64,000 bases of DNA, taken from contig JACCGJ010018272.1 of NCBI GenBank assembly GCA_013407085.1, positions 62,001-126,000 on the forward strand. Direction: 5' to 3'. The notes under the pieces are model-generated. The model did no database searches. It was not told the origin of the DNA and saw only the letters and a program-made list of their open reading frames with translations. The stretch is from Atriophallophorus winterbourni (lineage: Eukaryota > Platyhelminthes > Trematoda > Plagiorchiida > Microphallidae). Below, piece by piece: positions 1 through 64,000 of this stretch; the stretch's first letter is position 1; each line of letters starts with the position of its first letter. The position numbers and the translations under genes were made by a program.

Positions 1-997
1 TCCGATTCAGTCCCATTGCTGTTGCTTGGCTGTTCATAAATGATTCCAGATTTAGTAAAAGCTCGACAACAGTAGAGACCGATACTTTAGCCCAGGCGTC
101 GACGATCCATTGGCAGACAGTGGCGCATAGAGTCGTAGATCAATAAAGCCGTAGAAGTGTGGAAAAGCCATCCGGCCTCCTGACATAAACTTCTCTCAGC
201 AACTCGCTCATTTTCTCTTCGTCCATCCAGCCTTTCGTATTGACTTCAACAATGATTACAACAGGAAACGTTTCTTTTGGCAAAGTCTTCCTCTTAAAAA
301 TGACCATGGGTGGTAGATTCTGACCATTAGCCTGGCAACCAAGAACGACAGTGAAGAAATATATCTCATTCCCTGTGGTGCGTATAGATACAGTTGACGT
401 CCCTGTTTTTTCAACGGTACGGTTCATGGAGATGTCAAAGGTGAGAGGGATCTCATCCATGTTTGTGATGTGGTCAGAATGGATCTTCTTTTCTATGATC
501 TTGTCCTTGCAGTAAGTGCGGAAGATAGCTATCCTTTCATTGTAATCCTTTGGCACTTGCTGCGAAGTGGTAGTTCTTGTGCGGATGGAGGGATGACGCC
601 TTTTCATAAAACGGAAGCACCAAGAAGGACCTACTTGAAATTCGTCTATCTTCATATCACGTGCCATTGCTGTTGCCTTAAGTCGAATGAAGATTGTAGA
701 GACACTTCTACCTGCTCTTCTCTGTTCAGTAATCCACTGCTCAATTTTGTCCTCTAATTATGGCCATCTTGTCTTGTTCCCTCGGAAACTCTTCTTCGTC
801 TTCATTACATGACGCAGGTCATCTTCTTGTTTCCTCCACTTCCGTACCATTGATTCATTAATGTTGAATTGTTTCGCAGCCGCTCTATTCCCATGTTGTA
901 CTGCGCGGCTGATGGCCTTGAGTTTGAAATCCGCATCGTAAGCATGTCTCTTAACAGGTGCCATTTTGGGGTCTTTGATTACCGTATGTTTTAGCAC
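1..997 (-). pseudogene. pogo/Tigger-like transposase, broken copy
   Basis: Remnant of a DDE transposase of the pogo/Tigger group. The N-terminus (about 990-800) has a Brinker-like helix-turn-helix (HAYDADFKLKAI, then GNRAAAKQFNI). The frame then meets a TAA at 758-760 and continues unchanged into a second helix-turn-helix region and the catalytic part, with MDEIPLTFD holding the first aspartate. After RRPDGFSTLL there is a frameshift near 145, LIYDSMRHC in another frame (second aspartate), and then an apparent internal deletion that jumps to the C-terminal QWIVDAWAKVS motif. The copy runs off the window start. It cannot make active transposase. Family assignment is from recognised motifs; the deletion is inferred from the family's usual spacing. 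Confidence 0.85.
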
Positions 998-1640
998 CGT
1001 ACGTACCAGGAATAGTGATTTCGGTAAGTGAAAGAGTTTTATTTTAATCGCTGAATAGTTTCATGTTGATCTTTTGTTGATTGTTTGACTCTGACCCCAA
1101 AACAAGTCTGTCTAGACAGCATAGAAAGCCGACTCCACGACCATCAGTGATTATTCTTCTACAATCAAGGGGATTGTCATCGCCAATTACCAAAGTCGTA
1201 ATAAAACATTTTGACAGATTTTCCAGCGCAGTGTGAACATACACTATTCATACATAAGGCTTACTGCCGATCTTTCGTACAAATTATGTTTTTATGTGCG
1301 CCTTATAGTCCGAAAACTGCGGTAGTTGAAACGATTGTTGTGATGTTGTTTATGATGTTCATTGAAATTGGCATTTAAGCTAATAAACAGAGTTTCGATT
1401 TATGTTTGTCTGGAGTGTGATATGGTTAGTTAACCGTGAGTTATGTTCATGATTATAGCTTTATAGCCAAAGTGATGTGTTGCATATATACCCGCACCCA
1501 CACATCACTAACGGTTTCTTCCTGTTTGCCTTCTACGAAAGTGATCGGAGCAAAGAACGCGAACCGGCTGTATTCAAAATGGTGTCCATACTAAGAATTA
1601 AAAGATTAAAGTATTGTGGCTCTAATTGACGGTGAAACCT
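998..1640. other. No recognisable gene
   Basis: AT-rich stretch between the pogo and MULE remnants. Only short open frames occur, and none resembles a known family. I did not find convincing terminal inverted repeats for either neighbour here. Confidence 0.5.
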
Positions 1641-1642
1641 AC

Positions 1643-3574
1643 CTATAACATCGTGGGTCTAAGATAGACCAGATGAAAACACGCTACTAGTTTGCCTAGT
1701 AACTTTCCCAGTAGAAAAGTCCACAGACAGTGCATGATTATTACTTCGTAGCCAGCGCTGGGAGACCGGGAGTGACGACACATCAGCGTTTTTAAACATT
1801 GCAGCAGCGAGCACGTGCATACATTGCAAACATTGATCAACGAAAAAGGGACATGTGCACTTCCAATTTAAGCAGCACACCCACAAACACGCGAGTTCCT
1901 AACCAGCACCATAATTTCCGTTGTGCCTACTATAGTAACTGTTGATGCAGTCACGTTGCCGGAGATCCGGTCTACAGCGTACGCATGAGAACATCGCAAT
2001 AGGATTCCAATTCCGAGTGGTTGGGAACGCGAACCCGCCTAATACTAGCCGAAGAAACTTCGTGTTGGCGTTGCCAAATAAGATAACCAGCATTTGTTGA
2101 AGATAATCGAATGGCCTCCCAAATTGCTATCTTACCAATAAGGCGATACGTTTTTAAACATTTATACATCGCCTCATTTATATTGGTGTCTCCAATACCA
2201 TAGGTGGCTACCTTAGGACGTCGAGCATTTGCCCAATTGCGGGAGATGCAACAGTGTTGCCCTTTGAAGTAAAGAAAGAATGCTGGATCCGCTCTCTGCA
2301 CATTGATTAAACCAAAAGCGTACCGCCACAAACTCCTGCTATTCGTAGCTAAAAATACCCACTTCAGTGCCTCTGTTTAGTGGTTATGACGAGTGACATG
2401 ACGAAGCATGTGCACTCGGCAAAGCAGATGCGAAGCGTCTGGAAATACGTCCTCTACAGCATTCGCAATCGCAGGTGCTCCATCTGACATGATGGCTTTC
2501 ATGTCATCACACCCACCGACGAATTCCACGAATGTAAGCAGGAAGGTGCGGATATCTTCGGCTGTTTCCCCCCACAAGTAGCCTAATGCTACAGGAAGAC
2601 TTTCGCGGCAACCATCTACTATCATTAGTTGATACAAAAAATACATCTTACGATTGGTACGGAATGTACCATCGATGAGAATAAGAACAGAAAACGAATA
2701 AACAAACTGATCATTTCTTGGGTGCTATAAATGAAATGCGTCATCTTGTTCGTTCGTCCAGTAGCACGCGTGCCTTTCCATTGACTTTGAGTTCCGCTTC
2801 CATTCGTCGAATATATGCTGTGAAAAATTGATTATAAATATACTCAATAGAATCAAGTTATTTTAATTGTAGTTCAACAACACTAACCTGCATTGTTACG
2901 TCCAATCAGAACTCACCGGCGCATATTTACCAAATCACATCCCGTTAGACTCTTTTGAAATCGAGTCTTTACGTAATACCGGATGTTGAACGATGAGTCT
3001 CCGCATTCTAGCAGCGTCTGTATGATCTCCAATTCCGTAGGCGTCAGACGTCAGTTGCGAATGTGCCACGATCCAGCTTCCCCAGTTTGTAATTCATGGT
3101 TATGAACCATGTTACTATTGGTGACGCGTTAACCAAAGCCCATACGCCCAAAGTTGATATAGGTATCGCATTGTGTTGAAATATAATTTCTACGGCGAAG
3201 GCCACGATTTGGTTTCTGGGAGTATCCTTTTCGTGGACATATATATTTAATAAATTTCAACTCGCTCGATTGGTTCCTTTTCGGTGTACGGATGGAATAG
3301 TGGCTACCAGAAACTCGAGCGAAATCGGTCAGCATGTGGTTCCATTCCACGAGACTTCCATCACGCGGTTACCAATGGTTCCCTGAAAAATCTGAGTGAT
3401 ATCTTTAGCGCTCATGATTAGAAAAGTGACGGCGGACCCGTTGCAGTGCTGTTTATTCGACCTGGTAAAATCAACAAAGCCAACCATAACACGGTTTAGG
3501 CGAAGCAACCATTCAGAATTTAAATAAACTCTGTATGAATGGCATTTAGCATCTAGACTACTAATAAACCACAA
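1643..3574 (-). mobile_element. MULE-type DNA transposon remnant (FAR1-like, DDE, SWIM)
   Basis: Read on the minus strand from 3574 down. An N-terminal FAR1/FLYWCH-like region ends in VHNHEL (about 3574-3085). It is followed by LTPTELEIIQTLLECG and a linker, then the MULE catalytic region with ILIDGTFRTN (first aspartate, near 2670) and IMSDGAPAIANAVEDVFPD followed by a C-x2-H pair (about 2500-2410). Further on comes a C-terminal helical part, and a SWIM zinc finger WKCTCPFFVDQ...CMHVLAA near 1800-1850. In-frame stops lie at 2377-2379 (TAA) and near 2727 (TAG), another stop follows HIRN in the linker, and there are several frameshifts, so it is inactive. The domain order FAR1-MULE-SWIM is that of autonomous MULE transposases. 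Confidence 0.8.
2818..2916 (-). other. Candidate intron inside the MULE transposase
   Basis: On the minus strand the coding text ends at a GTGAGT donor (2911-2916) right after LVNMR. It resumes after a pyrimidine-rich TTTTTCACAG acceptor, giving a 99-base gap. The region between has no MULE-like translation. Spliced exactly, the frame is off by one relative to the clear downstream frame (HIFDEWKRNSKSMERHACYW), so either a later indel broke it or the donor differs by a base or two. Confidence 0.45.
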
Positions 3575-3589
3575 ATACGCCGATGGCTA

Positions 3590-4978
3590 AGGAAGTGGAA
3601 ATAATGTTTGCCACCACGGTAGTGGAAATAATGTTTTCCGTGAGAGCTTATGTTGCCGTATAAGGAATACAGATACATTTGCCACAATAGGTGTCATTTA
3701 TCGTTCGCCTAATACTCAGGCAGATACACTCATATTAGAGATATTTCAGTATGGTAGATCTTCAAACTGATTGATTATTGGCGATTTCAATGCTCCTAGC
3801 ATTGATCGAACTTCGCTAGAGAAAGGTTCTGGGTCATTGGAGCGGGACTTATTGGACGCTGTGGTTGATGTGGGCCTCTTGCAACATGTTTCCCATCGAC
3901 CACAGTAGGCCCTACTGGGTGCGAGTCCATGTTGGGCTTGGTAATCACACCAACGCAGTCCGATATTGCTGAAGTTTGGACTGAAGCTCCATTTGTTTGT
4001 AGTGATCATGCCATGCTTCATCTCTCGATTGGTCTTTCGACCAGTCAGCTGACGTTGAAGATTGTTCGCTGGTGGTCCGGAATAATATCTGAACAGTTAT
4101 TGAGGTGGCTGATTCATTGACCACACGTCGTCGTAAGGTGGAAGGTCCCCGTTGGTTTGACAAGGAGCTTCGGAAACTTTTGCTGCTCTTGTCGATATTC
4201 GTAAGCCGGAAAAACGCCGGTAAGATAGAAAAATCTGCACGGCATTGAAACGCGAGAAACGTATGTTGTACGAGCAGCGTTTGGTTAACGAGTCTCCTTG
4301 TTCACCAAAACGGCTAATCGCATACATTCGTCACCGCAAAAAGGCACCACCATATATAGCTAATTTGATAGGTACTAATGGGGTAGACATGACTGAGAAT
4401 GGTTTGAAAGCTGAAGCCACGGTTAAGCAATATGCCTTCACGTACAGCCTTGAAGATAGTGATCCTCCTTCTGTCTCTAAGAACAGTGAGGTCATTTCTG
4501 ATCCTGATGTGGTTGTAGAGACAGTTAGACACCTGTTGGAACAGTTCGACAGGAACAGACAGTATTTATCCGTTGGATTTACGAGCACTATCAGACGTGT
4601 TGTGCGATTCGCTGGTCAGTATGTTTAAAAAAATCTGTACCATTAGGGATCTAGCCAGAAGAATGGAAACATGGTATTATTAAACCTATGATAAAAATTG
4701 GGGATCCTAGTTGTCCCGCTAATTACAGGCCGGTCACACTGTATTCTGTGATCGGAAAATGTTTAGAGAAGTTGATCAAGAGGAAAATAGAGCACTTTCT
4801 ATTGGGGTTTGGGCGTTGGTGTAAACAACAACAAGTATTCATGAACAAGCGCTCATGCGTAAGTAAGCTGCTCCTGGCGCGAGAAATTTGGTGTGCTTTG
4901 ACTGATCCTGGTCATGCGTTCGATATTAATTTTATCTACTTCAGTAAGGCGCTCGACTGTGTGCCCCATGCGTGACTG
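3590..4978 (+). mobile_element. Non-LTR retrotransposon fragment (family B): endonuclease end to early RT
   Basis: Truncated ORF2 of a CR1/Jockey-like LINE. From about 3690 the endonuclease C-terminal half reads IGVIYRSPN, then LIIGDFNAPSID, and VCSDHAMLHL (SDH motif, near 4005). A linker (4245-4620, REKRMLYEQRLVNES...) is followed by the first RT motifs ANYRPVTLYSVIGKCLEKL (near 4715) and the motif A region ending FSKALDCVPHA at 4975. The catalytic YADD part and everything downstream are missing. Several stops and frameshifts are present. The linker is clearly related to that of the minus-strand fragment at 25,267-26,636, so both belong to one family. Confidence 0.8.
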
Positions 4979-5445
4979 TAATAAAACAATCAAAATATAT
5001 GACAAACATATTTTAATTAATAAAGTCGACCAGAGTAACAATCAGCATCAATGTTAAAGACAATATTGAGTACGTACGAATTAACGTACAGGAGAAAATA
5101 TCAATTGATATTTCGAGTGAACAAACGTCCCACGCGATCGAGAATTGTGCTCAGCAAACCAAGGTCAAAATTAGCCAGTGTTCATAAAACAATAGGAAAA
5201 TGACGGGCTAGAAAACAGCCTCGAAGATGAGATTTATGAAACAGAAATAACCCACAGATTAAACCGCTATCGTTTTCAGTTTTGTCCTAAATGCCTAAGA
5301 TAGTAAGTAGATTTATTAAACATGAATTTTTCTTACTAAATCCCTTATGGGACAATGTTGAATGCACTATGTTCAAGAATGCTTCAGGATGCCTTCAACA
5401 ATGACATTTTTCATTAACTCGGCGGTAGACGAGATTTAGATTTAG
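4979..5445. other. No recognisable feature
   Basis: AT-rich sequence with no gene, RNA or repeat that I can name. It separates two LINE fragments of opposite orientation. Confidence 0.5.
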
Positions 5446-5960
5446 TTAGTTACCAGGCTTTGAAAGACAACCAACTATGTAACTCGTCGATATATCACGT
5501 AAATTCGTCTCTATTCGACGAAATTGTTTTGAAAGGGTGAAACCGAGCCGAGAATTAAGTTGCTGTTGGACTCCTTCAGTAGATGTCGACCATGGATGTA
5601 CATCACAATCGCATGAATTTTCATGTTCACACAGCTTTTCGAATGAGTAAATAGACCCGATTAGGGAGGAACAATCTCTCCCGCAGATATTGCAACAAGA
5701 GGCAGAACTTGGTCGTTGGGCGTAAGTTACACGCCGGCGGTGTGATCTGTATTCAGAAGCCATGTGCTGTATCTGCTTCGCCCAAAACCTGCAAACGAGC
5801 TTTAAACAATGCCTCAAATGTGAGCGGTAAAGAGCTAGTTCTTTCCAACTCGCGAGGTCAATGTCAAGGACTTTCATGAATCTTTTGCAAACGTCTTTGT
5901 ACCGCTAGTGCGGTCTGCCCAATGGATAACTTCCTGAAGAGTGGCATTTAATTTCAAACT
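5446..5960 (-). pseudogene. LINE ORF2 C-terminal tail with C2H2-like zinc finger
   Basis: The minus strand reads GRPH-stop-RYKDVCKR, then LASWKELALYRSHLRHC, and a cysteine-rich segment CCNICGRDCSSLIG. This is the familiar C-terminal extension behind the RT of one LINE group (GRPxLRYKDVCKRD ... CxxCGRxCxSRIG). The RT itself is absent, so this is a tail fragment. The same tail recurs at 56,450-57,075 (plus) and 60,418-60,840 (minus), and all three continue into a shared DVHPWS sequence. The zinc finger probably bound nucleic acid in the parent element (family inference). Confidence 0.7.
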
Positions 5961-6589
5961 TGTTTGACATTGTCCCATGTACATCCCGAGGGTAATGACC
6001 TTACGTGATAAATGGGAACAGCAGCAAAATATGAGCACGGTATTTAACAGGTTAGTCATGTCAATGTTATCAAATAGTGGCATAGAAGTTCAAACATTGT
6101 TGATGTGTGGATTCGTTTTGTGGGCAACCATAAGGAAGTTACCGTGCACAGAAAAACTGACAAGATTGTCGGAGCTTGCTGATTCAAGTAATTTTTATTA
6201 TCTCCGATTTCCCAGGGTTAGTCACATGAAAAATTACAACTGTTATTCTCTTTACAATTTTTTGCTACTTTATTTTTTAAAACAATGTCGTGCATCAAAA
6301 TATTGAGAAGACTTTTCTTGCGAAATCCCATTAGATTTGATCGGGCGTATCAAGCAACGTATTATATCCTCCGAGACTATATTACTAGCTTAGATTACCC
6401 TCGAACATTCGAACCTATTCTTCATCCAATGGTTGCAATGAAGATGACTGACATTAGGAGCTTTAATGTAAAAACGCATTTGACCAAACTTCAGACAGAT
6501 TCCTTCGCACAAAATGGGTTTGAATCGCACCTAATCCTCATTGCTCCTAACTATATATATATATATCATGTACATTGATCGATCATTCC
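5961..6589. other. No clear gene
   Basis: Short open frames only. A stretch near 5,990-6,090 resembles one near 29,180-29,250 on the minus strand (MPLFDNIDMTNLLN against MSLFDNVGPTNLFN), so it is probably another piece of dispersed repeat of unknown kind. Confidence 0.35.
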
Positions 6590-6862
6590 GCGTGCGGTCG
6601 CATTTTTCGTAGCTCTGACATTTTTGTCCATATCTTCGTTGCATCTGCTCGGATTTATACCGTTTAAAGTATTCTGTCTACCGCTCGACGACGCCTATCG
6701 GATTTCATACTGTTCGATCGCTCAAGTTGAACTATAGCAAAGTTACCAGTTTTGACGGAAAAGGCCAATTTGTTCACGCGTACAAAGATTCTCGCAGAAC
6801 AAGTTACCCTGTGGATTTTGCTATCATTAGAAACATTACATTGAGCTACAGGTTTTGACACC

Positions 6863-8453
6863 TTGCTCCATATTCTATCTTCTGTAATCACCGAGTTATT
6901 GGGGATTACTTGTTCAATGCCGAAACCACGCCATCAACCACTGGCAGCTCACTCAACTCGCAAAACACCAGTTATCGATCAACCGGCAAGTCTTACGCAG
7001 CCTACGAACATGTGCGAAAGTGTAACGAGGTCCACCGCCCAAACAAACAAATCGATCGATCTTGCTGTGACCGCGACACGGGATCCGTGTGACCTCTGCA
7101 TCACATGTCTAACCCCGGTAAGCGTTGATAGCGTTTCAGTTAAATGTACTTTTTGCGGGTTACGTCAACACGCGTCATGTGAGAACAATTTGACTGATGA
7201 CTGTGTGCGTCTTGTGAACGACGAGAAACATCTATCTGTTTGTTTTGTTTGTATCAACTGTAGACAATCGAATGAAGGCGTTCGCCACAACAATAAAAAC
7301 ACCGTTTGTAGGACAATATCAGCTCTCGATTTAGAGAAATCTAAAGACTTTGAAGACAAAATCGAAAAATGAATGTCTGCTCTAGAGCAAAGTCTACAGC
7401 GAGTTGAAATTGCTATAATCGCGAACGAACAGGTTTTTCATGCATCATCGCCCGTAGCGGAAATCAGCGATAGAGCAAACGCCGATAAAACACCACAAAA
7501 TTCAACTTTGTTTAGTGGTGCATCTTCGGTGATTAGTGGTGATCCAATGCGACAAAAAGGAGCGATAGAGATGATTTCGTTACTAAATCGCGTAAGACAG
7601 CATCTGCTGTGAATGTAAAGAGGAAAACGAATACAGTCAACAGTGAGACACCTCATCGACCAGCACCGGTGCAACCTGCTGGTGGTTTAATGAAGAATAC
7701 CCATAGTCTCAGCGTAATTTGCACTAACGTTCCTGAAACAAATGATGCACTGTTCGACGACAGGAAAAAGCACGATTTAGCCGAATGGAGCAGACTCTGT
7801 GACATGATGAACCTGGTTCCCATTAAACCCTCAGCTATAGTTTGTTTGAGTCGACACCCGAAATCACTCCACCAGGGTGATCCGAGATTACTCAAGGTGA
7901 TGTTGGAGAACGAAAACGACCTGGAAAACATACTATTAGACTCATACTTATAAAGGAGTGTTGCTGGTTCAAAAACCCGTATTTTCGCTGATCTCCCATG
8001 GTGGGAACGAAAATCAAAAGCCTCCGATCCGGCATCAGCAAGAAGTTTAAGAAGTGTAGTACTGCTTGGTGTTCCTGAGTGTGCTGAAAATCTAGCACCT
8101 AATCAAACAGAAAAAAACACGATAGACAACAATGGAAGTTTATATTTGAAACTATCGATGTAAATAAAACTGTCGAAATAGATACGTTCAGGATACCCAA
8201 GTCCATCCAATACAAAGGGGATGGACCCCGGCCGCTTAAAATCACCTTCATGACTAGCAATATGGCTGATTTAATTCGAGCACAATGGACTCAAAACAGT
8301 CGCAAGCTACCAAGTGGTGTCAGAATGAGTGCTCCGAAAACAAATAAACTAGATCCTGCAGACAGTAAGCCACTCACAAGCCCAAGTCAAGACATTTCAA
8401 TTAGCTCTCCAAAAAACGATCTGTGTCCGACTCATGCCGAGTCGGAAAAGTAG
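6863..8453 (+). pseudogene. CR1 copy A ORF1 (zinc finger plus RNA-binding domains), broken
   Basis: ORF1 protein of the CR1 element, expected to bind element RNA. A PHD-like cysteine cluster lies at about residues 75-125 (CDLCITCL ... CTFCGLRQHASC ... CFVCINC). The frame is cut by TGA at 7370-7372 and continues in the same frame to 7612. It then shifts into the SVICTNVPET segment (about 7,700-7,953), which carries the RRM-like part ending LENILLDSYL. Further frameshifts follow, with a last piece at 8,250-8,453. It overlaps the start of ORF2 by about 31 bases, as in the nearly intact copy at 49 kb. Confidence 0.75.
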
Positions 8454-10057
8454 AAACGACTTCAACGCCTCAGCTGTATACTGTGAACCGGATTGAATTT
8501 ATGCATGCTAACCCTCAATCTTTGCCAAACATATCACAACTTGGAACTAAAACTAGTCTTTCACATTGTCCATCATTGTTAACCCATAAAACCATTAAGT
8601 GCCTCTATACAAACGCGCAGTGTCCGAGAAGCAAAATACAGGAGCTTGATACCGTATGTACACAGCACTCACCGGACTTAGTTGCAATTACCGAAACATG
8701 GTTTGAACCTCATTCATCAGACAATGGATTGGCATTGAAAGGAATGTCTCTTCTCCGTCAAGACCGTGCGGGACGCGGCGGTGACGTAGCACTTTACTAC
8801 AACCAACAGTTATCCTGCAGAGAAATTGACGATATTGACCTACGTGTACAGGATACTCTGTGGTGCGAAATTAAGCTGACTACTGTAGATGATTACATTG
8901 TTGGCGTGATTTATCGGGCTCCAAGCGCAAGTGACGCGCACAATGTTGAACTACTCCAGAAAATTCGACTTCTGGCTGCCAGATTTCAAACGCCCTTCCT
9001 GTTTATGGGAGACTTCAACCTTCCAAACTTGATGAAGAAAAATGCACTTTCAACGAATTCGCTCGACGATGCGTTTCAAGAACTGATCTTCGATATTCCT
9101 TTTTATAACCACGTCTTTGATAACACTAGATATAGAGATGGTAACATGCCATCTGTCCTGGATCTAATACTAACGAGTGAGGAACATTCCGTCGAAAACC
9201 TGAGCTACGAAACTCCATTGGGTTCTAGCGACCACCTAGTCATCTTATTCGATTATGTTTGTCAAGCTGAGAGAACGAATGACATCAACAAAACAAAACT
9301 ACAACTGGATATTGGAAGTCTTCACAATGCTCTTCGAACGATTTCTTATTGGAAACCAGACACCACGGACGTGCATCGTTCTTGGGTAAACTTCATAGAG
9401 AAGCTGTGTGATGAAATAAACCTACATTCCAGATTTGTGCCAAAGACAGCGAAAAAACGATTTACCTTCACGTTGAGAAGCCGCACAAGGAAGTGGATTA
9501 AGATACGCAAAGATGCATGGAAAAACTATGTCCACAATCCGATGCCAGATAATTGGGAAACATATCGTCTGTTGAGGAACAAGGTCACCTCTCTTATCAC
9601 CGAGAATAAGCAGTCTCATCAGGTGAGACTACTGACCATGATGGAGCGGAACCCCAAAGTCCTGTACCAGATCGTTAACACGACATCAAAAATTAAGCCA
9701 GGAATCTAAGCACTACGCACACCTGATGGTCTAACTACGACTGCGTTCGAGGCTGCCGAAGTTCTTGCAGGTTAACACTGCAAAGTTTTTTGCCCCAAGG
9801 AATCAGTGCATCTTACGACGCATTCGATCGGCTTTGACAATGAAATACTAAATGAAATCTCAATAAACAATGAGTGTGTCATGCTCAGACTTCTTCGTTT
9901 GAATATCGCAAAGTCACCAGGAGCAGATGGAATCACTCCTTTTATCCTCAAACGATGCGCATCCTCATTGTGTGGTCCACTCAGCACATTATTCCGAATT
10001 TCGCTCGAAAATAGTATCGTTCCCGCGAAATGGAAATCTGGCATCATCACACCAATC
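8423..10057 (+). pseudogene. CR1 copy A ORF2, 5' part: endonuclease and start of RT
   Basis: Apurinic-like endonuclease with AITETWF near residue 90, GDFNLP near 198 and SSDHLVI near 270, followed by the linker and the RT entry motif SPGADGITPFILK. The frame is open from 8,423 (GTG where the intact copy has ATG) to a TAA at 9,707-9,709. A second in-frame TAA lies at 9,773-9,775, after which it is open to the insertion point at 10,057. These stops make the copy inactive. The remainder lies at 15,072-16,397, beyond the inserted LTR element. Confidence 0.85.
8426..8446 (+). promoter_or_regulatory. Stem-loop at the ORF1/ORF2 overlap (copy A)
   Basis: TCCGACTC pairs perfectly with GAGTCGGA around a 5-base loop. 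It sits directly behind the ORF2 start codon position (8,423) and just before the ORF1 stop TAG (8,451-8,453). The same hairpin recurs in three other CR1 copies of this window. Confidence 0.6.
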
Positions 10058-10326
10058 TGTAGCGATTGATCCAACGGAGATTTCACCACTAACAAAGTGC
10101 CTCTCTGGTTATTGAACGCAATAAACCGGAACACAGATCGCAACGAATAACAGCATACAAATCCCAGGCAGTCAGTCACACACTATATAATTGTCCCAAA
10201 GCAGAACACGAGCGCGGCGTTAATCGTGTATTCAAATTGTGTACATATTTACATGTATCATTGCAACAAAACAATAATGAAATATGCAGGGTTATTGTAA
10301 TAAAATATACAATAATGAAAACACCA
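10058..10326 (-). repeat. 3' LTR of the Ty3/gypsy element
   Basis: Begins TGTAGCG and ends AACACCA on the plus strand, so it is TG...CA on either strand. It is 269 bases long, the same as the other LTR at 14,798-15,066, with about 12 mismatches. It is the 3' LTR because the coding strand is minus. Confidence 0.93.
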
Positions 10327-10345
10327 TAATACTCCCTCCCTAGAG
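10327..10345 (-). other. Polypurine tract
   Basis: On the minus strand AGGGAGGGAGTATTA lies directly against the 3' LTR. That is the expected place and composition for the plus-strand primer of an LTR retrotransposon. Confidence 0.7.
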
Positions 10346-10383
10346 CGTTAGAAGAGAGTGAAACGCTCGAAACGAAAATATAG

Positions 10384-13300
10384 TTAATCAGCGTAGTCTG
10401 CAAGGTTTGCAGGCCAACTGACTCTCCGGCCTGATCGAGTTTCGTGAATTGGAGAGGGTGAGTCAGATGATGGAAGAGAGACTTTACATGGTTGGGTTGA
10501 TTCGGTCGACTGAGAAGTGGGTGGGGTTGAAGGGAAAAGGTCAACATCCGGGGTACCACTTGGTGTGTGAACGTCTGGAGGCGGTGTTTCGTCGCAGACT
10601 GGTTCGATAAAAGCTGCTTTCAATCGATCAATTGCAACAGTATCTCGAGAATCATTTCGTTCGATGACGAAGTATTTGTCACAGCGGCTAACGACTTTGA
10701 AGGGACCGGTGTATGGGGCTTGTAGGGGTTTGCGCATATGATCAGTTCGAACAAAAACGAAAGAGCATGAATGCAAATCACTTGGTAAGGAAACGTTACG
10801 GGTGTATGGGCGAGTGGGGGTGGCACGTAATTGACGCATGGAGGAGCGTAAGCGATTGACATAGTGGTGAATAGTAATGTCAGCTGCAACGTCAGGGGAT
10901 GCGATCAATTCACCTGGGAGACGGAGTCGTGTGCCGTAAACTAACTCTGCTGCAGAACATCGGAGATCTTTTTTGACGGTAGCACGTATACCAAGAAGGA
11001 TCACTGGAAGGTTCTCTGCCCAGTTTTCGGTATTACCATGTGACATCAATGCTGCTTTCAGCTGTCGATGGAACCGTTCAACAAGTCCGTTCGCGCAAGG
11101 ATGATAGGCTGTCGTTTTGATGTGGTTAGAGCCGAGGAGTATAGTCAACTCACGAAAAAGGGTAGATTGGAACTGTGATCCACGATCAGTAGTAATAGTA
11201 GATGGAACACCGTAATTACTTATCCAGTATTGTAGAAAGTTTTTCGCTACGGTCTCAGCTGTAATAACGGTAATGGGAATGGCTATAGGCTAGCGGCTGA
11301 AACGGTCAACACAAGTTAAAATGTGGGTGAAACCATTAGAGATAGCCAGGAGACCGACAATGTCGAGATGAATGTGCTGAAAACGTTGGTTTGGTGGAGG
11401 AAAAGATCCTGGAGCACTAAGAGTATGGTGTCGAACTTTACTGCGTTGGCACTGGAGACAGGCTTTTGTCCAATTTTGAATATCCGCATGCATGTTCGGC
11501 CAAACAAATCGATCAGTGATCAACTTACGTGTAGCACGAATGCCGGGATGAGAAAGGGAATGAAAATGTTCAAAAATGGATTTCCTAAGTAATTTCGGTA
11601 CTAAAGGACGGGGAAGTTCGTTGGAAAAATCACACAAAACAGTCAAACTGGAGTTGGGAATGGGAATATGTTGGACTTGGAGGGATGACGAAGATTGGTA
11701 GTGCTGCATGTCACTGTCATGTTGCTGAGCCTCTGCTAGCTGCATGAGATCGAAGTTCGATCGACTGAGTGCTTTGAGTTGCATGCGAGAAAATACATCG
11801 GCAACTGTGTTCGACGAAGCAGATAGATAGCGAATGTCACTCGTAAATTGAGAAATATAGTCAAGGTGACGTATCTCACGTGGTGAATATTTATCAGCTG
11901 TGGCGGACAACGCAAAAGTGAGAGGTTTGTGGTCGGTCCAAACAATGGAATCGCGACTTTCAAGCGAATGTCTGAAATGACGAACAGTATAATTTATACC
12001 TAACAATTCGCGGCCAAATGTACTATAGCGGGTTTGGGCGGGTTGTAGGCGACGGGAAAAGAATGCAAGCGTTTTAGTAACACCGTCAATACTTTGCTGC
12101 AGGACAGCGCCGACTGCTGCTTGTGATGCATCGGCGGCAAGTGAAAGTGAAGCGTTGGGATTCCTGGACATGTAGGATAACGTAGATGCTTCTTTCAGTG
12201 CAGATTTCAATCGCTGAAACGATTCAGCAGCATCTGCATTCATTTTAAATTGTCGTTCCGTTCCGCGTAACAAATCAGTCATCGGTTGAGCGATGTTAGC
12301 ACTGTTTTGAATGAATCTTCTGTAATAATTAACTAACCCGAGGAATCGACGTAACTGTCGAAGCGAGGTGGGAGACGGATAATCATTGATGGACGAAATT
12401 TTATCAAGCACAGGGCGAATTCCGTTTTGATCGACATGATGTCCTAAGATTTCGAGGAAAGAGACGGCAAAAAGGCATTTATCTGGGTAAACCACAACGC
12501 CGAATTGAAAAAATCGCTGAAAAACAGCATGGAGATGTTCTGCATGTTCCTGTTGAGAAGAACTGGCGATCAGGACGTCATCAATGTTGGCATGCACAAA
12601 AGATAATCCCTGGAAAACTTGGTCCATGAATCTCTGGAAGGTTTGAGCAGCATTGCGTAAACCAAAGGGCATTTTTAAAAATTCGAAAAGACCAAAAGGT
12701 GTGGTAATAGCTGTTTTAGGGATATCTTCGTCGGCGACAGGTATCTGGTGATAAGCACGCACCAAATCTAGTTTAGAAAATACTGTCTTTCCGTGTAATG
12801 AAAGTGCAAAGTCATGAATATGGGGAATGGGGTAACGATCGGGAACAGTAACTCTGTTAAGGGAACGGTAATCACCGCATGGTCGCCAAGCATCAGATTT
12901 ATTTTTTTCCACCATGTGAAGGGGGCTTGCCCAAGGCGATTTGGATGGCCGGATAATTCCCAGTTCGAGCATATGTTCAAACTCACGTTTCGCTACATCG
13001 AACTTGTTTGGAGCCAAACGACGGGGCTTGCTCAACACTGGAGGACCACGGGTCACAATGTGGTGTTTAACGTTATGTTTAACGACCGCAGCTTGTGTAC
13101 AGGGTTTGAAAACTTCCGAAAATTCTTTCAGTAAGTCACTGAACGCAGATGGGATGTCAGGGGTGAGTACACGAATGGTTTGAATAGGGGAATCGCAGGA
13201 ATTACCAAAGGAGTTAATCTTTGTCAAATTATCAATAAGCTTTCGTTTAGTTATATTGACTGAAAGATCAAAATGTGAGAGGAAATCTGCTCCCAGAATC

Positions 13301-14349
13301 GGTACTTTGACATCAGCCAGCGTGAAAATCCATCGAAAGTCGCGTCGTAGACCCAATTCGACAGAAAGTGATCTTTGACCGAAATTGGAAATTTTCGTGC
13401 CGTTTGCCGCCTGCAACGTCATTGACGAAGGGCTCTTGCGTTCCTTAGTGGATGGTGGGATAACGCTAATCTCAGCACCAGTGTCGATGAGGAATCGCAT
13501 TTTAGTGGCCCGGTCGTTAACGTAGAAAAGTCGGCTTTGAAGGGTGCTAGACAGAGCTGCTGCGTCTAATGTCTGGCTTCGCGGTCCGTTAGAACGACTA
13601 GTAGATCGTTTCTTGGGCTGACGAGGATGATGATTTCGTGAGTTACTACGAGATTGTGCGATGTTCTGTACTTGCAATGACAAGGAATTGAACATCGACT
13701 CCAACTCTTCAAAATCATTCTGGACAGGAATTCTTTTATGCGTGTCAGTGGTGTGTCTGACGTGAGACACGGTAACGCTGTGCGAGATATCGTAAACTTC
13801 GTCTGCAATGCGTGCCAAGTGCTGGAGACTGGTGTGCTTGTCCATAATGGCTAGAACTTTGCGGACGTCGTCTGTGAGACTCTGCTGCCATAATTCACGA
13901 ATGATCTTGTCATCAACAGGCTTGTCTCCTGGTAATTGAAGCATGTGTCGCAGGTGTTGTGAGGGAGTGTGATCACCCATTTCTAAACCGGACAAAAGTT
14001 TCCGTAGGTTTTTCTCGTCAATAGATGAAGTACGTGAGATAATGGCATGTTTAAGTTCATCGTACGGATTATCAGCAGGGCAGTTGTAAATTAAATCAGC
14101 AACCTCCTTTGCGACTGACGATGGCAACATACCAACTACACGATTATACTGGGATCGTTGAGTTTTTACGCGGTAAGACTCGAAAAGTGCTTCGATCTGT
14201 GCGAACCAGAGGCGAGGGTCGTTCATACCAAAAGAGGGAAGACTAAAGTGCGACATAGTGTCGGTAGAAATGTCCTCAGATGGGGTATTAGAAAATGCTG
14301 AATTAAGATCCATTTCGTGAATGAAAAATATATATGACAGCAAAATCAA
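10384..14349 (-). pseudogene. gag-pol polyprotein with one premature stop
   Basis: One frame runs from a start near 14,313 (MDLNSAFSN) to 10,384, broken only by TAG at 11,290-11,292 where the family has tryptophan (DRFSR-stop-PIAIP). In order: a gag-like N-terminus ([15 protein letters not shown]...); protease with [15 protein letters not shown] with [10 protein letters not shown] and [11 protein letters not shown]; RNase H with [13 protein letters not shown]; integrase zinc region [11 protein letters not shown]...CLQCQ; and catalytic [14 protein letters not shown] and VERFHRQLK. No CCHC knuckle is visible between gag and protease, and the usual tyrosine of YIDD is asparagine. The frame is otherwise remarkably well kept. 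Confidence 0.9.
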
Positions 14350-14370
14350 AATAAATAGGAGTATATGGTA

Positions 14371-14757
14371 CGAACTGTCGAAGGTACTTTTATTCTGTAC
14401 GTGTATGCTTTACCTGGAACTGCCTACCTTGTAATGTTGCACATTCACCCAACTTGGATATATTCAAATCGAATTTGGACAATTTCATGTTGGCCAATCC
14501 AAACATTGAAACAGTATATTCTGCATCATAAAGCTTTGAACCAATGCATCCAAGTAAACTATACATATTTTCCCTATCAAACCGGTTGAAAACAACTTCT
14601 GCTCTATGTATTTTCACGTGATTCCTGAACTAATCAGTAGGAAAACAAACCCCGTTTTACTACCTATGTTATTTGTAATTCGCATATTATTCTGTGGTTT
14701 TTGTAAAGCTATGTGATTTTTGGACCATTAAATTGAATTGAATTGAATTGAATTGAA
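14371..14757 (+). mobile_element. 5'-truncated CR1 3' end inside the LTR element
   Basis: The plus strand reads [18 protein letters not shown], then NLDIFKSNLDNFML, to a stop after TVYSAS. This matches the last 45 or so residues of CR1 ORF2. It then runs through a short 3' region into a TTGAA microsatellite (about 14,732-14,757), the usual CR1 tail. It lies between the gag start and the 5' LTR, on the opposite strand to the host element, so it inserted into the LTR element's leader. Confidence 0.8.
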
Positions 14758-14797
14758 CGAAAATTTCAAAAAGAAAAATGTTTGGGGCTCATCAATT

Positions 14798-15066
14798 TGT
14801 AGCGGTTGATTCAACGGAGATTTCACAACTAACAAAGTACCTCTCTGGTTATTGAACGCTATAAACCGGAACACAGTTCGCAACGAATAACAGCATACAA
14901 ATCCCAGGCAGTCAGTCACACACGATATACTTGTCCCAAAGCAGAACACGAGCGCGTCGTTAATCGTGTATTCAAATTGTGTACATATTTGCATGTATCA
15001 TTAAAACAAAACAATAATGAAATATGCAGGGTTATTGTAATAAAATATACAATAATGAAAACACCA
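14798..15066 (-). repeat. 5' LTR of the Ty3/gypsy element
   Basis: Partner of the LTR at 10,058-10,326, of identical length with TG/CA ends. On the coding strand it precedes gag and would carry the promoter. CR1 coding sequence resumes five bases beyond its end. Confidence 0.93.
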
Positions 15067-15071
15067 TAATC

Positions 15072-16397
15072 TACAAGGGCGGGAGTCGATCTGACGCTGC
15101 AAACTATAGACCAGTTACGTTGTTGCCAGTAATTTCTAAAGTGCTAGAGAGTTTAGTAGCGGAAAAGATCACCCATCACCTCGAAAACAATAGACTGCTT
15201 GCGACTGAACAGCACGGTTTCAGGAAACATCACTCATGTCTATCTAACCTCTTGCTCACCTTAAACGACTGGACTGAGTGTGTGGACAATGGTTACTCCA
15301 TCCACGCATGCTTTTTAGACATACCAAAGGCTTTCGACCGCGTCAATCATAGTATTTTAATCCAGAAACTTGAATTGCACGGGATAACAGGAAAACCTCT
15401 CGCTTGGCTAGAAAACTATTTACGCGACAGGAGAGCCAAAGTCAGAGTTGACGGTGCCTTATCGAAACCATTCAAAATTACGAGCGAAGTGCCCCAGGGT
15501 TCGGTCCTCGGACCGATTTTGTTTATTTATCTCCGCAAACGACATTCCCGAGCGTGTTAAATGCACGATTATGTTTTTTGCAGACGATATAAAGCTTTGG
15601 AGAAGCATACGTACAAATGATGACTGTGAAACTTTGCAGAAGGATCTAAACACATTGCACGATTGGTCTTTGAGAAACAAACTACCATTCAACTTCCAAA
15701 AGTGCAAGGTGTTAAACATTGGAAAGACTGTTAATTACAACTACACTCTTGGGTCCCACCAACTCGTCTGGACAACTGAAGAGAAGGATTTGGGTGTTTG
15801 GACCAGTTCAAGTCTGAAGACTTCACTGCAGTGCAAAGCGGCTTACAAAAAGCGTCACAAGTATTGGCGTTATTGAGACGAATTTTCGTCAGATTCTCCA
15901 ATCAGTCGGTGCCCCGTATCATGAACACCTATCTGAGACCAGCGATGGAGTACGCTGTTCAGGCTTGGTCACCCTGGATTCAGAAAGACATCAATCTTCT
16001 GCAGCGTATTTACCACCGAACCACAAAGCTTGTACTCGGACTAGCTGCTAAACCATATGAAGAACGTTTGAGGAGTCTCAATCTTTTCGACTTTCGCTGT
16101 CGTCGACTAAGTGGTGACCTCATACTGATGTACAATATTATGCACGTCCCTAACCATCCCTTGTCCAAACTTTTCACACGCTCGCCACCCCGTGCCAGTC
16201 GGAAACATGAACGTTCAGTGCTTATTCCCACTTCAAGACTGAACTGTCGAAGATATTCGTATGCTGTACGTGTAAGTTTCACATGGAACACCCTCCCCTC
16301 CACTGTTACACACTCAGCCAACCTGGATATTTTTAAAGCTAATTTGGACAAACACTTGAGAGACAACCCAAACTTTGATACGATTTACACTACATGA
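15072..16397 (+). pseudogene. CR1 copy A ORF2, 3' part: reverse transcriptase
   Basis: Continues ORF2 after the LTR insertion: ANYRPVTLLPVISKVLE, the motif A region ending KAFDRVNHS, VPQGSVLGPILF, then a frameshift near 15,530, MFFADDIKLW (catalytic FADD) and NKLPFNFQKCKVL. A second frameshift lies near 15,850. The C-terminal region ends at a stop at 16,397 after NFDTIYTT. The order and spacing match the intact ORF2 at 50,580-53,438. Confidence 0.88.
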
Positions 16398-16519
16398 GTT
16401 TTCCTGTTCTTCTTTTTTATTGTATATACCTCATAACTCCATCCTATGGTTATTGTTAAGCTAAATGCTTTTTAGACCATTACAACTTTGAATCACTTTG
16501 AATCACTTTGATATATTAA

Positions 16520-17840
16520 GAAATAACCCCGGGTATAAACCTTAGTGATATAAGCACCAACGTGACAGATTCATGGGAAACGCTGTTCGAAGTAAAGCAA
16601 AACATGTCTTCGTTGAGTGAAAAGCGTAGAAAGCGATCTCTTAAATGCTTACCTTCTTAGAGATGTTCCAGAGTCGCCATGTCGTATGCATGCAGATCTA
16701 CCAGAGTGGGAGCGAAAGTCATAGAAAAAATATCGAGAAGAAAATCAGCCAAGCTGTATTGTATTTCTAGGCGTTCCGGAAGATGCTGCTGACGTACCTT
16801 CTCCAATTAAGTCTGAGCACGATCACGAACAATAGAAATACCTAGCCCAAACAATCGGTATCAAAAAGCCATACATGTTGCTGCTTTTAGGATACCGCGG
16901 TCTGCCAACTGTAAAAAAAGAAAACCATTGTCAGCTAAGGTAACAGTCTTGACAACCGAAATGACCGATAGTATCAAACATGAATGGAAAGGTAATAGAA
17001 GAAAGTTACCCCACAACCTTACTTTGATCTTGCCCAGAATAATAGCAGGAAGCATGCCAAATAAAAATACTGAACCACCAACGTCTAATGTTGCCGTTCA
17101 AACTAAATATCATGCGATAGCTCCGAAATATTTAAGCATTCCGACTCTAACTGTGTCGGCCCATTGATAACCTTTCATGATTTGAACACCACAAATTTCA
17201 TAAGATCTTCATATACAAATGTGCAAGCCTCTCTAACAAATTAGCGGAGTTAACGAGATATGATGACACTACTCACTTGACATTATCGCTATTACAGAAA
17301 CATGGTATGCTTCCCCTTTAATTGAAAGGGAGATATCCATTACAAATATGAATTTGATAAGCAACGATCGAGAGAGAAATGGTGGCGGTGTTGTTCATTA
17401 TTATCATAATCACCTTTAGTGATGTCCAATAGACGACACGGAATTCAACGTCGAGGATACAATTTGGTGTTCGGGTGACGTTTACAAGATTGGTGTGGTC
17501 CACCGGTCTCCTCCACCTACGGAGTCGTACAACGAAAGGTTTCGAACATTATTTGGATGATTCCTGCTAGTAACGTTATAAAGGATAATGAACCTTTACC
17601 TTCGCACTACGACGGAGTATGCGGTGGAGGTCTGGTCTCCTTGGCTGCGAAAAGATATTGCTCTCTTTGATATAATCTATACAGAAATCAAAGTTAGTGA
17701 CGGGTCTTTGCAATGTTCCGTACACCGAATGATCGCGAGGTCTGAGTCTATGTGACTTAACCGAAAGGAGGATACGCTGCGATTTTATTCTGACCTAAAT
17801 AACCGTGTCTAAAGAAGGACATCCATTATTTGCAAGTCGG
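16520..17840 (+). mobile_element. CR1-like copy B, degraded and internally deleted
   Basis: Directly behind copy A. ORF1 remains are seen at 16,740-17,167 (VFLGVPED, FRIPRSAN, LTTEMTDSIKHEWKGNRRKLP). Endonuclease fragments lie at 17,200-17,545 (ERNGGGVVHYYHN, GVVHRSPPPTESYNERF). There is then a jump straight to the ORF2 C-terminal part at about 17,580-17,840 (LRTTTEYAVEVWSPWLRKDI), so the RT core is deleted. It abuts the Penelope-like element. Confidence 0.75.
17141..17159 (+). promoter_or_regulatory. Stem-loop at the ORF1/ORF2 junction (copy B)
   Basis: CCGAC and GTCGG pair around a 9-base loop, just before an ORF1-frame TGA at 17,165-17,167. It is shorter than in the other copies but sits at the same place. 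Confidence 0.45.
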
Positions 17841-17844
17841 CGAC

Positions 17845-19540
17845 TGACTTCTTCATGAGCTCGGCTCTTATCCGTATCATCACCTCAGAGGCAGTCAACC
17901 TGGTAGAATAGCGATTTCGCTACGGACTGAAATACCCTTTTAGTGTGCGCAGATGTGACTATCAAAATGGCATCCGTGTCGATTGGATTACGATATACCG
18001 TCGTTCTTATCTTGTCGTTGTCTTTTTGCGCGAGACAGTCCAAGAACGGAAGTGTCCCTTCGTAAATTCGGTTTCTTTGGTGACCTGGATTTTCGGATTC
18101 AAACTATTGAGATAAATATGAAATGCTTCTAGTCTGTTTCGCTTTATGATGACGAATGTATCGTCGACATAGCGCCACCATATTTTCGGTTTTAACGCTT
18201 GGCTTCTCAAAGCTATCTCTTCGAAGTGTTCCATGTATATATTCGCCAGCACTGAAGAAATGGGTGATCCCATCGCTGAAACATCGTTTAGCTTGTATAT
18301 CTGTCCATTAAATAAGAAGTGATTCATGTTTAGACAAATTGCTTCACCGTTGATGATTTGTTGTACACTCCAGTTGGTACGATCCTTCAAGGTCATATCG
18401 GAGTTGAGTGATTTCCTCAATAATTCTAAAGCGCTTGCGGTGTCAACATTCGTGAACAAGGAGCTTACGTCAAAAATAACCATCTTCTCATCCTCCTAAC
18501 TTGTTACGGTACTTAAGCGACGAAAAAAATCAAACGAGTTCTTAATGAAAGAATTCGTGTTACCAACCAATGGTTTCAGAAGCTGAGCAAGGTGCTTAGC
18601 CAATTCGTGTGTTGGGGATCCAATGCCGTCTACAACGGGCCTTAAGGGGATGCCTACCTTATGTATCTTCGGAAGTCTACAGAACCTGGGTGTCTGAGCA
18701 GATTTTGCGTGTAGCATGAACCATATTCTTTGACCAAGGTTTTCCTTAATTCATCGCAGGTATCTTGAAACAACCCTCTTACGTTTATTCATAATGGTCG
18801 TAGCTCTACGGTTGTAAATAACCTGATATGGACCCTTAGCAAGGTGTGACTCTGCCTTATTTCTATAATAACTTTTAGAAATAATCACGGTTGCCCTGAC
18901 TTTATCTGCCTTAGTGATCACAATTTCTCTTTTTTCGCAAATTAATGAGTGCTTGTTGCTCATCTCGCGTAAGGTTCATCCTTTCTGGTTGTTGTTTTTC
19001 GATATTACTAGGTATACCGTTCCGCAGTGCATCTGCCTGATTTTCAGGTAGCTGGTTGAGGGCTGATTCTACGCAAAGAATAAACTCCCCAGTTTTTAGG
19101 AAAATCTTCCGAAAATCTTTGTTCGGTTTGCGATAGCGACCTATCTGATAAATTAATTACCTTAGAATTTTGCCGAGCACAGTCCTCAAAATAACTAGCA
19201 GAGGTTCATTTATCTTGTGAAGTTAATTAAGTGCTGAACTTACGTACTTGTCTTTCTTTTATGTGTTCGGTTTGTGCAGCCAAAACCTCGGCGTGTGTTA
19301 CACAAATTTTGCAGAAATCCACTTCAGATAACACATTTCGCAATTCGGACTTCAAACAGGAGGCCTCCATAGAACGGACTACCACCTGGAGCACTTTCAG
19401 TAATAAGCTCAAGCGTCATGCCTAAAAATATTGCAGTAGCTGAATTCAAACTAGTCGGAATCGAGTAGACATCGGTGCTGGCAATTTCATCAGCTAACTC
19501 GTAGTTGATATACAACATATTGAGGATATCCATGGCCAGC
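17845..19540 (-). pseudogene. Penelope-like element reverse transcriptase, broken
   Basis: The minus strand gives, in order: an N-terminal region (VINLSDRSLSQTE near 19,150); IVITKADKVRATVI (near 18,900); FCRLPKIHKVGIPLRPVVDGIGSP (near 18,650); FDVSSLFTNVDTA; AMGSPISSVLANIYMEHFEE; WWRYVDDTFVI (catalytic YVDD, near 18,165); and, after a frameshift near 18,030, LPFLDCLAQKDNDKIRTTVYR. This is the Penelope RT arrangement. No GIY-YIG endonuclease is seen before the element meets CR1 copy B near 17,845. Multiple stops and frameshifts make it inactive. Confidence 0.85.
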
Positions 19541-19781
19541 CGCGTACACTCGTTGCGGCAAGGTCATGGATTGTGCGAGTACACGTTGCAAGCTATAATT
19601 CTATATATTGTCCCCGGGATGAGACGCGAATTTCCACAAATACCACAATAATAACGCTGTTCGCTTTCTTTTCAACTCAAAATCGTTAAGCTCAAATCTT
19701 ACATTCTTTATATTTTGGTAAAAACCTCAAACCGCTACTGAAACCAAAGCAACATGTCATACCAAAGGATCATCTCCATGC

Positions 19782-22780
19782 TTGAATCGAGAAGAAACCT
19801 CATCTGAGGTAAAAATGAAGCAGACTGGTAAAAGCCCACCGAAAGCCAGTCAGCAGATGAATCTTCTGTCGATGAAAGCATCAACAAAGATTGCCACATG
19901 GAACGTCCGTACGATGTATGAGACCGGAATGGCTGCACAGGTCGCGAAAGAAATGCAAAGGTATGGTATACAACTGCTGGGAATATGTGAAATTAGATGG
20001 AATGGATCTGGTATGTTGGTTTTGACATCCGGGGAACGGATTATTTACTCAGGTCATGAAGATGAGAAACATAGTCATTCAGAAGGCGTCGCAATTATGC
20101 TATCCCCAATAGCTGCAGGCGCTCTCATTGGATGGGAACCCGTTGACTTACGGATAATCACAGCCAGATTCAATGTGACGGTAATTCAATGTTGTGCGCA
20201 CACAAACAATGCTAGCCTTGAGTCAAAAGAAGAATTCTACGTGCGTCTGCAATCTGTCCTAGACAAGACACCCAAGCGAGATATAAAGATTTTGATGGGT
20301 GACATGGACGCGAAATTGGGTCCAGACAACACAGGGAGGGAATCTGTGATGGGTACACATGCCTTAGGTGAAATGGATGAGAACGGTGAACGTTTCGCAG
20401 ATTTTTGCGCGCTCAACAATCTGGTCATCGGACACAGCATCTTTCAACACCAAAACATCCACAAGGCCAACTGGACATCACCCGATGGTGATACTGCCAA
20501 TCAAATCGATCAAATATCGATTTCACGAAAATGGAGAGATAGTCTCCTTAATACACGCGTAATGGGAGGTGCGGATGTTGCTTCAGACCTTTACCTTCTA
20601 ATGGCCAAAATTAAAATCAAGTTGAGAGCTTTCTACGAAACCGGCAGTCGGCCTAGTGTAAAGTATCACACGCGGAAACTAAGGGAAGAGCGTACAAGAG
20701 AGATTTTCTCCATCCCACTGAAAAACAGATTCGAATCGCTCAACAACGTATCCCCTGAACTCCCAATAAATGAACACTGGACCGCTCTGAAAGACTGTTA
20801 GCAAGACAATTGTAAGCACGTAATTGGCAGACGAGTAAAGAAAGACATAGAGTGGATCTCGAGTGAGATTTGGACACTGATCAACTCGAGAAGGCAGCTG
20901 AAACAACAGATCCTCGAGTGTAAGGACACCAAGCAGAAAAACCAACTGATCGAAGAATACGGCTTCCTAAATAAAGACGTGGAAAGAAATACCAGAAGTG
21001 ACAAGAGGCGATTCTATGAAATGCTGGCCACGGAGGCGGAAAATGCAGCAAAATATAGGGACCTGAGCACAACATTACCAGAACCTTATCAGGAAGAAAA
21101 ATACCTGACGGCAAAATAATAAAGGACGGTGAAGGTAACCTTATCAGTCAGGAATCGGTGAAAGAAAGCGATGGATGGAGCACTTCAAGGATCTCCTAAA
21201 TCGTCCAGCACCTACTTCAGTCACTGACATCACACCTGCAGCAAATTTGCTAGAAGTAAACACCGATCCCCTCGGTCGAAATGAGATCCTTTTTGCCTTA
21301 AAATCGCTGAATAATGGCAAAGCACTGGGTCCAGATAGGATTCTACCAGAAGCTCTGAAGGCTGATTTGGACACCTCGGCTGATATCTTACTTCCTCTGC
21401 TGTAGAAAATCTGGTCAGAAAGATAGATCCCAAATGACTGGAAGAAAGGTCATCTGGTCAAACTTCCAAAGAAAGGGGATCTGAGGCTATGCAAAAACTG
21501 GCGAGGTATCATGCTACTCTCAGTCCCTAGTAAAGTGCTTACACGCATCATCCTTCTGCGTTTGCGCGACGCTATCGATCAAGTGTTACGGTCAGAGCAA
21601 TCGGAATTCAGAAAACAAAAGTCTGGTATCGACCAAATTGCAACCCTCCGCATAATAATTGAACAAAGCATTGAATGGCAATCGCCTCTTTGCCTCAACT
21701 TCATAGATTTTGAGAAAGCCTTCGACAGTGTGGACCGCGAATTCATATGGAAGTTTTGCCACACTATGGGGTCCCACCGCTGTACATGGACCTCATAAAG
21801 CAGCTGTATGAAGGTGCCTCCTGTCAGGTAATTCACAACGGAAGACTTACCGATCCATTTGCAGTTGAGACTGGCGTTCGCCAGGGATGCCTGTTGTCCC
21901 CAATGATTTTTCTGTTGGTAATAGACTGGATAATGGAACAGACAGTAAAAGGTGAGAGGAATGGTATCGATTGGAAGGAATCCGAGCATTTGGAGGATCT
22001 GGAATACGCTGATGATGTCTGCTTGATATCACGTGACCCCCAACGTCTTCAGAGAAAGACCGATAGACTAGCACACTTTGCTTCATATGCAGGACTACGC
22101 GTGAAAACCGAAAAAACAGAAGTCCTCCGTGTGCTAACTGATGAGCACCCATCAATCACCATCAATTGGTAAAGCAGTCAAAGATGTCACGCAATTCGTC
22201 TACCTCGGCAGCATTGTTTCAATAAGTGGTGGCACGGACGAAGACATAGTCGCCAGAATCGGCAAAGCAAGATACGCGTTCATAGCTTTGAAACCCATTT
22301 GGGAGTCGAAGTTTCTATCAAATCGCACGAAACTCCATATATTCAGAAGCAACGTCAAATCCGTGCTACTCTATGAATCGGAAACCTGGCGAGTGACAGC
22401 AAAGTCTTCTGGCCGCTTGCAATCATTCCACAATAATTGCCTACGTAGAATTATTGGGGTGAAATGGCCAGAAAAGATAAGGTATCAAGACCTGTGGCAG
22501 ATTGCTGCTGAAGACTTGATCGCCCAACAGATCAGTAGAAGAAATTGGTGATGGGTTGGGCACACCTTGCGGAAACCTTATGATGACATCACGCGCCATG
22601 CTTTGGTATGGAACCCAATCGGGAAGAGACGAGTCGGACGCACTAGGCTATCTTGGAAGCGCTAATGTGTAGAGGCAATCCGCAAGTGTGGACTTAACTG
22701 GAACGACATCAAACTGGTTGCTATGGACAGACCAAAGTGGAGACAAGTTGCCGAGGCCCTATGTTCCTCCAGGACCTAAA
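19782..22780 (+). mobile_element. RTE-like non-LTR retrotransposon, broken
   Basis: A long endonuclease frame (19,782-20,801) starts with IATWNVRTMYETG and includes LGICEIRWNG, LMGDMDAKLG and a degraded SD-H (VASDLYLL where the family has SDHH). A stop at 20,799-20,801 is followed by the linker. RT pieces then follow: NGKALGPDRILPEAL (21,320), a TAG near 21,404, IDFEKAFDSVDREF (21,700), frameshift, VRQGCLLSPMIFLLV and EYADDVCLIS (21,880-22,030). Next come FVYLGSIVS and a tail [15 protein letters not shown]...GRTRLSWKR to about 22,779. Clade name is from recognition of the endonuclease/RT style. Confidence 0.85.
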
Positions 22781-23789
22781 GGGATTAAGTCAAGTTATAT
22801 TTTCTATTCGATCGAATAATCGCATGTAAGGGAATTGATCTTCGTCTAAACTGTACAATTAATTATCTGCTCACAATTTCGGAATGTTCAATTCGAGTTT
22901 GCCAAACAGGAGTGGTTTTGGGGAAAATATGCATTTAAAATGCTACACTGGCACGCTTTTCATAAATCATCTGACAACAATCTCCAAATCGAGTAGGGTC
23001 ATATGAGCTCAAGAGGCCTTGCTTCTACCGACGTGAGCAAATGCGAATGCAGATGATTGGGGCAACAAAACAAATTGAGCCGAACTGGCGAAGCTTGTAA
23101 GATGAGCATTCAGCAATTACGTTCATAAGCGTTTTAGTTACACACATGAACTCATCGATAACCACTTTGTCGGTACGGATGTTCATTTTTTCATTTGCAC
23201 ATTTTGCGAAATCGGAAGTAGATTTCAACTGAACGAAAAAACATACCATGACATCAATACATGAAACAATTGTGAAAGGCTGTGACATAATGGCACATAT
23301 CACATATTTCAGCCAACATTAACTTACCATCACTAATTTGGAAGCCTCAGCTAACCGAATGTCATTCTATCACGGTCGTCTCTCGTTATTTAGTGTGTAA
23401 GCAGCAAAGCAATGAATCATTCACATAACTGAATTAGCGAAAACGCGATGCCAATGCAAGGAGCCCACATTTGAGCCTAAGTAAATCGAACGTATATTCA
23501 ATACGCCGTGAAGATATCTTGAGCATCAGAGACTTGATACAGTTGGTTCTTATTGACTTGAAGTCAAATTGGCTGCAGAGAGACGTGGATTCCTCGATAG
23601 CGACGTGGCTAACTATTACGGAAAAGCTAGATTATAAGATTTTTACACTTCCTAATGTTAGGGTATCTGATGAGCTTCTATTATCGGGAGTGTAGCATCC
23701 TTGTGAAATGGTGTACTAAACCTGGCAGAGCCAAGTATCAACGTGACAGAAAGTGACCAGCCTCTCCGTGTCAAACGCGTCACCAGTAG
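22781..23789. other. No recognisable gene
   Basis: A 92-codon minus-strand open frame (23,025-23,303) and a 74-codon plus-strand one (23,471-23,695) occur. Neither shows a motif, splice site pair or family resemblance that I can defend. Confidence 0.45.
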
Positions 23790-24060
23790 GATTACATGTG
23801 ACAACGTTTATTCGCCTACGATCATTGCACACACTCTGACAATCATTTCTTCTATGATCACATCGCAAAGGTCTATAATGCGGCCACAAGAAGGAAAGTG
23901 GTGATTGTAACGGGAAATTTGATAAAAATTATCGCGGAAAATGGTATTTTGAGAATATGCGTTTCGGGTAACTGATAACAAAGTAAGTCGGATTTTGTGT
24001 TCATTATTCTTCGGGTTGGGATTGGATTGCTTCAAATTACCATTCCCAGGTGGGTGCATA
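23790..24060 (+). pseudogene. Possible LINE endonuclease fragment
   Basis: The plus strand reads YDHIAKVYNAATRRKVVIVTG, then NFDKNYRGKW after a shift. This resembles the stretch before the GDFN aspartate in LINE endonucleases. The neighbouring sequence is not clearly alignable, so this is tentative. Confidence 0.3.
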
Positions 24061-24960
24061 GGACAAACAGAGCAAGAGGCTGCTCGTATTTTATGGTTGA
24101 TGATTCAATCCCGATATCTCTCGCATTATGTTGAATTCATTTTGAACATGGTGCCTGCCTTAACATTTTTATATTTTGTTTACTGAAACGATTATCATTA
24201 GCATTTTAAATTTTAAATATATGAAAACGTAACTAGTAGCTTTTCGAAATTTATTATCTGTCACGTGTTCAACTTCTTCTACTGTATCGAAAGAAAAAGA
24301 GATAAAATCACATTTAAGCTTCACCACAGCAATAAACATGGCGAATTCTGCTAACATGGCTAGCTCTGAGATCAGAGGAACACCACTATTTCATTCCTGG
24401 TTTCAGGTCCATTGGTCTCAACAAATGATGATGAAACGCGCTTTCGAATAGCTGTTCTGATGGTAGAGACAGGAGCCATTGCGGTAAAGATTTTCAAGTG
24501 TTCACTACCCGCGTGGATAGCATGCTCGCATTACTCAGCTTTAGCAGTCTAGGTTTCTTCAACCTAAATTTATGCCCACGAGTACTCTACACACCTACTA
24601 ATCGAAAGTACCTGGAGAACTGGTCTGCATATTGACTGAGAAACATACGGCGTTTCAGGAGCAGGTAAAACCTTTTTCTTCGAAGTTCTAAGGGGTAAAG
24701 TTTCAGTAAGCCCCTTCTATCCTCTTACGCGTGGTCGCGCATTCCATAAACCATCTTAGTCCCCTTTCTTTGTACTCGGTTCAGCGGTACGAAAACAAAC
24801 AAAACAAAACAGCCTTTGTAACTATTTCTTCTGATTGTTCACATCGACTGAATGAAAGCCTTGCTTCTTGTGAATCTTTTTTCCTCCACCGGAAGTTACT
24901 ATGTTATTCCCTTTTCCAGAATTAATAATTTTAGAAAATCTTTTGATTCACACTCGGCTC
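24061..24960. other. No recognisable feature
   Basis: AT-rich filler between LINE fragments. No exon, RNA gene or repeat boundary could be supported. Confidence 0.4.
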
Positions 24961-25129
24961 GATGCATGGTTCATCAGTCGAAAGCTGTTATGTAGTTAGA
25001 AAAGCGAATGACAATTTTTTACATAACGCTGAGATATTTCAGTTATTTTCCGAATTTTATTTTTTTAATTCTCCTGACATTTGTCTAGCCTATGGTAACC
25101 TGACACTTTATTATCTCAAGTATCATTTC

Positions 25130-25230
25130 ATTGTGCTGCAATTTATACATTTTATCATAGTTGTATTTTGTGGAGAAATTAATGTATTGCTGAAAATTCG
25201 TGTACACGAATAAATTCATTTTCTTCTTCT
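25130..25230 (+). repeat. Short dispersed repeat with TTCTTC tail
   Basis: About 80 bases (around GCTGAAAATTCGTGTACACG) followed by a TTCTTCTTCT run match the reverse complement of 40,480-40,560. It is probably the 3' end of a LINE family, since the tail is simple and the match fades upstream. Confidence 0.45.
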
Positions 25231-25266
25231 TCTAATCTCTCCTATTAGTCGCATTCGCCTTTAGCC

Positions 25267-26636
25267 TTAGGAAATGCAACAGATAACACATATTCCTACA
25301 AAGGACGAGCATACGCAGATAAAAAAGTCTGGAACATTTGCGGGGTAATAGTCGCAAATGAACGCCTGATAGTCCAGAGCATCCTGGTAGCGCTCCCTAT
25401 TCTCAGACGTGTAAGCCGTTGACTTTAACGAATCCATAACCAGAATCGCTAAGTCTTTTTCGACCGTCACCGCTTTAATAGGCTTACGTCCTAGAAAGTA
25501 TTCATCAGCAACTTCATTGGGGTATATGCGATTGACGACTGTCTTGTTATCATTTATTGGTAGTGACCAGATATGTGTTCAGTTGACTAAGTCATCACCT
25601 GCTTGTTGCAATTGCTTGTGGCCATCGCAGGAACTGACAAAGGCCCACAGTTTCAGACCATCTGCGAAAAAAAGACAATCGATGGCAATCGCGTCCGGAA
25701 TGTTTTTCGCGAAACTTTTGAATAACAATGGGACAAGAACAGATCACTGCCTCACTCTGGAGCTCGCTATCATCTCTGAAGGCAACTCCATTCACTTCTA
25801 CTTGAGTTGACCTCCTTAAAATGAATGCCAAGATCCACTTAACATACGTTTACTGCACGCAAACTTTCTGTACACGAGATGTGTGTTGGGTATCCTCCTT
25901 TAAGGGTGGGACAATATCTATAATCCCACATCAAGACATTCAGAGGTCTTAGCAGAAGCCGTGTCAACATGAAGCTGAGACTGTACATGGAGGCATATTG
26001 CTTAACCATGGCTTCAGCTTTCAAACCATCATCGGTAATATCTACCTCATTATTATCTATTAAATTCGGGATATATGGCGATGCCTTTGTACGGCGACGA
26101 ATGTATGCGAATAGCCGTTTTGGTGCACGAGTAGACTCGTCAACCAATCGCTGCTCGTACAACATACGGTTACTGCACGCAAACTTTCTGTACAGGAGAT
26201 GTGTGTTGGGTATCCTCATTTGAAGTTGAACCGATATCTCATATCCCCCCTTCAAGTCCTTCTAAGGTCTTAGCAGAAGCCGTTTCAACATGAACCATAG
26301 TACTATTGAGCTTAAAAACAATCCGTGAAGGCATATCGTAAATATCGTGCTAATGAAATAGTATGAATTTTTCGGAAGCTAGCAATACATATCCGACTTC
26401 ATTACACCACATCGAATAAGCATCCACGTTAAACATATTTCACATTGAATAGCTTTAACGTTATGGGCGACCTGTTTCAAACAAACCAGACAAGAATCCC
26501 CACAGTGAGCAGCGGAGCTCCTATTCTCTTGAGGCTTCCTGGCAGTTTCTACTGTATGATCTGTTTTTGCAGATTTACGAGTCGTAACCATAACCAAATC
26601 CTTTGAAAATAAATCGAAATTTTCTGTGAAAATCAT
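25267..26636 (-). mobile_element. Non-LTR retrotransposon (family B) fragment
   Basis: The minus strand shows an ORF1 zinc-finger piece at 26,636-26,379 (CLVCLKQVAHNVKAIQCEIC, then C at the end). ORF2 linker follows at 26,255-25,990 (RMLYEQRLVDESTRAPKRL, IDNNEVDITDDGLKAEAMV), closely like 4,260-4,430. RT C-terminal parts lie at 25,500-25,280 (LGRKPIKAVTVEKDLAILV). The RT core is missing. Within it, 25,843-25,975 is repeated directly at 26,161-26,296. Confidence 0.7.
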
Positions 26637-26831
26637 GAAATCAATTGGATATCCACAACAATATCAGAATATCTTACGAAGGAAACGACCACCTTGACCT
26701 TGAAATTCTTGTTTCTTAAGCAAATGGTTAACATGCTCCAGAAAAAAGAAAATTATCCTGAGAGTATATTTAAATTAAAGAGAGCGATACAAACGCATGT
26801 TTGCATCGTGCGATTGTTAAAAATACAGTTT
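26637..26831. other. Downstream of the host gene's last seen exon
   Basis: No further exon with a matching phase-0 acceptor and a cytoplasmic-tail-like translation was found here. Confidence 0.4.
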
Positions 26832-26870
26832 TCATGCTTGCTTAAGCGGGATGCGTTTGAGCTGTCTCAC

Positions 26871-27112
26871 GTGTAGTATGTGTGCACACCAATCCACGAA
26901 GAAGGTTATGAGCCCAAGACTCAGGCCGATGGTAATGAACACCGAAAAAACGTTGAGCAGATTTTGTATAGCCGGAATGGTTAATTTTAATATCAAGTTG
27001 TACGTTTCGTGATCCAGACCACTCTGCTCGTAAATGTCCACATTTCGTTCCGGTGATATCCATTCTGTCCCCGTAGAATCGGAGAGTATAAGGCGGATTA
27101 CATGCTGTTGAA
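26871..27112 (-). CDS. Exon 15: FN3 end, stalk and transmembrane segment
   Basis: Acceptor GTGAATTTACTTAG; 242 bases to a GTGAGA donor at 26,865-26,870, phase 1 in and 0 out. It reads QQHVIRLILSDSTGTEW, then a stalk and the hydrophobic AIQNLLNVFSVFITIGLSLG with LITFFV, followed by DWCAHILH. If the donor is not used, the frame runs 12 more codons to a stop at 26,832-26,834 and gives a very short cytoplasmic tail. An acceptor eight bases further on (TTCAACAG) would break the frame, so the first AG was chosen. Confidence 0.82.
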
Positions 27113-28736
27113 CTAAGTAAATTCACAAATAAAATGATTAAGATGGTCATCATTTATCATGTGCATAATTTGCGATGTTGAATAATACTCATCGACTTTT
27201 ATATTCTCAAACTTTAGAGTGTTAAACATTTCTGCATATAAATTCGACTATCAGTTTAACAAGTTTGCAGCAGTGAATGTTTAAATAAAAATATAAGTCA
27301 GCTTTCGAACAGCATTCAATTGACCAGAAGTAAATATTGTTTTATTAATAAATGGTATCAATCTCGATATTTGAAGTTTACTCATAGCTGTGCAGATATT
27401 ATTTTTAAATCAGAACGTTGAGTTTTGACAGCGCAATCATCCACTCTGCTAAATTGATATTCGCAAACGTCATGTAAGCTAGCCAAATTAACCAGGTTCC
27501 ATTATTTCCATATACACTAATTGTCAACTCCATGAGATCGAAATAAGTCGTAATAGAGGCAGAGTGTATCATGATATCGAAGTCCTCAAAGAATCCTACA
27601 ATAGAATGAACCCGGTCAAATGTTTACCAATATATACCTAAATGTTCTTTCGCAATTTTAACAAGGATTTTCTTTTCTTTGAAGATGTGAACTTCTAGAT
27701 GTGGAAAAATTCTGCAGACGTTGTCTAATTATATGAGCGAAGTAATCAACCTGAATCGTCGGTCGGCAGCAAGCAATCCGTCTTTAAATTTGTCAGGCGA
27801 AAAATATGGCACTGTCCTCTGACCGAGTACTGCCTATTGCCGTGAACGCTGTGGGTTGGAGTGTTCCGAACGAATTAGACAATTAAGTCATTCCAAATGC
27901 TGTCGAGTATGAAAACCTCATGGGCTTATGATGTACATAAATGATCGATATCTAAGAAGGAGGTCACAAAACAAACTTTTTAAAGTTTGGAAGAACTAGC
28001 TCTTGAACACTCAATATGGAGGCACTGTGTGACGCGTCACATGCAAGTTGGAAAACGGTAATTACTGCTCTTGGCAGGGGACCGTAGATCACTCTGATGT
28101 GCGATATAGGTTTCTTCGTTATCACCAAAGACAGTTTTACGACGCGTATATTTCAGTGTATTATTTTGCGTATTAAAACGAATTCAAATGAAGACACATG
28201 AATAATCACAAACATCTTCCATTTGTATCAAAAGGATTTTTGTTGTATGCGTATAAAACATTGTTAAACATTGTTGAAAATGTTCTTCTCTACGCCATGA
28301 ACAAATTATTTTTTCTTTCGTCGGGCTAAGTCGGTGCTTTGCACGATCCGTTGGTCTTACGAAAGGATCGTACTTCGTTGCCCACCAAGTAGCTGCACAT
28401 TCAGGAACATCGACCAGACCGTAATATTACCACTATACTCCTGGATATGATAAATAAAGACAACCAATCGCCCTACCTGACAAGTGAGCGTACCAGTGCC
28501 CGCTAAGAACACACGGTAATTGCACTGGCCAACCATAGTATTACTGTGCTAATAATATTGTTTTCTCAAACGCCATTAGATTGGCCAACGTTTTATGACA
28601 CACGCAATCTGTGTGAGATTTAATCAAACACGTTTAATCCTGTGGATAATCCTAACTGGCTAAAAACCTTCCTTATTGTTGAGATTTGTTAATGAAGAAT
28701 ATATTCTATTCTAATCAATTCTCCGCAACAACTTAC
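27113..28736. other. Intron 14, no recognised content
   Basis: AT-rich intron of 1.6 kb. No clear element fragment, exon or RNA gene was seen. A short stretch near 28,490-28,550 resembles one near 40,860-40,900, suggesting a shared unnamed repeat. Confidence 0.45.
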
Positions 28737-28994
28737 ATTTATAATCCACTTCGAACGAGATGCAGTGAGTGGCAGATTTATTGTCGATTACCCGCCATGG
28801 TTTGGTGTCATCTTGCCTTGTTTCCACTTGGTATTGCATGGTCGATTGCGGTAGATGAGGCACCTGCCCATTCATCATCGGTGGTTCGCCTTGCTGTAGT
28901 CTGTCCCACAAAACAACATTTTCCGCCAAACAAACATTGAAAAAATGAAGGTTGGTCCGCGTTGGAATGATAACAAACGGGCTGTCGTGCGACA
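28737..28994 (-). CDS. Exon 14: membrane-proximal FN3 (fifth-type)
   Basis: Acceptor TCATCTTGTAG, donor GTAAGT; 258 bases, phase 1 in and out. It reads SHDSPFVIIPTRTNLHFF, VVLWDRLQQ, TMQYQVETRQDDTKPW and ends FEVDYK. This gives the front strands of an FN3 whose end (FQQHVIRLILSD...) is in exon 15. By position it corresponds to FN3-5 of L1-family proteins. It has no partner in the duplicated modules. Confidence 0.78.
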
Positions 28995-29749
28995 CTACAA
29001 GATGATGCACAATAGAGAAAAAGTATTTTTATTTCAATATATATATAACACATGTTTTATAGCGTCTGCTCCATCTTTAAAGACAAAATGTCCGCTATGA
29101 CTATATTTATGATAATATTGTTGAATTAAAATACATGCAAATGAGCCTTTTGTGTTCATGATCATGTAATAATCCCTATCTACATGATTGTGCGCTCACA
29201 TGATTGAACAGGTTGGTGGGACCAACGTTGTCGAACAGTGACATACAAGCGCAACTTTTAGTTGAATTAACTTCTGACATTTCAGCAGATGATTGGTTGA
29301 AATTTCTAGCGCTTCGTGTGATAAAACTGTAAATATTTCTGGGCAACGTTAGATAGAAGAAAACCTCCGCAAGTGCTTTTAAACCTTTCAGATTCACCTG
29401 CTGTAATTCACACAGCACATTTCCGTTTAACAACAAAAATAAACAAAATATTAATTCATATGATATCAAAATAATGAAACTAGTCTCGTACGTGGAACAC
29501 GCTTTGCTTGTACGGTACATCTAGCTGTCAAATTACCTACGATTGGCATCACTGACGTGGAACACCCAACTTAGCAAAATCTAGTATTGATAGACCGAAA
29601 GTGATTTGGGGGAGTTAAGTGAGAATTGAATGAGAGCTAAATTTTCAAGGAAAATTGAAACGATTTGTCTGGTTGATGATGCATTCACTTGATGGAAGTA
29701 ATACAACTGCAAGATCTCAGTTACTCTTTTAATTCATTTAGTTCCTTTT

Positions 29750-30040
29750 ATACATTCAAGATTCAAGTGTTTATGTCATAAAAACTCATAGCTCTACAAC
29801 ACCATAAGATTTACGTTTGTGGACAAAAATGTGAGACAACAATTGTTGACAATGAAAGATCGACAGTTTTTGTAGTATAATTAATGTCATGTATTGTCTC
29901 GGTATGATGGATAAATAATCACCCTGTATGGGTTCCCAAATATTTTTTTCCCATTTTCGTGAAAATCGATTAATCAATAGCCAGTAGATCATACAAGTGC
30001 CTGATTGAAACCAGTAGTCAACAGGACTAGCCATCATAAC
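29750..30040 (-). mobile_element. CR1 3' tail, 5'-truncated (intron 13)
   Basis: The reverse complement matches the 3' untranslated end of the intact CR1: TGGTGTTGTA, then a final AATCTTGAATG-like repeat. Only the last 200-300 bases of the element are present, the usual result of 5' truncation on insertion. Confidence 0.65.
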
Positions 30041-30090
30041 ACATAAAGTTCATCGATAAAAAGGTCGTACTACTCGATTGCCAAATTTAC

Positions 30091-30285
30091 CTGTTGGGAC
30101 TTCTGTTGTTTCAAAACGTATTGAATTTGTGTAGAACGTTTCAGCATCGCTGTGAACCCACAAGGACATGTAATACTTAGTGTTGCTGCGTAATCCGGTG
30201 ATCCATGCTTTGTTGTCACTGGTGGGATGAAAAATGAATCTTTGTGTGTTGAATTCATACGTGTTGAAGCTAACCAGTTTGTCGA
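30091..30285 (-). CDS. Exon 13: second half of second FN3-4 (module 2)
   Basis: Acceptor CCCCGTTTTACAG, donor GTAAAT; 195 bases, phase 1 in and out. It reads DKLVSFNTYEF, WITGLRSNTKYYMSLWVHSD (late FN3 strands) and ends FETTEVPT. Counterpart: exon 7. A CR1 3' tail sits about 50 bases beyond its donor. Confidence 0.88.
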
Positions 30286-30539
30286 CTGTAAAACGGGGGA
30301 ATACAATCAGATTCACGAACCAATGAAAATTATGATTCAAGAATTTATGGACACAAAAAGCGCATAGCTTCAGAATTACCATATTATAGCCATTATTCGT
30401 TCATCGAAAATGAAAAATAATAAATGTGTAACGTAAAGTATAGTTCAGGTGAATACCTGCGAAAAGTCAATACGCAGGGGTCGTTAGATCGTTATGCAAA
30501 AAATAAGCGTCCACATTTCGAATGAAAATTTCGACCCTA

Positions 30540-33420
30540 GCAGATATGGAAATAGTTTCGGGATATCATTCCAAATGAAACAAACACGTACAGAATAAAA
30601 AAATATTGGCGACCTCTGATACAGCAGAGGGGAATTTGTAATGTCACTGAGTGGCTACTTGTATGTTATGATTCACGATATTCGAATAAATGTTTTAAAG
30701 GATGATGTGAGGTATATAATATCTTGTATGTCAGTATCACATCAATCCAAAGGCTGCTTTGAAAGGGAGTAGGGCGTCTCATATTTGCAATCGTTTCTTG
30801 AACATTAGTTTCCAGAAAAACTTACGAGTTTGGTTTCACGATGGTATATTTTTTAAGCAATAATATATCCTTTTCTAACCAAAAAGTCCGAACTTGTGAT
30901 ACTAGCTCCATGTTTAGAATTGAGTAGGCTTTCGTGATGGTTGGCAACGTTCCAGGCCAGAAGGTTTTGAAAATCTGTCGCAGCATACCTAGAAGCTTGG
31001 AATCACGCTTTTTGATGACCTTATATTTCTAGCTGTTCTTTAGGCTGTCGCATACCCAGACTCCAAGATCACTTTCCAACTCGATCCCGCTTAAAATCGT
31101 TTACCCATAAGTGATATTGGCACTTGAATGGCTCACCAATTTGCAACAGCTGGCATTTTTAGAAATTGAATCACAACTAATTCCCTAGCGACTATTCTTG
31201 CAGAGCTGTACACTGTCCGCAGTTGATTTTATCCGTGTCTAAGTTTTAATATCATCACCAAAGAGAATCACCTCACATAGGAGCGTCCCTGGTAGGTCGA
31301 TTTTGTAAACCAAGAAAATTGCTGGCCTGAGCAAGGAAAATTGCGGTACGCTTCCAAAGGCATCGTTAACACGTGATTGCACCCCGTTGATTTGAACATT
31401 CGCCTTGCGTATAGTTATGTATTTTTCGAACCAAACGAGTAGCTGTCCACCGATACCCAAGTACTTCAGCGTTTGTAGATGTCGAAGGTGATTAACATGG
31501 TTATGAGCTTTAGATATATACAGATAGCAAGTGTGGATGCTACTTCCTTCGTCATCCGCTTAGGTCCAGTCGTTTAACACCGTCAACAAGTTTTTGAAAC
31601 GTAAGCGAAATTTACGAAACTGCGCTACAGATTGCATATTTTGTGTTTCCGAATTATAATCTATTTTTCCGTCATTATGCGCTTTAGACCTTTGGATATC
31701 ACAGAAAGCAAGGTGACAAAACGTAGTTTGCAGGAACTCAACGTCCACTACGCTTGTATATATGTTACATTACCCTTGCTTCTACTCTGTTGGCGCCACA
31801 CCTTTGGATCGGACAGCATCCGCCACGCTATTTGAAAAAAATGTAATCTTAAATTGGATTAAGAATTTCCTTGATAGTATGGCGAACAAGCTATTCTGTA
31901 TATGTATTTGGTCACAAAATGTTTAGGAACGATATTCTCGGCAATAAATGACCATGTTTACGACCGTGCTCTTTTCTTTCATAAACCGTTGTAGCTCCTG
32001 TATTTTTTTAAGCTCGAGCAGAATACTACTACTTGATGATGCTTGATCCCTAACATTTGGTGTTCTTTGTCTTTCCCGCCAAGTTACGTTAGCATATATA
32101 CCGTGGTGTGAGCCACTTCGTCCTCTGTTCAACTCCAAGTTCACTAGGACATTCTCCATGTCCTTTTCGTTGGCAAAAGTGATCCTAAGCAAACGTGGAT
32201 TGTTTGGATTCGGGGACGTCAGGTAACGTGCGAGCCGAGTTACCGATATCGGTGTATATCATCCAAGCCAATACGATTGCCAAAACCTTACCAATTCTCA
32301 AGGTCATTGTTTGCCTTGCTTGACTCAGTAATAAAGTCTTTCAGTGCATTATAGATTCTTTGGGATCCTTATGACGTAAGACAGTTTTGCTCACGACGTC
32401 CACTTGTGCGCGAAGTTCAGGTGTCACTGTCCCGTCGAACGGTTACCTGATTTAGTTACCATGTTAGAAAATGTTCGCAAGTTACTATGTGACGCATGCA
32501 CTACGGGCACTTTGGTAGTAACCTCAGGATCTGTGATCAAATGACGTTTTTTCATCAGTTCAGTCAATTGAGGAATTCCCGATTCTAGTATATTTGAACG
32601 CATTTCAATTTCATTGTCAGCAGTGTATGCCTCAAAGTATGTCGGTGTCTGTCTGGCCTTTCATGCGTGGCAGACGTTACAAACAACGGAACTAATATCT
32701 CGTTTAATAATCGATAAAAAACCGGCGTTAGCGATTTGTCGCATTTTGCATGCACTTTTGACAAGCAAGCGTTACACGTGACAGACCTCGCCTTCGGACT
32801 AATTGCCTTTGGCGAACCATACACATGCAGCCCGATGCGCTTTGTTTTGTTTTCGGGGTCATCCATTTTTGGTTGTGTGCAGCACTGTTCATAGGTGTGT
32901 ACATAAGCAGTAGTTCTGTCGAGCGATCGAAGATGAATATCGTGAGCCAACTCAGAATTGAATCCGGCCTATATGCTTTGGCAGTTGATCGTACGATGTT
33001 GAAAAATATAACTAGCCGGCGAACAATGATTAGATGTTTCCAATGGCGTTAATCCGTTTGAGGGCATGAAGAATAGTAACAGCATTGCACGTGCATAGTC
33101 GGAATAAGAAAAACGGGCAATCCGAATTTTCTTGTATTATCGAATACCACTACGAAAGTGGGATATGCAGAATGCTGAGTCCGAGGAAATTGAAAATGCT
33201 TTAATATATATTCTTACGTGTAAGTTTAAGAACAGTATATTCTGATAATCAGCAGCTCAAAATTATGAGACCGCACGGTGCTATGCGGCACTTATTAGTG
33301 CCATTAGTACGGAACAATTTAGATGTAAACGTGCTACAAGTTGGTAGTTGGTTTTGCTCGTTTTAGCAATCTAAGCTAAGGGCTTTAATAAGTGATTCAC
33401 TGTCCTTCTCAACGAAAATC
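30540..33420 (-). mobile_element. CR1-like copy, degraded (intron 12)
   Basis: On the minus strand, a 5' leader (about 33,300-32,960) precedes an ORF1 start with zinc-finger cysteines (VTCNACLSKVHAKCDKSL, near 32,750). An RRM-like piece lies at 32,192-31,923 (LRITFANEKDMENVLVNLEL). RT remains lie at 31,460-31,239 (LGIGGQLLVWFEKY, ILFGDDIK), and C-terminal/3' parts run to about 30,540. Most of the endonuclease and RT is deleted. The same 3' section recurs at 58,870-59,350. It has the same orientation as the host gene. Confidence 0.7.
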
Positions 33421-33624
33421 GACAGAAGGTAACGTAGAGCGAATTGTTCAAAAAATGCAGATGAACTTCTCGTCGGTTGTCACGGTCATTTTATTGACAA
33501 GAATTTGCGTCTGTTCATAAATTGCATTCTGTGAGCTTGTGTGGTTAAATTGATTTTTGAAAAGTGTGTTTACACAAATAAAGCTATAGATAATATGGCG
33601 ACAAACAAAACAAAGCACAGTCAC

Positions 33625-33770
33625 CTTCGTATAGTTCGACGTGAAAGGCAACTTCTCGGTGCAAATTTGGCTTTGCTGTCTGCCATTGAATGATGACATA
33701 ATCAGAACTCAGTTCCACCAAGTCAAACGTAAATTCATTCGGAGTCCTTGTTACTTCAAACGTGGCGACA
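33625..33770 (-). CDS. Exon 12: first half of second FN3-4 (module 2)
   Basis: Acceptor CAACTTATTTTTAG, donor GTGACT; 146 bases, phase 2 in and 1 out. It reads VATFEVTRTPNEFTF, SDYVIIQWQTAKPN and VAFHVELYE, with the FN3 core tryptophan. It was required by codon phase between exons 11 and 13 and was found by its splice sites. Counterpart: exon 6. Confidence 0.87.
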
Positions 33771-33954
33771 CTAAAAATAAGTTGAGTGAAGATTATATAA
33801 ATTGTGACTGTGATTATTTTACAAATGTCGCGATTGCCTGAGTTTATCCGTCTTTTAGGTCTTCAAAATATCACGTATCTTTCGTCTAACATTTTTGCGT
33901 CGGAGAAATAATTTCAATAATGTCAGAAACACCCATCTCAACGCAATCATTTGA

Positions 33955-34260
33955 GCGACTTGAATAGCATTCTTCTGTTGATACAGCAGTTTTGTCATAC
34001 CGTGTAACACAGTCAAGTACCATTGTACCCATCACCTTTGTTTTGACCTTACCACAAAACAGTCTTTGAAAAGCGTGAGGACGATCATAAACCTAGGAAA
34101 AACCTCGGGGATTGAACAATTTGTCTAACACGGTGTGCATACAAGTGATTCTCATACACGTGAAAACAGGCAATGCATTGCGGCGATCACATCCCCATCC
34201 CTTAAACCCCATTACCGGTTTCTGGCTGTTTGGAGTCATCAGGTGGAGATAGTATAATCA
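33955..34260 (+). repeat. Dispersed repeat R1 copy (intron 11)
   Basis: Contains TTTTGACCTTACC and neighbouring text shared, at modest identity, with 43,180-43,420 (same strand) and 46,290-46,510 (opposite strand). Its right end carries the hammerhead-like motif listed at 34,214-34,242. Confidence 0.45.
34214..34242 (-). ncRNA. Hammerhead-like core, degenerate (intron 11)
   Basis: The minus strand has CTGATGA (34,236-34,242), GAAA (34,219-34,222) and the palindrome ACCGGT followed by A. The segment that should form stem II pairs poorly here, so activity is unlikely. It belongs to the same family as the motifs near 48.1 and 55.4 kb. Confidence 0.3.
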
Positions 34261-35478
34261 GGTTCAGGGATTCTTGAAACAGCGGTAAACAAATATGTAC
34301 TTGTAACCTATTGTATGCACGCGGTCAAATTCGGTTGACACGGCGGCACACATATGAAAACGTTCATAAAACAAGTGTGAATCCATCATCTCAGTTAATG
34401 CGAATTTACGTATGACAAGTAAAGTAAATTGTCGATCATCATGACCAAATTAGAGTGACGAAAAATTACATTCGTTTTATGATCTCTTTATTTCAGTAAA
34501 ATAATTGGGAGGAGCAATTTTCCTATCTCTGTTGCATGGAAACTAATAATTAACGGTCTATACTTGGTTTTAGCACTTTCGTACTGAAGCGAATTCAAGC
34601 GGACATACATATTCATCATTATGATAATTGCAGAAAACAGTTGTCTGCATTTTATTTTTCCAATCAATATTTTTCCCAATTTGATCACACATAATCATAC
34701 CCCATAACTCCGTGGTTGAAAATTTTCGGAACCTTATTCTATTGAATTTCATACCAACATTGATCAGTATTGTACATTTGTTCGACTATAAACGTTTAAT
34801 AGTTTAGATGGAATTTTACCATTGGTATCGAAATCTTGGGAATTACTTACACAACACTTGGGAATTGCTTTCACAATGACATGAAATAAATGTAAAGGCG
34901 TTTTCTTTAAGGAATATTCTTGGCAAATCGAACATAACGTATATGGACAATGCCATGAATTCTGATGTCATCTACCAGCTCTGTTGCACTAGCTATTTCT
35001 ACACTGGCTGAGTTATGTCTATATAATTTGAAATATGTTTTATTTCCTACTAGCTACCCTGTGATAAGGAAAAATAAAAAAAAAATTGAGATATGAGTAG
35101 GACGTACATGTGGTTTAGAGATAAACGTAAAATTGATGTTATATACAATTGTTATCTCTGAATTGAAGAAGAGCCAGTACTGTTTTTGATAGTTGATTAT
35201 CGATCACCGAGAAGGCAGTCAAGCTTCGCTGATCGAATGAGTACTGAATTCTCTTTGATTTTGCAAAAATTTGTTACTGCGGAATTAGATTGAAAAATCT
35301 AGTAACGCACATTTTTTCATGAATTATTTGTTTGTTTGCTTTGAAATATTAAAGTGGAAATAGTTCCTTGTTAATTTACGAGATAACTTTTCAAAAACGA
35401 TTGAATGTGTAGCATTTTGCAATCGAAAAAACGGATGCTTGAAGAGTATACCTCCCTCACAACATGCTATTAGCCTAC
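34261..35478. other. Rest of intron 11, no recognised content
   Basis: AT-rich, with short open frames only. No exon with usable splice sites or element motif was found. Confidence 0.45.
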
Positions 35479-35693
35479 CTGTCATCTCCGGCGAACTGCA
35501 TATTCAAAACACTTGCAGTGATCCGGATACCTTGCGCTTCCGGAAGGTCCGTCAATATGGCGTAATAGTTTGCGTCATATTTTTTGAAGAAACCGCCAAT
35601 TTTGCTCGATTGAGCCGACGTCAGTTGAGACAACGCTGTCTCTCGTCTTTTCAGGACACCACTTTGCTTCGATAATTTAGCGATCTCAAAATC
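35479..35693 (-). CDS. Exon 11: end of second FN3-3 (module 2)
   Basis: Acceptor CATACATTTGCTGCAG, donor GTAGGC; 215 bases, phase 0 in and 2 out. It starts DFEIAKLSKQSG and ends LPEAQGIRITASVLNMQFAG. Counterpart: exon 5, with the same phases and ending. Confidence 0.88.
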
Positions 35694-35775
35694 CTGCAGC
35701 AAATGTATGAAAATCCACGTGAATTGCATGACATTGATTTAAAAAGAAATATTTTATTTGTAACTGATAGTTTAC

Positions 35776-36042
35776 CTGCCATGTATCGATACCGTCACAG
35801 CTGGTTTCCGGGTTTGAAACCTTGCAATATTTCACGCGGAATCCCCAAAATAACCCATTGATCCCACTTTGAAAACTGCTGGCATCAGGTTCGCCCCAGT
35901 TAATTACAATCTGATTGGCCGTTTTACTGACCACACGTGGTTGGTTGTTCAGCACGGTGGGCTTACTTTCTACTGAGTAACCGCGAAACCTCAAGGGCAA
36001 ACCGCTAGTCAAACCAAATAGATTGACGACATTCAATTTCAC
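35776..36042 (-). CDS. Exon 10: second FN3-2 end, FN3-3 start (module 2)
   Basis: Acceptor TTCTTTTTCATCTAAG, donor GTAAAC; 267 bases, phase 0 in and out. It holds VNLFGLTSG, RGYSVESKP, IVINWGEPD and NGLFWGFRVKYC. It aligns along its full 89 codons with exon 4 (NL.G, GYS.E..P, NG.F.GFR...C). The intron after it is only 82 bases. Confidence 0.92.
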
Positions 36043-36889
36043 CTTAGATGAAAAAGAAATTTGTATTGGATTAAAACATGTTTGCGATCAATCGTCTGTT
36101 TATAGCGCAAAGAAATTTGAGGGCAAATGTACATATGAATTTATTGATCAGGGAAATTGCTTGTATCGACATATTTGAGCGCTTTTATGAAACCAGCTTA
36201 TTGCTTACATGAAAGTTAAGTATGTACACATTAATAGGACAAGTCTAAAGCTTTGGAAGCGGTAGTATAGTCAATGATCTTTCCCGAGCTCTCGTATTTG
36301 CACAGCATTTAACATACATTTCTATTTGGCTGATCAACGGTAAAAGATGAACAGCTGGTATACCTATATTAAATCTTCGCTAAAAACAATGAGATATGAT
36401 AGGTTTTCTTACTGCGCTCGGTAATGGTTCTCATGTACATCGAAAAATTGCAAAAACTAATTTATCTGCGATACCTGTTAGAAATGGTTGAAAAACATTA
36501 TTATCCCACTTTGTAAGAGTAACTACCGTCTTAGTTAGTACGTACAGGAAATTGCCATAGTCAATTTTAATCAATGTTTCTCCACAATATTCGGAAGTAT
36601 GTATGAGGGTCACGAAAACTTTTAAGCTAAGTCCAGATTACACACGCTCTAGGCGGAAATGATGGTTCTGCGTGCGTATTCTTCAACATCCTAAAATCGG
36701 AAAAACGATTTCGATTTTATTTAACTTATGTGTTATTAGACCACTCGAAATGATGCGTGCGGGGTTTATTGCAGATATATTTAGCACGAAGCTCTGTTAG
36801 AAACTGATAATATTTCACTTAGCGTCCATGGTGTAAGTCTGTAAACGTTCAATTTCCAACTATTTTGTTATACTACAGGCATAAAGTGC

Positions 36890-38150
36890 ATTAGCCAAGA
36901 GTTATCAAAGATTCAAGAATTTAGAAAGCTTAGAGATGTACAACACCATAAGATATTCGTATAAGGGCAACAGCATACAGAAAATTGAAGTGCTAGTAAG
37001 ATCTACACTTTTGTAGCTAGAAATAATGTTATGTATTGTTCCGGTATTAGGTTTTCCCATGAAAAGCAAACGCGCATTGAATAGAAGAACCGATGTCAGT
37101 TCAGTGAGAATGTGTAATATCTAATGCCAATATATGAGGGCGTGTGGTATGGCTTGACCGTAGTCAACATAGATGTCTCGGAGGTGAGATCTGTATGCGA
37201 GCCAGCGTATCCATTCAAAGATGCACCGGTCAATCCTCATCAGGGAGGTTGCGAAGACAACCCACTATTTTAGTTGATCTGTGATAAATCTTCTTAAACA
37301 CCTTTCAAAGTGATTCATAGTAATTTAAAGTTATAATTGTCTAAAAATCAAATACATTACAGTAACCATAGATTAAAATTATATGGAATGGATAAAAACA
37401 ACACATGTTCCATCAATGTGGAAAGTCAGCTTGTGTATTCAGGTTCGAGGTCGGATTTGGTCAAAATATATTTGTCAAATTCAGCCTTGAACAAGTTCAG
37501 TGTTGATCGACAAACCATTCGTGGGGTCAGAGAGTTCCAACATTTAAGGAGGTTGAATCGTAGGCAGTTTCGTAAGGACCACGTATGAATTGCTCGATAT
37601 GTTTATGTAGAAGTTGCCGATCTTCTAATGTACGTTTGCTAGTCCAGACTTTGATGTCAGCCACAAATAAAATGATTTTGGTGCGTTCAATTACAGGTAT
37701 ATCGTTTGCGTACACCAGGAAGTGTATTGACCCCAAGACAGTGTGTGCCTTGAGATAGGCCACTTGTAACTTATACTGGGATGGATAGTACCCCAACAAC
37801 TCTAACCCTGATCACTCTACCAGTCAAGCTCATTTGTAGCCATGGTGCCCAAGCTTGCACTAAGTAATCAAACACTAGGTTAATAACATTAATAAGCGCA
37901 GGAGAATGCTTCAAGTGATAAACGTCCTAATTTTCATCGGAGAATACTTAGTAAGTCGGTTGCTTGGTTGTACACAGCTTCGCATATTTTCCGTCACTAT
38001 ACGCTCTAGAACTTTGGATATCACAGGAAGTAGGGTGACATGAAGGTAGTTTGCCGGATCTGAACGTATACCGCCTTTGCAGATTGATGAAATTACCCCT
38101 GTCTTCCATTCTGTTCGCACCACTCCTTCAGTTAGAGAATATTTAAACAT
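36890..38150 (-). mobile_element. CR1 fragment: RT pieces and 3' tail (intron 9)
   Basis: The minus strand reads TEWKTGVISSICKGG, ANYLHVTLLPVISKVLERIV (about 38,100-38,000), then a degraded FVYAND-like and ILFVADIKVW (about 37,690-37,640). C-terminal debris follows, ending in the CR1 3' tail near 36,900 (ACAACACCATAAGATATTCG on the plus strand). It is 5'-truncated and internally shortened. Confidence 0.7.
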
Positions 38151-38518
38151 TTCTCAGGAAGAAACTATCCAACTGATGCTGTCTGCAAGATATTAGTAAA
38201 AACAGCGTTGATATGAACACCGTTAGACATTGGTATTTCAATCAAATTCGAGTATAGGCAATAGTTATTTACGGAAATATGATTGCCTAAACCCGGTTGA
38301 ATCACTGTCAATTTCGTGTAGTTTTGTATCTTATGAGAATTTTTGTCATTCTTCTACCATGATTTTTATCAATAAAGTGACATTTTGGCTGATAATTACG
38401 AGTGCAGTAATGTGACCATCAACAATGCGCGAAACCGTTGATGGGTGTGCATTTTCAGCAAACCAAGCTGTAAAAAACATGAAAATAAGATTGGACTAGA
38501 GGAGAAATCACAACTAAC

Positions 38519-38722
38519 CTCATATTCACGAAACGCTTGCACTGCGCCGAACGTTGACAACTCACGACAGTTCGAAAATTGTGGAAGGGGAATGATCGCA
38601 TGGTTCACATTCGATTCACATTCCATCTTGCCGACTAGCTGGGTGGAAGAGGCGCAGTTCAAACAATGAAGCTCGATCATATATTTCAATCCCGGACCGT
38701 TGTGTTGATAAGCCTCAAGCAT
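38519..38722 (-). CDS. Exon 9: middle of second FN3-2 (module 2)
   Basis: Acceptor GATTTATCTATTTAAG, donor GTTAGT; 204 bases, phase 0 in and out. It reads MLEAYQHNGPGLKYMIELHC, with the NGPGLKY turn typical of L1-family FN3-2, and ends VQAFREYE. Counterpart: exon 3. Confidence 0.9.
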
Positions 38723-38767
38723 CTTAAATAGATAAATCAGAAATCATATTATTAATGATTTGGAAAA

Positions 38768-38827
38768 ATGTATACTTTGATACATACATATAAACATATA
38801 TACATATATATACATATATATATAAAC

Positions 38828-38865
<38 letters not shown>

Positions 38866-38880
38866 TCGAAGATTCAATCA
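38768..38880. repeat. TA/TACATA simple repeat
   Basis: Alternating TATATACATA sequence of about 110 bases at the edge of the large microsatellite, followed by a short ATCA run (about 38,879-38,930). Confidence 0.9.
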
Positions 38881-38936
38881 ATTAATCAATCAATCAATCA
38901 ATCAAACAATAAATCAATCAACTAATTACTCAATAA

Positions 38937-39577
<641 letters not shown>

Positions 39578-39657
39578 TCTCTATATATACATTATGGGAC
39601 TAAGATCGGTTTTTTACATTCCATTTATTAAATTTAATTATTTATTCTTCCACTTAC

Positions 39658-40202
39658 TTTCCAATCCAAAGTTAATTGACCTGTTTCCAATCCATATAAA
39701 CTACCTCCGGCTGGAACTTGAAACGCTGGTCGTGGTGGAACGTAACAAAATTCAGTGGATTTTGGATCCAACGGCGGGACAACCACACTGTGATCCGAGA
39801 GGCCATGGATCGTCCTTGTACGAATACGGAAATGGTACGCCAAATCGGCAAACAATGGTATGGCAACTTTAATGATGCGACTACCCGCTGGGGTCAATCG
39901 GTCTTCTAAAACGATAAATTGATATGCGAATGCTGGCCAATCATCTTTCTTGGATGCTTCAATTGCTTTGTTGCGAATCCTTGACAGCCGTTTGTTAACC
40001 CATATATTGTTCAGTTCCTGAACCGTTACCTCACGATTGGTTGACAATAGCTGATTGTGGTCTTCTCTGTCGTATCCAGCAATCCATTCAATTTGTGTAC
40101 TGTTTGCACTGTACGATCCATTGACGTTATTCCATTGAAGGAGAGCCATCGGAAGAGATCCGTTGTTGACCAGGCACCTCACTCTTATATTCTCATATAA
40201 AA
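39658..40202 (-). CDS. Exon 8: second FN3-1 and start of second FN3-2 (module 2)
   Basis: Acceptor CCATTACTTTCAG, donor GTAAGT; 545 bases, phase 1 in and 0 out. It reads VLYENIRVRCLVNNGSLP, LLQWNNVNG, a long insert, ADLAYHFRIRTRTIHGLS, a CYVPP link, and ends GQLTLDWK. Exon 2 has the same phases, insert, YxFRxRxR motif and C-containing link. Its 3' intron is filled by the ATCT microsatellite. Confidence 0.9.
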
Positions 40203-40479
40203 CTGAAAGTAATGGTATATAAATAATATTCTTCTTATAATTCTAGCAGTCATTTTCTGTTGCACAACTATATGCTGTTTGCGATACTCATAGCTATAAA
40301 GCTTCGGGTAAGTTTGATGTAATTATTATGATGCATGTTATGCTTTTTTCATCAAAGTACTAACGATTTTTGGTATTCTTTTTTAAGCTAATGTATAGAT
40401 ATTTGACGTTTTATGCGATTGAGCAAGCATTCCGTTTTATGTGATTCAAAAGAATGAAGTAGAAAAAGAAAAATTAGAA

Positions 40480-40570
40480 AGAAAAGAAGAAGAAATTGGC
40501 TTCATTCATGTACACGAATGTTCAGCAATAATATTAATTCAACCACACACAAATATTTTCCCAAATATAA
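40480..40570 (-). repeat. Short dispersed repeat with TTCTTC tail, second copy (intron 7)
   Basis: The reverse complement matches 25,130-25,230, including the CATTCGTGTACA core and the TTCTTCTTC run. It is likely the 3' end of a LINE family. Confidence 0.45.
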
Positions 40571-41099
40571 GTTGCTTGAACAATGTGAGGGTAAGGATTT
40601 AATGTGGACATTCACACTGTCAGTCGCCTCCTTATATGAAGAATAACCAAATAGCGGGCAATTTATGGGACGAACGAATTCCTTAATTTTTAAGTTCTCG
40701 AATAAGAGACGATATATTAACTTCGTGTAGATGAGAATGATTTGCAAGCCATGAGGACCTCATGAAGTGGGTGTGCATTATCAGGCGAAATGACACTGTT
40801 CAATCCGTCACATTCACGGAAGTATCGCGATAATCGTAGTCAGAGCAATTAAAGGCATACCAGTGTCCGGCAAGCATAATAATACTAGCACTGCACTTCA
40901 GATTTTGATTAAAAATCTGCTCGCTTCCATTGCTGCTTGGTTGTGCTACTTTTAATAAGCTGTTTCGCACGGCAAAGCAAACGCCATACAGTCAAGGCTC
41001 ATCAATGCTCGTTCCATTCCAAAACGTGTTATCTTTTTCTGTTTGCATACCCGTGTCTGGTAGCCTCGTCTCTTGCAGAGCATTTCACCTCATTGTTAA

Positions 41100-41475
41100 T
41101 CGCAAGCGATTGTCTTAGGTCTCTGATGTTCGAGACGGCGTCATGAAATCAATCAAGCATGGCTTCCCATTTTCATGTCTGATCTGTGTGTGTTAGAAAT
41201 TCTTTTCACGGGTATGGAAATATAAAGTATGCTTTCCGGCAATTTTCTAATCCACATGCACACTCAATGTGAACCGCGTTCAAGAAACTACGAGCGCCGC
41301 ATGCCCGAAATAAACTGGTTTTAAGGCTCAAGTCAGCCGCCTTCGACCCTTGTGTTGTTAGTAGGAGCATTTATGCCGGCCAAACAGGATCGCGCGTGCA
41401 GGCTTAAAGCTTGACTTATTAGTCAGAGGCTATATAAGACACACGTTATTAGAGCATTTTTGAATTGAAATCTTA
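41100..41475 (+). repeat. GC-richer dispersed repeat, shortened copy (intron 7)
   Basis: TTCGAGACGGCGTCATGAAA near 41,129 matches TTCGAGACGTCGTCATGAAA near 60,912. AGTCAGCCGCCTTCG through GTCAGAGGCTATATAAG to GGAGCATTTTTG matches 61,625-61,757. The middle part, present at 61 kb, is missing here. No coding potential recognised. Confidence 0.7.
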
Positions 41476-41774
41476 TGCCTATGTAATTATTTACGTCCTA
41501 ATTTACATACATAATATATTAGACGCGGTGGAACCAGTATTAAGTTGATCATTGAAACGAATTTACGTTTATGAATAAGTTTGCTAAAACATCTGGCCAT
41601 TCGGCGAAAAACATATACAAAACCAATAATCTATGTTGTTCTCATATTTGCTCTGATATACTGATTTCGGTTAATTGCACTCATGCGGTACGCTTGTTAG
41701 ACACTTTTCCCGGGACCATTGAAAAATGAGAACTTTTGAAAATCAATAAACACAGCAATGAGTCGTTTGCTTAC

Positions 41775-41987
41775 CTTTCGGAGGATCAGGAAATTTGAAG
41801 TTAAAACTGGACCCTCTTGGACTTTCGGATCCATGCATTGACCACACTGATACCGAATAATATGACTTTCGATCCAAGTTGTTGAATGTATGCGTTAGAC
41901 GCTTGGAATGCGGGTCCGCATCAACAGGCGCTCGTCGTGTTGTCGACTCGGTGGTTTTGTTCACTGTGTGAATGGAATTACCGTTCA
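41775..41987 (-). CDS. Exon 7: second half of FN3-4 (module 1)
   Basis: Acceptor CATATAATTACAAG, donor GTAAGC; 213 bases, phase 1 in and out. It reads FNNLDRKSYYSVSVWSMHGS, the late FN3 strands, and ends PDPPK. Because the module enters and leaves at phase 1, exon 7 joins exon 8 in frame. Counterpart: exon 13. Confidence 0.88.
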
Positions 41988-43080
41988 CTTGTAATTATAT
42001 GTTAATTCCAAACAATCAAACCATAATGTACCTATTCTCATTCGAAAGTGTACAACATACATGTCCGTTACATGGCCATTAAATTGTTCAGTTATTGGAA
42101 CCAGTTTATTCCGAGCTGATGTAATAATTATTCTAGGTATATTTTTTGTTAAGATTAGAAATTTCGTGAAATGGCTTCAGTGCTTGATTAATTTAAACGC
42201 AAATGCACGAAGCTGAAAATACCCGGCACTGTATAATTATTAGCACCTACATTGCAAGAGCTAGTCGAAAAGTCATTAGGCACACCAGCAAGCAGGGCTA
42301 ATCAGCATCTGGACAACAACCTTCGGCACGTTCAGTAACAGGCAGCGCAGAAAAGACAGACGTCAACCACGGCAAACCCACAAGAATTTAGTTTGCGGAA
42401 GAACTTATGAGAATGATTCAGGTGTCAATCCAACCAAATACAACAAACGATGGAAAGCAGTAATAGCTATTCAGTGACATCCGATTTGTAAAAATCAGTC
42501 AAACAATTACAACGAGGCAGATGGTCGAAGGCGATTGTCTGGCGTGAACTAGTGAGACAAATCAACGCGGGGTGAGAATCAAAAGATTAACAAGAGAAAC
42601 TCATTGGTAATTAAAATGTTATTCTATGAAAAAGGCATGTGTTATATTCTTTGGCAGTCGCAAATTTAACGCACCACCAACTGGCGTACTCCTGTGTTGC
42701 GAGAATCGGGAAAACGTGATTAACGCTTGAATGCTTGAGCACTGGGCTGAATCATGACGCAACAGATCGGTGGACAGTATACGGGTGAAATGTGATTTGG
42801 ATTAGATTGTGTCGTTAGGGTTTATATCAACAAAGCATGACAAGAAAAACCATGTAACTTCGATGCAATCGAACTTAGATTATTAATCCATGCTCTATGC
42901 CATTCGAAAATCTTAACTATGCCACGTGTCGTAATACAAACAGATGAACATTGATACTTGGATGCCTTGTGAAATACAGGTAGTTATGGAACGATCTAGG
43001 CGTAATTTACCTCGTTAATAGGATTTGTGTGATTCGCTATTACTCACCTTGCGCCGATTTAACATAAATTAGTCCTTAGT
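41988..43080. other. Part of intron 6, no recognised content
   Basis: AT-rich intronic sequence. No exon, RNA gene or named element was supported. Confidence 0.4.
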
Positions 43081-43084
43081 TATA

Positions 43085-43420
43085 ATTTTTAAGTTTTTAA
43101 CTTTGGGACCGATCGCATATTCATAAAGGAAAGGAATTTGTGTGCTATCGCTTAGAGCAGGTTTTAATAATTTTTGACTTCTGAAACTGAAGCGTCTCTA
43201 GAAAAAGTGTGATAGTCAGGACATGACTAAGTAGTAATCAATCCTCCACCGTTTATTTGACCTTACCGCTAAACAGCTTAGGTTCAGACTACCGTGTGTC
43301 AACTCCCATTGTCATGACGAGAATCAGTGGTCGATTTGCCTAATGTGTGTCCCATATGCCCAAAAGTACATAACTAATGGGGTTAAGGCAAAACGATAAG
43401 TGAAGGAAAAGGAAATAAAC
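43085..43420 (+). repeat. Dispersed repeat R1, forward arm
   Basis: Its reverse complement matches 46,290-46,510 over about 220 bases (shared blocks GGTAAGGTCAAAT, GACTACTACTTA-like, AAACCTGCTCTAA, CGATCGGTCCCAA). The two arms flank the degraded CR1 between them. Confidence 0.6.
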
Positions 43421-43849
43421 CAATTAACCACTAGGTATAGGGGTCGTATCAGTGCTGAGCGCCCGATTCTGGAGCATTCTGACCCATCGATATTTTTTGA
43501 CTATCAGTCAGCTTGCCACATGTATGAGGGTTAGTCATATGATTTAATACCTAGTCTTAATGATCTCAAATTTTCTAGATCGACGTTGTGTCCTGTATCT
43601 CAAACGTGTTCGCGCGAAGGCTGAATCACGAATCAGGAATTGATATTCACCCGCATCTCGATTTTGGTGCGAAGTTATCTGGAAGTCTGTGCTGGACAAA
43701 CACCAGGGCAAACTTTACATTGCTTTCTGTAGATGCTATTCGTGACGCTTGATAAAGGCGGAAATTTGTGACATCTTAACCTTCAATGTAATTGTAACAA
43801 TGGAAGGAAGGGTGAGAATAAGACCACAAAATGTAGGCTGCACTTGATG

Positions 43850-46110
43850 CGTGCCAAATGTTCAACAAAGAAGTAAGTGATAGTTCTCACGTAGTTAAAT
43901 ATTTTGGCTGCTTGTGCGAAGTACATACCAACTGTGATAAGTTTCAAACACAGGAAGTGTTATCGTTTAATAACAACGTGGATTACCCAGGCTTTTGCAA
44001 CGTATGTAGTGCATGTCGAAGTAAACAACGTAGCGGCACACCAACAACGCTGGAATCTCGAACAAATGTTTCGCAAAATTGTTATCGAAAACTTGAGTAA
44101 ACAATTAAATCGCTTTTGTTAGATACAATGGCTAAGGCAATTCAACTCAAAATAAATTTTTCTTAAGGTGGCAGAAATGATGAGAACAATATTTCAAAAC
44201 TGCTCCCTAACTGAGTGTGGTGAAAGCGTTTCCCGGTTTAAAATAGATGACCCAAGTGAACCCAGATTAACATGGTTCTCATCTGATAAAAAGTGTAGAA
44301 TTTAGAGAGGACGCCTCACCGTCTATTTGTAGATCTTAGCATCCAAGAAAACGCAAGACTACCGTTCATTCAACGAAAACCGATATCGCTATGAGTGTAA
44401 TCTGCACAAATGTACCGGAGTTAATAGATAAATATTTTTCAGCAAAACAAGCATATGAGTTCAAGGAATGAAATATGCTATGTGCACACATGAGCTTGAG
44501 AGCGTTAGTACCTACTTCGATGACGCGCTTAACTCGGCATAAATGCTCCCCGCATGTAGGCCGGCCGCGCGAACTAAATCGAACATGAGCTCACGGAATC
44601 ACACATGCAATCCTTGAGAGGAGGATGGTGGTTGCATGCATGCGTGTTACTTGGACATGAAGGAAGTCATCCGCAATGCGTATCTAATCCGTTCTTGTCC
44701 GGGTTTAACCTGCCTAGTCCAAGCCGTCTAACACTGGTACCGCTTTGGCGGTACAAATATTGAGAACCAAACTTCCTTTGACCGACTCTCGATGGTTCGG
44801 TCAAATAGAAAAGCTTTCAGCTCGATCATTGTATACGTACGCCACAATCAATGCCCTATATACAAACACAATGCCTGTTAAACAAATTAGTAGAAATAAA
44901 GGATCTCTGTAATCAGCACTCACTCGACGTCTTAGCAATAGCTGAGACATGGTTCCAACCTCATATGAGCGATCGAGAGATCTCGATTCCAAACATGACA
45001 CTGTTTTGGAGAGAGCGCTTAAGAACAGGTGGTGGAATAGCTTTTCAACACCAACAACTTATATGCAGTATGGTAGTTACATACACTGATCTCGATCTGT
45101 AAGACTGTATATGTTGTAACATAAAGCGCATAAAGAAACACTGGCTCTGGCCTAACGAATCTCCTTAAAGCCTAAGACGATAGAAGAACGGAGTTGGATA
45201 GTAATTCTTGCATTCACGTCTGTTATTTAGACATTTCTAAAGATTTTGACCGAGTAAAGCACAATTTGCTTCTAAAAAAACTGTTACTCTCAGGAATATA
45301 TGAACCATTCCTTTCATGGTTGATTAGCTACCTGTCAGATTGCCACGACTGTGATAAATAAACGGATTGCTATCATAAAAGTTGAAAACCACGAGCGAAG
45401 TCCCAAAATAATCCCTGATAGGCCCGCTCCTATTTCTATTATACATAATCGATTTACCTAAATTTATAACATCCAATATGGTGCAGTTCATGCATGATAT
45501 GAAAATGTGGACGCCAATCAGTTCTGCAGATGATTGTGACAAACTACAAAGGGATTTGGACAACGTGTCAAATTAGGCTGCCATGAATGTTATGACATTC
45601 CACATACGGAAAATTAAGATGCACCACCTTGGCTAGAATGTTTTTTGGAGATATCGATTGGGAAATGAAAAATTGACATGGAGCTCGTTGGTATAAGAAC
45701 TTGGAGTATGCATTAGTGGAAACCTCAACAGCACGATTCACTGCCAGAAAATATGTTGACAGGCCAACAGATTGTTCGGTATATTTCGAAGAGTATTTGG
45801 AAGATTCTCACTTGTAATCTTATTATGGATAATGAACGTCTAACTTCGACGGCGATGGAGTATGCGGTAAATGTCTGAGATTCTTGGCTGCGAAAAGATA
45901 TTGCTCCATTTAATAAAATCTATCACTGAGCAACAAAGTTAGTGATGGGTCTTCCTAACGTACACCGAAAAATTGCGACGTCTGAGTCGATGTGTTTTTA
46001 CCCAAAGGATTAACGGATTCAAGGATTCACGGATTCACGGTTCAAAAATTAATACTTTACAACACCGCAGGATTACGGTATGAATGAAAATGTGAAAAAT
46101 AAAATAGTAA
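43850..46110 (+). mobile_element. CR1-like copy, degraded (intron 6)
   Basis: ORF1 zinc-finger remains (LCEVHTNCDKFQTQEV, CNVCSACRSK) lie at 43,858-44,050 and ICTNVPEL near 44,400. The ORF1/ORF2 junction with its hairpin lies at 44,777-44,805. The endonuclease start follows at 44,860-45,100 (AIAETWFQPHMSDREISI), with GG(G)IAFQHQQL. RT remains (DFDRVKH, then FMHDMKMW) lie at 45,220-45,560. C-terminal pieces and a 3' tail (ACAACACCGCAGGATT) end near 46,110. Large parts are deleted. Confidence 0.75.
44777..44805 (+). promoter_or_regulatory. Stem-loop at the ORF1/ORF2 junction (43.85 kb copy)
   Basis: TTTGACCGA pairs perfectly with TCGGTCAAA, followed at once by TAG. Relative to the intact copy, a T-A pair has become A-T through changes in both arms, and the stem is kept. 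Confidence 0.6.
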
Positions 46111-46289
46111 AAATGAAATAGAGAATATTTAATGTAAGTCAAAAGAACCATGTTCTTTTGCATATTTAAGTCGAATTTCGCTTTAAACACCGCCAATCAA
46201 GGAGAGCCCATGATATGTTGGGGCAGGGAATTTCAAATTAATGTAGCACGTACGGCCAAAAATGGCGCCAACAATCAATCGGTCACTGA

Positions 46290-46510
46290 TCTTGGTCATT
46301 CCAACGAAACGTGACACACTATAGGCTGTTCAGAGGTAAGGTCAAATCAGTGTTGTGGCTTGACTACTACTTAATCATGTTCCCTGTTCTGGCTTTCACA
46401 CATGTTCTGACGAAGCTTCTGTGTCACAAGTGAAACGTTATCCAAAACCTGCTCTAACCGATTGTACTCCATTATCTTTGTATTATGAATACACGATCGG
46501 TCCCAAGCAT
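46290..46510 (-). repeat. Dispersed repeat R1, reverse arm
   Basis: Inverted partner of 43,085-43,420. Both arms lie in intron 6 and enclose about 2.9 kb that includes the degraded CR1 copy. Confidence 0.6.
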
Positions 46511-46983
46511 ATTCCAATTTATTGCTGCTCCTTTATCATATCCGATATATCCGATTGAAAACGCGGAATTTGAATAACCACTTTATCGTGATTTTATTTG
46601 CTTTGAGTGAATTACGCAAAGCTTGCCAAGAAGGATCTTACTCAGAATTTGAATTTTTATGTAAGCGTTTACTTGTCAACATATAGGTCATCAATCTATT
46701 TAGTCTATAAATGTATTGTCAAAATTCCTAACATACTCTTAGAACGAAGGAGTGTTCGTTAAATATAGAATTAATATTGAAAAATAAAGATCCCAAACCT
46801 TTCGATAATGGAGGTGTTTGGTGAGAAAATATGATAAGACATCAATCCATCAACTCATGTCGAGTGTTTTCATTTGTCAGATGTATTGATCAAACTTGTA
46901 GATAATTTGCGCATACTTGCTTCATTGGTATTGACAAAAATTCACAAATAACGCTTAAAGAAATGTGTAACATTTTAACTAAC

Positions 46984-47114
46984 CATTGTTGAGAACCACC
47001 TCATATCGTTCGGCTTCCTTTACTTGGTCCCAACTGATATCAACAGTCGAATCGTCCTTTAGTGTGTAACGTAGATTTGGAAGCGTAGCCTTTGTTTTTG
47101 CGTACAACGCATTA
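46984..47114 (-). CDS. Exon 6: first half of FN3-4 (module 1)
   Basis: Acceptor ACATTTCCAG, donor GTTAGT; 131 bases, phase 2 in and 1 out. It reads NALYAKTKATLPNLRY, then STVDISWDQVKEAERYEVVL, with the FN3 core tryptophan. The serine codon is completed across the exon 5 junction. Counterpart: exon 12. Confidence 0.88.
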
Positions 47115-47784
47115 CTGGAAATGTAAAAGTGACACTAATGAAAGTTTAAGTGTCGTAAATACCAAGGCAATCTATTCTAGACCATGCCATAACATCGTGA
47201 AATGTTTTGATCTTGAAATTTAGAATCAGGCGTACTACATTCTTTCGTGTAATGGTTGATACCTTATCACAAGAGATGGATCGTGCTTTAGAATTTGAAG
47301 CCAGTTTGCCGAAAAATATAGTTGATTTAACATGAAAAGTAATTGCAAAGCTAACCTATGTGGTTGATATTCTTGTTCACGAATAATCAACGACAAGAAG
47401 ACAGGATTCAACTTTCACAATTCAAGATTTATGGTGAAATGGTAAACAGATTAACATTACCACTGGATATACTTACAAAATTTAAAGCAACCAAACTTTC
47501 ATATTTCAATCCAGGTTGTGCAACTAAGTAGTAAATTTAATCTCAAATATTATGAAGGGTGTATAAAATGTTAGTCGAAAAGGGTATTCTTGGTTACATT
47601 TGTTTTCAACTTGTGTCTGTATATAGGAATCACTGATGTTCCGAGCTTACATTTAAACTGGACGATCTAATACCAACTAATCCTGATCTTACGCCAAATA
47701 TTGAATTATCACAGTCATGTCTGTATATATAGTTGTCTATTAAATTTTACAAGTAGGCAAAACTTTCAAAACATGTCCACGCAC

Positions 47785-47987
47785 CTCTCCGCTCCCCCGT
47801 TTCGAATGTTTAACACCGCCACCGTCAAACGAATCCACGTTTCCGCAGGCAAATTGCCGACTTCCGCCGAGAAAAACCCGTTTGCTCCATGTATTCGTAT
47901 CAAGTTCTCTTGTTTACAATTGTCATCTGCCATGCCCCTTCTTAGACATTCCCAATAATTCGTTGGTATTTCCCGCGCAATAAAATC
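47785..47987 (-). CDS. Exon 5: end of FN3-3 (module 1)
   Basis: Acceptor ATATTTTAG, donor GTGCGT; 203 bases, phase 0 in and 2 out. It starts DFIAREIPTNYWEC and ends LPAETWIRLTVAVLNIRNGG, the last strands of an FN3. Exon 11 shares the DF start and the LP...IR.T..VLN ending. Its GC content is somewhat higher than that of its surroundings, as expected for coding sequence. Confidence 0.88.
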
Positions 47988-48034
47988 CTAAAATATGAGT
48001 TTAAATAATTTAGAACAAAAGAGAAATTACTCAT

Positions 48035-48130
48035 TTGCATACATTTCATTCACACACACAAATCACAACCGGTTTCGTACTGCTTGCGCTCATCAGGTAT
48101 GTAAAGTACTCCAGGATCCGCATGCCTCGA
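48035..48130 (-). ncRNA. Hammerhead-like repeat in intron 4
   Basis: The minus strand (sense to the host gene) has an intact CTGATGA core (48,090-48,096), GAAA (48,073-48,076) and the palindrome ACCGGT (48,068-48,073) leading to a GUU triplet. Stem I can form as CAU/GUG plus ACAU/UGUGU across a bulge. Stem II (GCGC/GUAC) has one mismatch. A CA-rich run follows. The unit also occurs at 55,315-55,415. The intron is only 281 bases. Confidence 0.45.
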
Positions 48131-48268
48131 TCCAGTGGAGGTATTGTAAACAAGTTCTAATCGTAAGCCATTGTTGGGTATTGTTAACACGACCTACATG
48201 GTCAGTCATATGCGCCAAACACATGTAAACTATTTTTAAAATTCTCTTGAGTCATGAGTCAAAATTAC

Positions 48269-48535
48269 CTGAGTTTTCAAACTTCCAGAACAAGGCATTC
48301 CGTATCCTTTTGCAACACACCACGAAATTCTAAATCCACGAAAGTAGCCATTCGAATCTTGATCGATTCGGTCCCAATTCGATATATGCCATAGGACTTT
48401 GATCATGTTCGATGTCCACGAATCAACGCGAAATCCTTCCACAGTTGAACTTGGAAAGCCTTCCCCTGAATATCCGGAGACCCGTGAACCAAACTTTCGG
48501 CTGCGTCCATACAAATTAGTCGGCATGATGTTTAC
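48269..48535 (-). CDS. Exon 4: FN3-2 end, FN3-3 start (module 1)
   Basis: Acceptor TTAACCTCACAG, donor GTAATT; 267 bases, phase 0 in and out. It holds NLYGRS, the family link GYSGEGFPS, and FN3-3 with VLWHISNW and NGYFRGFRISWC. Exon 10 is exactly the same length with aligned motifs. The intron before it (6.3 kb) carries the nearly intact CR1. Confidence 0.92.
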
Positions 48536-49312
48536 CTGTGAGGTTAATGATAAATCAATGATGATACGGGGTTAGTAATAAAAACTTTCCCATATTTCCT
48601 GAGCTGATGTGAGTTCAAAGAAATCAAATCGACTGGCAGTAATGAGAGCTCGTAGCAAGTCATAGTTCACAGTGGTATATGTTTGTTAAGTATTCTTTAC
48701 TGACACGTATTAATATATGTAATCAAATGTAAATACAACCTGATCAATCAATCTGAGTAAAGCTGTATAATAACCAGAATCGATCATGCGTTCTTCGTTT
48801 GAACTGCGGGTATACTGACGTTAACGGACGGACGCATAATTTCGTGCTCTGATACTCTTGAACATTACTCGTCACTCGTCGATCCTATTCGGATTATTCT
48901 TACACCATTCGATTTCGCTCGAAGAGATCTATTGGACTTAATCAGCTTAAGTGTCCTGTGATCAATATTTCGGAAGTTACTATTTTCCACATCACCGTGG
49001 AAATTGTGTGCGCGAGCAAAATTTGTTGTCGCTGTTTTGACTTGGTCGGGACCAATATCGTTCGGAAGATCTTCTTCAACTGAACTCAACAAGCCGTGCA
49101 TCATTTGTGCAAGATCAAATCTACGATCACCACGACTGTTTTAATTGGTAATTTGCATCCAATACATTGCGATACGTTCCCACGCGAACCTCGCAAATAT
49201 CATCTCTCAACCGTGAACCGATCGATACGCGCCTAGGTGTTTTAGTGGAAGCTATCAACACCCCCATTCAACGATCAGACAACCTTGGCCAGACAACCTC
49301 AACAGCTATCGG

Positions 49313-50607
49313 ATGTCTAGACCTACGAAAACTACGTGTCAAATTTGCAGAAAGGGGGTAAGTGTGAAATCGAAAGTAGTCATGTGTTATATGTGCTCTA
49401 ATAAGATCCACACTAATTGCGATAAACTTTTGACTAACGAGGCAGTAGTCGTTATTAATAATCCTGAAATTCCTAGTGTCTGTTATGTATGCAGCGTCTG
49501 TAGAACAAAGTCGTTAAACGGCACCGGGACCAATGCATCACAATCAGGAGACCTGGAAAATCGCGTCAAATACTTGGAGAACATTTCCCAAAAATTTGAG
49601 GAAACATTGAAGTTGATAGTAAATGCCCACATAACTCATTAGTAAGTGAAATCAACCCGAACCCAATGCTACATCCCGTAACTCCACAAGTTACTCCGTT
49701 ACTTGAGGAGAATTTGCGGGAAGCTAAACAGCTGAGTAATGCTAACGCAAGCTGTGACTCAGATGTTAATCAGATTAGAAAGTCGAAGGGGCGTGTACTG
49801 ACTATCCACCAGCAGAATTCCTCTACTTCAAAAACTAATGATGAAATGAAAAGAACTTTGATGAATCTCAGTGTAATTTGCACCAATGTGCCGGAGACAT
49901 CAGGGACACTTTTCTCGAGTAGAAGAACTCACGACATTGAACAATGGTACCAGCTGTGTTCAATGATGGATATGAGCTCGATACTGCCCGATTCAATAAC
50001 CCGCCTAAGTCGGCACCCCAATTCTCCTCATCTCGATGAACCACGTTTACTGAGAATAACTTTCAAAAGCCAAAAAGAGATGGAATACGTTCTGTTAAAC
50101 TCTTATTTGCTACGTACATTCTCACAGACTAAATGTCGCATACTTGCAGATATTCCGTGGTGGGAGAGGAAAGGTAACTTGAACAATGGGAAAAAATGTG
50201 ACCAACGCAGTGTTGTTCTTCTTGGTGTTCCCGAACACACTGACACTGCTTCAGGAAATGAAATACAGCACCACGATTACAAACAGTGGCTCTATGTTGC
50301 CAACAGCATCGGGGCTCACGAGTCAGTGGTGGTGGACACTTTTAGAATACCTCGTTCACCAAACTATAAAGGTGACGGGCCCAAACCTCTGAAAGTAACA
50401 TTTTTAACGAAAGGTATGATGGAATCAGTTAAGGCTAACTGGAAAGCAAACTATAGGAATCTCCCAAAGGATGTCAGAATGAGTGATCACAGACTTTCTA
50501 CGCCTTCTAATGAACCACGGCTTCCACAATCAGACGAGACTCCGATTAGAAACACTGTGACAATCCCAAAAAACGACCGATGTCCGACTCTCGAAGGGTC
50601 GGACTAA
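49313..50607 (+). pseudogene. CR1 ORF1: zinc finger and RRM-like protein, one frameshift
   Basis: ORF1 starts MSRPTKTTCQICRKGVS. A PHD-like cysteine/histidine cluster covers residues 9-64 (CQIC...CYMCSNKIHTNC...CYVCSVC), followed by a probable coiled coil (LENRVKYLENISQKFEETL). The frame then shifts by one base near 49,620-49,645; without it, ITH-stop would read NSLVSEINPNP. Downstream are two RRM-like segments (LRITFKSQKEMEYVLL..., LKVTFLTKGMMESVKANWKA). The protein would bind element RNA (family inference). It ends with TAA at 50,605-50,607. Confidence 0.82.
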
Positions 50608-53438
50608 TAGACGAGCTTTTAGCCCCATCTCTGTATACGAAAACCACAATCAATTGCCTATATACAAACGCACAATGCCTGTTAAACAAACTAACTGAAC
50701 TGAAGGATCTCTGCAATCAGCACTCACTCGACGTCATAGCAATAACTGAGACATGGTTCCAACCTCACGTGAGCGATCGCGAGCTCTCTATTCCAAACAT
50801 GACCCTGTTTCGGAGAGACCGCTTAAAAACAGGTGGTAGAGTAGCTGTGTACCACCATGACCGTTTATATTGTACGGTAGTTACAGATACTGAACTCGAT
50901 CTGGAAGACAGTTTATGGTGCAACTTGAAGCTCGAATCAGGCGAAAGTTGCATCGTTGGTGTAGTTTACTGTTCACCATCATCATTGGATGCGTATAACG
51001 AAAACCTCTTGAAAGCAATGCAGTACGCCGGAAAACAGCGCAATTCGCAATTGCTGATTATGGGAGACTTCAATCTGCCTCAACTATATAACCGAGTAGA
51101 TCACCAACCCCTATCCCTAGACTACAAATTTCGCGAACTGTTCGATTACATCCCCTTGTATAATCATGTTTTCGATTATACACGACAACGAAATTTGCAA
51201 CAGACCTCTGTTCTAGACCTAGTCTTAACGTCCGAAGCAAATGCCGTTGAAGATGTTCTGTATTACCCTCCGCTGGGTCGAAGTGACCACCTCATTCTGC
51301 TATTTCAATACGTGTGCAAAGCCAGTAGAATTGTAAAGCAAACAAAACAAAATAGAAAAGTGGATTACATTGGTTTGATGAAACCAATGGTAGCTTTCGA
51401 TGAACATAATATAAATTTCACTGATCCGGACTCGCATTGCACAACCCTGACAGCTTACATAATCAACATGATACATTTCAATTCAAAAAATGTCCAGAAA
51501 CATAATAGCAAAGAACCACAATTCAGAATTCGCAGTAGGACTAGAAAATGTTTGACAAAGCGAAATTTGGCATGGGCTATTCACAGGGTGTCCAGAACTG
51601 ATTCGACGTGGGCAAACTTTCGCGAATTGCGGAATCAGGTCACAAATCTCATCCGAGAGGACAAACAATATCACCAGCTTCAGCTGGCGGTAAGAATGCA
51701 GCGAAATCCCAAACTGCTTTATCGAACTGTTAACAACACTACGAAGCTGAAACCCGGTGTTTTTCCGATCATGACAGATAACGGACTAACTGATTCTGTT
51801 CTGGAAACCGCTAACGCTCTAGCCAGTTTTTATTCACGAGTTTTCACCCCCAAGGATAAATTACAACCATCAGAATTGTCAGCAACAATTGTGCCGGAGA
51901 CGATATGTGATATATGCATCAGTTCGGAAATAGTGCAGCACCACCTACGCAAGTTGAATATCAACAAGTCCCCGGGAGCTGACGGAATCACACCTGCAAT
52001 CCTAAAGTTATGCGGCAGTCAACTGTGCGAAGCACTTTGTGATTTATTTAATCACTCCTTGAGGGAGGGTGTTGTACCTAATGACTGGAAGAGAGGAATC
52101 ATAACACCCATCTACAAAGGTGGAACTCGTTCTGACCCAGCAAATTACCGCCCTGTTACACTCCTTCCAGTGATCTCAAAAATTATGGAGCGAATTGTGT
52201 GCGAAAGAATTGTGAGTCATCTCGAAGCCCAAAACTTGTTGTCCAGAGAGCAACATGGATTTAGAAAGTCTCGTTCTTGCTTGACTAACCTACTGGAGAC
52301 ACTGGATGACTGGACGCAGGCAGTGGATAATGGTGGTTGCGTGCATGCGTGTTACTTGGACATATCGAAGGCGTTTGATCGCGTGGACCATTCTATACTG
52401 CTGCGCAAGTTGCACGATGTTGGTATTAATGGGTGCCTTCTTGTCTGGCTGAGAAGTTACCTTCTTGATCGCAAAGCAACTGTACGTATCGATGGTGTGA
52501 TGTCTGGGGAAATCGAGGCCACTAGCGGTGTCCCACAAGGTTCGGTACTTGGTCCGGTTCTCTTTTTGGTCTACATCAACGACCTTCCGAAACTTGTCAC
52601 AGCCAAAATGGTTCTCTTTGCGGATGATGTTAAAATTTGGATGCGAATCAAGTCAAGCGTGGACTGTTTGCGCTTACAAAGCGATTTGGATCTATTGAAC
52701 AGCTGGTCGGAGAGAAATAAACTTCCATTCAACTTCCGAAAGTGTAAAATGTTGCAAATAGGCAAAGATTTTCCATTCTCATACAACCTTGGACCAAATC
52801 AACTGGAATGGACAACCAAAGAAAAAGACCTCGGCATATGGATTAGTGGAAGTCTGAAGTATAGCATGCAATTTGAAGCAGTGTACAACCGAGCTAGCCA
52901 CATGCTAGGTATGCTTCAGCGTATTTTCGGACATTTTTTCCGGGAATCATTCTCCATGCTCATAAATACGTATATTAACCCGGTGATGGATTACTCAGTG
53001 CAAGCTTGGGCACCGTGGCTACAAAAGGACATCAAGCTGCTCGAGAGGATCTATCACAGAGCAACTAAAATGGTTGGCTGCCTCCGCAACCTACCAAATG
53101 AGAATCGACTTGAGCAGATTAATTTGGATACACTGCTTCGCAGAAGGGTTCGATTCGATCTAATACTAACCTACAAAATAATGAACTCCAAGGCGCACAC
53201 TCTGAGGCATCTATTTCGCCTCCGGTCAAGCCATGCCACACGTACTCACCCATTTGAATTTGATATTCCACATTCCCACCGGAACTGCCGTCGGTTCTTC
53301 TATTCGGTGCGCGTTTGTTTCTTATGGAACTCCCTACCGTCAGATGTTGTCCAATCATCTAGTGAAAGGATTTTCAGGAACAAATTGGATATATTTATGG
53401 GTAGTAATTCCACCCTACATCCCGTATATATAACATGA
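50580..53438 (+). CDS. CR1 ORF2: endonuclease-reverse transcriptase, intact 952 residues
   Basis: Enzyme that nicks target DNA and copies element RNA in the nucleus. Endonuclease: LYTNAQ at 28-33, AITETW at 54-59, GDFNLP at 162-167 and RSDH at 234-237. RT: SPGADGITPAIL, ANYRPVTLLPVISKIME near 520, LDISKAFDRVDHS near 592, VPQGSVLGPVLF, LFADDVKIW near 680 (catalytic FADD) and NKLPFNFRKCKML. A thumb-like C-terminal region ends HPVYIT. ATG at 50,580 matches the start position in related copies and lies inside the end of ORF1. No stop or frameshift interrupts it. Confidence 0.93.
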   Translation: MSDSRRVGLIDELLAPSLYTKTTINCLYTNAQCLLNKLTELKDLCNQHSLDVIAITETWFQPHVSDRELSIPNMTLFRRDRLKTGGRVAVYHHDRLYCTVVTDTELDLEDSLWCNLKLESGESCIVGVVYCSPSSLDAYNENLLKAMQYAGKQRNSQLLIMGDFNLPQLYNRVDHQPLSLDYKFRELFDYIPLYNHVFDYTRQRNLQQTSVLDLVLTSEANAVEDVLYYPPLGRSDHLILLFQYVCKASRIVKQTKQNRKVDYIGLMKPMVAFDEHNINFTDPDSHCTTLTAYIINMIHFNSKNVQKHNSKEPQFRIRSRTRKCLTKRNLAWAIHRVSRTDSTWANFRELRNQVTNLIREDKQYHQLQLAVRMQRNPKLLYRTVNNTTKLKPGVFPIMTDNGLTDSVLETANALASFYSRVFTPKDKLQPSELSATIVPETICDICISSEIVQHHLRKLNINKSPGADGITPAILKLCGSQLCEALCDLFNHSLREGVVPNDWKRGIITPIYKGGTRSDPANYRPVTLLPVISKIMERIVCERIVSHLEAQNLLSREQHGFRKSRSCLTNLLETLDDWTQAVDNGGCVHACYLDISKAFDRVDHSILLRKLHDVGINGCLLVWLRSYLLDRKATVRIDGVMSGEIEATSGVPQGSVLGPVLFLVYINDLPKLVTAKMVLFADDVKIWMRIKSSVDCLRLQSDLDLLNSWSERNKLPFNFRKCKMLQIGKDFPFSYNLGPNQLEWTTKEKDLGIWISGSLKYSMQFEAVYNRASHMLGMLQRIFGHFFRESFSMLINTYINPVMDYSVQAWAPWLQKDIKLLERIYHRATKMVGCLRNLPNENRLEQINLDTLLRRRVRFDLILTYKIMNSKAHTLRHLFRLRSSHATRTHPFEFDIPHSHRNCRRFFYSVRVCFLWNSLPSDVVQSSSERIFRNKLDIFMGSNSTLHPVYIT
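50582..50604 (+). promoter_or_regulatory. Stem-loop between ORF2 start and ORF1 stop
   Basis: GTCCGAC pairs with GTCGGAC around a 9-base loop that can extend by a C-G and a G-T pair. It lies exactly between the ORF2 ATG (50,580-50,582) and the ORF1 TAA (50,605-50,607). It may help translation of ORF2 by reinitiation or stop-start coupling (inference). Confidence 0.65.
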
Positions 53439-53799
53439 TTTTTTTTCCAAACGAATATTGTTTTACCCATTATACCGCCACAATACATGGTATTTTTTTG
53501 CAACTACAAAACTGTCGATCTTCCTCAAGACTCAATCTTTTTTTGTTTACATATTTATTGTCCTTATACGAATATCCTGTGGTGTTGTACAGCTACGAGC
53601 TTTTTTATACCATAAATTCTTGAATCTTGAATCTTGAGTATGAGGTACAGAGTGGGTGAAGTTTGTCTGATCAAATCACGTTTGTTGTGGTTTGCGGTTG
53701 TAAATACGGGGCAAATCATTATTTCCTGAAAATAGCTTTTAAGGGAATTGGTTCTAGTGATGTGTGTATCAACAGTCGTAAGAGAAAAATCACCGAGCA

Positions 53800-54560
53800 T
53801 TAGCGATTGTGCGAATATACGTTAACTTTTAAGATTCGATAAAATAGGTTCAGCGTTCAGATTTAAGAGGAAAACAAAAATTAAAATGGAATCATGCGAT
53901 ACCCTTCGGCAGTAAATTGCACGATGTTGAAAATAAAACCAGTCGAAAAATAAAATCTTTCCGAAGACGTTTATCACTTTTGAGGGCTTGCGAATTATAC
54001 CACACCGTGCGGGCGCATTAATTTGAGCTGCCGATTTACAGAATATACAGTTCTAACATTTACACGTACATGGATATATTATACCTCAATAGAATCCCCG
54101 TGAAATACCACTTGATATACCACTGTTGTCGCCTTATACGATAATACAAGCAAATTCGGATTTCTCGTGATGTTCCCATATTGGCTCTAGACGTGCTATC
54201 CTGATATTACTCTGCAAGTCGTCAAATAGATTATCGTCAGCGGAAAGATCTTATTCTTCGCCATCGACTGGTTATATTTTCAACATCGTGCGATCAACAA
54301 TAGAAAGATTCAATTCTGATTTTGCTCTTATTCGTGATCACCGCATTTTGTCGCGCTCACCATATTCATCATCGCTCGCTCGACAGAACCACTGCTTCTG
54401 CACATACCACTCAACAGTGCTGCTCATAACACTGACAGGATGACCCCGAAAAGAGAACAAAACGCATGCGGCTATACGATAAAGTTTTGACAAAGGCGGT
54501 AAGTGCTAAGACGTGGTCTGCCACGTGTTACGTTTGTTTGTTGTAAGTACGTGCGAGATG
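53800..54560 (+). mobile_element. CR1 5'-end fragment (intron 3)
   Basis: The segment from about 53,980 to 54,560 matches the reverse complement of 33,300-32,750: the 5' leader and the ORF1 beginning of another CR1 copy (CAGTGCTGC... then ATGACCCCGAAAA). It keeps the 5' end and lacks the rest, the opposite of the usual 5' truncation. It begins soon after the 3' end of the nearly intact CR1. Confidence 0.6.
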
Positions 54561-54831
54561 CGACACATCGCTGACCTTGAAATTGGTATTAGCCGTTATG
54601 TATCCAATTAATGAATTAGAGTGACAATGTGTTTAGTAAGTTTCAACATAATTCTTTCACCCGTTTTTAAGTTGACGTACACATGGTTATGTGAGAGATT
54701 ATTCCTACAAGCATCGAGCGATTTCAACCAATCAATCAATAACGAGATGAGAAAACAAAGGTTAACCGGATGGGATTTAGTGCTATCTGACTTAAAAAAT
54801 CAAATCTTCTCGCTCGCATAAAAACACTCAC

Positions 54832-55017
54832 TTCATATTCCTTAAACAGTTCGATTGGTATTTTTTCGTTATCCTCGTTTGTAATGTGGTCCTCAAATAC
54901 GAGTTTGTGTAAGTGTGTCCTTATTTCCCCAATTGGCTTAGTGCCGACACAATTTTTGCAGGACATCCAAACAGTGTAATAGAAATGCGGTGCACCGTGC
55001 AGAGCAGTTGGGACTGG
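54832..55017 (-). CDS. Exon 3: middle of FN3-2 (module 1)
   Basis: Acceptor TTGTTTATTTCAG, donor GTGAGT; 186 bases, phase 0 in and out. It reads PVPTALHGAPHFYYTVWMSC and ends IELFKEYE. Joined to exon 2 this gives WEPVP...GAPHFYY, the L1-family form of FN3-2. Counterpart: exon 9, which ends FREYE. Confidence 0.9.
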
Positions 55018-55314
55018 CTGAAATAAACAAACTGATACAGTGCAAACGATAAATCAGGATTTAGGGCCAACTTATCGATTTCAACCATTACAGACACAAT
55101 CATTATATGCCTGATAGAATTATTGAACTACTATTAATCAGACGTTCATTCAAAAATATTTAGCTTTCTTCCCATCAATAAGCAGTAATAATTGAACGAG
55201 ATTATGCAGTTCAGCTTGTGTATCAATTTGGGATACGCTTGGTACGAACACTCTGTTCAATCACTTGTTCAACACACAAGTGGATGAAAGAAAACAAAGG
55301 GTTTAAAACAAAAA

Positions 55315-55415
55315 TCCATATTTGTATGCATTACCATCACGCACACACCCCACGACCGGTTTCATGCTGTTTACACTCATCGGGTATGAACCGTATTATT
55401 GGGATCCGCATGCAT
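55315..55415 (-). ncRNA. Hammerhead-like repeat in intron 2
   Basis: Same unit as at 48,035-48,130, also sense to the host gene. The core reads CCGATGA (one change from CTGATGA, 55,377-55,383), GAAA is at 55,360-55,363, and ACCGGT then C (55,354-55,360) gives a proper GUC triplet. Stem II can form as GUGU/GCAU with two wobbles. The core change probably weakens or abolishes activity. Confidence 0.4.
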
Positions 55416-55480
55416 TGTAACATTAGAAGAAAGGTTAAACAAGGTGTAAGCAATTATTAAAGATTGAATTGTTAACCTAC

Positions 55481-56007
55481 CTCCCATTCAATTACCAAAC
55501 TGTATGGCTTCGTTCCGTAGAGTTTGGGATTCATTGGACCCACGCGTGGTATTTGTATTTTCGTACAGCATACGTTCTCGGTATTTGTCAAGCCATTTGT
55601 CGCAATTTCATTCGGTGCAGAATATCCAAATGTATTCCTCGCACGCACCCTAAACCTGTAGCACGTGAGTGGATTGAGTGCTATTTTCGCGGAATACTTT
55701 GGCATTCCGCCTGGGATAACATTTGGTAATAACGTGTAATTTTGATCGATCATCGCAGACCACTCCATTGAATTCTGCACCTGTAAGGATAACGATCCCA
55801 CATAGGTGTGAAACCATTGCGTGAAGTCTTCGCCCGAATTGTGTTGGCGAGAGAAAAACTCTTCGTCGACAGCATGTACCTCTTCCAGTTGGTGTGTGAG
55901 TAACTCATCGAAGCTGTAACGTGCAGACCAGGTTAGCACAGCGAAAAACACATTGTACTCATGTGGTCTGCAATCGAGTTGAAAGTTGCTCGGAGCCTCA
56001 GGTACAT
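55481..56007 (-). CDS. Exon 2: FN3-1 and start of FN3-2 (module 1)
   Basis: Acceptor GATTCATTACAG, donor GTAGGT; 527 bases, phase 1 in and 0 out. FN3-1 opens DVPEAPSNFQLDC and ends with TCYRFRVRARNTFGYS. It carries an unusual insert of several tens of residues (SARYSFDELLTH...). After a CCTKIQ link, FN3-2 starts and the exon ends at SLVIEWE. Exon 8 is its counterpart in module 2, and both have the long FN3-1 insert. Confidence 0.9.
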
Positions 56008-56449
56008 CTGTAATGAATCATGAGAGCCGTGATATTCTTGGGGATGGTGTAACGTGAATAAATATGTGTAACACTTATCACGTCCGAAATAATGCATGTT
56101 CACATTGGATGAGTAATACAAAACTAACTGGTGTCAACGCAACGAAGTTAATCTGTTCTTGCTGCATTTGTCAATATCACACTACTATCATACTCTTAAG
56201 CATTTATTAGAACTCGAGGAATTGACTCAAACACGCAAACTTTCAAAGGGTTCAATCATTTCACATTCTCGATTGGATAACCACCGTAATTTTCATCGGT
56301 TAAAATTTGTCTCACTTGGAACGCCTCGTTCTAATTCATACGTCCTGAATCGGCTTTAGTTTTCTGATTTTGGTTTGTGTAAGAACTTTGCTTACCGCCC
56401 ATTTATTTATTCGAATTTTGATATCTGATCAATGATTGAATAGCAATAT

Positions 56450-57075
56450 ATCGGGTTAGCAAACGGCAGTGAAACCTGGAACACCCACGCAAGACACGAA
56501 CGAAAGCTGAATGCTTTCCATCTACGAAGCATCCGTTGTATCTCGAACATATCATTGATGGACAGATTGACTAACGCTGAAGTGCTTTCAAACGCTGGTC
56601 TACAGAGCATGTTCACCCTATTACGTCAGCGCCGATTGCGGTGGCTTGGTCATGTCTATAGAATGGAAAATGGTCGTATTCCGAGAGATCTACTCTATGG
56701 TGAGTAGCAATTAGGAAGTCGACCATTGGGAAGACCGCACTTGCGGTACAAAGATGCTTGCAAAAGAGATATAAAGGTCTTGATATTGAAGCTGAGAAGA
56801 ACTTGCTCTAGACCGCTCACTTTGTAGGCATTGTGTAAAGCGTCGTCTGCAAGTCGGGGAGGAGCAGAAACAGCTCTTGGCTGCTGAACGCAGATCACTC
56901 CGCCGGCGTGCAACTGATGCAATAAAACAGATTTCTGACTATCGTTGCAAGCACTGCGGGAGAGATTGTTCCTCACGAATCGGACTGTTTAGTCATTCAA
57001 AAAGCTGCAAAATATGAAATTCATGCGATTGTGTTGTACATCCATGGTCGACATCAACCGACGAGGCTAACAACA
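56450..57075 (+). pseudogene. LINE ORF2 C-terminal tail (intron 1)
   Basis: The plus strand reads GSETWNTHARHERKLNAFHL, LRQRRLRWLGHVYRMENGRI, a stop after LLYGE, LGRPHLRYKDACKRD, and then a broken zinc finger region. Same family as the tails at 5,446-5,960 and 60,418-60,840, with more of the upstream tail kept. A CR1 3' tail fragment in minus orientation follows near 57,355-57,425, next to exon 1. Confidence 0.75.
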
Positions 57076-57449
57076 ACAACAAACCATTCGAAAATAAATC
57101 CAATTTTGATTTTAAAGTTATACTTAACTAAGTTAGGTACGATCAACCTGAACAATCACACGTGCACATACACATGTCGATCTGTTTAAACCCACGGTCA
57201 TGAACGACTATACACGTTTGACCATCAGCATTAAACCGGTCGAATTATGTGTTTGTCGCAAACACATGCCTTGAGAATCTATCAAATAATTATCAAATGT
57301 TTCTTTTATTGCTCAGCTGCTTTGGTGTTATCGAAAAAAACGTGGTACTCATAGAGTCAAGATTACGAATTTATGATATCGAAGCTTATAGCCGTACAAC
57401 ACCATAGGATATTCGTATAAATAAAATTTTAAATGAATTTATCACGTAC

Positions 57450-57664
57450 CTGCAAACTTGACCAGAATCACGTCTGAGATTATTTCTTCGTTGTCCATGA
57501 AGGCTTTGCATTGGAATTGGCCAATGGCGTTTGTGTGATATTGCTTGGTGTACCATAAGAGGTAGTCGTTGTCTGAGTCGGTTGCATTTTCTTCTCTGCC
57601 TAGTAAGTTCACGTTGGTTGATTGGAACCAATCAACTTCGGTGCCGTTTATGAACCACTTGTAA
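57450..57664 (-). CDS. Exon 1 seen: C-terminal half of the last Ig domain
   Basis: Acceptor CTTCTCACTTCCAG, donor GTACGT; 215 bases, entering at phase 2 and leaving at phase 1. It encodes YKWFINGTEVDWF (Ig core tryptophan) and NAIGQFQCKAFMD (core cysteine), ending VILVKFA. The domain's first half must lie in an upstream exon that I did not find. Next exon: 55,481-56,007, whose first bases complete an aspartate codon. Confidence 0.88.
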
Positions 57665-58618
57665 CTGGAAGTGAGAAGAAAAATTTGTGAACAATATCGA
57701 GCTAACATCGGGAATATTCATCAGCAGTTTGGGTATTGGCAATCTAATAAGTAGAAAATTCGTTGATCGATTTTGTAAGAATAGAACTTTAGCACATGAA
57801 TTGAAATGCCAGACAGGGGGTGAAATTCAAATAACAGTGAAAGTATTAAAACGCAACTCGGGTTTAGCATTTACTCTAATGTGATACATCAGAATTTAAT
57901 GAAATTAACTATTGTTGCTAAATTCCACGTGAATTCCTTTGTAGAAGCGTAAGTTTGAAGAATTTAATGGAGTAGTTATTCCTTTAGATTGTAGGTATAT
58001 TCCTATGTTTACATGGCAACAGAGGGTTTCGGGAAAAGCTTTCAATTCACAAACTTATCTAATGGCGTGCATCTTTTACCGAATCTATCAAGTACGTCCA
58101 GCTAATCGCCTGCACACTCGATCCTGTGCGACCCGCTGGTACTACTTCTACGGAGATGAGAACAGGCGATGACCGCTGACTAGCACCACAACATCAGTAT
58201 TATTTTGGCAAGTGGAGCTCTTATATCAAGGAAGGTGGTACAACTTGGAGAAGGAAACCCTTATCTCAAATCTCTACTATGTTTTGGCTATATCTAATCA
58301 TCACCACTGAAGTTTCACCATTCTAGATTGAGTGGTGAGACAAGGATAGACGTCGGTCGAATGTGTGAGGTTCGCGAAAGCTTTCACAACTCACCTCAAC
58401 AAAACAACTTCCCCATGTTTAGCCTCTAATAACTGGTAATAATATAAAAATTGCATAGGTCGACTCGCTCTCCCCATTTATATTCTGAATAAAGCTCGAC
58501 AGTTCGACTGGTTTGATGGCAAGCTTCTGTGATGACAACTGTCTTGGACGAGAACAGGACGATATTCTTGAAGTACAAACGAATGTAGACAGATGAAATC
58601 TCACGACATCTTATAGCA
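57665..58618. other. Upstream of exon 1; no further Ig exon recognised
   Basis: The gene must continue upstream because exon 1 holds only half an Ig domain. I saw no exon here with a phase-2 donor and Ig-like translation. The missing exon is probably beyond 64,000 or too diverged to read. Confidence 0.5.
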
Positions 58619-58619
58619 A

Positions 58620-58870
58620 CTAGATGTTATGTCGTGTAGATTGCTAGTCAAAGTGTGAATGACAATTGGACTGGAATTAGCCTGGGTGTCCAAAAAGCTG
58701 CGAATGCTCGTGATTTTCACAGGACGTGGATAAAATCAACGGCGGACTGTGTAAGGCTCTGCATGAATGTTCGGTACGGAATAAGCTGCCATTCAATTTC
58801 CAAAAATGCAAGCTGTTGCAAATTTGTAAGCCAGTCTGTACCAATATTGCTTTGGGCAAACGATTTTGAG
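58620..58870 (+). mobile_element. CR1 RT fragment
   Basis: Frame-shifted remains around the segment NKLPFNFQKCKLLQI, which follows the FADD motif in CR1 RT. Only this region is recognisable. Confidence 0.6.
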
Positions 58871-59360
58871 CTGGATTTTTGAAAATTCATTCGAAAACAG
58901 AATAAAAATATCGGCGACAGCTGATACGGGAGAGGGGAATTTATAGTGTCGCTGAGTGGCTACGTGTAATTTGTGACTCAAGGTGTTCGAATAAATGTAT
59001 TAGATGATGATGTGGGATATTTAATATTTTGTATGTCAGTATCCCATTAGTGCAAACGCTTCTTTGAAAAGGAGTTGGGAGTTTCATATTTGCAGTCGTT
59101 CCTCGTACGTTAGTTTCCTGAAGCCGTTTACGATTTTGTTTGCACGATGAAATATTTTATCAAGCAATACTATATCTTTTTAACCACGGAGTCCGAACTT
59201 GTGATGCATGAAACATGGTTGGAATTAAATACGCTTTCATGATGGTGGGTAACGTTCCATGCAGGATATATGTTTGACTTAAGTCTTTCTGTGCGTGCGG
59301 TACAATGTTTTTCGTTTTTGTGATAATCAAGAACACCAATTTACTGAACAAAGTGCTTCA
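58870..59360 (-). mobile_element. CR1 C-terminal/3' fragment
   Basis: Matches 30,560-30,960 along its length (for example GATACNNNAGAGGGGAATTT, TGTATGTCAGTATC and GTCCGAACTTGTGAT). The minus strand reads ILHGTLPTIMKAYLIPTM, then HASQVRTPWLK, like the CR1 C-terminal NTYLxPxMEYxxQAWxPWL region. Confidence 0.65.
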
Positions 59361-59559
59361 CAGAAACCCGCGTGAACGATTCTTCTGAAACGTTTTGCGT
59401 AATTACATACTCATCTAGCGCTTCATACCTATTCGTCGCCTAACATCGCTCCAAGTGTCGAAACTTTCATTCGAAATATGGACACATATTTTATGCATAA
59501 CGATTTAACGAGGATGAAGAAGCTCACAAAATAATGCTGCAAAACGTATTTCGATGTGA

Positions 59560-60020
59560 TCGCTCTTGCGTACCGAATATCCTCGTAGCGTTAGGCGACT
59601 GGATGAATGAATTGGATAAAGGTTTTTGCGTTCACGTCTATTACTTGGACATTCTAAAGCTTTTGACAGAGACACTCAACATTTGCTTTTTCAAAATCTG
59701 ATACGTCTAGGAATATGTGAACAATTCTGCTCATGGTTGAGCGGCAACCCTGTCAGATCACCACGCTCATGTTAAAGTAAACGGAGTGCTATCTCAAAAG
59801 TTCAAAACCACAGCGAGGTCTCACGAGCCTTTGTGCTAGGCTCGCTCCTCTTACTATTAAAAATAAAAGATTTAACACATCTCATATCATAAAATGTGAT
59901 CCTGTTTGCGGATGATGTGAAAATGTGGACGCGAGTCGGTTCTATTGTGAGAAACTGCAAAGTGATTTGGACAACGTGTCAAATTACACGGCCATGAATG
60001 ATATGACTTCAACATACTGA
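59560..60020 (+). mobile_element. CR1 RT core fragment, degraded
   Basis: The plus strand shows SKAFDRDTQHLLFQNL, then WLSGNPVRSP, a degraded PQGSVLGP region, VILFADDVKMWTRVGS (FADD) and a collapse after about 60,010. Multiple frameshifts. Confidence 0.65.
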
Positions 60021-60417
60021 AAACGTGGCATGGAGATCGTTATTGAGCTGTTGTCTTGCTGTGCGAAAGCATAAATTTGTGCGCTCATACTTATGGATTT
60101 ATTTTCTCAAGCTTTTGCCTGATATTCAGATATCGTTAAACTTTGAGCAAGGTGAATCCTAGAAATCCAATTTTTCAGGTTTCAACCGGAATTTATCTAC
60201 GCGCGCAATAGACCCGGCGATTGAGAATATTGTTCCTATTCGAATACTGCTGTGAAGATCACATCGTTTCGAATAGACTGATAGATTTTTTACACATTGT
60301 CAGATCGAAACTTGTTGAACCGCATCATTTTTATTATAACTTGATCCTTTCGCTACAAAGACAATGCGCCCAGTCCTCTGAAAATCACTTTTCTGAGGAC
60401 CGACATGGCTACCGCTA

Positions 60418-60840
60418 TCAATGTTGGCCTCCTTCGGTCGATCTCGACCATGGATGTACATCACAAACGCGTGGATTCTCAAGTTTTGCAGCTTTTTGAG
60501 TGACTAAACAGTCCGATTCGGGAGGAACAATCTCTCCGGCAGCGCTGGTAACAATAGTCAGATCTCTTTTTTGCGTCAGTTGCACGTCAGTGGCGTGATC
60601 TGTGTTCAACCGCCAAGAGCTGTATCTGCTCCTCACACAGTGCCTAGAATGTGAGCGGTTAAGAGCAAGTTCTTCCCAACTCGCCGGGTCAATGCCAAGA
60701 GCTTTCATATCTCTTTTGCAAACGTCTATGTACCGCAAGTGCGGTCTGCCCAAAGGCAGACCTAGTTGCAACTCACCATAGAGTAGATCTTTCGGAATAA
60801 GAATATTTTCCATTCAATAGACATGACCAAGCCAACGAAG
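60418..60840 (-). pseudogene. LINE ORF2 C-terminal tail, third copy
   Basis: The minus strand reads LRWLGHVY, MENILIPKDLLYGELQLG, GRPHLRYIDVCKRDMKALGI and SWEELALNRSHSRHCVRS, with a degraded zinc finger and then CDVHPWSRSTE. Same family as 5,446-5,960 and 56,450-57,075. The RT is missing. Confidence 0.75.
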
Positions 60841-60889
60841 ACCGCTATCAATGCCAACTGGAAACCGTACCGTACCACACAAAACTTCG

Positions 60890-61770
60890 ATTTTCTCACG
60901 CCTCTGATATTCGAGACGTCGTCATGAAATCCAGGAAGCATGGACCGGACGTTCTATGTTCCCAGTTTCAGAAATGACATTTTTAGTAGTTGGTTTCGCT
61001 GGTGCGGAAATAACAGTGTGCTTGTCGGTTGATTCCTAATCCCCATGCACCCAATTAGAATAGCAGACCGTGGCGAGACAGCACCATATAGGCTGGGGGC
61101 TGCCCAGCTTGAGCCGGGCGGTAGCCGTCCAATGAGAACTGAAATTCTCTCCGACCGTCGAAAGCAGCCCCTGGCGCTGAGCTCTACGCCAATCGAGCCA
61201 TAGCTTTTAACCGGTATCTGCTGCTCCCCGAGTTATCATCCGCAGAAGCGGAATGGAGTGTCCTCTCCATTGGTGCGTTGTGATGTACGCCAGGGCAGTT
61301 CAAAGTAGAGAACTAGCTGTTGCCCATGCAGCAAGTGCTCCCTCTTCACGGCACCACCGGAACCAAAGGAACAGCTAGGCTGATACGTTTGGACAACGAT
61401 GCCGTCGCAGGAGTTGGCAGGGTGAAGTTGTAAAGAACTTTGGACTGCCTAACGGGACTCTGGCTCCGGATTTTTCCTTGAGGTTGACTCCTGAAGCCTT
61501 TTCCATGATTGGAATTAGCCACAAGGCAGTGGAGGTTGGGATAGAGAGTTTTCCATCCTTCGAGTGGACCGCCTTCATGGACTTACGAGCTCACCTGCCC
61601 AAAGCAAGCAGGGTTTGAGGCGCCAGTCAGCCGCCTTCGCCCTTTTCTCCTGTCAGTAGAAGCAGTTCCGCCGGGTCACACAGGACCACGCGTGCAGGTC
61701 AGGAGCTGGACTTGGTTGTCAGAGGCTATAAGAGACGCGTGCCATTGGAGCATTTTTGGAATTTGGAGCT
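60890..61770 (+). repeat. GC-richer dispersed repeat, longer copy
   Basis: Clearly richer in G and C than its neighbours. Its two ends match the 41,100-41,475 repeat. The right end has GGCTATAAGAGACG, a possible TATA-like box (GGCTATATAAG in the other copy). No convincing protein; orientation assigned arbitrarily as plus. It could be a SINE, a solo terminal repeat or the non-coding part of a larger element. Confidence 0.6.
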
Positions 61771-61929
61771 TATTCCCAAAACCACCCCGGCTTTGACAAC
61801 CTCGAAACCCGCACAAAACGTCCACCAGACGCAAGACTAAGCGTACCCAAGCGTGCCCCCTCACTAACACCCAGAGAACCAACTCAGTCACAGTTTGATT
61901 GTAATCTTGTTACCGACACTCAAACTTTT

Positions 61930-63430
61930 ACGTGGTCTTGACCAAATTTCTTGAAATTTTCTCAACGCCTGTAGCAACTGCGGCAGATGATATACAATAT
62001 CCTGCACCACTGGGAAAGTGTGAACATGTAGTGCTTGTGATTGTTTATGTATGTAGTGCCGAACGATTGAACGAACAGACCGAATTCATACAGAAATTGC
62101 AATTTTATTCTTCAAATAGCAGTCTTCAGGATGCACTCACTCAACAGTTTGATTGCATGGATTCTGGCTCATATTACAATAAATTTATAAATTATTTGAG
62201 TTGGAAGACTGAGGAAAACCACATGAATGCAACCACAAATACCAGTTTGTTATTCGAAGTAGAACTAAGAAATGTTCAGCTATAAAGAAAGAGTCTTGGG
62301 TAACTGATACGAATTTTGTTACGGAAGCAACTTGGAAACGATTCTGTAAGATACGGAATCACTTAACTACTCTTGTAAGAGAAGGATGCATGCAGTCCCA
62401 ATGGAACTTACTTAAGAGAATGGAAAGGAATCTTAAGCTTCTATACAATATAATCAATGAGCGATCAATAATCGAACCAGGTGTATTCTCTGCACACACA
62501 CCTAATGGATTGACTCACTCTTTCCCGAGATAGCGCCGATGCATTAGCAAAATTTACTCATTTGTTTTAGCGATCCTATGCGTTGTATCCGATATCAAGA
62601 TTCCCAATCTCGCACTAGACGAAGTTTAGGCTGTACATGCTTGCAACCTCGATATTTCTAGAGCTTCCGATAGTGTCAATCACGAAATTCTAATTAAATA
62701 GCTCGAAGCTTATGGAATAACGCGAATGTTGTTAAATTGGATAATGGACTATCTTACTGATGAACAAATCCAAGTTTGCGTTAGCAGCAACCGCTCTAGA
62801 AAAATAGATGTCTCAAGTGAAGTTCCGCAAGGCTCGGTCATTGGAACTCTTCTGTTCTTGGATGTAACGTGATACAGTTTACGGATAATATCAAAATATG
62901 GAAACGTGTCAGGACTTTTAATGATTGTATGTCATTACCACGGGATCTGGGCACCTGATTTTATTAGTCCCAGGCAAACGATATAAAATTTAACCCTGCA
63001 AATGTAAAATGCTGCGGCTTGGAAAATCTCTGGACCATTGTAGAAAATGATATCGGTATCTGGGTGTCGTTTAACCTTTAGTCTGGACATCATTGCCGGA
63101 GAGTGTACAATAAAGCCTGTCGTATCATGAGAATTCTAAAAATATATTCAGGATTTTCACGCTCGAAACATTAACCCGGTTAATTTATATGTAGGCACGT
63201 CCTGTTATGGAATATTCTAGCCAAGCCTGGGCACCAAGGCAGAGGAGGGATATCGAACTGCCTGACAGTATTTATCATCTTGCGACAAAGATGATGTCGC
63301 GTTACAGAAATGTTTTTCTGAAGATCGAATGTTAAGACTAAATTTACACGATTTTACCTAGGAAGTGACATCCTGTTGGCATTCAAAATCTTGCATACTG
63401 AGAACCATCCCCCTTACGCATTCTGCGTTC
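61930..63430 (+). mobile_element. CR1-like copy, degraded
   Basis: Starts in the endonuclease end (ADDIQYPAPLGKCEHVVLVI, where the serine-aspartate-histidine motif has decayed to C-E-H). The linker follows (KKESWVTDTN, RIRNHLTTLVREG-like, LKRMERNLKLLYNIINERSI). RT remains are ASDSVNHEILIK, VPQGSVIGTLLFLDV and QFTDNIKIWKRV. The C-terminal ARPVMEYSSQAWAPRQRRDI lies near 63,190-63,260. The RT entry region is deleted. Confidence 0.75.
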
Positions 63431-63820
63431 TCGATAGGATATTCGTTTAAATTTTTTTCGGTAGGAATTTTGAGTTTTGGAACTTTATGCCTGAATAAAT
63501 CACACGCTCGGGATCAGTTGCGGTTTTTGCTTCCAAACTGGATGAGTATATAACGGACCATTGAGTATGTGACTGTTCAAATTGATTTTTGAGAGATTTT
63601 GTAATTTTATTCCATATATCTGTCATACTACGGTTATCATTCAGTATAATGCATTTTCGCGGGTGTTGAAGAATATGCTTATCATTTTTGTGACTACTCC
63701 TCCGTACCGAGTCCTTTGTAATTTTCACTACTTTCATCACGACGCTCAACAATGGAAACACTGGACTAGAGTTTCGCTCTTATTTAAGCTCGTTAACAGT
63801 GCATATCCTCCGTTTCGGAT

Positions 63821-63880
63821 GAGTTTCGATCCATCGACCTTCAACATTGTAGTCCCACGCCTAACGACCTGGGCTACGTC
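63821..63880 (-). repeat. tRNA-like promoter remnant (possible SINE)
   Basis: The minus strand has TAGCCCAGGTCGTTAGGCG, resembling an RNA polymerase III A box, and about 35 bases on GGATCGAAACTC, resembling a B box. A full tRNA fold was not evident, so a tRNA-derived short interspersed element is the likelier source. Confidence 0.35.
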
Positions 63881-63921
63881 CACCGTTTCACCGATGGCAA
63901 TTAGGCTTTTATGAATCTTTC

Positions 63922-63966
63922 GCAGTGCTGATGAGCTCAAATAAGAGTGAAACTCGAGACCAGTGC
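63922..63966 (+). ncRNA. Hammerhead-ribozyme-like motif
   Basis: Elements in order: stem I GCAGTG with CAGTGC (one G-G mismatch), core CTGATGA (63,928-63,934), stem II GCTC with GAGT around loop AAATAA, core GAAA (63,949-63,952), and a palindromic stem III CTC/GAG. The expected U before the cleavage-site C is an A (63,959), which would likely disable cleavage. Very short stem III is a mark of the minimal hammerheads found in Penelope-like and related elements. Confidence 0.5.
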
Positions 63967-64000
63967 TTTTATTATTGACCTTCGTGATCGAAGTTGTGTA

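Follow-up and report, generated by a model that had tools for sequence, protein, structure and literature searches.

Evidence for an ancient tandem duplication of FN3-coding exons in a predicted L1/neuroglian-type gene of Atriophallophorus winterbourni

Results

Gene model

The window analysed here, a 64,000-nt stretch of contig JACCGJ010018272.1 in whose positions all coordinates are given, contains a 15-exon gene model on the minus strand, running from 57664 to 26832 with canonical splice sites and mutually compatible phases. The initial annotation, which left the strand unstated, had proposed that a six-exon block coding for FN3 domains was duplicated in tandem within an L1/neuroglian-like gene. 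All 12 block exons were found at the lengths it had given, with AG acceptor and GT donor flanks, open frames and the expected phases, and exons 1, 14 and 15 likewise fit the splice-site and open-frame requirements. The features, all on the minus strand, are:

57450..57664, minus: exon 1, C-terminal half of an Ig-like domain, ending in phase 1 (W...G.FQC motif read by eye, splice sites, open frame, codon score)
55481..56007, minus: exon 2 (527 bases), FN3-1 and start of FN3-2, phase 1-0
54832..55017, minus: exon 3 (186), remainder of FN3-2, phase 0-0
48269..48535, minus: exon 4 (267), last part of FN3-2, boundary GYSGEGFP and first part of FN3-3, phase 0-0
47785..47987, minus: exon 5 (203), remainder of FN3-3, phase 0-2
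46984..47114, minus: exon 6 (131), N-terminal half of FN3-4, phase 2-1
41775..41987, minus: exon 7 (213), C-terminal half of FN3-4, phase 1-1
40203..41774, minus: intron between block 1 and block 2, 1572 bases
39658..40202, minus: exon 8 (545), FN3-1' (long, like FN3-1) and start of FN3-2', phase 1-0
38519..38722, minus: exon 9 (204), remainder of FN3-2', phase 0-0
35776..36042, minus: exon 10 (267), FN3-2'/FN3-3' boundary GYSVESKP, phase 0-0
35479..35693, minus: exon 11 (215), remainder of FN3-3', phase 0-2
33625..33770, minus: exon 12 (146), N-terminal half of FN3-4', phase 2-1
30091..30285, minus: exon 13 (195), C-terminal half of FN3-4', phase 1-1
28737..28994, minus: exon 14 (258), probable N-terminal part of FN3-5, phase 1-1 (splice sites, codon score)
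26832..27112, minus: exon 15, probable C-terminal part of FN3-5, transmembrane segment, short tail and stop (hydropathy maximum 2.36)

No stop codon interrupts the model frame in any of the 15 exons, the terminal stop at 26834-26832 ending the model. By a leave-one-out codon score the model frame ranks top in 15 of 15 exons, with the lowest values in exon 15 (0.7) and exon 7 (0.8).

Comparison of the two blocks

Exons 2-7 and exons 8-13 have in common the phase series 1-0, 0-0, 0-0, 0-2, 2-1, 1-1, and the motifs to which the initial annotation had pointed recur exon by exon. FKEYE and FREYE close exons 3 and 9; exons 4 and 10, of 89 codons each, carry NLYG/NLFG, GYSGEGFP/GYSVESKP and NGYFRGFR/NGLFWGFR; exons 5 and 11 start with DF and have IRLTVAVLN and IRITASVLN close to their ends. 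The long FN3-1 is also present in both copies, with about 45 residues in block 1 beyond those of neuroglian to the same strand, and a similar excess in block 2. When aligned with each other, as had been suggested, the two blocks are colinear (BLASTP 103 bits, E 5e-28, 94 of 377 residues identical).

Exon-by-exon comparison of exons 2-5 with exons 8-11 gave z values of 10.0, 6.7, 15.2 and 6.6, chiefly owing to which the proposed pairing has the highest summed z among 720 pairings. At the domain level, FN3-1 to FN3-3 of one block match solely their own counterparts in the other (z of about 7, 18 and 17, respectively, against at most 2.3 for non-counterpart pairs). Intron positions point the same way: in an alignment made blind to introns, four of the five internal introns fall in the same column and phase, exact to the nucleotide, a coincidence with a binomial chance of about 6e-10.

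The fourth domain presents a different picture. Exons 6/12 and 7/13 are not significantly similar (z 0.4 and 1.1); higher values were obtained for exon 6 with exon 9 (1.5) and exon 14 (1.8), and for exon 7 with exon 12 (1.4). Joining the halves into FN3-4 and FN3-4' revealed no similarity either (z of about 1), so this pairing rests on position and phase. Of the six-exon duplication as first proposed, four exon pairs are thus proven by sequence and two are deduced from their place in the block. Exons 6-7 and 12-13 are nonetheless the best fn3 stretches of block 1 and block 2, although on their own FN3-4 and FN3-4' reach E values of 0.0014 and 0.0025, each under the Pfam gathering score.

DNA matches between the blocks are confined to introns, no exon DNA match being found, and protein identity is about 24%, a distribution which indicates an old duplication and not a doubled contig. 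A pseudogene or an assembly artefact more generally is hardly credible: mobile-element families are matched by 7 of the 10 window frames chosen for the Pfam scan, but all 15 exons are stop-free with the top codon score in the model frame. A tblastn search for a third copy returned, besides the two blocks, one 23-residue match (62764-62832, E 0.20). Rfam (gathering threshold) and tRNA scans found nothing.

Structure prediction was run on exons 8 and 2 with two-row alignments, reaching mean pLDDT values of 42 and 50. The better of the two, searched against PDB folds, gave 594 matches at E 10 and none at E 0.001, with receptor Ig folds at the top, and this fold evidence was set aside.

Family placement

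In the same register, both blocks match FN3-1 to FN3-3 of the neuroglian/contactin/L1 group, block 2 weakly (separate family matches at E 4.9e-9 for block 1 and E 4.4e-4 for block 2). With a two-row profile, all 14 chains at E <=0.001 were neuroglian, L1 or contactin chains, one of the contactins being a fusion construct. The similarity over FN3-1 to FN3-3 expected of an L1-type protein is present, but contactins have it too, and block 2 taken by itself shows it weakly, its best single PDB stretch having E 0.059.

Two observations place the blocks with the L1-type proteins. In a nine-row tree, block 1 and block 2 are paired (98/95) and the nearest sequences by path are neuroglian and L1, block 2 forming a very long branch (2.37). 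Constraining block 2 to group with the contactins was rejected (p-AU 0.031), as was constraining block 1 with neuroglian and L1 to the exclusion of block 2 (p-AU 0.026). Moreover, the Gly-Tyr-Ser of the FN3-2/FN3-3 boundary occurs in both blocks (GYSGEGFP and GYSVESKP) and in 2 of 2 L1-type chains, and in none of the 5 contactin chains covering the site; the GYSGE-like boundary is taken as a family mark from these seven chains.

These results bear on the idea that an L1-type gene was fused with a neighbouring contactin gene in place of an intragenic duplication. Contactins have four FN3 domains (PMC9633819, in the part available), and the PDB matches of block 2 up to E 10 are all contactin chains (5 of 5). 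Nevertheless, the pairing in the tree, the two rejected placements, the Gly before Tyr-Ser and the long FN3-1 common to both blocks make such a fusion very unlikely. Together, the family matches, the grouping of the pair and the boundary motif support the proposal of an old tandem duplication in an L1/neuroglian-type gene.

Ends of the predicted protein

At the N-terminal end, the proposed Ig part stands as half a domain in exon 1, read by eye from its motif, and found no Pfam or PDB match. No further Ig exons were recognised upstream in the window, where open frames were inspected by eye and by codon score. Of the six Ig domains of an L1-type protein, the window was seen to contain half of one.

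The proposed count of nine FN3 domains has eight in the two blocks, while the ninth requires exons 14-15 to be FN3-5, a stretch with no Pfam match and a single, marginal PDB match (E 0.31). Exon 15 provides the only strong hydrophobic segment of the joined model (maximum 2.36), at its very end. By hydropathy this gives the single transmembrane segment of an L1-type protein, with modest codon support for the exon 15 frame, and the hydrophobic stretch, being followed by a basic tail of about 13-20 residues, looks more like a transmembrane segment than a GPI signal. Another reading frame for exon 15 was rejected (codon score -7.9 vs 0.7, an early stop and no hydrophobic stretch). The exon also has an alternative donor after 26871.

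Two narrow patterns for a FIGQY-like ankyrin-binding tail gave one GQYT inside an intron (37732) and none below 27000. The sequence may have changed too far for these patterns, or the tail may be encoded outside the window.

The intron between the blocks

The same exon order would result from tandem gene duplication followed by loss of the Ig exons, that is, from two adjacent genes: a full L1-type gene with an unrecognised 3' end, then a truncated paralogue extending from near exon 8 to exons 14-15. That exons 1-15 are joined in one mRNA is a prediction of the gene model, block 2 lacks the DVPEAP link by which block 1 joins on to the Ig half, and an open frame in the inter-block intron is hydrophobic and ends in basic residues (40501-40391). 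A terminal exon may lie inside this intron, which also contains a codon-like segment of 26 residues (40998-41075, score 6.7 against a threshold of 6.5). However, the gap from exon 7 to exon 8 is just 1572 bases, the junction is compatible in phase, and no FN3-like exon, FN3-5 included, was recognised between the blocks. Strongly hydrophobic frames are in no excess there (2 of 28, vs 31 of 336 in six other introns), and when exon 7 is read past its donor a stop comes about nine residues on, without an anchor in between. We consider two genes unlikely.

Joint skipping or retention of six exons is unusual. It is what a single gene would need if the blocks were interchangeable stalk cassettes, with exon 1 joined to exon 8, or exon 7 to exon 14, giving the canonical five-FN3 protein and both blocks kept giving a nine-FN3 form. 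The junctions are all phase 1, so that the joins 1-8, 7-14 and 1-14 remain in frame; the block would have to behave as a unit, and this reading seems to us improbable.

Discussion

The sequence evidence establishes the common origin of FN3-1 to FN3-3 in the two blocks, their order, intron positions and phases, the open frames and the terminal hydrophobic segment. The explanation we favour, with a probability of roughly 0.7, is an ancient frame-neutral tandem duplication within an L1-type gene, with the predicted order FN3(1-4)-FN3(1'-4')-FN3-TM. Mechanistically, the block coding for FN3-1 to FN3-4 would have been duplicated long ago with breakpoints in two phase-1 introns, which would make the copy frame-neutral and place it between FN3-4 and FN3-5. 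FN3-4' would be part of the duplication, exons 14-15 would encode FN3-5, and one mRNA would keep both blocks in the protein. The predicted product is a type I membrane protein whose Ig head is carried by about nine FN3 domains (4+4+1), a stalk about twice the usual length.

Leech Tractin, another invertebrate L1-type protein, has an altered architecture, the alteration being of another kind than the doubling of an FN3 block. From leech and fly to vertebrates, L1-type proteins are given three to five FN3 domains in the available parts of PMC9633819 and PMC2346466, the latter naming Tractin among them. If one mRNA is made, the present count (eight plus one probable) lies outside that range, and the exon model, with its two blocks of four, exceeds the four domains of a contactin. 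Among the literature matches listed, whose titles and abstract openings cover the subject in part, none describes more than five FN3 domains in an L1-type protein.

Drosophila Neuroglian resembles the model in the match of block 1 over FN3-1 and FN3-2 (E 5.1e-9), in the AP.F.Y and GYSGE motifs and, as its family is described in an excerpt of PMC2346466, in the type I membrane layout. It differs in the FN3 count of its family and the long FN3-1 found here; the two tail patterns revealed no ankyrin motif in the model. Vertebrate L1, neurofascin, NrCAM and CHL1 share the GYSGE boundary (8afo) and the Ig-FN3-TM order, whereas the excerpted PMC9633819 gives them about 120 cytoplasmic residues that include an ankyrin-binding sequence. 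Contactins are alike in FN3-1 to FN3-3 and in their four-FN3 unit, and unlike in the GPI anchor that the same excerpt reports; motif and tree put both blocks with the L1-type proteins. Arthropod Dscam is also an adhesion gene with repeated exons, but there clusters of variable exons undergo mutually exclusive splicing (PMC3364881, in part), in contrast to a six-exon, four-domain block.

A longer stalk would increase the distance of the adhesive head from the membrane and provide more surface for cis contacts. Were the blocks cassettes, one adhesion gene would set two reaches from the membrane. If the doubled FN3 block is real, with about nine domains in place of the usual three to five, a stalk can lengthen in one frame-neutral step, and the protein would be a natural case in which to ask whether the distance between adhering membranes is set by the length of the stalk.

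Gene model

The L1/neuroglian-type gene is oriented on the minus strand, with 15 exons from 57664 to 26832, and the predicted joined protein has 1283 residues and an open 5' end. All 15 exons have an AG acceptor, every exon but the last has a GT donor, and all phases are compatible. The 12 exon lengths stated in the initial annotation for block 1 (exons 2-7, domains FN3-1 to FN3-4) and block 2 (exons 8-13, FN3-1' to FN3-4') were each matched by AG/GT splice sites. The model frame is free of stops throughout and scored highest in all 15 exons in a leave-one-out codon test; the two weakest are exon 15 (0.7, versus -7.9 and -23.2 in the other frames) and exon 7 (0.8, versus -11.3 and -12.1).

Relationship of the two blocks

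Aligned with BLASTP, exons 2-7 and 8-13 gave the colinear match expected from the tandem duplication first proposed, as a single alignment (E 5e-28, 103 bits, 94/377 identical). Exon by exon, z was 10.0 (2/8), 6.7 (3/9), 15.2 (4/10) and 6.6 (5/11), with non-counterpart pairs at 1.8 or less, and the proposed pairing had the top summed z among 720 pairings. Counterpart domains behaved likewise (FN1/FN1' about 7, FN2/FN2' about 18, FN3/FN3' about 17; non-counterparts at most 2.3). However, pairs 6/12 and 7/13 reached just 0.4 and 1.1, exons 6 and 7 had best-scoring partners other than 12 and 13, respectively, and FN4/FN4' gave a z of about 1. The six-exon duplication is therefore proven by sequence for four exons, while for the other two we infer it from order and phase.

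When only the proteins were aligned with MAFFT, four of the five internal exon boundaries share column and phase between blocks; the fifth has equal phase and lies eight columns apart, in a gapped stretch. The chance of at least four exact coincidences is about 6e-10 (binomial estimate), and none of 2,000,000 random draws reached three. Taken globally, these comparisons indicate that blocks 1 and 2 are copies of one another.

Protein identity between the blocks is 24% (120/497 aligned residues). A comparison of the two halves at DNA level yielded 13 matches (E 0.01); all lie clear of exons, and nine are in opposite orientation. A doubled contig was rejected on these grounds; the duplication, as judged from sequence, is old or fast evolving. 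Since several of the 13 matches sit within a LINE-like element of the third intron, we take them to be interspersed repeats.

Mobile elements and other features
49200-53435, plus strand: LINE-like element, intron between exons 3 and 4
50550-53435, plus strand: its 962-residue open frame, endonuclease and reverse transcriptase (Pfam RVT_1, 1.9e-34)
10387-14409, minus strand: Gypsy-like element; 1039-residue frame with RT, RNase H, integrase zinc domain, DUF7041 and weak aspartyl protease
143-757 and 2380-2724, both minus strand: transposase-like frames, Tc5/DDE_1 and MULE-type (Pfam matches)
18010-18495, minus strand: reverse-transcriptase-like frame (RVT_1 1.6e-6, under gathering score)
19728-20795, plus strand: 356-residue frame, no Pfam match
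38747-38881, minus strand: TA-rich simple repeat, Ile-Tyr runs in all three frames, immediately upstream of exon 9
40391-40501, minus strand: strongly hydrophobic open frame with basic end, between-block intron

A 335-residue frame preceding the 962-residue one had no Pfam match, and another frame of the Gypsy-like element weakly matches an integrase core. A repeat pair in block 1 and block 2 introns (54003-54575 and 32727-33280) shows 70% identity in opposite orientation.

The intron between the blocks, 1572 bases long, holds one 26-residue segment barely above the codon threshold. Strongly hydrophobic open frames are not in excess there, at 2/28 versus 31/336 in six other introns; a hidden terminal exon is possible.

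Family placement and protein ends

Scored over whole chains, Pfam fn3 matched the Ig half plus block 1 at E 2.2e-8 and block 2 at 2e-5, most strongly over exons 6-7 and 12-13. Searched singly, these two domains gave 0.0014 and 0.0025, under the gathering score, and the remaining FN3 pieces left a trace for FN1 only (0.12). Over FN1-FN3, block 1 matched contactin-4 (4.9e-9) and Drosophila neuroglian (5.1e-9). A two-block profile found 28 chains at E 1 or below. Contactin, neuroglian and L1 account for all 14 at 0.001 or below; among the weaker ones are titin, Robo3, DCC, an Eph receptor and a ribosomal protein.

The proposed L1/neuroglian-like identity is supported in that both blocks lie in neuroglian/contactin/L1 register and group with neuroglian and L1, but block 2 alone matched contactins only (5/5 to E 10), and weakly (contactin-2, in the register of block 1, at 4.4e-4; its best stretch by itself gave 0.059). 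Both blocks, neuroglian and L1 share a GYS.E boundary in which Gly precedes Tyr; 0/5 contactin chains compared have it. A tree of nine rows and 188 columns, with partial chains and L1 in just 37% of columns, joined the blocks at 98/95 and split the pair, neuroglian and L1 from contactins at 98/96; caution is due, as rows are few, chains incomplete and the block 2 branch long (2.37). Forcing block 2 with contactins in this tree costs 13.4 log units (p-AU 0.031).

Exon 1, judged by motif, looks like the latter half of an Ig domain; it had no Pfam or PDB match, and no further Ig exons were recognised upstream in open frames judged by eye and codon score. Of the nine FN3 domains originally counted, the ninth, FN3-5 (exons 14-15), reads as such by eye, but Pfam gave no match and PDB a single marginal one (interleukin receptor, E 0.31). 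The joined model's sole strong hydrophobic segment is in exon 15 (2.36; maximum before residue 1150, 1.07), and the frame stops about 13-20 residues past it. Splicing from a donor after 26871 could continue into more distal tail exons; two narrow patterns found no FIGQY-like tail.

Proposed function

Two papers describe L1-type proteins as having six Ig domains and between three and five FN3 domains (PMC2346466; PMC9633819). Among the papers listed in literature searches, titles and abstract beginnings describe none with more than five FN3 domains; database entries sharing the nine-FN3 layout may exist. Because both breakpoints would lie in phase-1 introns, the copy would be frame-neutral and either block might, as a possible second use, be skipped in frame. 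Adhesion by L1-type proteins is mainly through the Ig head, carried on an FN3 stalk. The extra four-domain unit would lengthen this stalk and add contact surface.
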